Shown here: positions 1-64,000 of the stretch, piece by piece
Numbering within the stretch: position 1 is the stretch's first letter
How the letters are laid out: the number at the start of each line of letters is the position of its first letter
From: Actinobacillus arthritidis
GTDB taxonomy: Bacteria > Pseudomonadota > Gammaproteobacteria > Enterobacterales > Pasteurellaceae
Assembly (NCBI RefSeq): GCF_029774155.1
Contig: NZ_CP103833.1
Location: 1,054,001-1,118,000 of the forward strand
Reading direction: 5' to 3'
Length of the DNA: 64,000 bases
Notes under the pieces: model-generated
Seen by the model: the letters and a program-made list of their open reading frames with translations, nothing else
What the model was told of the DNA's origin: nothing
Database searches by the model: none
Made by a program: the position numbers and the translations under genes

Positions 1-143
1 AAGCCTTCTACTTTTTGTTCATTTTATGATTTTTTAACCAATTTCTTGATTAGAATATGAAAAACAGGCTATTTCTTTTGAAGAATGACGGTAAATTTGT
101 TAGCCTTTAATGCAATATAAATCAGTTAAATTAAGGATTATGT

Positions 144-959
144 ATGACGCTTCCATTTCGAGCCATTGTGTCCGATCTTGACGGTACACTTCTAAATGCA
201 GATCATAAAATTGGTCAATTTACGATTGAAACGCTCCAAAAACTCTCACAAAAAGGCGTTGATATTATTTTTGCTACCGGTCGAAATTATCCTGATGTTA
301 AACATATCATCCGAAAAGTTGATGTTAATGATGCAATGTTAATTACTTCTAATGGGGCAAGAGCTAATTTTCTGTCAGGAGAACAAGTTTTAAGTCATCA
401 TCTTCCGGAAGATATTGCATTACAATTAATGAATATGCCGTTTGATAATAGTCGAGTGTGTTTAAATAGCTATCAGGGCGATGAATGGTTTATCAATGTC
501 GATATTGAGCGACTCAAAAAATATCATAAGGATTCCGGTTACTCTTATCAGGTGGTTGATTTTAGCCGTCATCACGGCAGACAAGTCGAGAAAATCTTTT
601 TTATCGGTAAAACCGCCGAAGATCTCTTACCTATCGAGCAGTATGTTAAAACACATTTCGGCGATCGTGTGTATATGACTTATTCGGCGTTACTCTGCTT
701 AGAAGTAATGAATAAAGCCGTTTCCAAAGGCAATGCCTTAGCGGAATTAGTACAATTACGCGGTTACGATTTACAAGATTGCATTGCATTCGGTGACGGA
801 ATGAATGATATTGAAATGTTATCTCGTGCAGGAAAAGGTTGTGTAATGGGCAATGCGGATCCTCGTTTACTTGAAGCATTACCGCATAATGAGAGAATCG
901 GTAATCACAAACACGAAGCGGTCGCAAGTTATATTCGAGCGATATTTGGTATCATCTAA
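144..959 (+). CDS. Cof-type HAD-superfamily phosphatase, YigL-like
   Basis: Cytoplasmic HAD phosphatase of the Cof subfamily. The nucleophile motif DLDGT is at residues 11-15 (D11, D13) and the metal-binding motif GDGMND at 217-222, with a substrate-selecting cap domain between them. The length of 271 residues and motifs such as CLEVM and KGNALAEL resemble E. coli YigL, a pyridoxal phosphate/sugar phosphatase; that substrate is inference only. It is a single gene, followed by an inverted pair of uptake words and then macA on the same strand. The ATG lies after an AAGGA ribosome site. Family assignment is firm, the exact substrate is not. Confidence 0.88.
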   Translation: MTLPFRAIVSDLDGTLLNADHKIGQFTIETLQKLSQKGVDIIFATGRNYPDVKHIIRKVDVNDAMLITSNGARANFLSGEQVLSHHLPEDIALQLMNMPFDNSRVCLNSYQGDEWFINVDIERLKKYHKDSGYSYQVVDFSRHHGRQVEKIFFIGKTAEDLLPIEQYVKTHFGDRVYMTYSALLCLEVMNKAVSKGNALAELVQLRGYDLQDCIAFGDGMNDIEMLSRAGKGCVMGNADPRLLEALPHNERIGNHKHEAVASYIRAIFGII

Positions 960-975
960 TCAACGATAATGCCAA

Positions 976-1031
976 ACAAGCGGTCGTATTTCAGAACGAT
1001 TTTGCAAGAAAATTGTCTGAATAGACCGCTT
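976..1031. repeat. Inverted pair of DNA uptake words between yigL-like gene and macA
   Basis: ACAAGCGGTC at 976-985 faces an imperfect inverse copy beginning GACCGCTTAT at 1024. This is the uptake word of the A. pleuropneumoniae branch of Pasteurellaceae. The pair could fold into a weak transcription stop after the phosphatase gene; the stem is interrupted, so terminator function is uncertain. Confidence 0.5.
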
Positions 1032-1060
1032 ATTATTTATAACTTTTAGTCGGGAAACAG

Positions 1061-2242
1061 ATGAAATTAAAATCTTTAATGACAGGATTAGTGCTTGCAG
1101 GGATTGTTGCGGCAAGTTATTTCTATTTTGTCGGTAATAATGAAAGTGAGCAAGTATATTATATTACCGAGCCGGTAACTCGCAACACTATAGATAAAAA
1201 TGTCTTAGCCAGCGGTTCAGTTCGAGCGAGTAAACGGACTGAAGTCGGGGCGCAAGTATCAGGAAAAATTATTAATCTTTATGTCACACTAGGACAACAG
1301 GTTAAAAAAGGCGATCTACTGGCTGAAATTGATTCAAGTAATCAAAGTAACAGTTTAAGTACGGCTGAAGCAACATTGGCATCTTATCAAGCACAACTAA
1401 AATCTGCGCAAGTTGCACTTGAGGTGGCACAATCTAATTTCAATCGCTTAAGTAAACTTTATAAACAGCAAAGCACTTCCGAAACGGAATTAGAAACGGC
1501 TAAAAATACATTAGCCTCCGCCAAAGCGACTGTGGATAATGTAAAAGCCCAAATTAAATCGGCACAGATTTCGGTAAACGATGCGAAAACGAATTTGAAT
1601 TATACCCAAATTATCTCGCCGATGGACGGAACTGTCGTATCCATTCCGGTTTCTGTCGGGCAAACAGTCAATTCAAATCAAACGTCGCCAACGATTGTAC
1701 ACGTTGCCGACTTAACTAAGATGTTAGTTAAACTCGAAATTTCAGAAGGCGATATTGCACAGGTTAAAGCCGGTCAAATGATTAGCTTTACAACCTTATC
1801 TGAACCGAATCATTCGCATCACAGCAAAATTGATAGTGTTGATCCGGCGTTAACCACATTAAGTGATGATCACGCTTCCAATAAATATATTGAAAAATCC
1901 GGTAATACTGAGGCGATTTACTATTATGCTAATTCACTGATTGATAATAGTGAACAGCGTTTACGTATTGGAATGACAGTGCAAGGGCAAGTTAATATTG
2001 CTAAGCGAGAAAATGTATTAGTTGTTTCAACCTCAGCGATCAAGAAAAAAGGTAAAGAAGCCTTTGTTAATATTTTAGAAAATAATCAAGCTATTGAGAA
2101 AAAAGTAGAACTGGGACTCGCTGACAGTCAACATACTGAAATTATTAGCGGTCTAAATGAAGGAGAGCAAGTGATCACCGCTCAGCGAGCTGATGGGGAA
2201 AAAGTGAGTGCAGAAATGCGAAGAAGACCCGGCGGTTTCTAA
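1061..2242 (+). CDS. macA: Periplasmic adaptor subunit of a MacAB-type efflux pump
   Basis: Membrane fusion protein (RND/ABC adaptor, HlyD family). One N-terminal membrane anchor lies at about residues 7-24, then a biotinyl-lipoyl half-motif (about 60-85), a long alpha-helical hairpin rich in Ala, Gln and Lys (about 95-185), the second lipoyl half, and beta-barrel and membrane-proximal domains. MacA links the MacB ABC transporter to TolC and exports macrolides or, in several species, virulence peptides and porphyrins. Oddly no macB follows: the next gene is on the opposite strand and a strong terminator comes 23 bases after the stop. MacB must be elsewhere or missing, and the substrate is unknown. 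Confidence 0.85.
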   Translation: MKLKSLMTGLVLAGIVAASYFYFVGNNESEQVYYITEPVTRNTIDKNVLASGSVRASKRTEVGAQVSGKIINLYVTLGQQVKKGDLLAEIDSSNQSNSLSTAEATLASYQAQLKSAQVALEVAQSNFNRLSKLYKQQSTSETELETAKNTLASAKATVDNVKAQIKSAQISVNDAKTNLNYTQIISPMDGTVVSIPVSVGQTVNSNQTSPTIVHVADLTKMLVKLEISEGDIAQVKAGQMISFTTLSEPNHSHHSKIDSVDPALTTLSDDHASNKYIEKSGNTEAIYYYANSLIDNSEQRLRIGMTVQGQVNIAKRENVLVVSTSAIKKKGKEAFVNILENNQAIEKKVELGLADSQHTEIISGLNEGEQVITAQRADGEKVSAEMRRRPGGF

Positions 2243-2264
2243 TTGTCTTCTGCTAAAAAACAAG

Positions 2265-2307
2265 CGGTCGAGATTTACTCAAAATTTGTAAATCTCGACC
2301 GTTTTTT
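2265..2307 (+). terminator. Rho-independent terminator after macA, built on an uptake word
   Basis: A perfect 14-bp stem (CGGTCGAGATTTAC pairing with its complement at 2288-2301) is followed by six T. The left arm overlaps an ACAAGCGGTC uptake word at 2260-2269. It ends macA and lies just past the end of the convergent transporter gene. Confidence 0.85.
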
Positions 2308-2325
2308 ATGTACTGAAGTGAGCAA

Positions 2326-3264
2326 TTATTTATCGTTTTTAATCGAAGAGAAAATCATCGCTAAGACCGGACCTGAAATATTGTGCCAGAAACTAAATAC
2401 TGCACTCGGTACAGCGACCACAGGATTTGCTTTAAAATGTAAGGCGGCTAACGCAAGACCTAAACCGGAATTTTGCATCCCCACTTCAATCGCAATCGCT
2501 TTACTGTCTGCAATCGGCAATTTTAATACACGACTTACAATATAACCAATTAAATAGCCTAAACCGTTATGCAATACCACCACAAAGAAAATCAATAAGC
2601 CAGATTCAATAATACGATCTTTACTAACCGACACGACCGCTGTAACAATTAAAATAATCGCAACTACTGAAATTAATGGCATTGTTTGGCTAAACTGTTC
2701 CACTTTTTGCTTAAAGATAGAACGAATAACGACTCCAACAAAAATAGGGAGCAGTACCATTTTTAACACAGAAATAAACATTGCACCCGCATCAATTTCT
2801 AACCACTCACTTGCAAATAAATAGAAAATTGCCGGTGTTAATACCGGTGCTAACAAGGTTGAAACCGTAGTACACGCCACAGATAATGCAGTATTTCCCC
2901 TAGCCAAATACGTCATCACATTTGATGACGTACCACCAGGACAAGACCCAACCAAAATCACCCCAATCGCTAAATCAGGCGGTAATTGAAACGCTTTTGC
3001 CAATAAGAAAGCAATACTCGGCATAACCACAAATTGAGCAATAACACCAATAATTGCCGCTTTCGGGTTTTTAGTGACTTCTGCAAAATCTTTAAAGGTT
3101 AAAGTTAAGCCCATCCCCAGCATAACAATACCGAGTAAATAGGGAATCCATGGCACAAATTGCTTAAAAGTTTCCGGAAATTGAGCTGAAATAAACGCAA
3201 AAACCACCACCCAGATCGCAAAGGTTTTACTTACGAATTGAGTCAGTTTTAATAACATATTCAT
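2326..3264 (-). CDS. Bile acid:sodium symporter (BASS) family transporter
   Basis: Integral membrane carrier of 312 residues with about nine to ten hydrophobic helices. It carries the hallmark GSCPGGTSSNVMTYLARGN segment (about residues 109-127) and the second conserved stretch EVGMQNSGLGLALA near the C terminus, both typical of BASS proteins (PanS/YocS group). Bacterial members import organic acids such as pantoate or pyruvate with sodium; the substrate here cannot be read from sequence. The start is ATG at 3264, with AAGGA six bases upstream. It is convergent with macA and divergent from hel. Confidence 0.88.
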   Translation of the reverse strand: MNMLLKLTQFVSKTFAIWVVVFAFISAQFPETFKQFVPWIPYLLGIVMLGMGLTLTFKDFAEVTKNPKAAIIGVIAQFVVMPSIAFLLAKAFQLPPDLAIGVILVGSCPGGTSSNVMTYLARGNTALSVACTTVSTLLAPVLTPAIFYLFASEWLEIDAGAMFISVLKMVLLPIFVGVVIRSIFKQKVEQFSQTMPLISVVAIILIVTAVVSVSKDRIIESGLLIFFVVVLHNGLGYLIGYIVSRVLKLPIADSKAIAIEVGMQNSGLGLALAALHFKANPVVAVPSAVFSFWHNISGPVLAMIFSSIKNDK

Positions 3265-3407
3265 GTTGTGTCCTTATTTTTAGAATTAAATTTGATTTAA
3301 GTTAAAAGGAACTAAAGGCTACCCGAATTTTTTCAAAATGTGAATAGACAATCACTGATATTCTTTGTAATCTTCACACACTTTTAGCCTTATTCTGCTA
3401 AGAGTAA

Positions 3408-4253
<846 letters not shown>

Positions 4254-4277
4254 TCCTCTCCTGATATTTCTTTCCAA

Positions 4278-4301
4278 AGACCGCGACAAGCGGTCTTTTT
4301 T
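4278..4301 (+). terminator. Terminator after hel, containing an uptake word
   Basis: AGACCGC pairs with GCGGTCT across a five-base loop, followed by a run of T. The word ACAAGCGGTC forms the loop and right arm. Confidence 0.85.
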
Positions 4302-4365
4302 CTATTTCTGTTTACAAGTTTTTGCTAGAATCAGGCCGCTTACACTAATGTAAAAGGATATAAAA

Positions 4366-5657
4366 ATGATGACTATGAATATTACGCTTTCACAACGCTC
4401 AGCGCCCGAACAATGGGGAAAAAATGCAATTCTGTCTGCCAATCAACACGGTATGACCATCCATCTACAAAAAGATCCATTAACCACCATTCAACGTGCG
4501 GCACGAAAAATAAAGAATCAAGGCATACTAAATGTAACGCTGGTCGGCTCAGAATGGGGATTAGAAGAATGTTGGGCATTCCACCAAGGGTTTGTTAGTG
4601 TTCGTAATGCAGGCACAGTAACTTACCCTGACTTAGCCGAACAACAAGCAGAATTTGATGCTCGAGTATATTGTTCTAATTTTACTCGTACTTTAATTAA
4701 TGAATCTTCCGAAACCCTTACTCCTGAGAATTTAGCTCAAAAAGCGGCGGAGTTTATTAGCAAACAATCAATACAATATCTTGGCAAAAATGTGGTATCA
4801 GCAGAAATCATTAGTGGTGAAGCATTAAAACAACACGGCTATCACGGTATTTGGACGGTAGGCAAAGGTTCGGCAAATAAACCAGCATTACTCAAATTGG
4901 ATTTCAATCCAAGCAACGATATTAATGCACCGGTGCTTGCTTGTTTAGTCGGCAAGGGGATTACTTTTGATACTGGCGGCTATAGCATTAAACCGAGTGA
5001 TTCAATGAGTACAATGCGTACTGATATGGGCGGTGTTGCCTTATTAACCGGTGTATTAGGTTTTGCGATCAGTCGTGGCTTAACACAACGTGTAAAACTT
5101 TATCTATGCTGTGCAGAAAATATGGTAAGCAGTACTGCGTTTAAATTAGGCGATATTATTGAATATCGCAATGGCGTGACCGCAGAAGTGCTGAATACCG
5201 ATGCGGAAGGTCGCTTAGTATTAGCGGATGGTCTAATTGAGGCGAGCGAACAAAATGCACAATTTATCATTGATGCGGCAACCTTAACCGGTGCGGCAAA
5301 AGTAGCTGTCGGCAATGACTACCATTCAGTACTTTCAATGGATGATACATTAACCGCTCGCTTATTTAATGCGGCAAAAGCGGAAAATGAACCATTCTGG
5401 CGTTTACCATTTGAAGAATTTCATCGCTCACAAATTTCGTCATCCTTTGCCGATATTGCCAACATCGGATCTGTACCGGTCGGTGCGGGAGCAAGTACTG
5501 CAACGGCATTTTTATCATACTTTGTTAAAGATTACGCACAAAATTGGTCGCATATCGATGCTTCAGCCACTTTCCGTAAAACAGCGAGTGATTTATGGGC
5601 ACCGGTGCAACCGGTTTAGGGATGAAAACGCTAGCTAATATGCTTTTATCTCAATAA
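4366..5657 (+). CDS. pepB: Peptidase B (leucyl aminopeptidase family M17), frameshifted near its end
   Basis: Cytosolic two-metal aminopeptidase that trims peptides from the N terminus. The M17 signature NTDAEGRL is at residues 277-284, with the conserved KGITFDTGG lysine motif earlier. As written, the frame stops at 5619 after WAPVQPV. Reading from 5604 one base out of phase gives [17 protein letters not shown] and a stop at 5655-5657, the expected family ending. One base, probably a G in a GCAGC context, appears to be missing around 5600-5605. Three ATG codons (4366, 4369, 4375) are possible starts; AAGGA precedes the first. An uptake-word terminator follows. Confidence 0.92.
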
Positions 5658-5684
5658 GATTTTTGTAAAATTTCCGAAAAATTT

Positions 5685-5726
5685 AACCGCTTGTTCCGCT
5701 AAAATTAGCGTAAAACAAGCGGTTTT
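5685..5726 (+). terminator. Inverted uptake-word terminator after pepB
   Basis: AACCGCTTGTT (5685-5695) and AACAAGCGGTT (5714-5724) form a long stem with a smaller CGCTAA/TTAGCG hairpin nested inside, then several T. Confidence 0.75.
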
Positions 5727-5783
5727 CTGTTGCATTATGTATAATATGACTAATTTTATTTACTTTGCCATTTAGGAACTTAT

Positions 5784-6719
5784 ATGAATTACTTAGAGTG
5801 TGCGAAAGAAACCCTCAGTCTTTATACTCAAGCGATTAGTCAACTTAATCAGCGTTTAGACAGTACATTTAATCAAGTGATTGAAATGATTTTAAACTGT
5901 GAAGGACGTGTCGTGGTTGCTGGGATCGGTAAATCGGGCTTAGTCGGACAAAAAATGGTAGCAACCTTTGCATCCACAGGTACACCTAGTTTCTATTTAC
6001 ATCCGACCGAAGCGTTCCACGGTGATTTAGGTATGTTAAAACCAATTGATGTTGTCATTCTCATTTCTAATAGTGGTGAAACAGATGATGTCATTAAACT
6101 CCTACCCAGTTTAAAACGTTTTGGGAACAAAATTATTGCAATGACCGGCAATCCTCATTCAACCCTCGCTCAACACGCCAATCTTATTCTTAATATTAGT
6201 GTTGAACGAGAAGCCTGTCCTAATAATCTAGCACCAACAACATCGACACTAGTTACTATGGCTTTAGGTGATGCATTGGCAATTGCATTAATCAATGCTA
6301 GAGGTTTCAAAGCAGAAGATTTCGCACGTTTCCACCCGGGTGGTAGCCTAGGTCGAAAATTACTTAATCGCGTAAAAGATGTCATGCAAACCAAACTACC
6401 GGTTACTCAACCGAATGCAGATTTCAGCACGATTTTGAGTGTAATGAACGAAGGAAGAATGGGCGTTGCGTTAATTATGCAAGGCGAAGAATTAAAAGGT
6501 ATTATTACCGATGGTGACATTCGCCGTACACTTGCTCAATTTGGTACACAGAGTTTAGCTAAAACAGCGGAACAAATTATGTCGAAACAACCAAAAACCA
6601 TTGCTGACGATACGTATTTAGCAAAAGCGGAAGAAATGATGAAGGAGCTTCACGTTCACTCGCTTATTGCCTTGAATAATGAAGGTAAAGTATCTGGTAT
6701 TATGGAATTTTCAAGTTAA
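5784..6719 (+). CDS. kdsD: D-arabinose 5-phosphate isomerase
   Basis: Converts ribulose 5-phosphate to arabinose 5-phosphate, the first step of Kdo synthesis for lipopolysaccharide. An N-terminal SIS sugar-isomerase domain (about 35-170) carries GIGKSG and SNSGETDDV. Two CBS domains follow (about 205-311). At 311 residues it is slightly shorter than E. coli KdsD; the end GIMEFSS is shorter than usual but the second CBS fold is essentially complete. Its stop codon overlaps the ribosome site of greB, ten bases upstream of that gene's start, which suggests translational coupling. Confidence 0.92.
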   Translation: MNYLECAKETLSLYTQAISQLNQRLDSTFNQVIEMILNCEGRVVVAGIGKSGLVGQKMVATFASTGTPSFYLHPTEAFHGDLGMLKPIDVVILISNSGETDDVIKLLPSLKRFGNKIIAMTGNPHSTLAQHANLILNISVEREACPNNLAPTTSTLVTMALGDALAIALINARGFKAEDFARFHPGGSLGRKLLNRVKDVMQTKLPVTQPNADFSTILSVMNEGRMGVALIMQGEELKGIITDGDIRRTLAQFGTQSLAKTAEQIMSKQPKTIADDTYLAKAEEMMKELHVHSLIALNNEGKVSGIMEFSS

Positions 6720-6729
6720 GGGCATTTCG

Positions 6730-7218
6730 GTGGCGAAATCAAACTATATTACACGTAGTGGCTGGCAAGTCTTAGATCAAGAGCTTAAATTCTTATGGAA
6801 AGACGAACGTCCTAAAGTCACACAAGCCGTTTCCGAAGCAATTGCGTTAGGCGATCGTAGCGAAAATGCAGAATATATCTATGGTAAACGCCGTTTACGA
6901 GAAATAGATAGACGAGTTCGTTTTTTATCAAAACGTTTAGAAGTGTTACAAATTGTGGATTATCACCCTAAACAAGAAGGTAAAGTCTTTTTTGGTGCAT
7001 GGGTTGAACTAGAAAACGAACAGGGTGAAACAAAGCAATATCGTATTGTCGGCTGTGATGAATTTGACCCGGCAAAAAATTGGATTTCGATTGATTCCCC
7101 TGTTGCTAGAGCATTAATTGGCAAAGAAGTTGATGATGAAATTAAAGTCGATACGCCACTTGGCAAAAGCACACTTTATATTAATAAAATTTGGTATGAG
7201 AAAGAAGCATTATATTAG
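6730..7218 (+). CDS. greB: Transcription elongation factor GreB, GTG start
   Basis: Binds the RNA polymerase secondary channel and stimulates cleavage of backtracked RNA. The N-terminal coiled coil contains LGDRSENAEY and KRRLREIDRR; the C-terminal FKBP-like domain contains EGKVFFGAWVE and ISIDSPVARAL. I chose GTG at 6730 (VAKSNYITRSGW) because AAGGG lies at 6718-6722, seven bases upstream. An upstream in-frame ATG at 6679 would add 17 residues encoded inside kdsD and has no homologous counterpart. The result is 162 residues, close to the usual 158. It forms a transcription unit with kdsD. Confidence 0.92.
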   Translation: MAKSNYITRSGWQVLDQELKFLWKDERPKVTQAVSEAIALGDRSENAEYIYGKRRLREIDRRVRFLSKRLEVLQIVDYHPKQEGKVFFGAWVELENEQGETKQYRIVGCDEFDPAKNWISIDSPVARALIGKEVDDEIKVDTPLGKSTLYINKIWYEKEALY

Positions 7219-7241
7219 AGATAATTTCAATATATAAAAAA

Positions 7242-7279
7242 GCACCTTAATAATTCGTAATATCTCATTATTAAGGTGC
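7242..7279. terminator. Bidirectional terminator between greB and raiA
   Basis: GCACCTTAATAAT (7242-7254) is the exact inverse of the arm at 7267-7279. A-rich and T-rich flanks on either side fit termination of both convergent genes. Confidence 0.85.
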
Positions 7280-7314
7280 AATTTAATCAGCTTACTTAAT
7301 TTATAATTTAAATA

Positions 7315-7626
7315 TTATACATTTAGTGTCGTATCTGTACGGCGAGCTTCGTTTTTATGAACCAATTTATTTAATTGTGTTTCCAGTTTGGTTTCTACTT
7401 CATTGATTGCTTTATATAAATCTTCATTATCAGCCTTCGCAAAAAGTTCTCCAACTGGAGTGCCGATTGATGCTTCAACTTCGTAACTATTTGGCAATTT
7501 ATGTATCATAAAATGTGGATTAATTAACTGAGTTTGCCATTTTTCGAGTTTCGCTAAACGTTCTTCAATATGGGTACGGATTGCAGGAGTCACTTCCATT
7601 TGTTTACTTGAAATATTGATTGTCAT
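7315..7626 (-). CDS. raiA: Ribosome-associated inhibitor / hibernation factor RaiA (YfiA)
   Basis: Small cold-shock and stationary-phase protein that binds the 30S decoding region and keeps ribosomes idle. The start [14 protein letters not shown] and the motif [17 protein letters not shown] match E. coli YfiA closely, as does [13 protein letters not shown]. At 103 residues it lacks most of the acidic C-terminal tail of E. coli RaiA and is nearer in length to Hpf, but the body is RaiA-like. Single gene with a good ribosome site (GAGGAAA). Confidence 0.9.
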
Positions 7627-7790
7627 AGCATTTTCCTCTTTGTGAAGGGGTTATTAAATTGATTTCAAAATATGACTTTTACTCCAAAATATCAAGTCAA
7701 AAAATGAAGTAAAACTTAAAAATTTGATCTAGTTAACACTTTTTCTGTGTTTTTGCTTATAATCTATCCGAAATAGAAGGATAACGGAAA

Positions 7791-8732
7791 ATGACCGAGA
7801 ATAAAAAAATTCCTCCATTTGAATTGGATTTTTTACACCCTAAATATTGGGGATTATGGTTTGGATTGGGCCTATTTAAATTAATTTTATGTTTGCCTTA
7901 TCCTATATTGGTAAAACTTGGCAAAGGATTAGGAAAACTATTTACTAATCTCGGATTTGGTAAACGAAGAATCCGTATTGCTCGCCGTAATTTAGAACTC
8001 TGCTTCCCACACTATTCAAACGAGCAAATTCAAGAAATTCTAGAGCAAAATATTGAATCCGTCGGTATGGCGATCATTGAAACCGGAATGGCGTGGTTTT
8101 GGTCGGATAAACGAATCCTAAAATGGTCTAAAATAGAAGGGCTGGAATATCTCAAAAATCAGCCTGCAGACTCAGGGATTTTATTAGTTGGAGTACATTT
8201 TCTAACATTAGAAATGGGTGCTCGTATTGTGGGACTTCATCATCAAGGTGTGGGCGTTTATCGACCTAATGATAATCCGCTATTGGATTGGATTCAATTT
8301 CGAGGCAGAGTACGCTCAAATAAGGCAATGCTTGATCGTAAAGATCTGCGAGGAATGATTAGAGCTTTAAAAGCGGGCGATACCATTTGGTATGCTCCAG
8401 ATCACGATTATGGACGAAAAAATAGTGTATTTGTGCCGTTTTTTGCCGTATCAGAAGCCTGTACCACAGCTGGCACTCGTATGTTACTACGTTCTGCACC
8501 GAATACCGTTGTCGTGCCATTTACACCAATCCGAAATGCAGATTTTTCCGGATATACCGTTAAAATCAGCCCTGAGGTTGATTTTAGTGAATGTGAAAAT
8601 GAACTGGATACCGCAACCAAAATGAATAAAGTTGTAGAAGCGGAGATTCTTAAATCAGTAAGCCAATATATGTGGCTTCATCGACGTTTTAAAACTCGTC
8701 CACAAGAATCAGATAAAAATCTATATGATTAA
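7791..8732 (+). CDS. lpxL: Lipid A biosynthesis lauroyl acyltransferase (LpxL/HtrB)
   Basis: Inner-membrane acyltransferase that adds a secondary acyl chain to Kdo2-lipid IVA. An N-terminal membrane anchor (about 22-45) precedes the acyltransferase core with the catalytic H-x4-E motif at H136 and E141 in GVHFLTLEMG. The family blocks GVYRPNDNPLLDW and WYAPDHDYG are present. The length of 313 residues is standard. The sequence is nearer LpxL than LpxM. Single gene with its own terminator. Confidence 0.92.
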   Translation: MTENKKIPPFELDFLHPKYWGLWFGLGLFKLILCLPYPILVKLGKGLGKLFTNLGFGKRRIRIARRNLELCFPHYSNEQIQEILEQNIESVGMAIIETGMAWFWSDKRILKWSKIEGLEYLKNQPADSGILLVGVHFLTLEMGARIVGLHHQGVGVYRPNDNPLLDWIQFRGRVRSNKAMLDRKDLRGMIRALKAGDTIWYAPDHDYGRKNSVFVPFFAVSEACTTAGTRMLLRSAPNTVVVPFTPIRNADFSGYTVKISPEVDFSECENELDTATKMNKVVEAEILKSVSQYMWLHRRFKTRPQESDKNLYD

Positions 8733-8736
8733 AAAT

Positions 8737-8772
8737 AACCCGACATACGCAATATAATGTCGGGTTTATTTT
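8737..8772 (+). terminator. Terminator after lpxL
   Basis: AACCCGACAT (8737-8746) and ATGTCGGGTT (8757-8766) form a 10-bp stem followed by a T-rich tail. Confidence 0.9.
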
Positions 8773-8891
8773 TTATTTGCTGATTTTTACGAAAATTTTA
8801 CCGCTTCTCCGCAAAAAATACTTGCATATTTAAGACGAATTTTGCAAGCTAACAAGAAATTTGCACATAACAAAAAATACAGGAGATGATT

Positions 8892-9782
8892 ATGGCAACC
8901 CCACTATTTCACGGCAGTATCGTTGCATTAGTAACCCCAATGACTCATGGCGAAGTAAATTACGATGAATTAAAAAAATTAGTTGAATATCACGTCGAAG
9001 CCGGTACGCATGGTATTGTATCTGTCGGTACAACAGGTGAATCAACCACATTGAGCATTGATGAGAATGTTAAGGCAATCAAGAAAACCGTGGAATTTGT
9101 CGCAGGACGTATTCCGGTTATTGCCGGAACTGGTTCAAATGCAACTAGCGAAGCTGTCACAATGACAAAATTATTAAACGGTAGTGGTGTTGCAGGTTGT
9201 TTAAGTGTTGTACCTTATTATAATAAACCAACTCAAGAAGGCATGTATTTGCACTATAAAGCAATCGCTGAATGTACTGATTTACCACAAATTTTATATA
9301 ACGTACCGGGCCGTACCGGTAGCGATTTAAAACCAGAAACCATCGGTCGTTTAGCTGAAATCCCAAATATTGTTGGTGTAAAAGAAGCAACAGGTGATTT
9401 AACTCGTCTTCCATTAATCAAGCAATTAGCTGGTGAAGATTTTATTTTCTTAAGCGGTGATGATGCGACTGGTTTAGAATCAATGAAACTTGGTGGTCAA
9501 GGTGTAATTTCAGTAACCAATAATGTTGTCTGCAAGCAGATATGGCAAAAATGTGTGAACTTGCCTTAGCCGGTAAATTTGAAGAAGCGGAAGCGATTAA
9601 TCAACGCTTGATGGCATTACACCATGATTTATTTATTGAAGCAAACCCAATCCCAGTAAAATGGGCGACCTATAAATTAGGTTTAATTAGTGAGCCGAAT
9701 TTACGCTTACCATTAACGACCTTATCAGAAAATGCTCAACCAACCGTATTAGCAAGCATTACAAAAAGCTGGTTTAATTTAA
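8892..9782 (+). pseudogene. dapA: 4-hydroxy-tetrahydrodipicolinate synthase, interrupted by frameshifts in this sequence
   Basis: First committed enzyme of lysine and diaminopimelate synthesis, condensing pyruvate with aspartate semialdehyde. The Schiff-base lysine is K164 in [12 protein letters not shown], and VGTTGESTT and YNVPGRTG are present. The start is ATG 8892, six bases after AGGAG; the ATG at 8886 abuts that site. After residue 212 the frame breaks at 9526-9537, where GTTGTCTGCAAGCAGA stands for an expected GTTGCTGCAGCAGA (two extra bases, each at a GCNGC word). A second shift, one extra A at 9762-9766, hides the normal ending TKAGLI and stop at 9780-9782. DapA is normally essential, so sequence error is the likely cause. 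Confidence 0.9.
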
Positions 9783-9800
9783 CCGCTTGTGACTCAAACA

Positions 9801-9830
9801 AAACCCCGTACTTTGATACGGGGTTTTTTA
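9801..9830 (+). terminator. Terminator after dapA
   Basis: AAACCCCGTA pairs with TACGGGGTTT across a six-base loop, followed by T residues. An uptake word in reverse orientation lies just upstream at 9782-9790. Confidence 0.9.
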
Positions 9831-9871
9831 TTCAATAAGCAGTTAAACTTTCTAAAAGTTACAACACGTTA

Positions 9872-11409
9872 TTAAAACAGTTCCACAACTTTAGCGAATA
9901 CCATTAACACACCATAAGCAAGTGGAACAGTAACAATAATCCAACGTAACCACACCATACAGCCACCATGAACAACTTCTTCTGCAACCAAATAAGTATC
10001 CGAAATCACGGTTTCATCACATGGTTTTACACTATGTGCCGCCTCTTTAATCGGTAACTCGTGATGTTTTTCATGCACGGCTTTCACGCTTAAATTGCAA
10101 ATCAGTCCAATAATTAATAAACCTGCCATAATATACATTGTAATGCTGTATGCTTGTGCTCGCCGGTACACCACTATCAATTTGCATCTGGCGAATATAG
10201 TTTACGAGTACAGGACCAACTACTGCGACCGTAGACCACGCAAGTAATACTCGACCGTGGATTGCTCCAACTTGATAACTACCGAATAAATCACGTAAGT
10301 AGGCAGGAATCGCGGCAAAGCCACCACCGTACATTGAAATAATCACACAGAAGCCGATTACAAATAAGGCTTTATTGCCACTCTCCCCTAATGACGGAAT
10401 CAGAAAGTAAAGTACCGATCCCAATAAGAAGAAAATAGAGTATAAGTTTTTACGTCCGATTTTGTCCGAAATACTCGACCAAAAGAAACGTCCTCCCATA
10501 TTAAACAAGCTGAGTAAGCCGACAAATCCGGTCGGCTAAGGTGCTGATTGCCGCTTGTTTACCGACCGAAACTTCGGAAAATAATTCTTGAATCATTACC
10601 GATGCCTGACCAAGCACACCGATTCCTGCCGTTACGTTTAGACATAAAATCCAAAACAGTAACCAAAATTGTGGTGTTTTCATTGCTTTATTTACACCGA
10701 CATTATGTGAGCTAACGAGTTTATTAGTAGATGGTGTCGCAACAAAACCTTTTGGCTTCCATTCCGGGTGAGGCAAACGAATGGTAAACACGCCAAACAT
10801 CATAAAGATGAAATAGAAAATGCCTAATACAATAAAGGTTTCAACAATACCGACAGACGTAGGGCTACTAAAGAAATTCATTAATGCCACAGAAATTGGT
10901 GAAGCGAGCATTGCCCCGCCGCCAAAGCCCATAATCGCTAAACCGGTTGCCATTCCGGGCTTATCAGGGAACCATTTCATTAACGTTGAAACAGGGCCAA
11001 TATAACCAAGTCCTAAACCAATTCCACCTAATACACCGTTCCCCAAATATAACAACCATAGATTATGTGTATGTATACCAAAAGCGACGACTAAAAAACC
11101 CAAGCTAAAACAGATCGTTGCAACAAACATTGCCTTACGAGGACCAACACGCTCCATCCAAGTACCAAACAGTGCGACTGAAGCCCCCAATACCGCAAGT
11201 GCAATACTAAATACCCAACCAACGGTTGTTAGCTTCCAGTCATCAGCAACTGATTGAGTAATACCAATAACTTTCGTTAGTGGTGCATTGAATACCGAAT
11301 AAGCATAAATTTGTCCGATAGATAAATGTACGGCAAGTGCGACAGGAGGAATAAGCCAGCGATTAAATTGCAGAGGTGCAATCGTTTTTTCACGATCTAA
11401 GAATGACAT
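9872..11409 (-). pseudogene. MFS transporter, oxalate/formate antiporter-like (OFA family), broken into three frames
   Basis: A 12-helix major facilitator resembling OxlT and E. coli YhjX. The N-terminal half (from ATG 11409) has HLSIGQIYAYSVFNAPL, GGIGLGLGYIGPVSTLMKWFPDKPGMATG and a large central loop; the C-terminal half has GGRFFWSSISDKIGRKN. The frame breaks twice. Around 10529-10535 a T is inserted in GGCGGC (plus strand), and around 10158-10164 a T is inserted in TGCCGC. Correcting both yields one continuous protein. Family members exchange small carboxylates, and the substrate is unknown. A perfect PurR-type palindrome sits 63 bases upstream of the start. Confidence 0.82.
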
Positions 11410-11471
11410 GGAAGCTCCATTTAGAGGTTATTAACAATAATTTAACTTAATTATAACAGCATTTCATGCTC

Positions 11472-11487
11472 ACGCAAACGTTTGCGT
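11472..11487. promoter_or_regulatory. PurR/LacI-family operator upstream of the MFS gene
   Basis: ACGCAAACGTTTGCGT is a perfect 16-bp palindrome identical to the ideal E. coli PurR box. It lies upstream of the MFS start at 11409 and downstream of folD. Binding by PurR is inference; another LacI-family repressor with the same core is possible. Confidence 0.7.
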
Positions 11488-11512
11488 AAGAAAAAACAAA
11501 AGAAATTCCGAT

Positions 11513-11539
11513 AAAAAAGCCTCTTTTAAAAAGAGGCTT
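11513..11539 (-). terminator. Terminator after folD
   Basis: On the minus strand AAGCCTCTT pairs with AAGAGGCTT across a short loop, followed by six T. Confidence 0.88.
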
Positions 11540-11558
11540 ATGTAAAAATAAATTAAAA

Positions 11559-12416
11559 TTAAACCGCTTGTAAATGAGCTTGGTAAGCCTGAAGCGTATT
11601 TTGCATCAACATCGCAACCGTCATTGGACCAACGCCACCAGGCACAGGGGTAATAAAACTCGCTTTTTGTGCCGCTACCTCATATTCTACATCACCGACT
11701 AATTTTCCCTCCACGCGATTAATTCCAACATCAATGACAATCGCCTTATTTTTAATCCATTCACCTTTTACAAAATTTGGTTTGCCTACACCGGCAACTA
11801 CAATATCTGCTTGCGAGATATGATAAGCTAAATCTTTGGTACGGCTGTGAGTAACGGTTACAGTACAGCCTGCAAGCAGTAATTCCAAAGCCATTGGACG
11901 ACCGACAATATTTGATGCACCGACAACAACGGCGTGTAAACCGGCAAGATTTACGCCTGTACTTTCCAATAATTTCATTACACCGTATGGAGTACAAGAA
12001 CGTAAAGTAGGAATTTTCTGGCATAAACGCCCTACATTATAAGGATGAAAACCGTCTACATCTTTATGTGGCACAATCGCTTCGGTGACTTTCGTTGCAT
12101 CAATCTGTTTCGGTAGCGGTAATTGCACTAAAATGCCATCAATAGACTCATCATTATTTAATTGTTCAATAATTGCTAATAATTCTGCTTCACTGGTTTC
12201 TGCCGGAAGATCATAAGATTTCGATTCAATACCAATTTCGGCACAACTTTTACGCTTGCTATTTACATAAACCTGAGAGGCAGGATCCATGCCTACCAAA
12301 ATCACTGCTAACCCCGGTTTACGTTTTCCTTGTGCCGTATAAACTTGAATTTGCTCAGCAATATTTGCTTTCACTTGTTTTGCGACACTCGTGCCTGAAA
12401 TAATTTGTGCGGACAT
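11559..12416 (-). CDS. folD: Methylenetetrahydrofolate dehydrogenase/cyclohydrolase FolD
   Basis: Bifunctional cytosolic enzyme that interconverts 5,10-methylene-, methenyl- and 10-formyl-tetrahydrofolate, supplying one-carbon units for purines and formyl-Met-tRNA. The family motifs are [26 protein letters not shown] and the Rossmann segment [15 protein letters not shown], ending with [16 protein letters not shown]. The length of 285 residues is normal. A PurR-like palindrome upstream fits purine-linked control. It has its own terminator. Confidence 0.96.
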
Positions 12417-12442
12417 CGGTTCTCCTCTAATTTTGATATGAA

Positions 12443-12458
12443 TTGCAAACGTTTGCTA
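12443..12458. promoter_or_regulatory. PurR-like operator upstream of folD
   Basis: The core GCAAACGTTTGC (12445-12456) is a perfect 12-bp palindrome matching the centre of the PurR box; the outer bases deviate. It lies 29 bases before the folD start codon, a position suited to repression. Confidence 0.6.
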
Positions 12459-12607
12459 TTGTGTCAGAAAACTGACGATTTGCAAGAAAGATATAGGTCT
12501 ATGTTCTATTTGCATTAATGAGCAAAGTTCAAGCAATCAATTCTCTATCTTAAAAAAAGAGATTGACGGGAGTTAAGATAAGTCTATAATAAAACTCACT
12601 TTTCAGT

Positions 12608-12684
12608 CGGCGAGTAGCGCGACTTGGTAGCGCAACTGGTTTGGGACCAGTGGGTCGTAGGTTCAAATCCTATCTCGCCGACCA
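12608..12684 (+). tRNA. tRNA-Pro (anticodon TGG)
   Basis: A 77-base cloverleaf with acceptor CGGCGAG/CTCGCCG, anticodon loop containing TTTGGGA (anticodon TGG), T-loop GGTTCAAATCC and an encoded CCA end. It is very close to the E. coli proline tRNA that reads CCN codons. It is followed 39 bases on by tRNA-Arg, probably in one transcript. Confidence 0.96.
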
Positions 12685-12723
12685 CTTTATCCTCATAAAT
12701 ATTTCTTCCTTATCTATTTCATT

Positions 12724-12800
<77 letters not shown>

Positions 12801-12898
12801 TTATCTTTTCTAAAATTAATTTCTTATATTATTCATCTTTTCTTTATTGAAATCTCAATAAAGTTTATCAGACAACGTTCACATCTCAAGTCAAATAA

Positions 12899-12952
12899 AA
12901 GCGGTCACTTTTTTATTCTGATTTATCAAAATCTAATAAAAAATAACCGCTT
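12899..12952 (-). terminator. Probable terminator after ribH
   Basis: An imperfect long stem runs from AAGCGGTT on the minus strand to AACCGCTT-like sequence near 12899, with AT-rich arms (ATTTTTTATTAGATTT opposite AATCAGAATAAAAAA). It includes partial uptake words. It lies 27 bases past the ribH stop. Confidence 0.55.
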
Positions 12953-12978
12953 ATTTTCTTAACTTGTAAACGAAAAAA

Positions 12979-13440
12979 TTAGATCGCTTTTAATACGTTT
13001 ACCATTTCAATTGCGCCTAATGCACACTCTGAACCTTTGTTACCTGCTTTCGTGCCCGCACGTTCGATTGCTTGCTCGATATTTTCTGTGGTTAATACAC
13101 CGAAAATTACCGGTACACCGGTTTCTAATGCAACTGCACCGATACCTTTTGCCGCTTCATTACATACGTAATCATAGTGAGTTGTTGAACCGCGAATTAC
13201 CGTACCTAAACAGATTACCGCATCATATTTACCGCTGGTTGCCATTTTTTTTGCGACTAACGGAATCTCAAATGCACCCGGAACCCATGCCGTATCAATA
13301 TCATTTTCATCGGCACCGTGACGCACTAACGTATCAATTGCACCGCTTAATAATTTATCGTTGATAAAATCGTTAAAACGTGCGGTTACGATACCGAATT
13401 TTAAACCTGTCGCAACTAAGTTACCTGTAATCTTTGCCAT
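12979..13440 (-). CDS. ribH: 6,7-dimethyl-8-ribityllumazine synthase
   Basis: Condenses the dihydroxybutanone phosphate made by RibB with the ribitylaminopyrimidine to form lumazine, the penultimate step to riboflavin. It shows [10 protein letters not shown] near the N terminus, [27 protein letters not shown] with the catalytic His, and [12 protein letters not shown]. At 153 residues it is a standard icosahedral type. It is the last gene of the ribD-ribE-ribBA-ribH operon under the FMN riboswitch. Confidence 0.96.
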
Positions 13441-13502
13441 TTTTTTGTCCTCTTGAAATATGCAAAATTTTATAAAAAAGTGACCGCTTGTATCATTTTA
13501 TA

Positions 13503-13535
13503 GTAGGGACGCAACGCTTGCATCCCTAACACTAC
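13503..13535. repeat. Palindromic element between ribBA and ribH
   Basis: GGGACGCAA (13506-13514) and TTGCATCCC (13518-13526) form a hairpin with a three-base loop and one mismatch, flanked by GTAG and CTAC. It resembles the palindromes at 14788 and inside hrpA at 50984, which suggests a dispersed family. Confidence 0.6.
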
Positions 13536-13550
13536 ATACGGTTGTTAAAG

Positions 13551-14756
13551 TTAGAAGTTAAACATATGCCCCATTTTTACCTGTTTTACTTTTAGATAAT
13601 CAATGTCATTTTTGTTCGGTTCTACAATAATCGGCTCACGTGCAACGATATTTAGTCCTTGCTCTTTTAACCCTTCAATTTTTGCCGGATTATTGGTTAA
13701 TAAACGGATCGATTTCACGCCTAACTGCTGGAACATTTGTGCACCAATATAGTACTCACGCTCGTCTTCTTTAAAACCTAAAGCAACGTTCGCTTCAACG
13801 GTATCCATCCCTTTATCTTGTAATTCGTAAGCACGTAACTTATTAATTAAACCGATGCCACGACCTTCTTGACGTAAATACAGTACAACGCCTCTGCCTT
13901 CTTTTTCAATTTGTGTCATTGTCGCGGCAAATTGCTGACCACAATCACAACGTTGAGAGCCGAAAGCATCACCGGTTAAACATTCCGAATGAATACGTGC
14001 CAATACCTGCTCACCGTCCGTTAAATCGCCTTTGACTAACGCAACGTGTTCTTTACCTGAAATCACTTCAACAAAACTATGTGCCATAAATTCGCCATAT
14101 TTGGTCGGCATTTTTACCACAGAAATTTGTTTCACTAAGCTATCATGCTTACGGCGATATTCTTGTAATTGTTGAATCGTGATAAACGGCATATTGTGTT
14201 CTACCGCAAATTTTTGTAGATCCGGCATGGTCATCATGGTGCCGTCATCTGCCATAATTTCACAACATAAACCGGCGTGTTTTAAACCGGCTAAACGAGC
14301 TAAATCCACAGTTGCTTCGGTATGACCATTACGTACTAAAACGCCACCGTCTTTTGCCACCAATGGGAACATATGTCCCGGGCGGCGGAAATCAGTTGCT
14401 TTCGCATTATCATCTACAATTTTCATTGCGGTAATTGAACGTTCAAAAGCAGAAATGCCCGTTCCTGTGTCAATATGATCCACCGATACTGTAAACGCCG
14501 TTTCATGGTTATCTTCATTGACTGCCACCATCGGATGAAAATTTAACTTTTTAGCAATTTCCGTTGAAACCGGTGTGCAAATTAAACCTTTGCCGTAAGT
14601 TGCCATAAAATTGATATTTTCCGGTGTCGCGAATTCCGCCGCACAAATAAAATCACCTTCGTTTTCACGATCTTCATCGTCAGTCACTAAAATGATTTTA
14701 CCTTGACGAATCGCTTCAATCGCATCTTCTACTTTTGAAAATTGGAAATCTGTCAT
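13551..14756 (-). CDS. ribBA: Bifunctional DHBP synthase / GTP cyclohydrolase II
   Basis: A fused enzyme feeding both branches of riboflavin synthesis. Residues 1 to about 200 are RibB ([11 protein letters not shown] metal/substrate motif, [14 protein letters not shown]). About 205-401 are RibA, with the zinc-binding [18 protein letters not shown] and [20 protein letters not shown]. The total of 401 residues is normal for the fusion. It lies between ribE and ribH in the riboflavin operon; each gap carries a small palindrome. Confidence 0.96.
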
Positions 14757-14787
14757 CTTATTTTCCTAAAATATACATTTTTTGTCG

Positions 14788-14814
14788 GTAGAGACACACT
14801 GCGTGTGTCTCTAC
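14788..14814. repeat. Perfect 27-bp palindrome between ribE and ribBA
   Basis: The arms GTAGAGACACAC and GTGTGTCTCTAC are exact inverses around TGC. There is no T run on the coding strand, so it is unlikely to be a simple terminator. It shares the GTAG...CTAC outline with the elements at 13503 and 50984. Confidence 0.65.
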
Positions 14815-14819
14815 AAATT

Positions 14820-15467
14820 TTAAAATCCTGCCTGCTTTAAAAAGTCTAAACTAAGATTACTTTTCGGTTCATCCGCCGGCTTTTTCAATAAAAACTGTTC
14901 GATATATTTGCCGACAATATCATTTTCTAAATTGACAATACTGCCGATTTTTTTCGAACCTAAATTGGTTTCTTTAATCGTATGCGGAATAATCGACACG
15001 CGGAAACTTTCATCATTGGTATCCACTACGGTCAGGCTAATACCATCAATGGTAATCGAACCTTTCTCGATAATATAGCGCATTAACTTCGGAGAGGTTT
15101 TAATCCGATACCACGTTGAATTATGTGCCGGTGTGATTTCCGCAATTTCGCCCGTGCCGTCAATATGACCCGAAACAATATGTCCGCCAAAACGTCCGTT
15201 TGCCGCCATCGCTCGTTCCAAATTAACCGGACTATTCGGTTTTAATTCGCCTAATGAAGTACGTTTTAACGTTTCAGACATCACATCGGCGGTAAATTGA
15301 TTGCTTGAAAAAGACGTTACGGTTAAACATACGCCGTTTACGGCAATACTGTCGCCTAAATGAACATCTTGTAATACCTTTGTCGCATTAATCGTCACTA
15401 CCGCAAATTCGCCCTGTTTATGAATCTGGGCAATTTTACCGACTTCTTCAATAATACCCGTGAACAT
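14820..15467 (-). CDS. ribE: Riboflavin synthase alpha chain
   Basis: Dismutates two lumazines into riboflavin. It has two repeated lumazine-binding beta-barrel domains: MFTGIIEEVG with GDSIAVNGVCLTV in the first, and GHIDGTGEI with GSITIDGISLTVVD in the second. It is 215 residues long. It is the second gene of the operon after ribD. Confidence 0.96.
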   Translation of the reverse strand: MFTGIIEEVGKIAQIHKQGEFAVVTINATKVLQDVHLGDSIAVNGVCLTVTSFSSNQFTADVMSETLKRTSLGELKPNSPVNLERAMAANGRFGGHIVSGHIDGTGEIAEITPAHNSTWYRIKTSPKLMRYIIEKGSITIDGISLTVVDTNDESFRVSIIPHTIKETNLGSKKIGSIVNLENDIVGKYIEQFLLKKPADEPKSNLSLDFLKQAGF

Positions 15468-15513
15468 TTTTCCTCCGCTGTTTATATCTACTCGCTCTTA
15501 GCCAGAGAGAGCA

Positions 15514-16597
15514 TCATAAAACTTCATAATCCAACAAAATATCTTCACCAATTAGCTCGGTTGATTTCAGTATTAATTTAACCGCTTGGTCGATTTGTTG
15601 AATTCTCACCACCGATTGGGGTTTTCGCTTGTTTACCACCGACTAATTTAGGCGCAATATAACAATGTACTCGATTCACGATACCGCTTTCTAACGCACT
15701 GAAATTTAAACTTGAACCACCTTCCAATAACAGACTGTCGATCTGCATTTCACCAAGCTTTTGCAAAAGATCTTGCAAATCTACCCGCTTGTTTCGTGCT
15801 TTACACACTAATACTTCTACGCCAAGCGGTCTAAATTGCTCAATTTTTTGCAAATCGTCACTAACGGTTGCAATCACGGTGCGATATTCTTTCGCTGTTT
15901 GCACTAACTGGCAATCCAACGGTGTACGTAATTGGCTATCGCAGACAATCCGAACAGGTTGTTTCGCATTCGGCATTCGGCTATTTAGCATCGGATTATC
16001 GGCAAGCACCGTATCCACTCCCACCATAATCGCACTATATTGATGACGAGTTTGTTGCACTCTTGCTCTTGCCAATTCACCGGTAATCCATTTGGATTCG
16101 CCGCTACTGGTTGCAATTTTACCGTCTGCCGTCATGGCATATTTCATCAGCACATACGGGCGTTTAGTTTGAATATAGTGGAAAAAAATCGGGTTTAGCG
16201 CATCACATTCTTCTTTGAGTAAACCTTCCACCACTTCCACACCGGCTTGACGTAACTGACCTGCACCACGCCCCGCCACTAAAGGATTCGGATCACTTGA
16301 ACCGATAAACACTTTTTTAATGCCCCGTTCAATTAATAAATCCGAACAAGGTGGCGTGCGTCCGTGATGACAACAAGGCTCAAGTGTTACATAAGCAGTC
16401 GCCCCGAAAAGATCTTCCTTACAATGTAAAATGGCATTACGTTCCGCATGCCAACCACCGATCTTTTCATGGTAACCTTCGGCAACGATTTCACCGTTTT
16501 TGACAATTACACAACCGACAAGCGGATTGGGATTCGTCCAGCCTAAACCTTGTTTTGCCAATGCAATGGCACGGCGCATATAGTCTAAATCAGTCAT
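15514..16597 (-). CDS. ribD: Bifunctional pyrimidine deaminase/reductase RibD, frameshifted near its end
   Basis: Carries out deamination and then side-chain reduction of the GTP-derived pyrimidine. The N-terminal deaminase has the zinc site HAERNAI and PCCHHGRTPPCSDLL; the C-terminal reductase has MKYAMTADGKIATSSGES and LLLEGGSSLNFSAL. The written frame stops at 15578 after a foreign tail. Shifting one base near 15600-15607 restores IQQIDQAV, a typical LLDY ending and a stop at 15514. The start at 16597 (MTDLDYMRRA) is preferred because a longer frame to 16687 would run through the riboswitch terminator. Confidence 0.92.
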
Positions 16598-16657
16598 TGT
16601 TTTGAAACTATTTGAGGGCAGAGGAAAACACATTACAGGCGTGTTTACCCTAATGAT

Positions 16658-16692
16658 GAAAAAAGCCTTGAAATCTTTCGATCTCAAGGCTT
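16658..16692 (-). terminator. Riboswitch-controlled terminator before ribD
   Basis: On the minus strand AAGCCTTGAGATC folds back on GATTTCAAGGCTT around a GAAA tetraloop, followed by six T. It lies between the FMN aptamer and the ribD start, so FMN binding would favour it and stop transcription of the operon. Confidence 0.88.
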
Positions 16693-16734
16693 GTAAAAAA
16701 GATAGGAAAAACCACCGCTTACACGGTTATTTCA

Positions 16735-16850
16735 TCTTCTTCCATCCAGACTATACTGTCGGTACCGGAATCTCACCGGTTCCTGCCAAACCTTTTTCGT
16801 TCGGCTCGCGGACTTTACCGCCGATCGGGAATTTCACCCTGCCCTGAAGA
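16735..16850 (-). ncRNA. FMN riboswitch (RFN element)
   Basis: On the minus strand the element begins with GGGCAGGGTGAAATTCCC, continues with GGCGGTAAAGTCCGCGAGC and a variable arm, then CAGGAACCGGTGAGATTCC and GGTACCGACAGTATAGTC, and closes with TGGATGGAAGAAG. These are the conserved blocks of the RFN aptamer in order. It precedes ribD-ribE-ribBA-ribH and is followed by an intrinsic terminator, so control is probably transcription attenuation by FMN. Confidence 0.96.
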
Positions 16851-16906
16851 TTATTAAAAAATTGTTGCAAATTTTGCGACTTTTGATTGTCAATGTCAAG
16901 CAAGAA

Positions 16907-18181
16907 TTAGCGTTTATCCAATGCCATTGATAATAAAGTAATTGGATGTAAACAAGTAACATTGCTCGACATATCAATCTGCCATTTACAGGTTTCACAC
17001 TCTGAAATCACATAATCAAAACCGCCTTCATTGATATGCTCAAATAAAGTTCGTCCGATTGCTTGTGACGTTTCGTAGTTTTCCGCTTTAAAACCGTAAG
17101 TACCTGCGATACCGCAACATTGCGATGGCAACATGACTACTTCTAACTCTGGAATTTGTTTTAATAATTCCAACGTATAAGGCGCCCAACCGGCTTTTTC
17201 TACGTGACAAGCAGTATGATAAGCAACACGTAAACGCATCGGTTTAAGCGGTAATTTTCTGCCTGCTTTTTGCAATTTGTATAAGTGGCGTGTCACAATA
17301 TCAATATGCGATTTCACTTTGGTATTCGGCATACCGAGGACATGGCTGTATTCTTCTTTAATATTTGCCGTACAGCTTGAAGACGTACCGATCACTTCCA
17401 ACTGTTTATCGACAGTTTTTTCAAGATATTTCAGGTTAAATTCAGCCTGTTTTTTCGCTCTTTCCGGAAAACCGTTCACCATTAACGGTAAACCGCAACA
17501 TTTTTCTTTTTCAAGCAAGACCACACCAATATCCAGTGCATTCATCACATCAATCACTTCTTTACCTAACTGCGGATTATTATAGTTCACATAACAACCG
17601 TGGTAATAAGCGACTTGCTCTTTGAATTGCGCTTGGCGTTTCGCTTCTTTTTTCATATACCAATTACGGAACGAACCGAATGAATATTTCGGTAAGGTAC
17701 GGTGTTGGCTGACTTTTAAGGTTTTCTCTAACAAGAAACGGGTCGCTTTTAAACCGGTAATCGTATTCACAATCGGCGCAAACGGCGTATTCATCGTACC
17801 CATAATATCGGTATTACTTAATACCGCATCACGTAATTTGTGAATCAACGGTTTATTTTGACGCTCAACGTGACGATTTCTCGCACGCACAATAATGTCA
17901 CCGATTTTTACATCTGACGGGCAAGCAATTTCACAACGTTTACAGTTTGTACAATATTTCAAGGCTTCATCGTAGAAGTCTGGGCTTTTCAGACGTAAAC
18001 GCTCGCCGTCCGGACCAGATTGTTTTGGTCCCGGATAAAACGGATTATTACGAGAAACCGGACATACCGCCGTACAAGCGGTACATTTCAAGCAACTTTC
18101 AAAACTTGGGTCAAAATGTTGATGAACAACCGGAGATTGTACGCCTTGACGTGCATTTTCAATTAATTGTTGAATATTCAT
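16907..18181 (-). CDS. glpC: Anaerobic glycerol-3-phosphate dehydrogenase subunit C
   Basis: Iron-sulfur membrane-associated subunit that passes electrons from GlpAB to menaquinone. It has two [4Fe-4S] motifs near the N terminus ([15 protein letters not shown] and [15 protein letters not shown]) and two CCG cysteine-rich domains (YYHGCYVNY...[17 protein letters not shown]...[11 protein letters not shown]). Start ATG 18181 overlaps the glpB stop as ATGA, with GGAGG nine bases upstream. The longer frame to 18244 lies inside glpB and was rejected. Last gene of glpACB. Confidence 0.95.
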
Positions 18182-19464
18182 TTTGTACCTCCGATTTGTT
18201 CTGCAACGGTTAATGCCGTTACCACAGCAACACCCGAACCACAACCTTGCTCAATACCTTGGAAGCCTCCGATGACATTTCCCACCGCATATAAATTCGG
18301 CACAACTGCACCGTTTTTTTGCACTTGGCAAGCCGAGTTAATCACCACACCGGCAGATTGGTAAGGTTGAGGTGCCGCAAAGCGGTTATTTGTCCAAGTA
18401 AAGCGGTCGGAACTGTCAAAATTTTTGCAACCGCAAATATCCAAATCAAACACCGGTTCTTTCACTCGCTCAAATTCCGCCACAAGTCCGTTGCTAAAAA
18501 AGCTACCGGCGACCAACACAAAATGATCCGCACTAATCGGTTCTTCTTGGTGTGACGTAGTAAAAATACGTGCGACATTTTCACCATCAAACTCAGCCCT
18601 TACCGCTCGGTCACCGTTCATCATCATGCCGCCTAATTGCTCAAAACGTAAACGTAATTGGCGATGTTGGCGAATACCTAATAAAGATGGCGGTAATGTC
18701 GGTAATTCAAATAATGCCAAACCGGTTGCTTGTTGTAAGCTATTGAAGAAGTCTTGGTTATCTAAGCCGAAACAAGCCGGTAAAAAGACTGCTTTCGCAC
18801 TCCCTGCCGCCTGTTTAATTTCTTTCACAAGATCTTGGAAAGACAATTTATGCTCTAATAATTGTGCGATATTCACGCTACGAAATTCTCGTGAGTTTTG
18901 GCGTAAATGATCCAATTCCGGAATATTCAGATAACCAATCGTAAATTCATAATCGGCAAATTGAGGGTTTTGTTTTAAATTATCCGCCAATAATTGCGGT
19001 TGAAAATCGTGATAACCCTCAATGCCCAATAACGCAATATGTTTTTCGGATAAATCTGTCAAATGCGGAACAGTCGGCACGCTATTCGGTGATAACCACG
19101 TCGCACGTAATCCGCCTAACGGGGTGATTCGCTCGTGATTTTGTGAGGTTGAACCCTCTAAATATAAATTTAATGCTTTTGCCAACTGTTCGAATTGCTG
19201 GGCTTTCGCTAATACTTGTTCTTTACCGAGAATACTGTACGGATGTTCCGGAGCCTGAGCTTTTAATTCATCTAACGATTGGTAAACATTTTGCACTTTT
19301 TGACCGCTTGGTAAGCGAGAAAGTAAATCCATTGAACCGGAAGAAAAATCAATCGCGACTTGTCCGTTATTAATAATCGCACAGCTTTTTCCTTGTTCTT
19401 GAAGGGCAATCCCACAGGTTAAACCGGCGAGTCCGCCACCGATAATCACTACATCAAAATTCAT
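18178..19464 (-). CDS. glpB: Anaerobic glycerol-3-phosphate dehydrogenase subunit B
   Basis: FAD/FMN-binding subunit of the anaerobic dehydrogenase. The N-terminal dinucleotide fold is [21 protein letters not shown]; the C terminus has [26 protein letters not shown] typical of GlpB. At 428 residues the length is standard. It overlaps the end of glpA by 11 bases and the start of glpC by four, showing tight operon coupling. Confidence 0.95.
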
Positions 19465-21136
19465 TGCTATTTACTCCTGTGCTTTCGCTTGCCGGAACAT
19501 CATTCAATCCAAGTAAGCTATAATAAATCCAACTAGTAAATTCGGCTTCTCGCATCGCATCACCCCATGCAATCGGCTGAATACCACGCCAACGCTCTTC
19601 CATAAATGAGGCTAATTGTGTGGTTGATTCTTTCGGTGTAGCAACGTTGAAACGACTCATCAAACCGGTCGCACGACAAGCACAAAGCTCTGCTTGGCAA
19701 GTCCCCATACCCACACGAGTACGGCGACGTAAATCCACAAGATTATTTACGTTTAATTCATCAACTGCATAGCGTACCTCACCGGCGGTCACAGCTTCAC
19801 ATTCACAAACTAATGAACGGTCTAAACGTTCATTCTCAAGTAAACGTGTTGCACGAGAACCGTGACGATATACCGCAGAATGGCGGATTGTATTTGGCAA
19901 TGAAACAATTTTTTTACTGGTTTCTTCTCGACTTTCACTTGATCCTGGTAATGGACGTTCCGCTGTAGTACAGCGGTCCGATTTATTCAATTTTTTACAA
20001 ACTAAATCGGTTGCCCATTCTGCCATTAAACGATAAGTCATTAACTTACCGCCGGTAATGGTAATAAAACCGTCTAAACCATCACGTTCTGCGTGATCAA
20101 GTAATACAATACCACGGCTAACATTACGACCGGATGGATCATCATCACTCGCAACCAGAGGACGAACCCCCGCATAAGCACGTAACACACGAGTATGACG
20201 CAAACTCGGTGCAAGTTTCTCCCCTTCACGGAATAACACATCCACTTCTTCCGGTGTTACCACCATATTGTCAATTTGATCATAAGGAATACGGTCGGAA
20301 GTCGTACCGATAACGCAAATGGTATCGCCCGGCACCAAAATATCGGCATTTGCCGGTTTACGGCAACGGTTGATCACCATATTGTTAATACGGTGTCCCA
20401 TTACCAGTAACGAACCTTTTGCCGGGAACATTTTGATTTTGAGATCGGCATATTCGGCAATACCTTGCCCCCAGATTCCGCCGGCATTCACCACGATTGG
20501 CGCAAAAAATTGGCGATCAATATGATTTCTGTGATCGTACACATTTACCCCGATCACTCTACCACCCTCACGAATCAAACCTTTCACTTCGCAATAAGTA
20601 AAAATCTGAGCGCCATTTTCCGTTGCATCCAGCATATTTGATGCCGTTAAACGGAACGGATCAATCGAACCATCCGGTACGACTACCGCTCCCACTAATG
20701 ATGGGTTAACAGACGGCTCCATATATTTTGCAAGATCCGGCTCAATTTCGACCGCTTCAATACCTGATGCCGTACAAGATTCAATAAAAGTTTTCTGATA
20801 ATTCAGATCATCTTCCGGCAAACTGATAAACAGCCCTTTGGTATCATCCACACAATGACGTGCGATCTGTTTGAGAATTAAATTTTCTTTAATACATTCT
20901 TCGGCAGATTCTCGGTCGTTTACCGCATATCTTGCACCGCTATGTAATAAACCGTGATTACGCCCTGTCGCACCTGTGGCAATATCTCTGCGTTCAAGTA
21001 ATATACATTTTAAGCCTCGTAAAGCACAATCTCGTGCAATGCCGGCACCCGTTGCACCACCACCGATAATAATAACGTCTGTATTTACCGGTGAAAAATC
21101 TGCAACATTCTTATACATTTGAGGTGAAATGTTCAT
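19454..21136 (-). CDS. glpA: Anaerobic glycerol-3-phosphate dehydrogenase subunit A
   Basis: FAD-dependent catalytic subunit oxidising glycerol 3-phosphate to dihydroxyacetone phosphate. The FAD fold GGGATGAG is at residues 25-32; [13 protein letters not shown] is the conserved active-site region; the C-terminal BFD-like domain carries the cysteines [11 protein letters not shown] and CQAELCAC for a [2Fe-2S] centre. The start chosen is ATG 21136 ([10 protein letters not shown]), with GAGAGG six bases upstream; a longer frame to 21175 lacks such a site. First gene of glpACB, with CRP sites upstream. Confidence 0.95.
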
Positions 21137-21245
21137 AGTCAACCTCTCCCACATTAAATGAAATGAAACGAACAAAAGGAAACAACGCCATTGTATAAAA
21201 ATGAGCGTTTTGGAACAAGCAAATGAGCAAAAAAGAAATCAGAAA

Positions 21246-21261
21246 TGTGAATGAACTCACA
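21246..21261. promoter_or_regulatory. CRP-binding site, glpA/glpQ intergenic region
   Basis: TGTGAATGAACTCACA matches the CRP consensus TGTGA-N6-TCACA exactly in both half sites. It lies between divergent glpA and glpQ, 110 bases upstream of the glpA start. Confidence 0.8.
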
Positions 21262-21286
21262 AATTCTTTCAATTAAAGAAATTATT

Positions 21287-21302
21287 TGTGGCATAGATCA
21301 CA
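21287..21302. promoter_or_regulatory. Second CRP-like site, glpA/glpQ intergenic region
   Basis: TGTGGCATAGATCACA matches the CRP consensus except one base in the left half. It is 41 bases centre to centre from the first site, close to four helical turns, so both could be bound on one face. Confidence 0.7.
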
Positions 21303-21395
21303 AATTTACATAAATTAGCTTTTATATTCACTTCCTTAATATATCCTTACGTCCGTTTGTTGATATATAAACACTGATAACCTAGGAGAATTAAA

Positions 21396-22481
21396 ATGAA
21401 AATTAAAGTATTAGTCGCTAGCCTTATCGCTACTGCAGTATTAGCCGGTTGTACCCATTCTCAATCTATGCAAATGACACAAACGGACAAACTCGTCATT
21501 GCACACCGAGGTGCTAGCGGTTACTTACCGGAACATACCTTAGAATCCAAAGCACTCGCTGTTGCACAACAAGCGGACTATTTAGAGCAAGACCTTGCCA
21601 TGACTAAAGATAATCGCTTAATCGTTATCCATGACCATTTCTTAGACGGTTTAACCGATGTCGCTAAAAAATTCCCAAAACGTGCACGTAAAGACGGGCG
21701 TTTCTATGTTGCAGATTTTACCTTGAAAGAAATCCAAACCCTTGAAATGACCGAAAACTTCAAAACTGAAAACGGTCAACAAGTCCAAGTGTATCCAAAC
21801 CGTTTCCCAATGTGGAAATCACATTTCAAAATTCATACTTTTGAAGATGAAATTGAATTTATCCAAGGTTTAGAAAAATCAACCGGTAAAAAAATTGGTA
21901 TTTATCCGGAAATCAAAGCCCCTTGGTTACATCACCAAGAAGGTAAAGATATCGCATTAGAAACCTTAAAAGTCTTGAAAAAATATGGCTATGATCAAAA
22001 ATCAGATCGCGTTTATTTACAAACCTTTGATTTTAATGAGCTAAAACGTATCAAAACCGAATTATTGCCTAAAATGGGTATGGACGTGAAATTAGTACAA
22101 TTAATCGCTTACACCGATTGGCATGAAACAGAAGAAAAAGATGCCTCAGGCAAATGGGTTAACTATAACTATGACTGGATGTTTAAAGACGGTGCGATGG
22201 CTGAAGTAGCGAAATACGCTGATGGCGTAGGTCCGGGCTGGTATATGTTGGTTGATGATAAAAATTCAAAACTAGGCGATATTAAATACACTCCAATGGT
22301 AAAAGATATTGCGAAAACCAAAATGGAATTACACCCGTACACAGTACGTAAAGACGCTTTACCTGACTTCTTTAGCAATGTAAATCAAATGTATGACGCA
22401 TTATTAAATAAAGCAGGTGCAACCGGTATCTTTACAGATTTCCCGGATACAGGTGTTCAATTTCTTAAAGGAACAAAATAA
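21396..22481 (+). CDS. glpQ: Glycerophosphodiester phosphodiesterase, protein D-like lipoprotein
   Basis: Hydrolyses glycerophosphodiesters to glycerol 3-phosphate plus alcohol. The signal peptide ends in lipobox LAGC (Cys19), as in Haemophilus protein D, a surface lipoprotein that also supplies choline for LPS. Catalytic GDPD motifs are IAHRGASGYLPEHTLES, DYLEQDLAMTKD and VIHDHFLDGLTD. 361 residues. It is divergent from glpACB and upstream of glpT, so a hydrolase, transporter and dehydrogenase sit together. The start follows TAGGAG. Confidence 0.95.
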   Translation: MKIKVLVASLIATAVLAGCTHSQSMQMTQTDKLVIAHRGASGYLPEHTLESKALAVAQQADYLEQDLAMTKDNRLIVIHDHFLDGLTDVAKKFPKRARKDGRFYVADFTLKEIQTLEMTENFKTENGQQVQVYPNRFPMWKSHFKIHTFEDEIEFIQGLEKSTGKKIGIYPEIKAPWLHHQEGKDIALETLKVLKKYGYDQKSDRVYLQTFDFNELKRIKTELLPKMGMDVKLVQLIAYTDWHETEEKDASGKWVNYNYDWMFKDGAMAEVAKYADGVGPGWYMLVDDKNSKLGDIKYTPMVKDIAKTKMELHPYTVRKDALPDFFSNVNQMYDALLNKAGATGIFTDFPDTGVQFLKGTK

Positions 22482-22553
22482 GTATTTTTTCTGAGCGAAA
22501 AAGAAGATAAATTGGTGAATCACTCACTTTTTTAGCTAAATCGCACATAAAAA

Positions 22554-22569
22554 TGTGAGTGTATTCACA
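22554..22569. promoter_or_regulatory. CRP-binding site upstream of glpT
   Basis: TGTGAGTGTATTCACA matches TGTGA-N6-TCACA exactly. It lies 103 bases before the glpT start, downstream of glpQ, which suggests that glpT has its own CRP-dependent promoter. Confidence 0.8.
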
Positions 22570-22671
22570 AATTTTAATAAATTATATGGAGTATTACTTT
22601 TTTTTCGATAAAATATACTTGATTGTTCGTAATCGAACGTTTTATCAATAAATATAATTTGGAGTGTTTCT

Positions 22672-24117
22672 ATGTTTGGTCCATTTAAACCGGCTCCGCA
22701 TATAGCGGAATTACCGGCAGATAAAATAGATGCAAGATACAAATTCTTACGTTGGCAAGTTTTTGCAGGCATCTTTTTCGGATACGCCGCATATTATTTC
22801 GTGCGTGCAAACTTCGACCTTGCTCAAAAAGGTTTAATCGAAGCAGGTTTATATAACAAAGCGGAATTAGGTATTATCGGTACCGGGGCAGGCCTTGCTT
22901 ACGGTTTATCTAAATTCGTGATGGCAGGTATGTCTGACCGTTCAAACCCGAAAGTATTTTTACCGTTCGGTTTATTACTTTCTGGTCTTTGTATGACTAT
23001 GATGGGTTTAATGCCATGGGCAACTTCAGGCATTGCAGTAATGTTTGTCATGATCTTCTTAAACGGTTGGTTCCAAGGTATGGGTTGGCCTCCATGCGGT
23101 CGTACAATGGTACACTGGTGGTCTAAATCAGAACGCGGTACTATCGTTTCTATTTGGAACTGTGCACATAACGTTGGTGGTATGGTACCGGGTGCAATGG
23201 TGTTATTAGCAAGTGCAATCTACTTCAGCAATACCGGCGAACATGCAACAGCAAAAGATGTATGGCAACAAGCGCTTTACTATCCGGGTATTGCGGCAAT
23301 GATCGCGGCAATTCCAGTATATTTCGTTATGAAAGATACGCCACAATCTTGTGGTTTACCACCGGTAGAAAAATGGCGTAATGACTATCCAGATGACTAT
23401 AATGAAGAAACAGCGGAAAAAGACTTAAGTACCAAAGAGATCTTTGTAACTTACGTTCTTAAAAACAAATTATTATGGTATATCGCAATCGCTAACGTAT
23501 TCGTATATTTAATTCGTTACGGTGTATTAAAATGGTCACCGGTTTATCTTGGTGAAGTAAAACACTTCAATATTAAAGGTACTGCATGGGCTTATACCAT
23601 TTATGAATTAGTCGCGATTCCGGGTACATTATTATGCGGTTGGGTATCAGATAAATTATTCAAAGGTAAACGTGGTTTAACCGGCTTTATCTTTATGATC
23701 TTAACCACTCTTGCAGTTATTGCATTATGGAAAAACCCAGCAACACCTGAAGCTGAATTAGCATTATATGCAGGTAAACCATTCTATGAAAACCCATATC
23801 AATTAATGGACTTCATTTTAATGACAACAGTAGGTTTCTTAATTTATGGTCCGGTAATGTTAATTGGTTTACACGCTCTTGAACTTGCACCTAAAAAAGC
23901 GGCAGGTACTTCAGCAGGCTTTACCGGTTTATTCGGTTACTTAGGTGGTACAGTTTCTGCATCAGCAGTTGTAGGTTGGGCGGCTGAATATTACGGCTGG
24001 GACGGTGGTTTCTATGTAATGATTGCCGGTGGTGTATTAGCTGTATTATTAATGCTTATCGTAATGGTTGAAGAAGGCAAACATAAAGCAAAATTAGGCG
24101 ACCACTACGGCAAATAA
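22672..24117 (+). CDS. glpT: Glycerol-3-phosphate:phosphate antiporter
   Basis: Major facilitator of the organophosphate:phosphate antiporter family, with 12 predicted helices in 481 residues. Characteristic segments are [55 protein letters not shown] and [13 protein letters not shown]. It imports glycerol 3-phosphate released by GlpQ for oxidation by GlpACB. GGAG precedes the ATG. It is followed by a strong terminator. Confidence 0.96.
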
Positions 24118-24144
24118 TTTCATAGTAAATAAATGAGAACACAG

Positions 24145-24180
24145 AGAGGGAAATACTGAATAGTATTTCCCTCTTTTTTA
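24145..24180 (+). terminator. Terminator after glpT
   Basis: AGAGGGAAATACT (24145-24157) is perfectly inverted at 24162-24174 with a four-base loop, followed by T6. Confidence 0.92.
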
Positions 24181-24271
24181 CTTTTAATCAAATTTTTCCT
24201 TGTTTTTCCTAAAATCAGCCCCATAATGAGTAAATTGTAAATTGATTCTAAAAAAGAAAGAGAGCAAATTT

Positions 24272-26680
24272 ATGGCACCGAGAAAAAAGAAAGCGATTGA
24301 ATTGCCACTACTTCCGTTACGTGATGTAGTGGTATTCCCTTATATGGTTATGCCGTTATTTGTAGGACGTGAAAAATCGATTCAAGCCCTACGTGCGGCA
24401 ATGGATAATAACAAACAATTATTCCTCGTTACTCAGCAAGATCCAAATAAAGAAGAACCAACGACTGCCGATGTCTATGATGTTGGTGTCATTGCCAATA
24501 TTATTCAAATGTTGAATCTACCCGATGGCACGGTAAAAGTATTAGTTGAAGGTCAACAACGCGCTAAAATTGAGCATATTCATGACGATGAAAATGGCTT
24601 TTGGGCAGGGGTTCAACCACTCATTTCAGAATATGATGATGAAAATGATGAATTAAAAGCGATTGCTAAAACGGCATTAAATGAATTTGAAGGTTATGTA
24701 AAAAATAATAAAAAAATTCCAGCAGAAATTTTACCTAAATTACAAAAAATCTCACTGGAAGATCGTCTAGCCGACACAATGGCTTCAAATTTAATTGCAC
24801 CAGTTCAGAAAAAACAAGCATTATTAGAAGAAGTGAATTTAATTGCTCGTTTTGAAGCATTATTAGTCGTTATGGCGACCGAGTTAGATTCCTTAGAAAC
24901 TGAAACCCGTATTCGTAATCGTGTAAAACAGCAAATGGAAAAAAACCAACGCGATTATTACTTAAATGAGCAGATTAAAGCTATTCAGAAAGAATTAGGT
25001 AACGGTGAAGATGCTGAACAAAGTGAGCTAGATAAACTAAAAGAAAAAATTGATGCGACTAAGTTACCGGTTGAAGTTAAAGAGAAATTAGACAGCGAAT
25101 TTAAAAAGTTAAAAGCAATGCCTCAAAGCTCTTCCGAAGCAACGGTTGTACGTGGTTACATTGATTGGATTTTACAAATGCCATGGCATAAAAAATCTGC
25201 GGTCAAAAAAGATTTAGCCAAAGCTCAGGAAGTTTTAGATAAAGATCACTATGGTTTAGAGCGAGTCAAAGAACGTATTGTTGAATATCTTGCGGTACAA
25301 AGTCGCTTAAATAAACTCAAAGGTCCTATTCTATGCTTGGTTGGTCCTCCGGGTGTCGGAAAAACCTCACTTGGTCAATCTATTGCCAATGCAACAGGAC
25401 GTAAATATGTGCGTATGGCATTAGGTGGCGTGCGTGACGAAGCGGAAATCCGTGGTCATCGCCGTACTTATATCGGTTCTATGCCGGGTTCATTAATGAT
25501 GAAAATGGCAAAAGTCGGAGTGAAAAATCCACTATTCTTGCTCGATGAAATCGACAAAATGGCACAGGATATGCGTGGTGACCCTGCATCTGCTTTACTC
25601 GAAGTATTAGATCCGGAACAAAATAAAGCGTTTAACGATCACTATTTAGAAGTTGATTATGATCTTTCCGATGTAATGTTCGTGGCAACCTCAAACTCAA
25701 TGAATATTCCGCCGGCATTACTCGACCGTATGGAAGTTATTCGTCTTTCCGGTTATACCGAAGATGAGAAAATGCATATTGCCCGTGATCATTTAATTGC
25801 TAAACAGCAGGAAAATAACGGTTTAAAAGCCGGAGAACTAGTGATTGAAGACAGTGCGATTTTAAGCATTATTCGTTATTACACTCGTGAAGCCGGCGTA
25901 CGTAGTCTTGAACGTGAAATTGCAAAAATCTGTCGTAAAGCAGTGAAAACTTTGGTGTTAGATAAAAAAGTGAAATCACTTAAAGTGACTGAAGAAAATA
26001 TCGCAGATTACTTAGGTGTAAAACGTTTTGATTACGGCAGAATGGATAACCAAAATCGTGTTGGTGAAGTCACCGGTTTAGCTTGGACTGAAGTTGGGGG
26101 TGATTTACTAACGATCGAAACAGCATCAGTAAGTGGTAAAGGTAAATTCTCATTTACAGGTTCATTAGGCGATGTCATGAAAGAATCTATCCAAGCGGCA
26201 ATGATGGTGGTACGAGCAAGAGCGGCTCAATTAGGTATCGCAGATGACTTCCACGAAAAACGTGATATTCACGTACACGTGCCGGACGGTGCAACACCAA
26301 AAGACGGTCCAAGTGCTGGTATCGCAATGTGTACTGCACTAATTTCTAGCCTAACCGGTAACCCAGTTCGCAAAGAAGTGGCAATGACTGGTGAAATTAG
26401 CTTACGAGGTAAAGTTTTACCAATCGGTGGCTTGAAAGAGAAATTATTGGTCGCACATCGTGGTGGTATCACAACCGTGATTATTCCAAAAGATAACGAA
26501 AAAGATTTGGAAGAAATTCCGGAAAATGCAAAAGCGACATTAACGATTCACGCAGTTGAAACGATTGATGAAGTATTAGCGATTGCATTAGAAAATCCGC
26601 CAATGGGCATTGAGGTTATTCCAACAAAACCTCAAACGATTAAAGTGAAAAAAACACGCACAAAAGCGGCTATTCAGTAG
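24272..26680 (+). CDS. lon: ATP-dependent protease Lon (La)
   Basis: Cytosolic AAA+ serine protease that degrades misfolded and regulatory proteins. N-terminal LON domain (PLLPLRDVVVFPYMVMPLFVGRE), Walker A GPPGVGKTS beginning at residue 358, Walker B LFLLDEIDKM, and the C-terminal protease with DGATPKDGPSAG (catalytic Ser681) and the partner lysine about 43 residues later in GGLKEKLL. I chose ATG 24272 (MAPRKKKAIELP), since AGAGAG precedes it and the ten upstream residues from 24242 are not conserved. 802 residues is the usual size. Confidence 0.96.
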   Translation: MAPRKKKAIELPLLPLRDVVVFPYMVMPLFVGREKSIQALRAAMDNNKQLFLVTQQDPNKEEPTTADVYDVGVIANIIQMLNLPDGTVKVLVEGQQRAKIEHIHDDENGFWAGVQPLISEYDDENDELKAIAKTALNEFEGYVKNNKKIPAEILPKLQKISLEDRLADTMASNLIAPVQKKQALLEEVNLIARFEALLVVMATELDSLETETRIRNRVKQQMEKNQRDYYLNEQIKAIQKELGNGEDAEQSELDKLKEKIDATKLPVEVKEKLDSEFKKLKAMPQSSSEATVVRGYIDWILQMPWHKKSAVKKDLAKAQEVLDKDHYGLERVKERIVEYLAVQSRLNKLKGPILCLVGPPGVGKTSLGQSIANATGRKYVRMALGGVRDEAEIRGHRRTYIGSMPGSLMMKMAKVGVKNPLFLLDEIDKMAQDMRGDPASALLEVLDPEQNKAFNDHYLEVDYDLSDVMFVATSNSMNIPPALLDRMEVIRLSGYTEDEKMHIARDHLIAKQQENNGLKAGELVIEDSAILSIIRYYTREAGVRSLEREIAKICRKAVKTLVLDKKVKSLKVTEENIADYLGVKRFDYGRMDNQNRVGEVTGLAWTEVGGDLLTIETASVSGKGKFSFTGSLGDVMKESIQAAMMVVRARAAQLGIADDFHEKRDIHVHVPDGATPKDGPSAGIAMCTALISSLTGNPVRKEVAMTGEISLRGKVLPIGGLKEKLLVAHRGGITTVIIPKDNEKDLEEIPENAKATLTIHAVETIDEVLAIALENPPMGIEVIPTKPQTIKVKKTRTKAAIQ

Positions 26681-26692
26681 TTAATCCATAAT

Positions 26693-26724
26693 AAAAGGGC
26701 TTCAAATAAATTGAAGCCCTTTTT
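26693..26724 (+). terminator. Terminator after lon
   Basis: AAAAGGGCTTCAA is inverted as TTGAAGCCCTTTT across a five-base loop. Almost the same stem occurs after glpK at 30302. Confidence 0.9.
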
Positions 26725-26760
26725 ATTTATCTATAACAATTCTTAAACTAATAAATAATA

Positions 26761-28248
26761 TTAAAATGATTTAGATACATCAAAGAAAATCTGATGTTTA
26801 TCATAGCTATAAATAGCAAGATTACTATTTGTCTTAGTATAACTCCAAGTTATTCTAGGTGTGAAACCTTGATAATGAAGCTCTTTGTGCCAAACAGAGA
26901 GAGAGGTTGATAACTCTTTATTTTTTTGCTTACCTAAGAATGAACCTGCTTTATAATTACGTTTACCTATACCAACAGATGCTTGCGTTGACAAACCAAG
27001 AGGCCATTCTTGTCCCCAAATTAAACGTCCACCAATTCTTTCATAAGCATTAGTTCTATCTTTCGCATCTTTTTTATGTAAGTCTAAAGCTAATGACCAA
27101 TACTGAGTCGCACTTGGCATATACATAAGAGAATTTGATAATGCGTGAGCTGGTCCACTATAAATTTGGTCATATTTACTATGCTCATATTTATCATAGC
27201 CATAGTCATAATATAAAGAATATTTAAAGTTTTGGTTTAGCCAATAACTGAGTGAAAGATTCGCACCATAAGTATTTGAATATTGTTTTAATGATTCTCC
27301 TGAGTTCATTCCACCGGCATACCATCTCTTACTAATATAAGGAATTAATTCAATGTTAAATCGAGCATCTGCATATCCTAAACCAAAGCCAATATTCGTA
27401 TTTATATCATTATAACGTTTATTATCCCAATAATATTTTCCGGATAAACCTGTTTCTAATTTAGTATATTTTCCATCGGATAGCATCCATTGCTTATCTG
27501 CACTAAACCACGCAGAAATTCCCTGCCCTTCTTGGCGAGCTGAGTTATAAGTAATCACACCACCGTTTTCCAATGCCATTTTAGTGCCTTGTTTTGCAGA
27601 ATTAGCTAAATTCTTGTCATTTAAAAAAGTCGCACCAAATGAAAAATTCCAACTATCTTTATTATTAATCGCGTCAATAAAACGATCAAATACCACAATA
27701 TCGTTTTCACTGATATTCTCAGTTGCTCTCAATCGCTCAAATTGCGTTTTAGCGGCTTCATATTCTTGATTATAAAAAAGTGTTTCTGCTAATTGAAAAC
27801 GGACATACTCATTATTAGGAAAACTTGATAATAATTTACGATACATATTAACCGAACCATTTAAATTCGTATCTCTGAGCAAAATTGCATTTGCCCAATC
27901 AATTAATGAAGTATCTGCTGAAGGAACTAATTGATATAACTTAATATAAGTAGGCAAAATCGCTTTATTTGCATTAACTAATGCTGACACAAATAAATCT
28001 TCAAGAATTTCAGGCTGTTCGATTAGTTGACGTGCGGTATATTTAATTTCCGACTGATTTTTATTTTCTGTTTGGGCGGATAATTCTTGTTTTCTAAGTT
28101 GATCTAATTTTAATTGCGGTTCATTAACTTCCGGCGTTTTTACATTAATTTGTGTCGCTTCTCTATCTACGATTGCTTGAGTCTCATCTGTCGCATAAGC
28201 TGATGAGAACATTCCTAAATATATGACGAACGCGAATGTTTTTCTCAT
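26761..28248 (-). CDS. Surface lipoprotein assembly modulator (Slam), outer membrane
   Basis: Slam proteins flip lipoproteins with Tbp-like barrels to the cell surface. Residues 1 to about 20 form a signal peptide (MRKTFAFVIYL...SSAYA). About 60-190 is an alpha-helical, TPR-like region (LPNNEYVRFQLAETLFYNQEYEAAKTQFERL-type repeats). The remainder is a beta barrel (formerly DUF560) with alternating aromatic strands and a C-terminal FFDVSKSF ending in Phe, as in outer membrane proteins. Start ATG 28248 is preferred over 28260 because GGAAG lies five bases upstream. It follows the surface lipoprotein gene, separated by a hairpin that may lower its expression. Confidence 0.88.
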   Translation of the reverse strand: MRKTFAFVIYLGMFSSAYATDETQAIVDREATQINVKTPEVNEPQLKLDQLRKQELSAQTENKNQSEIKYTARQLIEQPEILEDLFVSALVNANKAILPTYIKLYQLVPSADTSLIDWANAILLRDTNLNGSVNMYRKLLSSFPNNEYVRFQLAETLFYNQEYEAAKTQFERLRATENISENDIVVFDRFIDAINNKDSWNFSFGATFLNDKNLANSAKQGTKMALENGGVITYNSARQEGQGISAWFSADKQWMLSDGKYTKLETGLSGKYYWDNKRYNDINTNIGFGLGYADARFNIELIPYISKRWYAGGMNSGESLKQYSNTYGANLSLSYWLNQNFKYSLYYDYGYDKYEHSKYDQIYSGPAHALSNSLMYMPSATQYWSLALDLHKKDAKDRTNAYERIGGRLIWGQEWPLGLSTQASVGIGKRNYKAGSFLGKQKNKELSTSLSVWHKELHYQGFTPRITWSYTKTNSNLAIYSYDKHQIFFDVSKSF

Positions 28249-28273
28249 AGTTACTTCCATATTTTTTTAAGCT

Positions 28274-28300
28274 AAAAAAACAGCCCAAAACTGGGCTGTT
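28274..28300 (-). terminator. Hairpin between surface lipoprotein gene and Slam gene
   Basis: On the minus strand ACAGCCCA is followed by a short loop, TGGGCTGT and T7. It lies between the lipoprotein stop and the Slam start, so it may act as a partial terminator giving more lipoprotein than translocon. Confidence 0.85.
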
Positions 28301-28323
28301 TATTACATTTCTAAATAAAAGAA

Positions 28324-29998
28324 TTATTTAGTAATTTGTGCATCTACTTCGTCTGTTTTAACACCCCAAGCTGATACATCTTTTGGAGTTACAGGAGCTT
28401 CTGGTTTAAATAAGTTTTCCTGAACTTTAGCACCAAATGCCGCACCCCAGCTGTTTTTCGCATCTACAGCTTTAGATGCTAATGCACCACCTAACTCTTC
28501 TGCATTTTTACCGAATAAGTTAGCATTTAATGAACCTTCTGCTTTATCCGCTAAACGAGTTGAAGTACCTGCGATTACACCAGCATTGTTTAAAGAACCG
28601 TTAAATGCCGCAATGTTTTGATTCACTTCTTTACCATCAACAGACCATACATCATATAGGTTACCTGTTACAGATTTAGTTGCTAAATCAATGTTTGCTT
28701 TTGCGTGAGTACCGCTAACAAGTTGGATAGATTTATCTGTACCAAGTGCATTTGGAACATTACCTTCTGCAACTAGAGGTGCCGTATGTTCAAAGCCGTA
28801 AGTTACAGCGTGACCTTGGTAAGTTAAGTTACCTTGTGCTTTATCTGCATTATAGTAAGCTTTTGCTAAGTAACCAGTTAAGTTCGCATCGTACCCGGTA
28901 TCATTAACACCACGGTAGAAGTAGCTGTTTTCTGTACCTTTTTGGTTGTATTCGCCATAACTAACCACTTTTGTACCATCTGCATTAACATCTTTACCTG
29001 CTTTAACTGTCGCCGGTTGTACTTTATCTAATTTAGAAGTTACACGACCATATTGAACGTGGTTAAGTTTCACATCAGTATAAGTTACTGAACCATCTTT
29101 ATTCGCTGTTGCTTTACCAAATGGTGCATTTGCTAATGCTACTTCACCTTTTTCTGCAGAAGTTACAGAATCACCCTCTACGAAAGTTCTGTGGCCATAA
29201 ACTTCAGCTACGGTAGTTGCACGATCACGGAATGCTTCTGCAGTATAAACTACATCATTACCCTCACCGTTTTTAGCTACGCCATTTTTATCTAAAGTCT
29301 TACCGCCTTTGCCATCTTTGTCCACAAATACTTTAACTGTCTCATCAGCACCGATATAGTTTTGACGATCTGCTTGGTATACTAAAGCTTTACCTTGTTC
29401 TTTACCCATTGTACTGGTTTTAGTTGTAGCTACAACACCACGAGCTTGACCATTGTCTTTGGTAGAACCATCTGCAGTTTTGTAGATATGTTGTAATGTA
29501 TGTTCACCTTTAGTATTGTTAGTATTACCACGGAAGTCGAAATCTTCTAAGTAACCTACAGGCGCATTAGGAATAATATTACCGTTTTTATCTACAGGAA
29601 CAGAAACTACGACTGTATCTAAGCTAGGATGTAACTCAAGTGCCATATTCTCTGCATTGCCAGTTGATTTAGATGAGGTTTCTACTTCACCTGCTTTTAA
29701 TACAAAATTAGAGTCTGTTTTCTTAACTAATTTGTGACCAACAGATTTGCCATCTTTAACAGCTTGCTCTCTGCCGCCGCTTTCTCAATGCCGCTTTTTC
29801 TGCTTCGCTTTTTCTCTTCGTCGCTTTTTCTCTGTCGTCTTTCTCAGCTGCTACTTTAGCTTGTTGTTGTGCCTGTTGCTGAGCCTGTTGTTTAGCTTGT
29901 TCGTCATTATTTGATGAACCGCTTGAAGAACTACATGTCGCTAATACTGCTGATGCAACTAAAGTTAAACTTAGTTTAACGAATTGGTTTTTATTCAT
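28324..29998 (-). pseudogene. Slam-dependent surface lipoprotein with Tbp-like barrel, frameshifted near its N terminus
   Basis: MNKNQFVKLSLTLVASAVLATC starts the gene, with Cys22 in the lipobox; AAGGA precedes ATG 29998. A Ser/Gln/Ala/Lys-rich tether follows (QQAQQQAQQQAKV). The frame is lost at about 29766-29790 in a GC-rich, GCNGC-containing stretch; the downstream frame is open from about 29770 to 28324. The C-terminal part has the TbpB-type barrel signature SLNANLFGKNAEELGGAL and WGAAFGA. Family members bind transferrin, haem or complement factors; the ligand here is unknown. The break could be sequence error or phase switching. A pentanucleotide repeat lies upstream. Confidence 0.8.
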
Positions 29999-30055
29999 AA
30001 AATCCTTCTTATTAATAAGAATAGCAAATAAACAATGGCAAGCGACTATAAATCG

Positions 30056-30100
30056 ACTGCCCCTTTTGTATACAAAAGGCATATGCCTTTCAGGGCAGTA
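30056..30100. promoter_or_regulatory. Nested palindromes in the leader of the surface lipoprotein gene
   Basis: CCTTTTGTATACAAAAGG (30062-30079) is a perfect 18-bp palindrome. GGCATATGCC follows at 30078-30087. Outer arms ACTGCCC (30056) and GGGCAGT (30094-30100) enclose both. The region lies 58-103 bases upstream of the lipoprotein start and could be an operator or a structured leader. The regulator is not known. Confidence 0.5.
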
Positions 30101-30135
30101 TTTAATCCCAAACAAGAAAACAAGTAAACCAACCA

Positions 30136-30180
30136 AAAGCAAAGCAAAGCAAAGCAAAGCAAAGCAAAGCAAAGCAAAGC
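30136..30180. repeat. Pentanucleotide tandem repeat (AAAGC)9 upstream of surface lipoprotein gene
   Basis: Nine perfect copies of AAAGC on the plus strand (GCTTT on the coding strand). They lie 138-182 bases upstream of the ribosome-site-supported start at 29998. Such repeats gain and lose units by slipped-strand mispairing and often switch surface proteins on and off in Pasteurellaceae. The interval between the lipoprotein start and the glpK stop (about 400 bases) otherwise holds only the palindromes and the glpK terminator. Confidence 0.92.
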
Positions 30181-30301
30181 ATTGTATTTATTTATATATT
30201 TAAGTAAATACAGAAAACTAAAGCTTGATAATGTTAATTTATGTAATGCCAAACCTATTTTTCCTATATGAGATAAGTGTAGATAAAATTATTATGTATA
30301 G

Positions 30302-30336
30302 AAAAAGGGCTTCAAATTAAATTTGAAGCCCTTGTT
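30302..30336 (-). terminator. Terminator after glpK
   Basis: AAGGGCTTCAAAT pairs with ATTTGAAGCCCTT. On the minus strand a run of T follows. Nearly the same sequence ends lon. Confidence 0.88.
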
Positions 30337-30405
30337 TTTTAGGTAGCTAGTGGTCAGATTTTTTGTAAATTTTACGAAGAATCCGACCGCTTGTAAGAAG
30401 ATCTG

Positions 30406-31948
<1,543 letters not shown>

Positions 31949-32736
31949 TTAGTTACAATTACAGTTACATGGTAAATTTTTACCGATAAAACGACGATAA
32001 CCCCAAGCACCTACAAGCCCGCCAATAACCGGAGCAATGAAAGGAACAAGAAAATAAGGAATATCTCGTGCGCCGGTTAATGCGACATCACCCCAGCCGG
32101 CTAAAAATGCAAATAATTTCGGACCAAAGTCACGTGCCGGATTCATCGCAAAGCCGGTTAACGGACCGAAAGCACCACCAATAGCCGCAATTAATAAACC
32201 AATTAGTAATGGAGCCATAGGGCCTCTTGGTACACCGTTACCATCATCGGTTAAAGCTAAAATGAGGGCAACTAATGCCATTGTGATGACGGCTTCAACA
32301 CAAAATGCCTGTAATACGCTGATATGTTCATGAGGATAAGTAGAGAAAACACCTGCAAAACCAACTGTTTCACCTCGAACCATATTTTTTGCCGCTTCGG
32401 TCACGGAGAAAAGATCTTTATAAAGGAAATAAACTAATGCAGCTACTGCAAAAGCACCCAGAAATTGAGAAACAATGTAAGGAAGCACTTTCTTACCATC
32501 AAAACAAGCAAACTTCCATAACGCAATAGTCACAGCCGGATTTAAATGAGCACCGGAAACACCGGCAGTAGTATAAACAGCGAGTGCAACCCCTACCCCC
32601 CACATAATTGAGATTTCCCATAAACCGAAAGTAGCCCCAGCTAATTGAGTACCGCAACACAACCAACCCCAAAGAAAATAATAAGTCCAGTGCCAATAAA
32701 TTCAGCAATACAAGCACCTTTTAACGATCTTTCCAT
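31949..32736 (-). pseudogene. glpF: Glycerol facilitator (aquaglyceroporin), frameshifted near its N terminus
   Basis: MIP-family channel for glycerol. Two NPA boxes are visible: SGAHLNPAVTIALWKFACFD and GFAMNPARDFGPKLFAF, with DGNGVPRGP typical of GlpF. The true start is ATG 32736 (MERSLKGACIAEFIG) after AGGAGG. The frame breaks at about 32646-32655, where GTTGCGGTACTCAATTA lacks one base compared with the expected VAALQLAG coding sequence, again beside a GCGG run. First gene of glpFK; CRP-like and LacI-type sites lie upstream. Confidence 0.9.
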
Positions 32737-32788
32737 ATAGTCCTCCTACGGATAACGAAAAGTAAATTACGCTAGTGAATGTTGAAAA

Positions 32789-32804
32789 ACGCAAACGTTT
32801 TCGG
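32789..32804. promoter_or_regulatory. LacI/PurR-type operator upstream of glpF
   Basis: ACGCAAACGTTTTCGG agrees with the PurR consensus ANGCAANCGNTTNCNT at all but the last position. It is 53 bases upstream of the glpF start. Purine control of glpF would be unexpected, so another LacI-family regulator should be considered. Confidence 0.45.
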
Positions 32805-32854
32805 GGTGCAATATATAAAAACAAACATTTTTAGCAAATGGGAAAATGTAAATT

Positions 32855-32870
32855 TGTGACATTACGCACA
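32855..32870. promoter_or_regulatory. CRP-like site upstream of glpF
   Basis: TGTGACATTACGCACA matches TGTGA-N6-TCACA except one base in the right half. Position and gene function (glycerol uptake) fit CRP activation. Confidence 0.65.
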
Positions 32871-32918
32871 TTTTGATTCTCAAAGGTGTGATGAACTTCA
32901 AATTTTTAATTTTGAAAA

Positions 32919-32956
32919 TAAATAAGCCCCAATAAAATATATATTGAGGCTTATTT
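32919..32956 (-). terminator. Terminator after the DUF2057 gene
   Basis: AAATAAGCCCCAATA and TATTGAGGCTTATTT form a long stem with one G-T type mismatch, just past the stop at 32972 on the minus strand, with T-rich sequence beyond. Confidence 0.75.
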
Positions 32957-32971
32957 ATGACTTCGAGATAA

Positions 32972-33574
32972 TTACTGCTGTTTTTTTGCCCATTCCAAGA
33001 AACGTTTTTGCGTTTCTTTATCCGCTTTTTTAAATAAAACTTGCAACTGTTCTTCTTTTACATTTGCCGTTTCAATGACCATTTGTCCTTTAGCTTCTAG
33101 AGCAACATTAGTGAATGCCTGCACAGAAGCAGATGCTTTACTTGCATTATATTTTGCAAGATTATCCTCAACACGGGAATTTGGGGCAAAACCTTCACCT
33201 TTTAACAAATCACGCTTATAACTAATTTCTTTACCTGATGCCGTTTCAATTTTGAAATTTAGCTCTTTTCTGAATTTATCTACGGTAAAATTTGAGGTGA
33301 ATTTTGGTGTAACGATTTTTGCATCTTCATCCGTACCATTAAAAGTTAAGATAACCGGATCAATTGAAAAATAACTGCCGTCTACAATATCACTTACACT
33401 TACAACAACTTGATGCACTTTACTATCAATAGATAAACCTGCCGTACCTCTAGCCACTTTTTGACCATCAAATGCAAGTAATTCCACACTATCTGAAGCC
33501 GTTAATGTGCCAGTTGCTGAAAAAGAACTGACCGCTAATGTTGCAACAGCAACCGCTATTTTCGCTAATTTCAT
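32972..33574 (-). CDS. DUF2057 (UPF0319, YccT-like) secreted protein
   Basis: A 200-residue protein of the DUF2057 family. A signal peptide occupies about residues 1-20 (MKLAKIAVAVATLAVSSFSA). The conserved start of the domain, SDSVELLAFDGQKV, follows directly, and the sequence is beta-rich. The C terminus is charged (KRFLEWAKKQQ). Members sit in the periplasm; E. coli YccT has been linked to curli control, but no function is established here. Single gene; GGAG precedes the ATG. Confidence 0.85.
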   Translation of the reverse strand: MKLAKIAVAVATLAVSSFSATGTLTASDSVELLAFDGQKVARGTAGLSIDSKVHQVVVSVSDIVDGSYFSIDPVILTFNGTDEDAKIVTPKFTSNFTVDKFRKELNFKIETASGKEISYKRDLLKGEGFAPNSRVEDNLAKYNASKASASVQAFTNVALEAKGQMVIETANVKEEQLQVLFKKADKETQKRFLEWAKKQQ

Positions 33575-33745
33575 TAAGAAACTCCTTAAATTGAATCAAT
33601 ATAAAAAATATCAATCTTATGCTATGCTAATTTTTGAAAAATAGAAATAAATTTATTATCAAAGCCCTTAATTTGTGATAATTTTCTATATTACCTGATA
33701 AATCATAAATTATCGGGTAAACAGATTATTTTAAGAGTATATACA

Positions 33746-34639
33746 ATGAGTGATGAACAACAGAGCGTAAGCTCGCAACAAGATAAAAAATCGTTTTTAC
33801 AATCCATTTTTGGCGGTTTATTTCAATCAGAGCCGAAAAATCGTGAAGATTTAGTCGAAGTCATTCGAGATTCATTAGAAAATGACTTAATCGATAATGA
33901 TACGAAAGAGATGATTGAAGGAGTGATGGAAATTTCCGAACTGCGTGTACGTGATATTATGATCCCTCGTCCACAAATTGTATATATTGATGCAAATCTT
34001 GATTTAGCCGCCTGTGTTGATCTCATCATTGAATCCGCCCATTCTCGCTTCCCAGTTATTTTAGATGATGGCAAAGATACCATACTCGGTATTTTACACG
34101 CTAAAGATTTACTCAAATTTTTGAGAAGGAATTCCGAAGCCTTCGATATGTCAACAATTCTTCGCCCGGCGGTTATTGTGCCGGAAAGTAAACGCGTTGA
34201 TCGAATGTTAAAAGAATTCCGTTCGGAACGCTTCCATATGGCGATTGTTGTGGACGAGTTTGGGGCTGTATCGGGTTTAGTTACGATTGAAGATATTCTC
34301 GAACAAATTGTCGGCGATATTGAAGACGAATTTGATGAAGAAGAAATCGAGCCGATTCGTCAGCTTTCTCGTCATACTTATGCAGTATCAGCACTGACTG
34401 ATATTGAAAAATTCAATGAAACCTTTGCGACCGAATTTACCGATGAAGAAGTGGATACTGTGGGCGGTTTAGTAATGCAAGCATTTGGGCATCTTCCTCA
34501 GCGAGGCGAACAAATTCAATTAGAAGGCATTGATTTTAAAGTCACTTCTGCTGATAGTCGCCGTCTGATTCAATTACGCGTTACCGTTCCGGACGAACAG
34601 CTGGAAAAAATGGAACAGCTGGTCACCAACGAAGAATAA
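33746..34639 (+). CDS. corC: CorC/HlyC-family magnesium/cobalt efflux-associated protein (YbeX)
   Basis: Soluble CBS-pair protein of 297 residues linked to Mg/Co efflux. Two CBS domains span about residues 70-190 ([51 protein letters not shown]). The transporter-associated CorC_HlyC domain (about 205-290) ends with [11 protein letters not shown]. It is followed by lnt, the conserved neighbour in gammaproteobacteria, although a terminator-like hairpin separates them here. Confidence 0.93.
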
Positions 34640-34658
34640 TCAACAAAGCATAATATCT

Positions 34659-34688
34659 AGGTGAGGTTTTATCCTCACCTTTTATTTG
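34659..34688 (+). terminator. Hairpin between corC and lnt
   Basis: AGGTGAGG and CCTCACCT form an 8-bp stem with a six-base loop, followed by TTTATTT. It may reduce read-through into lnt. Confidence 0.82.
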
Positions 34689-34734
34689 CGTTGTTTCGAA
34701 GCATCTTTCTCTATTACTTAATTAACTCTCTCAA

Positions 34735-36243
34735 ATGAAATTTGTAAAAAATCCATCAATTTTAACCGCTTGTTTGCTTGCCGCCCTCGGAGGCATTGGG
34801 ACATTCGCCTATTCCCCTTTTGATATTTGGGGACTCATCTATCTTTCCGTCGCCGGCTTAATTTGGGCGGCAACACTTCCGCAACGTAAAACCGCACTTT
34901 GGGCAACTTTTGCTTGGTCACTCGGTTGTTTTTGTGTCGGGGTAAATTGGGTACACGTCAGTATGACCCAATTCGGTGGCGTACCGCTTGTGGTGAGCTA
35001 TATCGCAGTATTTTTATTGGCTTGCTATCTTGCCCTTTATAATTTGCTGTTCAGCTACATTGCCCAGCGTTTTCAAATCCGTAATCCTTTTGCACTTGCG
35101 GCGATTTTTACCTTTACCGAATATCTGCGTGGTGTCGTGTTTACCGGCTTTCCTTGGCTACAGTTCGGTTATACGCAAATTGACAGTCCGTTTGCCGGCA
35201 TCGCACCGCTGTTAGGTGTTGAAGGACTCACTTTCTTTGCGATGGTTGTAAGCGGTTACTTTGTGTTATTGGTAAAAAAATCTGCAAAAACAACTGCTTC
35301 TCTTGCCACCTTAGCAGTATTATGCGGATTAGCATTTGCCACCAAATTTATTTCGTTTGTGCAAATTGATGAGCAAAAACAACCGCTTAGCGTGAGTCTT
35401 GTACAAGGCAATATTGAGCAAAAAATGAAATGGGATCCGGCACATTTCGATTATACGTTACAAACTTATCAACGTTTAATTAGTCCGCTATTAGGCAAAA
35501 GTGATGTGATTGTATTGCCTGAATCGGCTATTCCAGCATTAGAAACGCAAATTTATCCGCTACTTAACCAACTTCAACAAGTTGCTACGGAAAAAGGTAG
35601 TGAAGTGATCATTGGTACACTCTACCAAAACGAAAGTGAGCAATTATTTAATAGTGCGGTGGTGTTAGGTAATCAATCGCAACCTTATGACTTGCATCAT
35701 TCCACACGTTACAACAAACACCATTTAGTACCGTTTGGCGAATATGTGCCTTTCGGCTCGGTATTGGATTGGATGCGTGATGTGTTTATTCTGCCGATTA
35801 ACTTATCGCAAGGCGAATTTGTGCAACAGCCTCTTTTCGCTAAAAATCGTAAATTTAATATGGCGATTTGCTATGAGGTAATTTTCGGTCACCAAATGCA
35901 ACAAAACCAACAAGCACAGCAATCGGATTATTTATTGACGATTACCAATGATGCCTGGTTTGGTGCCTCTATCGGCCCTTGGCAAGATTTCCAAATGGCA
36001 AGAATGCGCGCACTCGAATTAGGCAAGCCGCTACTCCGTGCGGCAAACACCGGGATTACGGCAATTATCGGTGCAAAAGGCGAAGTCATTGAACAAATTC
36101 CACAGTTTGAAGCGAACGTATTAACTGCACAAATTCAGCCGACTAAAGGCGAAACTTTATTCGCCAACACTGGAAGTTGGTTGATTTATGCGATAAGTCT
36201 ATTTTGTCTAATCTTATCTTTTACAAAATTTAGAAGGAAATAG
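34735..36243 (+). CDS. lnt: Apolipoprotein N-acyltransferase
   Basis: Inner-membrane enzyme adding the third acyl chain to bacterial lipoproteins. Several N-terminal membrane helices (about residues 5-205) precede a periplasmic nitrilase domain with the catalytic triad Glu263 (VLPESAIP), Lys in YNKHHLVPFGEYVPFG (about 329) and Cys379 (AICYEVIFG), and a final membrane helix near the C terminus. 502 residues is standard. The ATG has no strong ribosome site, but the TCTC-rich upstream leaves no better start. Confidence 0.95.
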   Translation: MKFVKNPSILTACLLAALGGIGTFAYSPFDIWGLIYLSVAGLIWAATLPQRKTALWATFAWSLGCFCVGVNWVHVSMTQFGGVPLVVSYIAVFLLACYLALYNLLFSYIAQRFQIRNPFALAAIFTFTEYLRGVVFTGFPWLQFGYTQIDSPFAGIAPLLGVEGLTFFAMVVSGYFVLLVKKSAKTTASLATLAVLCGLAFATKFISFVQIDEQKQPLSVSLVQGNIEQKMKWDPAHFDYTLQTYQRLISPLLGKSDVIVLPESAIPALETQIYPLLNQLQQVATEKGSEVIIGTLYQNESEQLFNSAVVLGNQSQPYDLHHSTRYNKHHLVPFGEYVPFGSVLDWMRDVFILPINLSQGEFVQQPLFAKNRKFNMAICYEVIFGHQMQQNQQAQQSDYLLTITNDAWFGASIGPWQDFQMARMRALELGKPLLRAANTGITAIIGAKGEVIEQIPQFEANVLTAQIQPTKGETLFANTGSWLIYAISLFCLILSFTKFRRK

Positions 36244-36264
36244 ACCGCTTATTTGACGAATAAA

Positions 36265-36302
36265 GCACCAAAAATCAGTCATTTTTGGTGCTTTTGTTTT
36301 TT
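36265..36302 (+). terminator. Terminator after lnt
   Basis: GCACCAAAAA (36265) pairs with TTTTTGGTGC around TCAGTCA, followed by a T-rich tail. A partial uptake word (GACCGCTT) lies at the lnt stop. Confidence 0.9.
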
Positions 36303-36316
36303 TCGGAATCGAAAAT

Positions 36317-36332
36317 TGAGATCTATTTCACA
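36317..36332. promoter_or_regulatory. Possible CRP site upstream of yjjI
   Basis: TGAGATCTATTTCACA differs from TGTGA-N6-TCACA at one base of the left half. It is 64 bases before the yjjI start. Catabolite control would suit a fermentative glycyl-radical enzyme. Confidence 0.45.
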
Positions 36333-36395
36333 GTATTTTTTTGAGCAAATCCGTACAATATAGCCCAAATTTCCTGATTTATTTGAGGCTATAAT

Positions 36396-37940
36396 ATGCA
36401 ATCTTCATTACAAGACATTTTAGATACAGTTAAATCAAATTCGCTCACTTATCATCAAAAATTAATGATCCTCGGAAACATTGCTGAACGTCTGTTTAAT
36501 CCTATCGAATTATTGGGCTATACCGAAGAAGAATGGCAATATATCGAAAACCAAATGATCTGCGATCTTAATGAAGGTTATGCCATTTATCGTCCTCGTT
36601 ACATTTTGCCGGATTATAATGTTTATATCCAAAAAGGCTGTAAATTTTTAGATTTACCGCCGCCAACCAATCTTGATGAGGCATTAGACGGTTTACTGAT
36701 TATCTATTCTCATGTGCCGTCTATTACCACCTACCCGGTTTATATCGGTCGCTTAGATGTATTACTCGATCCGTTCATTACCGATGAAGAACAAGACTAT
36801 ATCAAGATCAAACGTTTCTTAAATCATATTGATAAAACCGTGCCGGATTCTTTCTGTCACGCAAATATCGGCCCTTATGACACCAAAGCCGGTCGTTTGA
36901 TCCTTAAAGCGGTGATTGAGCTAGAGAATCCGACTCCAAATATGAGTATTCGTTACGACAAAAGCAAAACCTCTCGTGAATTTGCTGAGCTAGCGGCAAA
37001 AGCTTGCTTATTGGTGTCTAAACCATCTTTTGCTAACGATGCTTATTATCTTTCCGATTTAGGCGAAGATTACGGTATTGCAAGTTGTTACAACGCCTTA
37101 CCTGAGTGCGGCGGTGCTTATACCCTAACTCGCTTACGTTTAGGGACTATCGGTCGTGCCTGTAACAGTGTAGATGAAATGGTTAATGAGTTGTTGCCGA
37201 AAGTAGCAAGACTCGCCCTTTCAACGATGGATAAACGTCATAAATTCCTTGTGGAAGAAAGTAATTTCTTTGAAACCGACTTCCTTGTGAAAGAAGGCTT
37301 TATTAAACGTACGAATTTCACCAGTATGATTGCAATTGTCGGTTTAGCCGATGCGACAAATCACCTCTTACAAAAAGAAGGTTTAAACGAAACCTTCGGC
37401 CAAAGTAAACGAGGCGATGAGATTGCAACCTTAATTATGGATAAGTTGAAAGAAATCAACGATGCACATCAAGGCTTATATGTAGAACGCACCAATAACC
37501 AATACTTATTACACGCACAAGTTGGGGCAAGTAATCACGCCGAAGATAAAATGAATACACCGGCACACCGTATTCGTGTCGGTGAAGAGCCAACCTTATT
37601 GGCACATTTAAAACAATCGGCGCCATTCCATAAATATTTCCCGTCAGGAACTGGCGACTTATTTGCGTTTGACCAAACCTATACCGACCATTTAGATGCG
37701 GTAGTCGATATTATTGACGGTTCGTTTGCCAACGGTTATCGCTATATCACGACTTATCTCAAAAATACCGATTTAATTCGTGTTACCGGCTATTTAGTGA
37801 AGAAAAGTGAAGTAGAACGTTATCGCAAAGGTGAGGCGGTTCTACGTGATACCACTTGGTACGGTGCCGGTACAGATGATTGTGCAAATGTCTTTGACCG
37901 CCAATTACGCGATAAAGAAGACGTGAGTGCCGATGAGTAA
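36396..37940 (+). CDS. yjjI: YjjI-family glycine radical enzyme of unknown function (DUF3029)
   Basis: A 514-residue member of the YjjI branch of glycyl-radical enzymes. The radical loop RVTGY is at residues 462-466, so Gly465 is the likely radical site, 49 residues from the end. Candidate active-site cysteines are C231 and C238 in SCYNALPECGGAY. Such enzymes carry out radical chemistry on small substrates in the absence of oxygen; YjjI has no established reaction. The start overlaps nothing upstream. The activase yjjW overlaps its last eight bases, and the nucleoside carrier nupC follows. Confidence 0.88.
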   Translation: MQSSLQDILDTVKSNSLTYHQKLMILGNIAERLFNPIELLGYTEEEWQYIENQMICDLNEGYAIYRPRYILPDYNVYIQKGCKFLDLPPPTNLDEALDGLLIIYSHVPSITTYPVYIGRLDVLLDPFITDEEQDYIKIKRFLNHIDKTVPDSFCHANIGPYDTKAGRLILKAVIELENPTPNMSIRYDKSKTSREFAELAAKACLLVSKPSFANDAYYLSDLGEDYGIASCYNALPECGGAYTLTRLRLGTIGRACNSVDEMVNELLPKVARLALSTMDKRHKFLVEESNFFETDFLVKEGFIKRTNFTSMIAIVGLADATNHLLQKEGLNETFGQSKRGDEIATLIMDKLKEINDAHQGLYVERTNNQYLLHAQVGASNHAEDKMNTPAHRIRVGEEPTLLAHLKQSAPFHKYFPSGTGDLFAFDQTYTDHLDAVVDIIDGSFANGYRYITTYLKNTDLIRVTGYLVKKSEVERYRKGEAVLRDTTWYGAGTDDCANVFDRQLRDKEDVSADE

Positions 37941-38730
37941 AGTGCCGATACTCTCTGAAATTCTGGTGCCGTTACACCGCATTATTCCGTTCTCGAATGT
38001 GGAAGGACAGGGTAACCGCACCAGTATTTTCCTACAAGGTTGTAAGCTGAATTGCCTCTATTGCCATAATCCGGAAACCATTCCACGTTATACCTCGGAA
38101 GCGAAACAAGTCAGTTTGCAATACTTGTACGAGCAAGTGATGGATGCCGTGCCGTTTATTCGAGGCGTAACGGTTTCCGGTGGCGAACCAACCATTCATC
38201 ACAAAAAATTAATACCATTATTTAATGTTCTCAGACAACAAGGGTTAACTTGCTATTTAGACAGTAGCGGCTTTTTTGATTATGAAACGATTGAGCCGTT
38301 AATTCAGGTTACCGACAAATTTTTATTTGATCTAAAAGGTGACGGAGAAGGCTTACAGACACTCTGCTTTGATCGCAAAAATCAGCAAGGGAAAGTGCCG
38401 AAACAAATCATTCCAACGATTAATCATATCAAACAGGAAAACCTGCAACGTAATTTGCAAAATTTAGCCAAATTATTACCGCTTGATAAAGTGGAAGAAG
38501 TCAGATTGGTTTATGTAAATGACTTTTTTGATGCCAAAGCATTAATTAAAAAAGTTGCAACGCTACTTACTGATTATCCTGATGTCTTGCTAAAAATTAT
38601 TCGAGTACATACCAAAGGCGTACGGGATGAAGAAGGGCTTAAACCGTTTGTTCCTACAATTGAACAAACAGATGAATTAGTCGCATTTGCTAAATCATGC
38701 GGCATTACAAAAATTGTCACGATTTATTAA
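37933..38730 (+). CDS. yjjW: YjjW-type radical SAM activating enzyme
   Basis: Activase expected to install the glycyl radical on YjjI. The radical SAM cluster motif is CKLNCLYC (Cys-x3-Cys-x2-Cys), followed by VTVSGGEPTIHH (GGE SAM motif). I chose ATG 37933, which overlaps the yjjI stop; a GTG at 37927 is also possible. The 265 residues lack the extra cysteine-rich ferredoxin-like insert seen in many activases: only the single CxxxCxxC is visible in the N-terminal third. Overlap with yjjI means translational coupling. Confidence 0.86.
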   Translation: MSKVPILSEILVPLHRIIPFSNVEGQGNRTSIFLQGCKLNCLYCHNPETIPRYTSEAKQVSLQYLYEQVMDAVPFIRGVTVSGGEPTIHHKKLIPLFNVLRQQGLTCYLDSSGFFDYETIEPLIQVTDKFLFDLKGDGEGLQTLCFDRKNQQGKVPKQIIPTINHIKQENLQRNLQNLAKLLPLDKVEEVRLVYVNDFFDAKALIKKVATLLTDYPDVLLKIIRVHTKGVRDEEGLKPFVPTIEQTDELVAFAKSCGITKIVTIY

Positions 38731-38762
38731 TTTAACTTTTTATTTTTTATGAGGTGTTTAGT

Positions 38763-40015
38763 ATGAGTACATTAATGAGTGTTATCGGTATCTTCGTGTT
38801 ACTGGCAATAGGCTTACTCTTTTCCAATAACCGGCGAGCCATCAACTTCCGTACCGTATTTGGGGCGTTAGCTATTCAAATCTGTTTTGTCGCGCTTATT
38901 CTATACGTGCCGGCAGGTCGCAATGCATTATTAGTCATGCGGCAAACTGTATCAGTAACGTTATCAATTACGGTAATGACGGTATTGCTTTTGTCTTCGG
39001 TAACTTAGCCGACCCGAGTAATTTAGGCTTTATTTTTGCGGTAAAAGTATTACCGGTAATCATTTTCTTCTCTGCATTAATTTCTGTGTTGTATTACATC
39101 GGTGTAATGCAATGGGTGATCAAAATTTTAGGTGGAGGCTTACAAAAAGCGCTTGGCACATCTAAAGCGGAATCCATGTCTGCGGCGGCAAATATCTTTG
39201 TCGGTCAAACAGAAGCACCATTGGTCGTTAAACCGTTTATCAATAAAATGACCGAATCGGAATTATTCGCGATTATGTGTGGCGGTACAGCCTCTATCGC
39301 TGGTTCAGTGATGGCGGGTTATGCAGGAATGGGCGTTCCGCTTACTTACTTGATTGCCGCATCATTTATGGCGGCTCCAGCAGGTTTATTATTTGCGAAA
39401 TTAATGTATCCGCAAACAGAACAATTTAAAGATACGATTGATGAGGGTGTTGATCTTGAACAACCACACAACGTAGTAGAAGCACTCGCAAACGGTGCAA
39501 GCTCAGGTATGATGTTAGCCCTTAACGTTGGTGCAATGTTAATTGCCTTTATTGCGGTGATTGCACTGTTAAATGGCTTAATCGGCGGTGTGGGCAATAC
39601 GTTCGGTATTGAAGGTTTAACCTTACAAGTCTTACTTGGTTACTTATTTAAACCGGTTGCTTACTTAATCGGTGTACCATGGGAAGAAGCCGGTATTGCA
39701 GGTCAAATGATCGGTATGAAATTAGCAGTAAACGAATTTGTCGGTTATTTAGAATTTGCCAAATACTTACAACCGGATGCGGCTGTGGTGTTAACCGACA
39801 AAACCAAAGCGATTATTACCTTTGCCTTATGCGGTTTCTCAAACTTCAGTGCGATCGCAATTCTTATCGGTGGTATCGGTAGTATGGCGCCAAACCGCCG
39901 CTCTGACATCGCACGTCTTGGCTTAAAATCAGTGATTGCCGGTACATTAGCAAACTTAATGAGCGCAACCATCGCCGGCTTCTTTATTGAATTAAGCGGT
40001 GTTGCGTTAAGCTAA
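38763..40015 (+). pseudogene. nupC: Concentrative nucleoside transporter NupC, frameshifted near its N terminus
   Basis: CNT-family proton/nucleoside symporter. The N-terminal helices ([24 protein letters not shown]) are in one frame from ATG 38763, which follows GAGGTG by six bases. After NALL the frame shifts at 38933-38943: ATGCGGCAAAC stands for ATGGCGGCAAAC, one G lost before GCGGC. The second frame then reads [22 protein letters not shown] and continues through the signature [12 protein letters not shown] and [10 protein letters not shown]. Likely one transcript with yjjI and yjjW, so nucleosides may feed the radical pathway. Confidence 0.88.
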
Positions 40016-40053
40016 ACAAGAGATCCAATTTCTTTCCTTTTTTACAAAAACAA

Positions 40054-40078
40054 GGCTACCAACCGGTAGCCCTTTTAT
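40054..40078. terminator. Bidirectional terminator between nupC and hipA
   Basis: GGCTACC and GGTAGCC flank AACC and are followed by CTTTTATT. The last bases touch the hipA stop. The same core is found after recB at 41731. Confidence 0.85.
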
Positions 40079-41400
40079 TAAATCCTATCTAATTTGATTT
40101 TATCAATCTGTTTTTTAACTCCATTAAAAATTTGATCTCTTACTTGTTCATTAATATTTATTGGCAACCTATCCGCTACAAAATCTAACGTTCTTAATGC
40201 CGTATCTGAAATCTCTTCAATGATATGTTTCATTTCTAACTGATTAAATCCAACAGATTTGGCGGTAGACAGATAATGTACATGTCTTATTTTTTGCCAA
40301 TTCCATTTCTTACCCTTTTGGGTACTACACAGACTCATCGCAAGTTGTAAATCACTCTGATGCCACCCTTTACCTCCCAGCATTGGATAAGCCGATATAA
40401 CATCATAAATTGGCGATAAGTGATAACGACTCTGCGACTTCAATGCAATAGAAAAGTTTTTCGCATGCCCATCTATTGCTCCAAGTACCCAAAATAAAAA
40501 TTGGGTTTTCATGAATTGTGCACGATCCGAAGTATGACTGGAATACAAAAGTTTATCCATAATGTGTCGAATCCCGATACCACCATCACTCTCATATTTT
40601 TGGGTTGGTGCTAAGCCGAATACTTGGCAAAAATCTTCATAAGGCAGACGTAAAAAATATTGATTTGAAGAATGTAATTTACGATCAAATCGTTCTACTG
40701 CTAATGCTCGTACGTCCCCGACCTCTAATAAATTTACACTTGCACTCGGTAAACCGAAGGCGACACATAAGCGTAAACAAATTAATTCGTTGTCTACACT
40801 TTGAGATAGATCTAATTGATATTTAGGTGTTTGTATTTTACCTATCGGTAATTTAATAATATGTGTCGTTGGGGTTAATCCGTGGGGTAATTGCCAGCAT
40901 TTGTTATGCCATAATAACGCTGTCTTTTCTTGAGCCCCTGCGATAGAAATTCGAAAATCTTGAGCCTCATCTAACATACCAAGCGGTGCATTTTGACGAT
41001 AACCTAATAATAAAGAATGAAGCTCATTTTTGCTTAATTCCGTTGCATGAATAACTTTATGATTGGGAATTTCTGTATTTTCTTCTAATAGGGTTATTGC
41101 TCCGGTTGCATCTCGCCCAATCTTAGCTAACAATTCAAAAGGTTGTTGTGTTTCAGCTTGAAATCGTGTAGCAATTCTAGCTCTAACTTGAGGGTGATCA
41201 GGTAATAAGTTATCAAAAAAATTAATCACTTCTTTACCTTGATAAACCTCCCTTCTTAATGGCATAGAAAGAGAAATCGGTCTAACATTTGAGGATAAAA
41301 ACCACTCCTCTGCATAACGGAATAAATGCGAACCGGACATAGTACGCTCAAAAAAACCGACTAATTCCCCATTCATTAACACGCATAAACGCTTTACCAT
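40078..41400 (-). CDS. hipA: HipA-type serine/threonine kinase toxin
   Basis: Full-length HipA kinase (440 residues) of a type II toxin-antitoxin pair. The N-subdomain starts VKRLCVLMNGELVGFFE. The autophosphorylation loop FRISIAGAQEKTALL has Ser152; the catalytic loop AIDGHAKNFS has Asp310; the metal-binding Asp is D333 in SPIYDVISAYP. E. coli HipA phosphorylates glutamyl-tRNA synthetase and induces dormancy; the same target is inferred. The start overlaps the hipB end by seven bases. Confidence 0.93.
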   Translation of the reverse strand: MVKRLCVLMNGELVGFFERTMSGSHLFRYAEEWFLSSNVRPISLSMPLRREVYQGKEVINFFDNLLPDHPQVRARIATRFQAETQQPFELLAKIGRDATGAITLLEENTEIPNHKVIHATELSKNELHSLLLGYRQNAPLGMLDEAQDFRISIAGAQEKTALLWHNKCWQLPHGLTPTTHIIKLPIGKIQTPKYQLDLSQSVDNELICLRLCVAFGLPSASVNLLEVGDVRALAVERFDRKLHSSNQYFLRLPYEDFCQVFGLAPTQKYESDGGIGIRHIMDKLLYSSHTSDRAQFMKTQFLFWVLGAIDGHAKNFSIALKSQSRYHLSPIYDVISAYPMLGGKGWHQSDLQLAMSLCSTQKGKKWNWQKIRHVHYLSTAKSVGFNQLEMKHIIEEISDTALRTLDFVADRLPININEQVRDQIFNGVKKQIDKIKLDRI

Positions 41401-41640
41401 TCATCGCTCCCATTATTAAACCTATTCTTATGTTTTTCTTCTAAATGGATTTCTAAACCAAGGGAATGAACTATTTTAAATAACGTTTCTATTGTGACTT
41501 TATCCGACTGAGTTTCAAACGTAGAAATCGTTGCTTGCCGTAAACCGACTCGTTGAGCAACGACTTTTTGTGATTGTTTCTGCTTGCTTACGAATATCAC
41601 GTAAATACACGGCTAGGCTATTAGGATCATTGATTAGCAT
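41394..41640 (-). pseudogene. hipB: HipB-type antitoxin, frameshifted near its N terminus
   Basis: Small helix-turn-helix repressor that neutralises HipA. The HTH VVAQRVGLRQATISTFE is intact, followed by TIETLFKIVHSLGLEIHLEEK. The proper start is ATG 41640 (MLINDPNSLAVYLRDIRKQ) after AGGAGG. The frame breaks at 41582-41588, where TGCTTGCTTAC stands for TGCTGCTTAC on the plus strand (one extra T at a GCNGC word). Correction gives about 82 residues. A real loss of antitoxin beside an intact kinase would be harmful, so sequence error is likely. Confidence 0.85.
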
Positions 41641-41670
41641 AACACCTCCTTTTATACGGATAACAGTATA

Positions 41671-41727
41671 TATCAAATTTGATACGCTATAAAGTATATT
41701 TATGCAGTTATACTATATTCAGTATAA
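41671..41727. promoter_or_regulatory. Candidate HipB operators upstream of hipBA
   Basis: TATCAAATTTGATA (41671-41684) is a perfect 14-bp palindrome. TTATACT/AGTATAA (41708-41727) is an inverted repeat with a six-base spacer. Both lie directly upstream of hipB where autoregulation is expected; binding is inference. Confidence 0.5.
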
Positions 41728-41728
41728 A

Positions 41729-41755
41729 AAAGACTACCAACCGGTAGCCTTTTTC
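41729..41755 (-). terminator. Terminator after recB
   Basis: AGACTACC and GGTAGCCT flank AACC; on the minus strand TTTTTT follows. It shares CTACCAACCGGTAGCC with the terminator at 40054. Confidence 0.85.
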
Positions 41756-41764
41756 TCTATGTTA

Positions 41765-44700
41765 TTAACCAAATATTTCATCCATACCGTCAATAAGCTG
41801 TTTGCAAGGTTTTTCAAAAAATACACCGCTATTCGCTGTGCCGTTCATTCCTCGTAAGAATAAATATGCCACGCCACCAAAATCACGCTCATAATCATAC
41901 TGCTCGCCTAAACGCACGCGTAAATAACGATGAAACGCCAGCGTATAAAGCAGATATTGCAAGTCATAACGATATTGCCCGATGGCTTTTTGTAGATTTT
42001 TCTGGCTGTAATCTTGTGCTAAATAACCTAAGAAATTGGACTTATAATCAATCAAATAAAATTTATCGTTGACTTGTACGATACAATCGACAAAACCGCG
42101 TAAATATCCTTCTAACTGCGGTAAATTCAAATCTGGTAAGTTGGCTGATACCGTACTATATTGTTGTAACAACTGATTTAACTTACGTAATCCATCAGCA
42201 TTTTTTAAACGTAAATAGAATTGCCATTCATTCAAACGTTTTGTGATTGGCACATCTTTTAACCTAAATTCTGCTTCGCTAAACGGCGTTTCAAGCACTT
42301 TTTCAAGCCATTGTTGCAAAGGAGTGTACCAATATTCATCTAATCCTAACTGCTCACAAATAGTAAAAACTTGCTCAAAAGCGACCGCTTGTTGGAAATC
42401 ACAATGTTCAAAAAAACGATGTAAAACACTACCGACTTTTGTACTATGAGGAAATTGATAAGCAGAATAAGCCGTATTCTCTTCTAGCCCATCTTGCTCA
42501 TCTAATCCGCCTAAATCAACTTGTCGATCATAATCCTGCACTTTTTCACTCAGTAGATTTTGTCCAGAACTAAGTTGTTCGTTTCGTTCATGATAAGCGT
42601 GCAATGCAGTAAAACTACTAATTTGCCCATCACGTGCAATTTCATGATTAAAAGATCTTGCTTGTAATTCACTCGGCAAAGATATCTTTGGTCGCCAAGT
42701 ATCGACTATTGCCGGCGAACTTAACTCAACCGCTTTATATTTAATGCTTTTACGATCTAAATATTCCTGCGTAGATACCTCCGTAGCAAAAGCGGTCGCC
42801 ACACCAAATTCACCGTTACTCAATAAATAGTGCATTGGATTCCAACCTTCCGCAAAGATAGTTGGCAGAATCAGGTTTAATTGTGACTCGGCACGAGTTA
42901 ACGCAACATATAATAAACGTAAATCTTCGGCAAATTCCGCTTTATCCATTAACGCTTGGGTCGTCTTATCTCTCTTACCTAAATGCCAGCTAATCTGATC
43001 TTGTTCATCTCGATAGAGAGAAATCTTTGGCGTTTCTTCTCCTTGCGGTGGTCGATCTCCTCGATTATTTTTACCAATAAACGGTAGCCATACAATCGGA
43101 TACTGTAAGCCTTTTGAACCGTGAATCGTGATGATTTTGATTAATTCATCCTCACTTTCCAAACGCAGTTGCTGATCTTCCTGTTCCTGTGGATTCTCTA
43201 ATTGACGTTCGTACCAACGTACTAATGCTGATTCATTTTCTAAGCTCGGCATTGCATTTTGCAATAATTCCGCCAAATGTAATAAATCCGTTAAACGGCG
43301 ATCACTATCTGTACCGGCTCGCAGACGGTGAATAATCCCTTCTTGCATAAACAACTGGTGCAACATTGGTAAAATACCTTGCTGTTGCCAAATCTGTTGG
43401 TAGTGAATAAAGGCTGTAACTTGTTTATCCCACGCATTTTCATCATTTTTTAGCCGATAAATCTCTGTCGCCGATAATCCCCATAAACTTGAGCCAATAG
43501 CAGTTAATACGCTCGATTGATGATAAGGATTTAAACAGGCATATAACACCCATTTTAATTCTTGTGCGATGTCCGAGGCATAAACACTACGTCTGTCTGA
43601 CAGAAAGACCGAACGTATACCACGCGTCGCTAAAGCGTCTTTAAGTAAGATAGCTTGATTTTTACCACGCACTAAGATGGCGATATCTTTGGCTTGAAAA
43701 GCGGTAAATGTCTGATCTTTTGCAAAATGTAAACCAAAATCGCCCGCTTCCATTGATTTTAACTGTTGCTGAATCTGATAGGCACAATGTTCCGCGCCTC
43801 TTGTTCGTTAAATTCTGCTTGTAAATAACAATTAAAATGCTCAGCACCGACTAATTGTGTATCCGTCTGCTTATGTTCAACCGCTTGAAAGCGAATACCG
43901 TCATATAAAAACGGACTATGTTCCACACCTTCAAGAAACGTAAACAAACGATTGGTGGCGGTGACAATTTCAGGTAACGAACGCCAGTTTTTTGGTAATG
44001 TTCGCTTTTCTTGTGCTTGTTGCGAAGCGGTCAAATACGTAAAAATATCCGCTCCACGGAATTTATAAATCGACTGTTTCGGATCACCGATCATAATAAA
44101 ACCGCGATTTTGCCGTTCTCCTTGCATAAAGATTTTATGGAAAATCTCGTATTGTTCTTTATCGGTATCTTGGAACTCATCGATCATCGCAAATGGAAAT
44201 AAGCGGCGAATCTGCTCAGCTAACACCTCGCCTCGCTCACTTTTCAACGCTTGATTTAGAAAAGCACGTAAGTCATTAAAACTCTTTTCACTATGTGTTG
44301 CCTTATAATCCGCCAATTTTTGACGAACGGCGGATAAATATTGATAAAGCAATAATGCTTTTTGTTTCTCCGACGTAAATTCTGTCTGATAAGCGGTCCA
44401 AATTTGCTGATTTTTTACCAACAGCGGATCAGATAACGGCTCTGCCCCCTCTTCCGCTTTAGATTGCATAAAATCTTGGCAGAACCGTTCAAATGCTTCC
44501 GGCAAACCTATCTCTTGACTATTTGCCCAATCATTTATCTTCTTAATCCAAGCCGATACTAAATTGCTTTTATATGAAAGTCGGCTGAGTGATTTTTTTA
44601 TCCCCTTAGCATAAGTTTTAGCCAATTCTGCTTGCACCAAGCCAATAATTTGCTCGCCATTATTCAACCAATGCAGTTTTGCTTGCTGAAAGAAATCATT

Positions 44701-45366
44701 CGCTTGTCTAACATAGTGAGCTAAATCGGATTCTACCCAAGATTGCTCAGAAGAAAACGCAGGTAATTCTTTATCGATAAATTGTTGAATATCACGTAAA
44801 GCCTTTTTCGGCGTACCTAAAGATTGCACAATCAATGCCGTTTCATTTAACCCCATCGGATAGAACATTTCTCGCCAAACTTCTTCGCTGATACGGCGTA
44901 ACAGATCACTTTCATCCGCTTGTAGATCACTATCGAAACGAACTCCTGAATCAAATGCAAATTGAAACAACATTTTTTGGCAGAAACTGTCAATCGTAAA
45001 AATACTGGCTAAATCAATCTCTCGTTCGGCAATACGTAAGCGTAGAATCGCTTCTTCCACTCGTTCAATTTGCTGATGTAATTGGAAGAAAAAATCATTG
45101 GTATCATAGGATTGATCCGCATCGTACTCTTGTAAAAACATACGACAGGCTTTGATGTTTTTGCGAATCCGATCACGTAATTCTTCGGTTGCCGCTTTAG
45201 TAAATGTTACCACTAAGATCTGCTCAACTGTTAAAGGCTGACAGCCTACACCCAGCAATAATCGCAAATATAAATTTGCCATAGTAAAGGTTTTACCCGT
45301 ACCGGCAGAGGCCTCAATTAATGCGGTACAATTTAGTGGTAATTCAATCGGAGAAAGGGTTTTCAT
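41765..45366 (-). pseudogene. recB: Exodeoxyribonuclease V beta subunit RecB, split by one frameshift
   Basis: Helicase-nuclease subunit of RecBCD. The N-terminal part (45366-43759) has Walker A IEASAGTGKTFT and helicase motif FAMIDEFQDTD. The C-terminal part has ITIHGSKGLQYPIVWLP, LLYVALTRAESQL and the nuclease core LRGFVDCIVQ...IDYKSNFLG. The frame breaks at 43793-43797: TTCCGCGCCTC stands for TTCCGCCGCCTC, one C lost in GCCGC. Corrected, it is about 1200 residues, as in E. coli. ATG 45366 is favoured over the TTG at 45378. recC and recD are not in this window. Confidence 0.92.
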
Positions 45367-45389
45367 TATTTCACTCAATATTTCTATAA

Positions 45390-46778
45390 TTACTTAATGC
45401 GTTCTAATTTTGATAAGAGTTCATCCGCCGGAATTTGCTGAATTTTGTGCATTTGGTAAATTAACAAACCGGCGACAATACTTAAACTGACGCAAAAAAT
45501 AAACCAAAAGCCTGATCTTGCCATCGGCTCAACAATCCAATCCGTTCTCGCTAAAATATAGCCGAACGGCATACCAATCACCCAATAACAAAACATCGTG
45601 ACATATAAAATCGGCTTAGTGTGTTTATAACCACGCAAAATCCCGTTTGCCACCGCTTGTAACGAATCCGGAATTTGATATACCGCCGCAAACAACAATA
45701 AATGTGCCGCAATTGCAATCGATACCGGGTCGCTGGTAAATGCCAACGGAATAATTTCATCTAAAATCACAATCATAATTGCCGCCAAAGCTAAAAATGC
45801 CCCGGTAATCAATGCGTGATAGCTAATAATTTTTGCCTGTTCAACTTGTTTCTGCCCCAAAGTTTTTCCGACCACAATCGTGGTCGCAATGCTGAAAGAC
45901 ATCGGGATCATAAATAATAAAGAACTGGTTTGCGCTGTCGCCTGATGGCTCGCCACCACTTGCGAACCGAGTGGCGAAAGCAGTAAAGCGGACGCTGAAA
46001 ACAACATCACTTCAGTAAAAGTCGCAAAGCCGATCGGCAAACCTAATTTGCAAATTTTTAGCAAAGTTTGACCGCTTGGCATTTCAAACCAACGATTAAA
46101 TAAGCCGATATCTTTCTGAGATTTATTAGTGTAGCTGTAATGGAATAATAACAAGAACATCACCCAGTTCACGATAGCTGTTGCCACGCCACAACCGACC
46201 GCTCCCATTTCTGGCAGACCGAACTTACCGAAAATAAAAATATAATTGAGCGGAATATTCAGCAATAGCCCGAGAAACATAATACGCATTGCCGGCTTAG
46301 GGTTAGATAAACCGTCATTCATACAACGTAAATTGATACCTAACAATGCAGGAACAACACCAATCGCCATAATCGCTAAATATTGTTGAGATTTAATCGA
46401 GAAGGCTTGCGGCGTATTCATATAATCTAAAATCCAATGACTATTTAGGAACACGAAAATCAAAGGAATTGCACACGCCCAAACCAACCAAAAACCTTGG
46501 CGAATTTGGTGGGCAATCAAATGACGCTGATTTGAGCCATTTAAATAAGAAACAGTTGGAGTGATCGCATTAAGTAAACCTAATACAAATAAAAAGAGAG
46601 GGAAATAGATGGAATTACTTACCGCAATCGCAGATACATCATCATCACTCACCAGCCCCGCCATCACAATGTCAGCCAGCCCCATACCGGCTACCGAAAG
46701 CTGAGAAATAAAAATCGGCAGCGTGAGTTTAAATAGTTTACGTGTGTTTTCCGGATATTTTTGCCATTGCAGATTCAT
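45390..46778 (-). CDS. norM: MATE-family multidrug efflux protein NorM
   Basis: Twelve-helix sodium- or proton-coupled exporter of cationic drugs and dyes. The N-terminal half has LPIFISQLSVAGMGLADIVMAG and the C-terminal half LPIGFATFTEVMLFSASALLLSPLG, the two repeats of the MATE fold. I placed the start at ATG 46778 (MNLQWQKYPENTRK) because GAGGT lies just upstream; the frame to 46868 would add 30 non-conserved residues across an uptake-word pair. 462 residues. Single gene. Confidence 0.92.
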   Translation of the reverse strand: MNLQWQKYPENTRKLFKLTLPIFISQLSVAGMGLADIVMAGLVSDDDVSAIAVSNSIYFPLFLFVLGLLNAITPTVSYLNGSNQRHLIAHQIRQGFWLVWACAIPLIFVFLNSHWILDYMNTPQAFSIKSQQYLAIMAIGVVPALLGINLRCMNDGLSNPKPAMRIMFLGLLLNIPLNYIFIFGKFGLPEMGAVGCGVATAIVNWVMFLLLFHYSYTNKSQKDIGLFNRWFEMPSGQTLLKICKLGLPIGFATFTEVMLFSASALLLSPLGSQVVASHQATAQTSSLLFMIPMSFSIATTIVVGKTLGQKQVEQAKIISYHALITGAFLALAAIMIVILDEIIPLAFTSDPVSIAIAAHLLLFAAVYQIPDSLQAVANGILRGYKHTKPILYVTMFCYWVIGMPFGYILARTDWIVEPMARSGFWFIFCVSLSIVAGLLIYQMHKIQQIPADELLSKLERIK

Positions 46779-46816
46779 AATTACCTCTTTCAAAATACAG
46801 AGGTTATTATACGGCA

Positions 46817-46863
46817 ACAAGCGGTCGTTTTTCGCAAAAATTTTGTAAAATACGACCGCTTGT
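46817..46863. repeat. Inverted uptake-word pair upstream of norM
   Basis: ACAAGCGGTCG (46817-46827) and CGACCGCTTGT (46853-46863) are exact inverses with a 25-base interval containing GCAAAAATTTTGT. It lies between the potD terminator and norM. Confidence 0.8.
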
Positions 46864-46870
46864 AACAACG

Positions 46871-46903
46871 AAAAAGCCCTCGAAAATCGCTTCTCGAGGG
46901 CCT
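46871..46903 (-). terminator. Terminator after potD
   Basis: GCCCTCGA and TCGAGGGC form the stem; on the minus strand T5 follows. Confidence 0.9.
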
Positions 46904-46922
46904 TATCTATTCAGCTAACGAA

Positions 46923-48008
46923 TTATTTCGCCGCTTTTAACTCTTGGTAATATTTTTCGTAAAGTTCGATTGCATCACCTACATCGTCTTGCCATTGTGC
47001 CGCTTTTAACACTTCAGCTGTCGGATAGATTGCCGGATCTTCGGTAATCTCTTTCGGTAATGTTTTTAACGCTTCTACGTTTGAAGTCGGGTAACCGATT
47101 TCTAAAGTTAATTTTTCCGCAACCGGTGCGCTTAATAAGTAGTTGATTAACTTATGCGCATTTTCTTTGTTTTTCGCATTCGCCGGAATGGCTAACGTAT
47201 CAACCCAAAGCACAGGGCCTTCTTTCGGGAACACCATATTTACCGGTGCTTGCTCTTTTTTCGCAATACGTACAGAACCGTTCCATAATTGGCCTACTGA
47301 TACCTCACCTGAGATAAATGAGTTAGCCGGGTTATCCGACGTGAAAGAAAGTACGTTTGGACGTAATTTTTTCAATTCTTCGTAAGCCGCTTTAATCTCT
47401 TCCGGATTAGTTGTGTTCGGGTTTTTACCTAATTTTAATAACGCAATATTAAATACTTCACGTGCATCATCTAATAATTGTACTTTATTGGCAAACTCAG
47501 GTTTCCATAAGTCGCCCCAAGATGTGAACGCATCGCCTTTATAGTCATTTGAGTTAAATGCGATACCCGGTGCACCTAATAATTGCGGTAAAGAGTATTT
47601 GTTACCTTGGTCATAAGGCTTGTTTAACCAATCTTGGTTTAACTCTTTGATTACAGGAAGTTTTGCGTGATCTAATTCCGCTAACATACCTTCTTTCGCC
47701 ATTTTTGACACGAAGTAGTTAGAAGGTGCGATAACATCATAACCGCCGTCTTTACCTTGTAATTTTAATTTCGCATACATGGTTTCGTTAGATTCAAGGC
47801 TTGAAACCTCTACTTTGATACCAGTTTGCTTTGTAAATTCATCTAACAAGCCTTCAGGCACATATTCAGTCCAAGTATAAAGGTGAACTGTTCCTGCTCG
47901 CCGCTGGTTGAGCCGCAGCTTCAGTCGCTTTTGGCTTTTCTTCATTACACGCTGTTAATGCAACTGTTGCTAAACCTGCCGCAAATAAACCCGCTAATTT
48001 TTTCATTT
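46923..48008 (-). pseudogene. potD: Spermidine/putrescine-binding lipoprotein PotD, frameshifted near its N terminus
   Basis: Solute-binding protein for polyamines (ABC import). The start is ATG 48008 with GGAG upstream. The signal peptide MKKLAGLFAAGLATVALTAC has a lipobox, unusual relative to E. coli PotD but seen in Pasteurellaceae. The frame breaks at 47894-47902, where CCTGCTCGCCGC stands for CCTGCCGCCGC (plus strand; one extra T). The mature part begins VHLYTWTEYVPEGLLDEF and is intact. No potABC genes are adjacent; it has its own terminator, so it is an orphan binding protein. Confidence 0.9.
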
Positions 48009-48251
48009 AATTTTTCTCCATTAAAGAAAAGATGAGTAAAAAATATAGCCTTGCCTAAGGGCTTAAAAGACGAGGGCGATTTTAAGCCACCCCCTAGATT
48101 TTGCAAGGATTTTCTAATCAAAATGGCAATTTTTTGCAAATTATCTTTAATAATTAATCCACATTGTCGCTTTTACCTTGAAATCAGCAAATTTAGCGTT
48201 ATATTAGTAACGTTTTTTTCAGTGATATATTTGAAACAAAGAGGATTTAAA

Positions 48252-48848
48252 ATGACAACTCAAAACGAAAATGCACAAGCTCAAACAGAAGAAGTTGAAG
48301 TTGCAAACGAAGCACAGTTAGAGCAAGCAACCGAAGAACAACAAGAACAACCTATCGAAGCTGAATTAGCGGCGGCTTATGCACGTATTAATGAGTTAGA
48401 AACTTATATTGCGGAAGCGGACAACCGTGAAAAAGATATTCAATTACGTGCGCAAGCGGAAATCCAAAATATCCGCCGCCGTGCCGAACAAGATGTGGAA
48501 AAAGCACATAAATTCGCACTTGAAAAATTCTCCAAAGAATTATTAACCGTAGTAGATAACCTTGAGCGTGGCTTAAATGCACTTGATACGGCAGTCACCG
48601 ATGAAAAAACACAAGCATTGGTTGATGGTGTGGAAATGACCCATAAAGAATTTATCTCGACTTTGGCTAAATTCGGTGTAGAAGCGGTCGGTGTTGTCGG
48701 CGAAGTCTTCAATCCGGAACTTCACCAAGCAATTTCTATGCAACCGGCGGAAGGTATCGAAGCAAATCATATCAGCGTGGTTTTACAAAAAGGTTATACC
48801 CTACAAGGCCGCGTACTTCGCCCGGCAATGGTAATGGTTGCTGGTTAA
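48252..48848 (+). CDS. grpE: Nucleotide exchange factor GrpE
   Basis: Releases ADP from DnaK in the Hsp70 cycle. An acidic Gln/Glu-rich N terminus precedes a long dimerising helix ([30 protein letters not shown]) and the beta domain with LHQAISM and [21 protein letters not shown], the family signature. The start is ATG 48252 after GAGG; the longer frame from 48051 runs across the intergenic region and is not conserved. 198 residues. Divergent from potD. Confidence 0.95.
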
Positions 48849-48858
48849 TTCCTAAAAG

Positions 48859-48896
48859 AACCGCTTGTTATGCTGTGGCGAACAAGCGGTTAAATT
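48859..48896 (+). terminator. Inverted uptake-word terminator after grpE
   Basis: AACCGCTTGTT (48859-48869) and AACAAGCGGTT (48881-48891) form an 11-bp stem, followed by AAATTTTT. Confidence 0.82.
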
Positions 48897-48918
48897 TTTC
48901 TGACTTTTGGCAAATGTT

Positions 48919-49371
48919 ATGTCCCTACAATTCAACCCTATCTCGCTTTTTTTGGTCGCACTGATTTTTCTTGGTGTGATCGGAAACAACAATTCAATTA
49001 CCATTGTCGCGGCAGTATTATTACTGGTGCAACAAACATTCCTTAGTAAATATCTACCTTTCTTAGATAAACACGGTTTAACTGTCGGGATTATTATTCT
49101 GACTATAGGTGTATTAAGCCCGATTGTTTCCGGCAAAATATCCCTCCCCTCCTTCTCTGAGTTTTTAAATTGGAAGATGTTACTTGCCGTAGTTGCAGGA
49201 ATTGCAGTAGCTTGGTTAGGTGGCAGAGGGGTAAATTTAATGGGTAGCCAACCGCTGTTAGTTACCGGATTACTCGTCGGTACGATTATCGGTGTGGCAT
49301 TACTTGGCGGCGTGCCGGTTGGTCCATTAATCGCCGCAGGCATCCTTTCTCTATTAATCGGTAAAGGCTAA
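48919..49371 (+). CDS. DUF441 (YeaL) family small membrane protein
   Basis: A 150-residue integral membrane protein with about four hydrophobic helices ([64 protein letters not shown]). The repeated glycine-rich [14 protein letters not shown] and [17 protein letters not shown] are family features. Function unknown. I start at ATG 48919 ([10 protein letters not shown]), the family start; an in-frame TTG at 48907 is less likely. An uptake-word pair lies on each side. Confidence 0.86.
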
Positions 49372-49394
49372 TTGGTAAAATTTATGCAAAATCA

Positions 49395-49440
49395 GACCGC
49401 TTGTTCCCCTCACCCATTAAGTGAGCGCCGCAAGCGGTTT
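49395..49440. repeat. Inverted uptake-word pair between DUF441 gene and hrpA
   Basis: GACCGCTTGT at 49395-49404 faces CAAGCGGTTT at 49431-49440, with a small CTCAC/GTGAG hairpin between. It may end the DUF441 transcript. Confidence 0.65.
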
Positions 49441-49541
49441 CTTCTGCCTACTGTTTCCCCTCAATTTAGGCTATAATTTGCCTCAAAATATCTCGCATAA
49501 TGCCGAATATCGTTAAGGCAATACATAGTTAAGACAAGACA

Positions 49542-52500
49542 ATGAAACCTTCACAAAAAAATTTCAAAAATAGACCGCTTGATGAGAGCCAAAAAGCATT
49601 AATCGCCAACTTAAAAGAACTCACCAATACCGATTATCGTCGTTTACGTTCTCGTATTCACGGCATTTCTGCCATCAAAAAACAAGAAACCAAAAACAAT
49701 GTGATTGCGGAAATTGAACGTGAAATTCTCTCGGCACAAGCGACTTTCCAAGCCAGAAAAGCACAACATTCCAGCCTTGAAATCACTTATCCCGATTTAC
49801 CGGTTTCCACTCGTCGTGAAGAAATCTTAAAACTGATTGCGGAAAATCAGGTGGTGGTGATTGCCGGTGAAACCGGTTCGGGTAAAACTACTCAGTTACC
49901 GAAAATGTGCTTGGAACTCGGGCGTGGCGTAAAAGGCTTAATCGGGCATACTCAGCCTCGCCGTTTGGCGCGCGTTCAGTGGCGAATCGAATTGCCGAAG
50001 AATTAAAAAGCGAAATGGGTGCAACTGTCGGTTATAAAGTACGCTTTAATGATCAAGTGGGCGAAAATACCCTTGTAAAATTGATGACGGACGGTATTTT
50101 GCTTGCCGAAATCCAAAACGACCGCTATCTCAATCAATACGATACGTTAATTATTGACGAAGCTCACGAACGCTCGCTCAACAACGATTTTATCCTCGGC
50201 TATCTGAAACAAATTCTGCATAAACGTCCCGATCTAAAAGTGATCATTACCTCGGCAACCATTGATGTGGAACGTTTTTCTCGCCACTTTAACAATGCAC
50301 CGATTATTGAGGTTTCCGGACGCACCTTTCCGGTGGAAGTGCGTTATCGCCCTGTTGTTGAGGAAGAAGATCAAGACCAATTACAGGGCATTATTAATGC
50401 AGTCGATGAGTTACAAGCCGAAGGTCGTGGCGATATTTTGATTTTTATGAGCGGTGAACGTGAAATTCGTGACACTGCCGAAGCCCTACAAAAACAAGAG
50501 CTAAGATTCACTGAAATTCTACCGCTTTACGCTCGCCTCTCGGCGCCGAGCGGCAACGCATTTTCCAGCCAAGCGGTCTAAATCGTGTGATTTTAGCCAC
50601 CAACGTGGCGGAAACCTCACTTACCATTCCGAATATCAAATATGTGATTGATACCGGTACGGCACGTGTTTCTCGCTATAGTTACCGTACTAAAGTGCAA
50701 CGTTTGCCGATTGAGCCGATTTCACAAGCCTCTGCCAACCAGCGAAAAGGCCGTTGTGGACGAACCAGCGAAGGGATTTGTATCCGCCTCTATTCAGAGG
50801 AGGATTTTAACGCACGTCCGGCATTTACCGATCCGGAAATTCTGCGTACGAATCTCGCTTCGGTTATTTTACAAATGACCTCACTCGGTTTGTCGGATAT
50901 TGAGGCATTTCCATTTGTTGATCGTCCGGATACTAGACAGGTGCAGGACGGTGTGCGATTGTTGGAGGAACTCGGGGCAATCCGTAGGGGCGTATCGCAT
51001 ACGCCCGATAGTTCTGATGATATTAAAGAGGGCGTACACAGTACGCCCCTACAAAAAAATCATCTGACAAAAATTGGTAAACAACTTGCTCAACTCCCAA
51101 TCGATCCTCGCTTAGGCCGTATGGTCATTGCCGCTAAGACAAAACGGTTCGTTACACGAAGTGATGATGATTGTCTCCGCACTTTCGATTCAAGATCCGC
51201 GTGAGCGTCCGCAAGAACGCCAACAGGTCGCGGATGAAAAACATCACCGTTTTGCCGATAAAGATTCCGATTTCTTGGCGTTTGTGAATTTGTGGCATTA
51301 CATTCAAACCCAACAAAAAGAACTGACCAAAAACCAGTTCCGCAAGCAATGTCAGAAAGATTTTCTCAACTATTTACGTGTACGTGAATGGCAAGATATT
51401 TATCATCAACTACGTCTTGCTGTACGTGAAATGGGCTTGCCGATTAATAGCGAAGATGCAAATTATCAGCAAATTCACACCGCTTTACTGACCGGTTTGC
51501 TGTCGCATATCGGGATGAAAGACAGCGAAAAAATGCACTATCTCGGGGCGAGAAATGCACATTTTTATGTATTCCCAACTTCAGTGCTTTTCAAAAAGCG
51601 ACCGAAGTGGCTTGTCGCGTCCGAACTGGTAGAAACCACCAAATTGTGGGCAAGAACCGTGGCAAAAATTGAACCGGAATGGATTGAGCCACTCGCAGGG
51701 CATTTACTTAAACGTAGTTACAGCGAGCCGCATTGGTCAAAATCTAAAGGTGCGGTGATGGCGTATGAAAAAGTCTCGCTCTACGGTATTCCGGTGGTAG
51801 CGAATCGTCTTGTCAATTACGGTTCAATTGATCCGACTGTTAGCCGCGAAATATTTATCCGCTCGGCAATGGTTGAGGGCGATTGGCATAATAATTACAA
51901 ATTTTTCAAAGAAAATAACCGCTTGATCAAAGAAGTGGAAGACCTCGAGCACAAATCTCGCGCCGAGATATTTTAGTGGACGAACAAACCCTGTTCGACT
52001 TCTACGATCAACGAATCGGAACAGAAGTGGTATCCAGCCGCCATTTTGATACATGGTGGAAAAAAGCGGGTCAAAAAGATCCTGAATTGCTCAACTTTGA
52101 AAAATCATTCTTAATGAATGAAAACGCCAACACGGTCAGCGATTTGGATTTCCCGAATTTTTGGTATCAAGGGCGACTTAAACTGAAATTAAGTTACCAA
52201 TTTGAAATCGGTAAAGATCACGATGGTGTCACCGTGCATATTCCGTTACCTTTACTTAATCAAGTAGAGCCGGAAGGCTTCGACTGGCAAATTCCAGGGC
52301 TTCGCCATGAGCTAGTGGTGGCGTTAATTAAATCATTACCGAAAGCAACTCGCCGTAATTTTGTACCGGCACCGAACTATGCAGATGCGTTCTTAGGCAG
52401 AGCCGAGCCGTATCAAAAACCATTGCTAGAAAGTCTGGCTTACGAGCTTCGCCGTATGACCGGTGTAACTATTGATCCGGAGCTGTGGGATCTGTCGCAA

Positions 52501-53508
52501 CTTGCGCCGCATTTGCGTATGACATTCCGTGTGGTGGATGAAAAAGGTAAAAAACTACAAGAAAGCGAAAACTTGGACGAACTGAAGTTTGCGCTCAAAG
52601 ATCAGGTACAAGAAAGCCTTTCGACGATTGCTGATGACGGTATCGAGCAAAGCGGCGTACATTTGTGGAATTTCGCTAACTTACCGCAATGCTACGAACA
52701 GAAAAAAGCTAATTTCAGCGTAAAAGCCTATCCGGCAATTGTCGATGAGCAAACTGCCGTAGGCGTGAAATTATTTGAAACCGAATTTGAGCAAGCCCGT
52801 GCAATGCGAGCCGGTTTACGCCGTTTGCTATTGCTCAACGTGCCTTCGCCAATCAAATACCTACACGAAAAATTACCGAACAAAGCAAAACTTGGGCTGT
52901 ACTTTGCCCCATTCGGTAAAGTGTTGGAATTGATTGATGACTGTATCGCTTGTGCGGTAGATAAATTGGTGGATGAATTCGGTGGCTTTGTTTGGACCGA
53001 AGAAAAATTCAATGAATTGCATGAATTTGTACGAGGCAACTTAAACGACACTACCGCAGAAATTGCGCTACAAGTGGAGAAAATCTTAACACTTGCCTTC
53101 GAGCTAAATAAGCGAATGAAAGGCAAAATGGACTTTACAATGGCTTTTGCCCTGTCGGATATTAAAGCACAATTAAGCGGTTTGGTTTATCCGGATTTTG
53201 TAACCAAAACCGGCTATCAACGCCTTGCCGATTTACACCGTTATTTAACCGCTATCGACAAGCGTTTGGACAAACTCGGCACGGACACCAATACCGACCG
53301 AGCGAAGATGTTACGGGTGGAACAGGTGGAAAACGCTTATAAGCAATTACTCACCAAACTCCCGAAATCTAAAGCAATCCCTGACGAAGTGTTAGAAATT
53401 CGTTATATGATTGAAGAGTTACGTGTCAGCCTATTCGCCCAACAACTCGGCACCAAATACCCGATTTCGGACAAACGGATTTTAAATGCGATTGGGGAGA
53501 TAAAATAA
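49542..53508 (+). pseudogene. hrpA: ATP-dependent RNA helicase HrpA (DEAH), interrupted by four frameshifts
   Basis: Large DEAH helicase of about 1320 residues that rescues stalled ribosomes. Walker A is [13 protein letters not shown], motif [15 protein letters not shown], and motif VI region [19 protein letters not shown]; the C-terminal DUF3418 domain is the 510-residue end frame. The frame breaks at 49968-49972 (GCGCG for GCGGCG), 50543-50547 (GCGCC for GCGGCC), about 51134-51142 (AAGACAAAAC, one base too many) and 51960-51964 (CGCGCC for CGCCGCC). Three of four are one-base losses in GCNGC words. A 69-bp palindromic element is inserted in frame at 50984-51052. Confidence 0.92.
50984..51052. 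repeat. In-frame 69-bp palindromic element inside hrpA
   Basis: The element is bounded by GTAGGGGCGTA (50984-50994) and its inverse TACGCCCCTAC (51042-51052). It contains two smaller hairpins GGGCGTA/TACGCCC at 50988-51006 and 51030-51048. Its length of 69 bases is exactly 23 codons. It encodes a polar stretch ([19 protein letters not shown]) in a place where E. coli HrpA has a short variable loop. Confidence 0.8.
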
Positions 53509-53733
53509 CGTGTAGAAGGTGGCTAGTTCTATCCACCGAATCCCCCCTCTCCCTAATTTTTCTTCTACACGAAGAAAAATCTTTCCCTCTTCTACAAAGA
53601 GCGAGTAATAACAAAAACCTAGCTAATTTTAGTTGGGTTTTATTGTTTTTATCGATGAAAATCTATTGGTTTAACCACAAGAATTCGATAATATAGCACA
53701 ATCTATAACAATTTTTTTACAACAAGGTAATTT

Positions 53734-56700
53734 ATGGCATATCGTCTAAAAATCAATCAAGGAAATAATGTTCAAATCGTTGAACTTCCTAATGGCAAAA
53801 TCTCAACAACACCAAATACAACTTATCAAGTTCTTTCTGAGTCAGGCGAAGTGCTTTCTCAAGAACAGCTTTCTAATTTAAAGTTAGAAGGTGATGATCT
53901 TTATATTTATTTAGATGGTTCAGCAGAGCCTAGTTTTGTTCTTGAAAATTATACTAAGTCATTCCCTATTGATAACTTACATTATCTGGAAAAACAACCT
54001 GCAACTTTTGCAACTGCAGTTAACGCTGTCGTAGCACAAGAACTATCCTCTTCAGTATTAGCCTCAGAAGTGACGATGGCGGCTAAAGTAGGTTTAGGTA
54101 TTCTTGCCGCCGGTGGTCTTGCTATCTGGTTGAAAAATCGAGATAACGACGGTTCTAGCGCTTCAAATTCGCCGAATAAATCTAACGAACAACCCGTTGC
54201 AGTAGAACAGAATGTAGAGCCAGAGCAAACAGTTACACCGGTTCAGCCTACAGTGTCTGAGCAACCGTCTACACCTGCTCAGCCTGCTACGCCTGAGCAA
54301 CCGGCTACACCAAATCAGCCTACTGCACCTGAGCAACCGGCTACACCAAATCAGCCTACTGTACCTGAGCAACCGGCTACACCAAATCAGCCTACTGCAC
54401 CTGAGCAACCGGCTACACCAAATCAGCCTACTGTACCTGAGCAACCGGCTACACCAAATCAGCCTACTGTGCCTGAGCGACCTCCTGTACCTGAGCTTAT
54501 TTTATCAGTCACATTGGATCCTATCTCAACAGATAATATTATCAATGCGACGGAAGCGAATGAAAAAATTACCGTATCAGGTGCTCTATCAGCAAATTTA
54601 CCTCTCGAACAAGCGAATGTAGAGATTTTACTAAATGGAAAAACATATTTAGCAAATTTATCAGCAGATCGTACCGCCTTCCAAATTGATATTGATGGGA
54701 TTAATTTTGCAAATAATTCGACAATTACGGTAAATGCAAATGGCAGTAACGGTGAATCCAAAGGTGTTGCAACAACAATGGGAGAATATCAATATGATGT
54801 GACTCTACCAGCTGTTGAGGTAACTATTGCATCTATTGCAACGACGAATACTGTTAATTTTGATGCATCAAAAAATACACAACAAATTGTTGGTGCTTTA
54901 AGTTACGCTGATGATGTTGACCCTGCTACTGTCAAAGTAAATGTTGAAATTAACCAGAAAGTTTACGATGCCATTGTTGAAGGTAAGCAATGGTCATTAG
55001 ATATTAATGGCTCTGAATTAGCATTTGCAGAAGGCACTCAACAAATTAAAGTAACAGCTTCTGCGAGCGATAATGCTGGAAATATCGGTAATAATGAAGC
55101 TACACAAGATTATTTTGTCGATACGATTCCACCGGAAGCAACGATTAAATTAAATCCGATTGATCTAGATAATAAAGTTCCACAAGATGCAACCGATAAT
55201 ATTGTAATTTCCGGTGTTGTTGAAGGCGATTTTCAACCAAATTCAACGGTTATCATAAATATTGCTCAGCAAATATTTGAAGCGACTGTTGCGGAAAACG
55301 GCGAATTTAACGTGGATGTACCTGCATCAGCATTGATTAACAATACTGGTTTGCAAGTTACCGCGACCCTGAATAACCAAGATAACGTTGGTAATGTAAA
55401 AGAAGTTACGGCTCAACAAGATTATGCGGTTGTTATTGGTGATATTCATATCGCTTTAAATAATATTACCGGTCAAGACAGTTTAATCAATGTGACTGAA
55501 GCTCAATCGGACAAAACGATCATAAGCGGTAAGATTTGGGGAGATGACGCTAGCTCAAATAGCGTTGTAACACTCCAAATGAATGGCAAGTCATTTACTG
55601 CTAATGTCGTCGCAAATTTAACCTTTACTGTAGAAGTAAACACAGACGATCTAAAAACAAATGATGGCTATAAAGTAATCGCTACTGCTATGGGCAGTAA
55701 TAATGCAAAAGCCTCCGTAGAACACGTTTATGACATTAGCCCTGAAGTCGTTGCAAAAGTCGATATTACTCATATTGACGATTTTGCATTATCGCAAACA
55801 GAAACAACTCGTTTATCCGGTAAGGTCAATTTATCCGGTGTTTCAGCGACCGGACAAAACCCATATAGCGTTAAGGAAATTCAGCTAAGTTTCGGCGGAA
55901 AAACTTATGAATTAGGTGTAAACGCAAAAGATCAAACCTTTTTCGTTGATGTTCCGACCGAAGAACTCGCTAAAGCAAGCGGTTCAGAAATTACATATAA
56001 AATCAAAGCAACATCAATGTTTGAATTGCTGACCAATGCAAACGGTAGCTACACGATTCGAAACTATACGTTCAAAGAAAGCGATGCAAAACTGACTTTC
56101 GATAATTTTGTAAACACTGATGCTGTTGCTAATACACATAAATTAGCTACGATTAGTGAACCAACTTCAGTGATTAGTGGCGAAGTAAGCGGCGTTGCGG
56201 TAGCTGGTGATAAGATTAAAGTTGCTGTAGGTAATGCGGTTTATAATACTGAAGTCAAACAAGATAACGGCAAACTGGTTTTCTCAATTGAAGTACCAAC
56301 TAAATCGCTAACAGAAAATGCGGATAAACAAGTCGTTGCGACATTAATGACTACAGATAAATCCGGTAAAGAAATCAGCGTAAGTGATGTTGAAGTTTAT
56401 ACAGTAACAAATACTAACGATGCTATTTTTGTTAATCCGCATACGGCAGTAACAGCGGTAAATGTTGATCATACGTCTGCAAATTACAATTTGCCATATT
56501 TTATCGATCGTGTGAATTGGGGTTCTCCGAGTGGCTATCACGCAAAAACACCTTATGGTGGAGATGAAACGCCTTTAGTGGTCAAATATGCTTTTGTTTC
56601 TGCACAAGATGCGAAGACGATTGCTCCACCACAAAATCAAGGGTCCGTGCAAAAAGATAATGACGGTAAATATGTATATCTCGATTTTCAAGAGAATACG

Positions 56701-58179
56701 AAAAATACTATTCGTGGTGCGTATCAGAAAATTGAAGAATACCTTAATGTTAAATTTGTAGAAGTAACAGATCCGACAGAAGCGACTTCCGGCGTTCAGC
56801 ACTATTACACGACCTTAACCGGGAATTTTGAATACGCTTCGGCAATGGCTTGGAACGGCGGTGATTTTATTTGGAATACTGGATACGATGGTGGTCCGGA
56901 TTATGCGTTCTATACGGCATTGCATGAGCTTACTCATACATTACAAATGAACCATAACGAAAACTATAATGTTGCTCAGGATCAATATATTGCGAAATCA
57001 GGTTATGCTGAATTAGAAGCTACAACGGAATTTACCAATATGTCTTATAACATTATGGGAACAACACAAGCCCAACGTGATTTGAGAATGTATGATCTCG
57101 CATTCCTACATTATCGTTTTGGGGTAAATCATTCTCAGCGTACCGGTGATGATGTTTACGGATTCCGTAATTATAACTTTGATTCGTCTGATGGCGGCGG
57201 TATGTATATTTGGGATGGTAATGGGGTTGATACCTTCGATGCTTCTCAAGAAACAAAAGAACTGCATATCAACTTAACACCGGGATCTTGGGTATATAAA
57301 GGTAGTGAATTAAAAGCGAATTTTGCAGTTGAAAGTTATTCAATTTTTGACAAATTTAAGTATTTCGATCTGAATAATACCGAAACTGTTAATGTGCAAG
57401 GTAGCCGTAATAATAATCTTAATGCTGGTGTAAAATATTATCATGATGACCAAGCGTTTATCGGTTACGGTACGCAAATCGAAAATGCGGTAGGTGGTTC
57501 AGGTAATGATGAAATTATTGGTAATAAAGCAGATAACAACATTAATGGCGGTGCCGGCGATGATACGTTAAAAGGCGGAGAGGGCAACGATTATCTCAAT
57601 GGTGGCGAAGGTGCTGATAAACTCTTTGGTGAAGCTGATAATGACATCTATATCATTGATAACAATGGTGATGTTATTACTGAACTATCCGGAGAAGGAG
57701 AAGATACCGTCTATAGTAGTGTAGATTATAGTTTATCCGAAAATGTAGAAAATCTGATTCTGACTGGCACAATAGCTACTTCTGCGGTAGGTAATGCTCA
57801 AGATAATACCTTAGTGGCAAATAACATCGGTAATATACTAAACGGTAAATCTGGGATCGACCGATTAATCGGTGGATTAGGTAAAGATCAGCTTACCGGT
57901 GGGGATGGAGACGATATTTTCGTATTCAATACTGTATTAAACGGTAATGCAGATGAAATCACAGATTTCACCGTCGGTCAGGATAAAATTGAGCTTGCTC
58001 AGACAGTGTTTAATGCTCTAAGCACTGGAATGACTGGTTTTAATGACTATATCCAATATGATGCGACTAACGGTAAATTAAGCTATGATCAAGATGGTAC
58101 AGGAATCTCTGATTCAGTACATTTTGCAACCTTAACCACCGGCTTAACGATTGATCAATCGCAATTTATTATTGCATAA
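53734..58179 (+). CDS. Large RTX metalloprotease/adhesin with BapA-like N terminus and Ig-like repeats
   Basis: A 1481-residue mosaic protein. Residues 1 to about 110 resemble the N-terminal prefix of BapA-type biofilm adhesins; a glycine/alanine-rich hydrophobic segment lies at 115-133; five 12-residue Pro/Gln/Thr repeats span 188-247; several bacterial Ig-like domains span about 250-900. Residues about 905-1250 hold a metzincin-type protease with the zinc motif HELTHTLQMNH (His1064, His1068, His1074, Glu1065) and a Met-turn candidate Met1108 in YNIMG. RTX calcium repeats (GGSGNDEI, GGAGDDTL, GGEGNDYL) start at 1254, and the serralysin-type end is DDIFVFN...FIIA. Type I secretion is expected; no exporter genes are nearby. 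Confidence 0.85.
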   Translation: MAYRLKINQGNNVQIVELPNGKISTTPNTTYQVLSESGEVLSQEQLSNLKLEGDDLYIYLDGSAEPSFVLENYTKSFPIDNLHYLEKQPATFATAVNAVVAQELSSSVLASEVTMAAKVGLGILAAGGLAIWLKNRDNDGSSASNSPNKSNEQPVAVEQNVEPEQTVTPVQPTVSEQPSTPAQPATPEQPATPNQPTAPEQPATPNQPTVPEQPATPNQPTAPEQPATPNQPTVPEQPATPNQPTVPERPPVPELILSVTLDPISTDNIINATEANEKITVSGALSANLPLEQANVEILLNGKTYLANLSADRTAFQIDIDGINFANNSTITVNANGSNGESKGVATTMGEYQYDVTLPAVEVTIASIATTNTVNFDASKNTQQIVGALSYADDVDPATVKVNVEINQKVYDAIVEGKQWSLDINGSELAFAEGTQQIKVTASASDNAGNIGNNEATQDYFVDTIPPEATIKLNPIDLDNKVPQDATDNIVISGVVEGDFQPNSTVIINIAQQIFEATVAENGEFNVDVPASALINNTGLQVTATLNNQDNVGNVKEVTAQQDYAVVIGDIHIALNNITGQDSLINVTEAQSDKTIISGKIWGDDASSNSVVTLQMNGKSFTANVVANLTFTVEVNTDDLKTNDGYKVIATAMGSNNAKASVEHVYDISPEVVAKVDITHIDDFALSQTETTRLSGKVNLSGVSATGQNPYSVKEIQLSFGGKTYELGVNAKDQTFFVDVPTEELAKASGSEITYKIKATSMFELLTNANGSYTIRNYTFKESDAKLTFDNFVNTDAVANTHKLATISEPTSVISGEVSGVAVAGDKIKVAVGNAVYNTEVKQDNGKLVFSIEVPTKSLTENADKQVVATLMTTDKSGKEISVSDVEVYTVTNTNDAIFVNPHTAVTAVNVDHTSANYNLPYFIDRVNWGSPSGYHAKTPYGGDETPLVVKYAFVSAQDAKTIAPPQNQGSVQKDNDGKYVYLDFQENTKNTIRGAYQKIEEYLNVKFVEVTDPTEATSGVQHYYTTLTGNFEYASAMAWNGGDFIWNTGYDGGPDYAFYTALHELTHTLQMNHNENYNVAQDQYIAKSGYAELEATTEFTNMSYNIMGTTQAQRDLRMYDLAFLHYRFGVNHSQRTGDDVYGFRNYNFDSSDGGGMYIWDGNGVDTFDASQETKELHINLTPGSWVYKGSELKANFAVESYSIFDKFKYFDLNNTETVNVQGSRNNNLNAGVKYYHDDQAFIGYGTQIENAVGGSGNDEIIGNKADNNINGGAGDDTLKGGEGNDYLNGGEGADKLFGEADNDIYIIDNNGDVITELSGEGEDTVYSSVDYSLSENVENLILTGTIATSAVGNAQDNTLVANNIGNILNGKSGIDRLIGGLGKDQLTGGDGDDIFVFNTVLNGNADEITDFTVGQDKIELAQTVFNALSTGMTGFNDYIQYDATNGKLSYDQDGTGISDSVHFATLTTGLTIDQSQFIIA
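54295..54474 (+). repeat. Five 36-bp tandem repeats in the adhesin gene
   Basis: Five consecutive 36-base units start with GAGCAACCGGCTACACC and differ mainly at one codon, GCA or GTA/GTG (Ala or Val), in the order Ala, Val, Ala, Val, Val. They encode EQPATPNQPTxP and form a proline-rich stalk. Copy number may vary by recombination. Confidence 0.92.
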
Positions 58180-58198
58180 GCCATAAATTGATGGTTTA

Positions 58199-58243
58199 AC
58201 AAGCGGTCAGAATTGCAATATTTTTGCAAATTTGACCGCTTGT
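58199..58243. terminator. Inverted uptake-word terminator between adhesin gene and ung
   Basis: ACAAGCGGTC (58199-58208) and GACCGCTTGT (58234-58243) with an inner TTGCAA/TTGCAA pairing form an extended stem. It lies between convergent genes and can serve both. Confidence 0.8.
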
Positions 58244-58249
58244 CATTCG

Positions 58250-58921
58250 TTATATATTCATTGGTAATTGCCAATTAATTTCTTGAAGACCTTTCTCTCT
58301 TAAATAAGTATTCGCTTTTGAAAAATGACGACAACCTAAAAATCCTCTATGGGCGGATAGCGGAGATGGGTGTGGTGCGGTCAATACGCAATGGCGAGAG
58401 CGATCGATAAACTGTCCTTTTTTCTGTGCGTGGCTACCCCATAATAAAAAGACTAAATTTTCTCTGTGTTGATTGAGTTGAGCAATCACTTTATCCGTGA
58501 AAATTTCCCATCCCAAATTAGCGTGTGAGTGAGCTTGCCCTTGACGTACCGTAAGTACAGTATTCAGTAAGAGAACGCCCTGTTTTGCCCAATCAACCAA
58601 ATAGCCGTGATTTGGAATTTGAAACCCTTCAATATCTTGTGCTAATTCTTTATACATATTCACTAAAGAAGGTGGCGGTGTAACCGGTGGTTTGACCGAA
58701 AATGCTAAACCGTGTGCTTGGTTTGGACCATGATAAGGATCTTGCCCCAAGATCACCACTTTCACCTCTTTAAATTCGGTTAAAGCAAAAGCACTAAATA
58801 CTTCCTTTTGTGGTGGGAAAACCGTTACACCATTCATTCTTTCTTGATGTACTTGCTGTAAAATTTGTTGAAAATAAGCTTGTTGCTTTTCTTCGCCTAG
58901 CGCTTCCGTCCAATTATTCAT
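58250..58921 (-). CDS. ung: Uracil-DNA glycosylase
   Basis: Removes uracil from DNA as the first step of base excision repair. The catalytic water-activating motif is [19 protein letters not shown], followed by [29 protein letters not shown] and the [11 protein letters not shown] loop. 223 residues is standard. Single gene, convergent with the adhesin gene. Confidence 0.97.
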
Positions 58922-59125
58922 AGCTTGTCCTGTTAAAAAGTGTTAAACAATTTTAAGTTTTTTCTACATTTTAGATTATTTTTTAATCAATTAATAATTT
59001 TTTTATTACATTTTTCAACTTTTAGTAGAATTCTTCAAAAAAAGTGATAAAATTCACCACATCAACAAAATTTGAATTTATCAAAAAATTTTATAATTAT
59101 CTAGCCAATACTTAGGAGTATCAAA

Positions 59126-59512
59126 ATGATCAAAGGCGTACAAATTACAGAATCTTCAAACAGCAACTTAGTAAACTCTTTCTGGTTATTAGATGAAGAG
59201 AAAAACGAAGCTCGTTGTATCGCGACTAAAGGCGATGCTTACAAAGAAGACCAAGTTGTTGCAATCAGTGAATTAGGTCAAATCGCATACCGTGAAGTAC
59301 CGGTAAATGTAGCACCAACAATCAAAGTTGAAGGTGGTCAACACTTAAACGTTAACGTTTTACGTCGTGAAACATTAGAAGATGCGGTTAAAAACCCAGA
59401 AAAATATCCGCAATTAACTATCCGTGTTTCTGGTTATGCTGTTCGTTTCAACTCATTAACACCAGAACAACAACGTGATGTAATCACTCGTACTTTCACA
59501 GAAAGCTTATAA
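59126..59512 (+). CDS. grcA: Autonomous glycyl radical cofactor GrcA (YfiD)
   Basis: A small spare glycyl-radical domain that restores activity to oxygen-cleaved pyruvate formate-lyase. The radical loop [18 protein letters not shown] matches the PFL C terminus; N-terminal residues 1-60 are the YfiD extension. 128 residues. AGGAG lies upstream of the ATG. The codon usage and AT-rich upstream region suggest strong expression, and anaerobic control is expected from the family. It has its own terminator. Confidence 0.95.
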
Positions 59513-59540
59513 TAACAGCTTTATTGTCGATTTTCTTAGA

Positions 59541-59563
59541 AAAGCACCTTCGGGTGCTTTTTT
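59541..59563 (+). terminator. Terminator after grcA
   Basis: AAAGCACC and GGTGCTTT flank a TTCG tetraloop, followed by TTT. A strong intrinsic terminator. Confidence 0.95.
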
Positions 59564-59696
59564 CTTGCTCTGTATTTACAAATCCTCTCTAAAATTCCAC
59601 CGCTTAATCCTTTTCATCACATAACAAAATACTGTATATTTTTACAAAAAAATCCTAATATAGGATTGACACTGTTTTTTTAATCAGTAAAATAAC

Positions 59697-59712
59697 CTGT
59701 ATAAACACACAG
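59697..59712. promoter_or_regulatory. LexA (SOS) box upstream of UmuD-like gene
   Basis: CTGTATAAACACACAG fits the LexA consensus CTG-N10-CAG with the typical alternating TA/CA interior. It is 20 bases before the start codon, as in many SOS genes, and TTGACA lies upstream at 59665-59670 as a possible -35 element. Confidence 0.78.
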
Positions 59713-59732
59713 TTTAGATAGAGGATATTAAA

Positions 59733-60188
59733 ATGGCTTCAATTCGAGTGCTTACCCGAGAATTATCATATCAACCGCTACCAATGTACCGTGATATGAA
59801 TAGCGAACGTTCAATCAAATTAGATCTTAATTCACTTTGCATTAAACGTCCGACAGAAACCTTTTTTATACAGGTTAAAAATCCTAACCTAATCGCTTGG
59901 GGGATTGAATTGGATGATCTGCTGATCGTTGAGCAATCGGAGCAATATTTAGTCAATGATATGCTGGTCATCGAAAAAAATGGTGAATATAAGTTTTATC
60001 AGTTCTTTAAAGAAATTGAGAATAGTGAAGGGACAAACGAAATTATTCTGTTTTCATTAGATGTGAGTGAACCTAACTTACGTATTAAAAACTGGCAAGA
60101 TATTATCATAGCCGGTGTCATTACGAATGTCGTTCATCAAATGCGTCATCGATTCACATCCATAAATGAGAAGAAATATGCGGCATAG
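59733..60188 (+). CDS. UmuD-like protein lacking the catalytic Ser and Lys
   Basis: A 151-residue protein that aligns with UmuD without gaps over its core. DLNSLCIKRPTETFFIQVKNPNLIAWGI corresponds to the UmuD segment around Ser60, ELDDLLIVE to its following strand, and AGVITNVVHQMR to the UmuD C terminus. The position of Ser60 is Asn52 and that of Lys97 is Tyr89, so it should not self-cleave; no Cys-Gly cleavage site is seen. GAGG lies eight bases before the ATG and a LexA box lies upstream, so it is probably DNA-damage induced. No umuC is adjacent. Role unknown. Confidence 0.72.
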   Translation: MASIRVLTRELSYQPLPMYRDMNSERSIKLDLNSLCIKRPTETFFIQVKNPNLIAWGIELDDLLIVEQSEQYLVNDMLVIEKNGEYKFYQFFKEIENSEGTNEIILFSLDVSEPNLRIKNWQDIIIAGVITNVVHQMRHRFTSINEKKYAA

Positions 60189-60190
60189 TA

Positions 60191-60226
60191 AAAAGTCGTC
60201 AAATATAAAATTATTTGACGACTTTC
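60191..60226. terminator. Bidirectional terminator between UmuD-like gene and NlpC/P60 gene
   Basis: AAAGTCGTCAAATA (60192-60205) is exactly inverted at 60212-60225, flanked by A- and T-rich ends. It serves two convergent genes. Confidence 0.88.
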
Positions 60227-60240
60227 CATATAAAACTTAA

Positions 60241-60837
60241 TTATAAAACTCGGCGAGATTGCGTATAGTTTCTTGCCCAATAACTTTCAGATAATGAACT
60301 TGTTGTTACGCCTTGGCTTGAACTCGCATGCACAAACTTGCCACCACCGATATAAACACCGACGTGATTATTACGACGGAAAAAAACTAAATCGCCCGGA
60401 CGTAATTCCGATTTTGAAATCGAACGACCTGAATGGCGTTGCTCTGCTGTTGAACGAGGTAAATCAATATTGAAAGCACCGCTCATTGTTTTCTGTACAA
60501 AAGCAGAACAGTCAATACCACCACGCCCTTCACCACCTAAACGATAACGAGTTCCCACCCATTTACGATAAATACGATTTACTTTTTGAATGGCATTCCC
60601 ACCCTCGGTAGAAAGCTCTTCACGGTGAGATACTCGGGCTTTAATCCCTTGTTTATAAGAAATTTGAGCTTCGATCTGTTCTGCCGTTGTCGCTTTTGCA
60701 ACAATTCTGATTTGGTTAGGTGTGGCAGGATTACTACTTAAACTAGCGGAAGCGATTTGAGAATAACAACCGAACATTGCAAACAGTGATGTGATTAATA
60801 ATGGCTTTAGCCCTGTAAAAGTAGAAGTTTTTTTCAT
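60241..60837 (-). CDS. NlpC/P60 family peptidoglycan endopeptidase, MepS (Spr)-like
   Basis: Cell-wall hydrolase of 198 residues. The N-terminal signal ends near residues 22-31; MFGCYS may be a lipobox (Cys24), as in Spr, or the protein may be cleaved after IASA. The NlpC/P60 domain (about 80-198) has the catalytic Cys in GGIDCSAFVQ, the His in NNHVGVYIGGGKFVHAS, and DLPRSTAEQ. MepS cleaves cross-links in murein so that new strands can be inserted. Single gene. Confidence 0.88.
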   Translation of the reverse strand: MKKTSTFTGLKPLLITSLFAMFGCYSQIASASLSSNPATPNQIRIVAKATTAEQIEAQISYKQGIKARVSHREELSTEGGNAIQKVNRIYRKWVGTRYRLGGEGRGGIDCSAFVQKTMSGAFNIDLPRSTAEQRHSGRSISKSELRPGDLVFFRRNNHVGVYIGGGKFVHASSSQGVTTSSLSESYWARNYTQSRRVL

Positions 60838-60957
60838 AATAATTTGTCTCGCCAGAACAACTACAGCGGTTGGTTCCTATTAAAATTTCGTTTGTTTAAT
60901 CTATCTGACCTACCAAATCGATAGGTCAAGACAATGAGGTCAGAGCAGTATAGCCGA

Positions 60958-61800
60958 TTATTTCGCTAATGTCCGCAAAAATTTTATCTCATCTGCCCAA
61001 ATTTCAGGCTGAATTGTTTCTAAAATAAGCGGAATATCATCAAAGCGGTCATTTTGCATAAGAAATTTGCAAAAATCTGTGCCAATTGTCCCTTCTCTTA
61101 AGGTGTGATGACGATCTACTCGACTGCCTAATGGCGTTTTTGAACCATTTAAGTGCATACCTCTTAAATATTGAAAGCCGACAATCTGTTCAAACTCGGT
61201 AAATGTCTGCTCACAGGTTTGTAATGAACTGATATCGTAACCGGCTGAAAACAAGTGACAGGTATCTAAACAGACACCTACTCGGCTTTTATCTTCCACT
61301 TGGTCAATAATTTCAGCTAAATGTTCAAAACGATAACCAAGATTAGATCCCTGACCAGCGGTATTTTCAATTACCGCCACAACATTTGGTACTTTTTCTA
61401 CCGCAATATTAATTGACTCGGCAATACGTGCTAAACATTCACTTTCCGAAATTTTATTTAAATGCGCTCCCGGATGAAAATTCAGTAATTTTAATCCTAA
61501 CTGATTTGCTCGCTCCATTTCATCAATAAATGCTTCTCGTGATTTTGCTAAATTTTCCGCATCCGGATTACCTAAATTAATGAGGTAACTGTCATGCGGT
61601 AAAATATGATCCGGCGAAATTTGGTGTACTTTACAAAAGCGTTTAAATTTCTCGATGCTGTCTGCTTTCAATGCCGGCGCTTTCCATTGGCGTTGGTTTT
61701 TAGTAAATAAAGCAAAAGCATTTGCACCGATTTCAACCGCTCTTAATACGGCATTTTCAACACCACCTGAAGCACTCACGTGCGCACCAATATATTTCAT
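60958..61800 (-). CDS. nfo: Endonuclease IV (AP endonuclease)
   Basis: Zinc-dependent AP endonuclease of base excision repair. It starts [18 protein letters not shown] and carries the metal ligands in [55 protein letters not shown] and ILETIQPE. 280 residues is the normal length. It is 57 bases from the divergent TorD-type gene. Confidence 0.97.
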
Positions 61801-61857
61801 CTTCTTATCCTATTCGTGTAAAATGGCTAATTTCTTAACCTTTATAAATCATTACTT

Positions 61858-62427
61858 ATGAGCGAAACAACCATTAACGATTTTTCACTATTGTGCCGTT
61901 TATTCGGCAACTTATTCTACCGTTCTCCAACCGATCCGATTCTTGCCGGCACTTTTGCTTGGCTTGCACAAGGCGGTTTACGCCAACATTGGGCTTTATC
62001 GACCGATGCTCAAAGTGAATTAGCTTTAACGGTGTTAGAAAAAAATGCTAACCCTACGCAATTACAAGCAAGCTATCAAGCACTTTTTGGTGAGGCTGGA
62101 GCTATTGCTACAACAATTTCCGCCTATAAGATCTCGCTTGAGGACTTTATCAACTTCCGTCAAATACGTGCAATGCCGGCGTTAGAAAAACCCGATCATG
62201 TTGCACTCTTATTACTTACAGCCTCTTGGATTGAAGATAATTTAGATTCAGATGCAAGACAACAAGCCTTTTTTGAGCAATTCTTATTACCGTGTGCGGC
62301 TAAATTCTTAGGACAAATCGAAGCGCATGATAGCGGTTTCTATAAAGCGCTTGCTCAACTTTGTCGTGATGCACTCAGTGCAATGGCTGACGAATTAGAA
62401 GAATTATCCGAACAAGACAGCGAATAA
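61858..62427 (+). CDS. TorD/DmsD-family molybdoenzyme chaperone
   Basis: An all-helical, 189-residue cytosolic protein of the TorD/DmsD family, which binds Tat signal peptides of molybdopterin oxidoreductases and guides cofactor insertion. LLCRLFGNLFYRSPTDPIL at the start, LQASYQALFGEAG and DHVALLLLTASWIEDN fit the family's helices. No reductase subunit is adjacent, so its client (DMSO, TMAO or formate enzyme) cannot be told. A terminator follows. Confidence 0.82.
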   Translation: MSETTINDFSLLCRLFGNLFYRSPTDPILAGTFAWLAQGGLRQHWALSTDAQSELALTVLEKNANPTQLQASYQALFGEAGAIATTISAYKISLEDFINFRQIRAMPALEKPDHVALLLLTASWIEDNLDSDARQQAFFEQFLLPCAAKFLGQIEAHDSGFYKALAQLCRDALSAMADELEELSEQDSE

Positions 62428-62440
62428 TTTGTGTGAATAA

Positions 62441-62478
62441 AAGCTCTTTGAGTGATAAACTCGAAGAGCTTAATTTTT
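62441..62478 (+). terminator. Terminator after TorD-type gene
   Basis: AAGCTCTTTGAGT (62441) pairs with ACTCGAAGAGCTT (62459-62471) with one bulge, then AATTTTT. Confidence 0.85.
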
Positions 62479-62501
62479 AGCGTAATCATTTGGAGGCTAA
62501 T

Positions 62502-62894
62502 ATGAAAAAATGTATTCGAATAACGCCTGTCTTGTTCTCATTATTGCTTTCTGCTTGTGCTTTAACGCCACAGCAACAAGTCGCCAGACAGGCGCAACAA
62601 CTCAAGGCACATCAAGCCTTATCGGTAGCATTAGCTAAACAGTGTGATGTAGAAACTGCCGAATTAATGGCTCAGTTATATGATCCGCCGGTGGCTCAAA
62701 CCGAAAAAGAAAAAGCCGCCTTTACCAAGCGCTACCAGAAAAAAGCCAATGATCCACTGTTCCAATCTTGATCTTGCTATAAACTCGCGTGGGATAACTA
62801 TAAACACCAAGCGGAATTAGAGGAAATGCAACGTTACTATGATTTTGAGCGTACTCGTTTCCGCCCTTGGCATTATTGTTATGCTTGTTGGTAA
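62502..62894 (+). pseudogene. Small putative lipoprotein interrupted by an in-frame stop
   Basis: Unknown protein. The signal peptide has lipobox LSAC (MKKCIRITPVLFSLLLSAC), then a Gln/Ala-rich helical region. The frame stops at a TGA at 62769-62771, but the same frame continues for 40 codons (CYKLAWDNYKHQ ... FRPWHYCYACW) to TAA at 62892-62894. The stop is created by a tandem ATCTTG duplication at 62764-62775; removing one copy gives FQSCYKLAWDNY. Start ATG 62502 follows GGAGG; the TTG at 62490 is unlikely. It could be a real truncation or a sequence error. Confidence 0.65.
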
Positions 62895-62922
62895 AAAAAC
62901 GGACACTATAAAGTGTCCGTTC
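62893..62922 (-). terminator. Terminator after the Bcr-type exporter gene
   Basis: ACGGACACT and AGTGTCCGT form the stem; on the minus strand a T run (62893-62898) follows. Confidence 0.85.
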
Positions 62923-62941
62923 TCGTAAAATTTAAGCCAAA

Positions 62942-64000
62942 TTAGCCCGCTTGTTCACTACTGTTACGACATAGCAAATAATAAATCGCAGAAGCCGCCA
63001 AGGTACAGATAGCCATTGCATATAACATCGGGCGCTCACTCGTCACCGCAATATGCGATAACATTGCGCCAACCACAGAAGCGATACCAAAACGTGCGGT
63101 TCCGGCTAAACCGTTTGCCGTACCTGCCATTTGCGGGTAACGATCTAAAATCGCCGCCGTTGCATTACTGCCGATGGTCGAAAGCATTCCCACATAAAAT
63201 GGAATACCTAATGCCATCGCCCAAAAGCCTAATTGGAAGACGGCGACACACGCAAGCCAAATGCCGGCTAATAATTGAACGAGCAAGCCGATTTTCAACA
63301 TTTTTTCTGAGCCGACTTTTACCACAATACGTCCATTTAGTGCAGTCATTGCTACCATCACAATCATATTTAGACCGAAGAAATAACCGAAATATTCCTG
63401 TGATACGCCGTGAATACCAATATAAACTAACGAGCCTGAGGTTAAAAAGCAGAACAAACCGGCAAAAGTTAAGCCCCCAACTAAAACATAGCCTAATACG
63501 CTTTTGTCCGATAACAATTTCCAGAAGTTTTTAAAGACGATACCGAATCGTAGCGGTTGGCGTTTTTCTCGAACTAATGTTTCGGGGATTTTCCAACTGA
63601 TCAAGAACACACAACTGACACCCATAAATACTAAGGTGTAAAAAATCGAATGCCAGTGAAAATATTTTGCAATATAGCCACCTAAGATCGGTGCTAATAA
63701 CGGAGCGAGCATTGAAATGATCATAATAACTGACATCATTTGAGCAAACATATTGCGATCAAATAAATCTCGAACTAAAGCCCCCAATACTACGGCAGGT
63801 GTCGCTGCACAAAGCCCTTGAATTAATCGTAATAGATAGAAGTTCTCGATTGTCATTACTGCGGTAAGGAAATAGGCGGCAACCGCTGAACCGGCAAGCC
63901 CGAATAAGATAATCGGCTTACGTCCGAAACTATCAGCTATCGGTCCCCAAAATAGCTGACCAACTGCAAAGCCAAAGGTAAATACCGCTAATGTCGTTTG
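62942..64000 (-). CDS. Bcr/CflA-family drug resistance transporter, 5' end beyond the window
   Basis: Major facilitator of the DHA1 Bcr/CflA group. The frame is open to the window edge, so the N terminus is missing. Visible are FAVGQLFWGPIADSFGRKPIILFG (motif A region near 63930), LRLIQGLCAATPAVVLGALVRDLFDR (motif C-like) and about nine further helices, ending AIYYLLCRNSSEQAG. An ATG at 63856 lies inside a helix and is not the start. The family exports bicyclomycin, chloramphenicol or similar compounds; the substrate here is unknown. Confidence 0.9.
   Translation of the reverse strand, partial: QTTLAVFTFGFAVGQLFWGPIADSFGRKPIILFGLAGSAVAAYFLTAVMTIENFYLLRLIQGLCAATPAVVLGALVRDLFDRNMFAQMMSVIMIISMLAPLLAPILGGYIAKYFHWHSIFYTLVFMGVSCVFLISWKIPETLVREKRQPLRFGIVFKNFWKLLSDKSVLGYVLVGGLTFAGLFCFLTSGSLVYIGIHGVSQEYFGYFFGLNMIVMVAMTALNGRIVVKVGSEKMLKIGLLVQLLAGIWLACVAVFQLGFWAMALGIPFYVGMLSTIGSNATAAILDRYPQMAGTANGLAGTARFGIASVVGAMLSHIAVTSERPMLYAMAICTLAASAIYYLLCRNSSEQAG

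Follow-up and report, generated by a model that had tools for sequence, protein, structure and literature searches.

The frameshifts that interrupt conserved genes in a 64-kb stretch of the Actinobacillus arthritidis assembly (hereafter the window, positions 1..64000) are almost certainly assembly errors at the word GCWGC (GCAGC or GCTGC) rather than mutations, probably arising from modification of that word in native long reads, and in the living cell the interrupted genes are very likely whole. An earlier note on this DNA had proposed that the breaks were a motif-specific artefact. Counts of 5-mers, the 16S rRNA genes and comparison with congeners all agree that the errors are motif-specific and that the genes have very probably not been lost.

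We compared the window with five genomes of the same genus (G002-G006) and grouped indels lying within 8 bases of each other into clusters. Inside congener open reading frames, this yielded 70 clusters whose net length breaks the frame. At 14 of the 70 the A. arthritidis assembly stands alone against all of the congeners that cover the site (at least two). When a break is said to touch a word that a congener carries within 2 bases of it, seven of these 14 touch GCWGC, four touch GCSGC only and three touch neither; two of the seven GCWGC contacts rest on one congener of five only, and the chance of a break touching GCWGC as calculated from word counts is roughly 3% per congener. GCWGC thus leaves some of the 14 breaks unaccounted for. 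Another 16 clusters, six of them touching GCWGC and two touching only GCSGC, align with G004 alone. The remaining 40, three of which touch GCWGC, are sites where the congeners disagree among themselves and mostly represent ordinary divergence. The breaks in named genes are given below, with names taken from matches of the gene pieces to NCBIfam or Pfam, several of these fragments scoring below the curated cut-off.

5600..5601, plus strand: frame break at the end of pepB (PepB match), odd against 3/3 congeners, with GCWGC in 2/3.
9529..9534, plus strand: frame break in dapA (DapA match), with GCWGC in the one congener that covers it.
9754, plus strand: second frame break near the end of dapA, with GCWGC in the one covering congener.
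10161 and 10531, minus strand: two frame breaks in an MFS transporter gene (best match the L-lactate MFS transporter family, below the family cut-off), at GCWGC words of the one covering congener.
15605..15607, minus strand: frame break in ribD (RibD match), odd against 3/3 congeners, with GCSGC in 2/3.
30589, minus strand: frame break in glpK (GlpK match), odd against 5/5 congeners, with GCSGC there.
32649..32654, minus strand: frame break in glpF (PF00230, Major intrinsic protein), odd against 5/5 congeners, with GCWGC in 4.
38935..38938, plus strand: frame break in nupC (NupC match), odd against 3/3 congeners, with GCWGC in 2.
43795..43800, minus strand: frame break in recB (RecB match), with GCSGC in 4/5 congeners and GCWGC in 1/5.
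47899, minus strand: frame break at the start of potD (PotD match), with GCWGC in 5/5 congeners.
49966-49970, 50544, 51135-51138 and 51961, plus strand: four frame breaks in hrpA (assigned from a match of the C-terminal piece), each odd against 5/5 congeners and each touching congener GCNGC (GCWGC in 5/5 at 50544 and in 1/5 at 51135, otherwise GCSGC).

The breaks described earlier in pepB, dapA, the MFS gene, glpK, glpF, nupC, recB, potD and hrpA were thus recovered against the congeners, while the hipB break (41584) lies in sequence that none of the five congeners covers. Of three supposed exceptions to the motif, the end of dapA (9754, earlier ascribed to an A-run) and ribD (15605-15607) both touch congener GCNGC words, and so does the hrpA exception if the break at 51135-51138 was the one meant. 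Small shifts are also present near 29.8 kb, in the region of a surface lipoprotein that had been named without a coordinate.

Word counts define the affected motif more narrowly than the GCNGC first put forward. The window contains 5 GCWGC words where 71.5 are expected, and 98 GCSGC words (GCGGC or GCCGC) where 112.8 are expected; the next 200 kb beyond it contain 23 GCWGC. Syntenic 66-kb stretches of the five congeners contain 60-108 GCWGC and 86-159 GCSGC each, with observed to expected ratios for GCWGC of 0.65-0.93, and GCWGC density in G004 is 15.2 per 10 kb. Among the six assemblies compared, loss of GCWGC is restricted to that of A. arthritidis. Isolated GCSGC words do show a weak excess of indels (4/222 versus 30/13,156 CG-rich control words; Fisher p=0.0023). 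However, a GCSGC word of one congener reads GCWGC in another in 7-26% of cases, so that about this excess is expected if a fraction of the congener GCSGC words carry A or T at the third base in the A. arthritidis strain. With GCSGC at normal abundance and divergence able to account for its excess, we take the affected word to be GCWGC and reject GCNGC as first stated, retaining only the GCWGC half of the original proposal. The excess could also reflect some modification of GCSGC, and marked CpG-type GCSGC sites might still be called correctly.

The fate of individual words was followed over 211 kb aligned to G004. Only 10 of 326 G004 GCWGC words are the same in A. arthritidis, while 269 are substituted and 47 carry an indel, 31 of the latter being single-base events. 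The commonest replacements are GCGAC (94) and GCGGC (70), and much of the GCGGC class is probably real divergence. Among words with n>=25, GCAGC/GCTGC has both the lowest preservation of all 5-mers (10/326 versus 76.3% overall) and the highest indel rate (14.4% versus 0.92% overall), so the count of indels per word, which had been proposed beforehand as a refutation test, came out in favor of motif specificity. Other poorly kept words, CCAGG/CCTGG (15/47 same) and CGCGC (9/30), are without indels. The earlier description of the damage as one-base indels is correct in that such indels exist on the motif, but they are a minority (47/316 altered words) and most damage is substitution, which was missed from the sequence alone because a substitution erases the original word. 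The pattern is also seen within the window, where an indel is found in 13/89 GCWGC words relative to G004, 6/53 relative to G006 and 5/44 relative to G005, and where conversions to GCGAC/GTCGC number 29, 10 and 11, respectively. As a negative control, five congener-congener comparisons gave an indel in 0-1 of 43-86 GCWGC words and 0-1 conversions to GCGAC/GTCGC each; the effect is thus absent between these relatives as far as their sequences tell. The scar left in the assembly is one of GCWGC erased, GCGAC gained and GCSGC spared.

The 16S rRNA genes provide the strongest evidence for miscalling. Five GCWGC words do not vary among 19 full-length congener copies (a set from which six partial matches were excluded). 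In the six A. arthritidis genes these words are altered in 30/30 word-copies, and the altered words include the essential 530 loop. Three non-overlapping GCSGC control words are intact in 18/18 word-copies, and the A. arthritidis genes differ at 13/1,436 other congener-invariant columns, with 9/13 of these in one short stretch. Alteration of these words in all six copies, 530 loop included, is hardly possible in a living cell, and the DNA has therefore almost certainly been miscalled. A search of 369 class genomes for the altered 530-loop pattern returned the six A. arthritidis copies and one place in G424 that by eye looks like protein-coding DNA; this pattern revealed no second affected genome among the 369, although genomes without an assembled 16S gene would escape it.

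These results bear directly on the view that the strain is undergoing pseudogenisation and that the gene losses are real, as might occur in a host-restricted lineage. Some Pasteurellaceae are host-restricted, and the frame breaks do stand in the sequence. However, genuine decay would not be expected to concentrate indels on one word or to hit that word in every 16S copy at sites essential to the ribosome. Additionally, codons overlapping GCWGC are nonsynonymous in 153/554 cases versus 1,434/57,721 elsewhere (stops included), or 11 times as often. We therefore reject pseudogenisation as extremely improbable.

The preferred reading, that GCWGC is modified, calls for a modifying enzyme, and a GCNGC methyltransferase had been predicted. 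Searching the genome for the PF00145 class located an m5C methyltransferase gene at G000:C1:133465-134406 (296.7 bits). Directly upstream of this 133-kb gene is one for a 529-residue protein with a PADLOC REase_II match (E=6.8e-14). The latter has no NCBIfam match, and its only Pfam match, to RE_NgoFVII_C, lies below cut-off (20.1 bits versus 23.8); a profile search for solved relatives returned none that was convincing (two matches, E 0.44 and 0.55). We call it just type II nuclease-like because of these results, the NgoFVII identity being rejected as a sub-cut-off match to a C-terminal domain only. The nuclease has no match in eight congeners (the positive control, G061, matched), where the methyltransferase has only remote matches (22-39% identity), and a nuclease search of 274 class genomes found it in the A. 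arthritidis genome only. It has 302 relatives which, where named, are mostly annotated as hypothetical protein. The prediction is borne out to the extent that a gene of fitting class is present; a specificity of the GCNGC class is suggested by two plasmid relatives, which are 61-62.5% identical to the 133-kb enzyme and encoded beside Bsp6I-family (GCNGC) nucleases.

Presence of this pair, together with depletion of GCWGC, raises the alternative that the strain has evolved to avoid the target of its own restriction enzyme while undergoing ordinary gene decay. Avoidance would be expected to produce single, mostly synonymous changes rather than the frameshifts, damaged rRNA and double changes (GCAGC to GCGAC) that are observed. 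Moreover, G061 carries relatives of both genes side by side (82% and 54%), yet its GCWGC density is a normal 13.6 per 10 kb (100 kb). The probability of avoidance is consequently negligible. We also consider it very unlikely that a platform or polisher made a sequence-context error at the motif without any DNA modification. Polishing models can introduce systematic errors, but the five congeners, which may come from other platforms, keep GCWGC intact and include two single contigs that are 100% complete, and the involvement of both word forms with GCSGC largely spared fits an enzyme target. Furthermore, published nanopore errors at GCWGC vanish upon amplification (PMC10687267).

A different enzyme may instead be responsible for the same artefact, either one outside PF00145 or a second m5C methyltransferase (12686-13644) that has a split frame and also matches PF00145. 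This is a sub-case of the modification reading, with overlapping odds. The split frame could itself be such an error; this locus contains 0 GCWGC in 3,456 bases, and no aligned DNA spans the break. The two pieces of the enzyme are 26-40% identical to methyltransferases of congeners. Close relatives beside Bsp6I-family nucleases were, however, found for the 133-kb enzyme (the one enzyme for which such neighbors were sought), and we regard another enzyme as unlikely.

Nanopore errors at GCWGC have already been published for Listeria. The Modpolish paper (PMC10687267) describes genomes with errors at GCAGC/GCTGC that are removed by whole-genome amplification, with 1,533-5,670 mismatches and 7-306 indels, and reports that four of the strains with errors have in common a system carrying a methyltransferase, which the well-called strains lack. 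The likeness to A. arthritidis lies in the motif class, in thousands of consensus mismatches per genome and in mismatches exceeding indels. A. arthritidis differs in genus, in its higher share of indels and in that the Listeria errors were proved with Illumina reads and amplification while our evidence is comparative (PMC10687267). In Klebsiella and others, systematic nanopore miscalls have been attributed to nearby modified bases in strain-specific motifs, but there they are single purine/pyrimidine ambiguities at other motifs rather than a near-complete rewrite of GCWGC (PMC11610573). A literature search for GCWGC/GCAGC with Actinobacillus or Pasteurellaceae, judged by titles, did not find this error.

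Restriction-modification systems of similar specificity are also known. EfaRFI and LmoJ2 are GCWGC type II systems that resemble the A. arthritidis locus, where the two genes adjoin, in pairing an m5C methyltransferase with a nuclease, and the E. faecalis mark, Gm5CWGC, is what the error pattern would predict (PMC4894674, PMC10059834, PMC10734518). Bsp6I recognizes GCNGC (PMC9799307). Although the methyltransferases of the Bsp6I-family systems on Gram-positive plasmids are close to the 133-kb enzyme, their nuclease genes are short (543 and 573 bases), and no Bsp6I-type nuclease lies beside the A. arthritidis methyltransferase, whose neighbor is the 529-residue protein. On a third plasmid, from B. 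subtilis (methyltransferase 59.6% identical), a hypothetical protein occupies the nuclease position. M.BatI, a prophage-borne orphan m5C methyltransferase specific for GCDGC, resembles the proposed enzyme in that it methylates GCWGC on both strands, with the difference that it also marks GCSGC on one strand (PMC8936443). Methylation of both strands in this manner would lead to miscalling of both.

We propose that the strain modifies the palindrome GCWGC. The mark would most likely be a 5-methylcytosine at the first C of each strand, likely set by the 133-kb methyltransferase as partner of the nuclease-like protein. Native DNA would then have been sequenced on a long-read platform, most likely nanopore, with a base caller untrained on the modification. 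With miscalls in the reads of either strand at almost all sites, the consensus would have kept the error. Most sites would have received substitutions, the most characteristic being a reading of GCAGC as GCGAC. Approximately one in seven would have gained an indel, with a broken reading frame as the result.

The consequences extend beyond the window, as this assembly sits in a one-genome-per-species set. Extrapolation from the G004 density gives about 3,400 GCWGC sites genome-wide, nearly all of which are expected to be miscalled, along with several hundred spurious indels and six incorrect 16S genes. Users would infer loss of dapA, glycerol use, RecB and HrpA, and would obtain a distorted 16S sequence and false gene counts. 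We suggest tentatively, at a little under even odds, that consensus errors in finished genomes can serve as a methylome without raw data, the scar giving the in vivo specificity of this pair, GCWGC on both strands, and making the 529-residue family GCWGC nucleases distinct from Bsp6I. A cheap check for missing motifs and for the 16S 530 loop would flag similar genomes and point to their methyltransferases.

The most depleted five-base word in the window is GCAGC/GCTGC (GCWGC), with 5 observed against 71.5 expected from shorter words, while GCGGC/GCCGC (GCSGC) is found 98 times against 112.8 expected. The earlier note had proposed GCNGC, which comprises both sets, as the affected motif, and by these counts this stands for GCWGC but not for GCSGC. 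Eight same-genus genomes (congeners) were available for comparison with this genome, a single contig of 2,266,746 bases in which the window occupies positions 1054001-1118000. In a 3.5-kb potD region, seven of the eight match from end to end with 92-94% DNA identity, and G008, the remaining one, matches as two pieces at 82-88%. Syntenic 66-kb stretches taken from five of them (G002-G006; 27-58 kb aligned per congener) contain 60-108 GCWGC and 86-159 GCSGC words. The next 200 kb of the affected genome has 23 GCWGC words, 0-5 in each 20-kb piece, and thus the loss extends over all 264 kb examined with GCSGC spared. GGCC is also depleted in the window (44 seen, 269.5 expected), as are CATG, CGCG, GCGC and CCWGG. 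For GGCC and CCWGG, the two words covered by the congener comparison, this looks like ordinary genus-wide avoidance since both are comparably rare in the five congeners.

These further 200 kb of the genome were set against 200 kb of G004, and the fate of 326 G004 GCWGC words was traced across 211 kb of alignment within the 264 kb. Ten are unchanged, 269 carry substitutions only and 47 carry an indel, with a length change of one base in 31 of the 47. By comparison, 76.3% of all 5-mers are unchanged and 0.92% have an indel, and among words seen at least 25 times GCAGC/GCTGC is the extreme for both preservation and indels, which bears out the proposed enrichment of indels at the motif. CCAGG/CCTGG (15 of 47 the same) and CGCGC (9 of 30) are also poorly preserved relative to G004, with no indels. 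The commonest replacement of GCAGC is GCGAC (94), followed by GCGGC (70). In five control comparisons between congeners, GCWGC became GCGAC/GTCGC in 0-1 of 43-86 words and likewise had an indel in 0-1. Conversion of GCWGC to GCSGC is also common between congeners (15-24%, calculated from the control counts), so many of the GCGGC replacements probably reflect true divergence.

Fourteen in-ORF frame breaks in the window are unique to this assembly relative to all covering congeners (at least two); 7 touch GCWGC, 4 touch GCSGC only and 3 touch neither. The sites at which single-base indels had been noted were recovered against congeners apart from hipB (41584), which is without a covering congener. 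The supposed off-motif exceptions (the A-run at the dapA end, ribD and one hrpA site) turn out to sit on congener GCNGC words too. Of the GCSGC words in one congener, 7-26% are GCWGC in another; sites at which congeners have GCSGC may well be GCWGC in this strain. The weak GCSGC indel rate, 4/222, would be about that expected from such sites, and slight modification of GCSGC in the strain is possible. Other features of the window are:

16730-16855, minus strand: FMN riboswitch just upstream of ribD (122.8 bits)
53734-58179, plus strand: unbroken 1,481-residue ORF; RTX calcium-binding repeats, C terminus of serralysin type; the longer alignment blocks with congeners end on both sides of it

That these changes are not biology is indicated by rRNA and codons. 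Five GCWGC words identical in 19 full-length congener 16S copies are all altered in the six copies of this genome (six partial congener matches were left out and three congeners had no match). One lies in the decoding-centre 530 loop, to which the universal 515F primer binds; another, at 1048, is weaker evidence as it is near a stretch where the strain differs anyway. Congener-invariant columns differ in 13 of 36 cases within the words plus one base beside, versus 13 of 1,436 outside them, 9 of these in the stretch near 1048. Each of the six copies retains three GCSGC words unaltered, and a fourth overlaps the 530-loop word. A search of 369 genomes of the class for the altered 530-loop pattern returned the six copies and one match in another genome, G424, that by eye resembles a segment of coding sequence for a protein; no second genome with the altered loop in an assembled 16S gene was found among the 369. 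Codons over GCWGC are nonsynonymous in 153/554 cases versus 1,434/57,721 elsewhere, stops included. From these comparisons we conclude that the GCWGC loss and frame breaks are almost certainly a sequencing artefact, the cause of which is probably GCWGC modification.

Low-quality nanopore Listeria genomes have been described, four with GCAGC/GCTGC errors and a methyltransferase-bearing defence system, and whole-genome amplification is reported to remove these errors (PMC10687267). Known enzymes are described as including EfaRFI of E. faecalis OG1RF, which produces Gm5CWGC (PMC4894674), and Listeria LmoJ2 and LmoJ3, with targets GCWGC and GCNGC (PMC10059834). M.BatI is reported to methylate GCWGC on both strands and GCSGC on one (PMC8936443); a similar pattern would also keep GCSGC callable via its unmarked strand. 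A GCNGC-specific enzyme is possible as well if the base caller copes with methylcytosine in CpG context, as in GCGGC.

The methyltransferase predicted by the earlier note has an intact m5C candidate; three PF00145 matches in the genome represent one intact gene and one gene in two pieces (contig coordinates):

131875-133461: type II nuclease-like protein, 529 residues, directly upstream of the methyltransferase (PADLOC)
133465-134406: intact m5C methyltransferase, 314 residues (PF00145)
12686-13644: second m5C methyltransferase gene, split into two frames (PF00145; loci L002, L003), possibly by another false break

The pair at 131875-134406 (loci L001, L197) lies outside the window. The 529-residue protein matches a PADLOC model for type II restriction enzymes (E=6.8e-14) and scores 20.1 bits against the NgoFVII C-terminal domain, under the cut-off of 23.8. 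Among the best 120 of its 302 relatives at E<=1e-3 most are unnamed and the named ones are nearly all hypothetical proteins, two of which also bear a restriction endonuclease name. The nuclease was found in none of the eight congeners, whose methyltransferase matches are remote (22-39% identity). The nearest plasmid methyltransferases have 59-62.5% identity; of the three plasmids inspected, those from Streptococcus and Lactococcus have an annotated Bsp6I-family nuclease beside the methyltransferase, and the one from Bacillus has a hypothetical protein there. These relatives suggest that the methyltransferase is likely a Bsp6I-class m5C enzyme, and the Bsp6I recognition word is given as GCNGC (PMC9799307). 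In two samples of 121 genomes from the family, one other genome (G061) has a close methyltransferase (82%) adjoining a relative of the nuclease (54%), yet its GCWGC density is normal (136 in 100 kb). Such a pair alone thus does not suffice to strip a genome of GCWGC. The methyltransferase of the pair is the likely source of the modification, and the GCWGC errors constitute a new case of an already published kind of error. The case deserves a flag, as no other assembly represents this species in the genome set.
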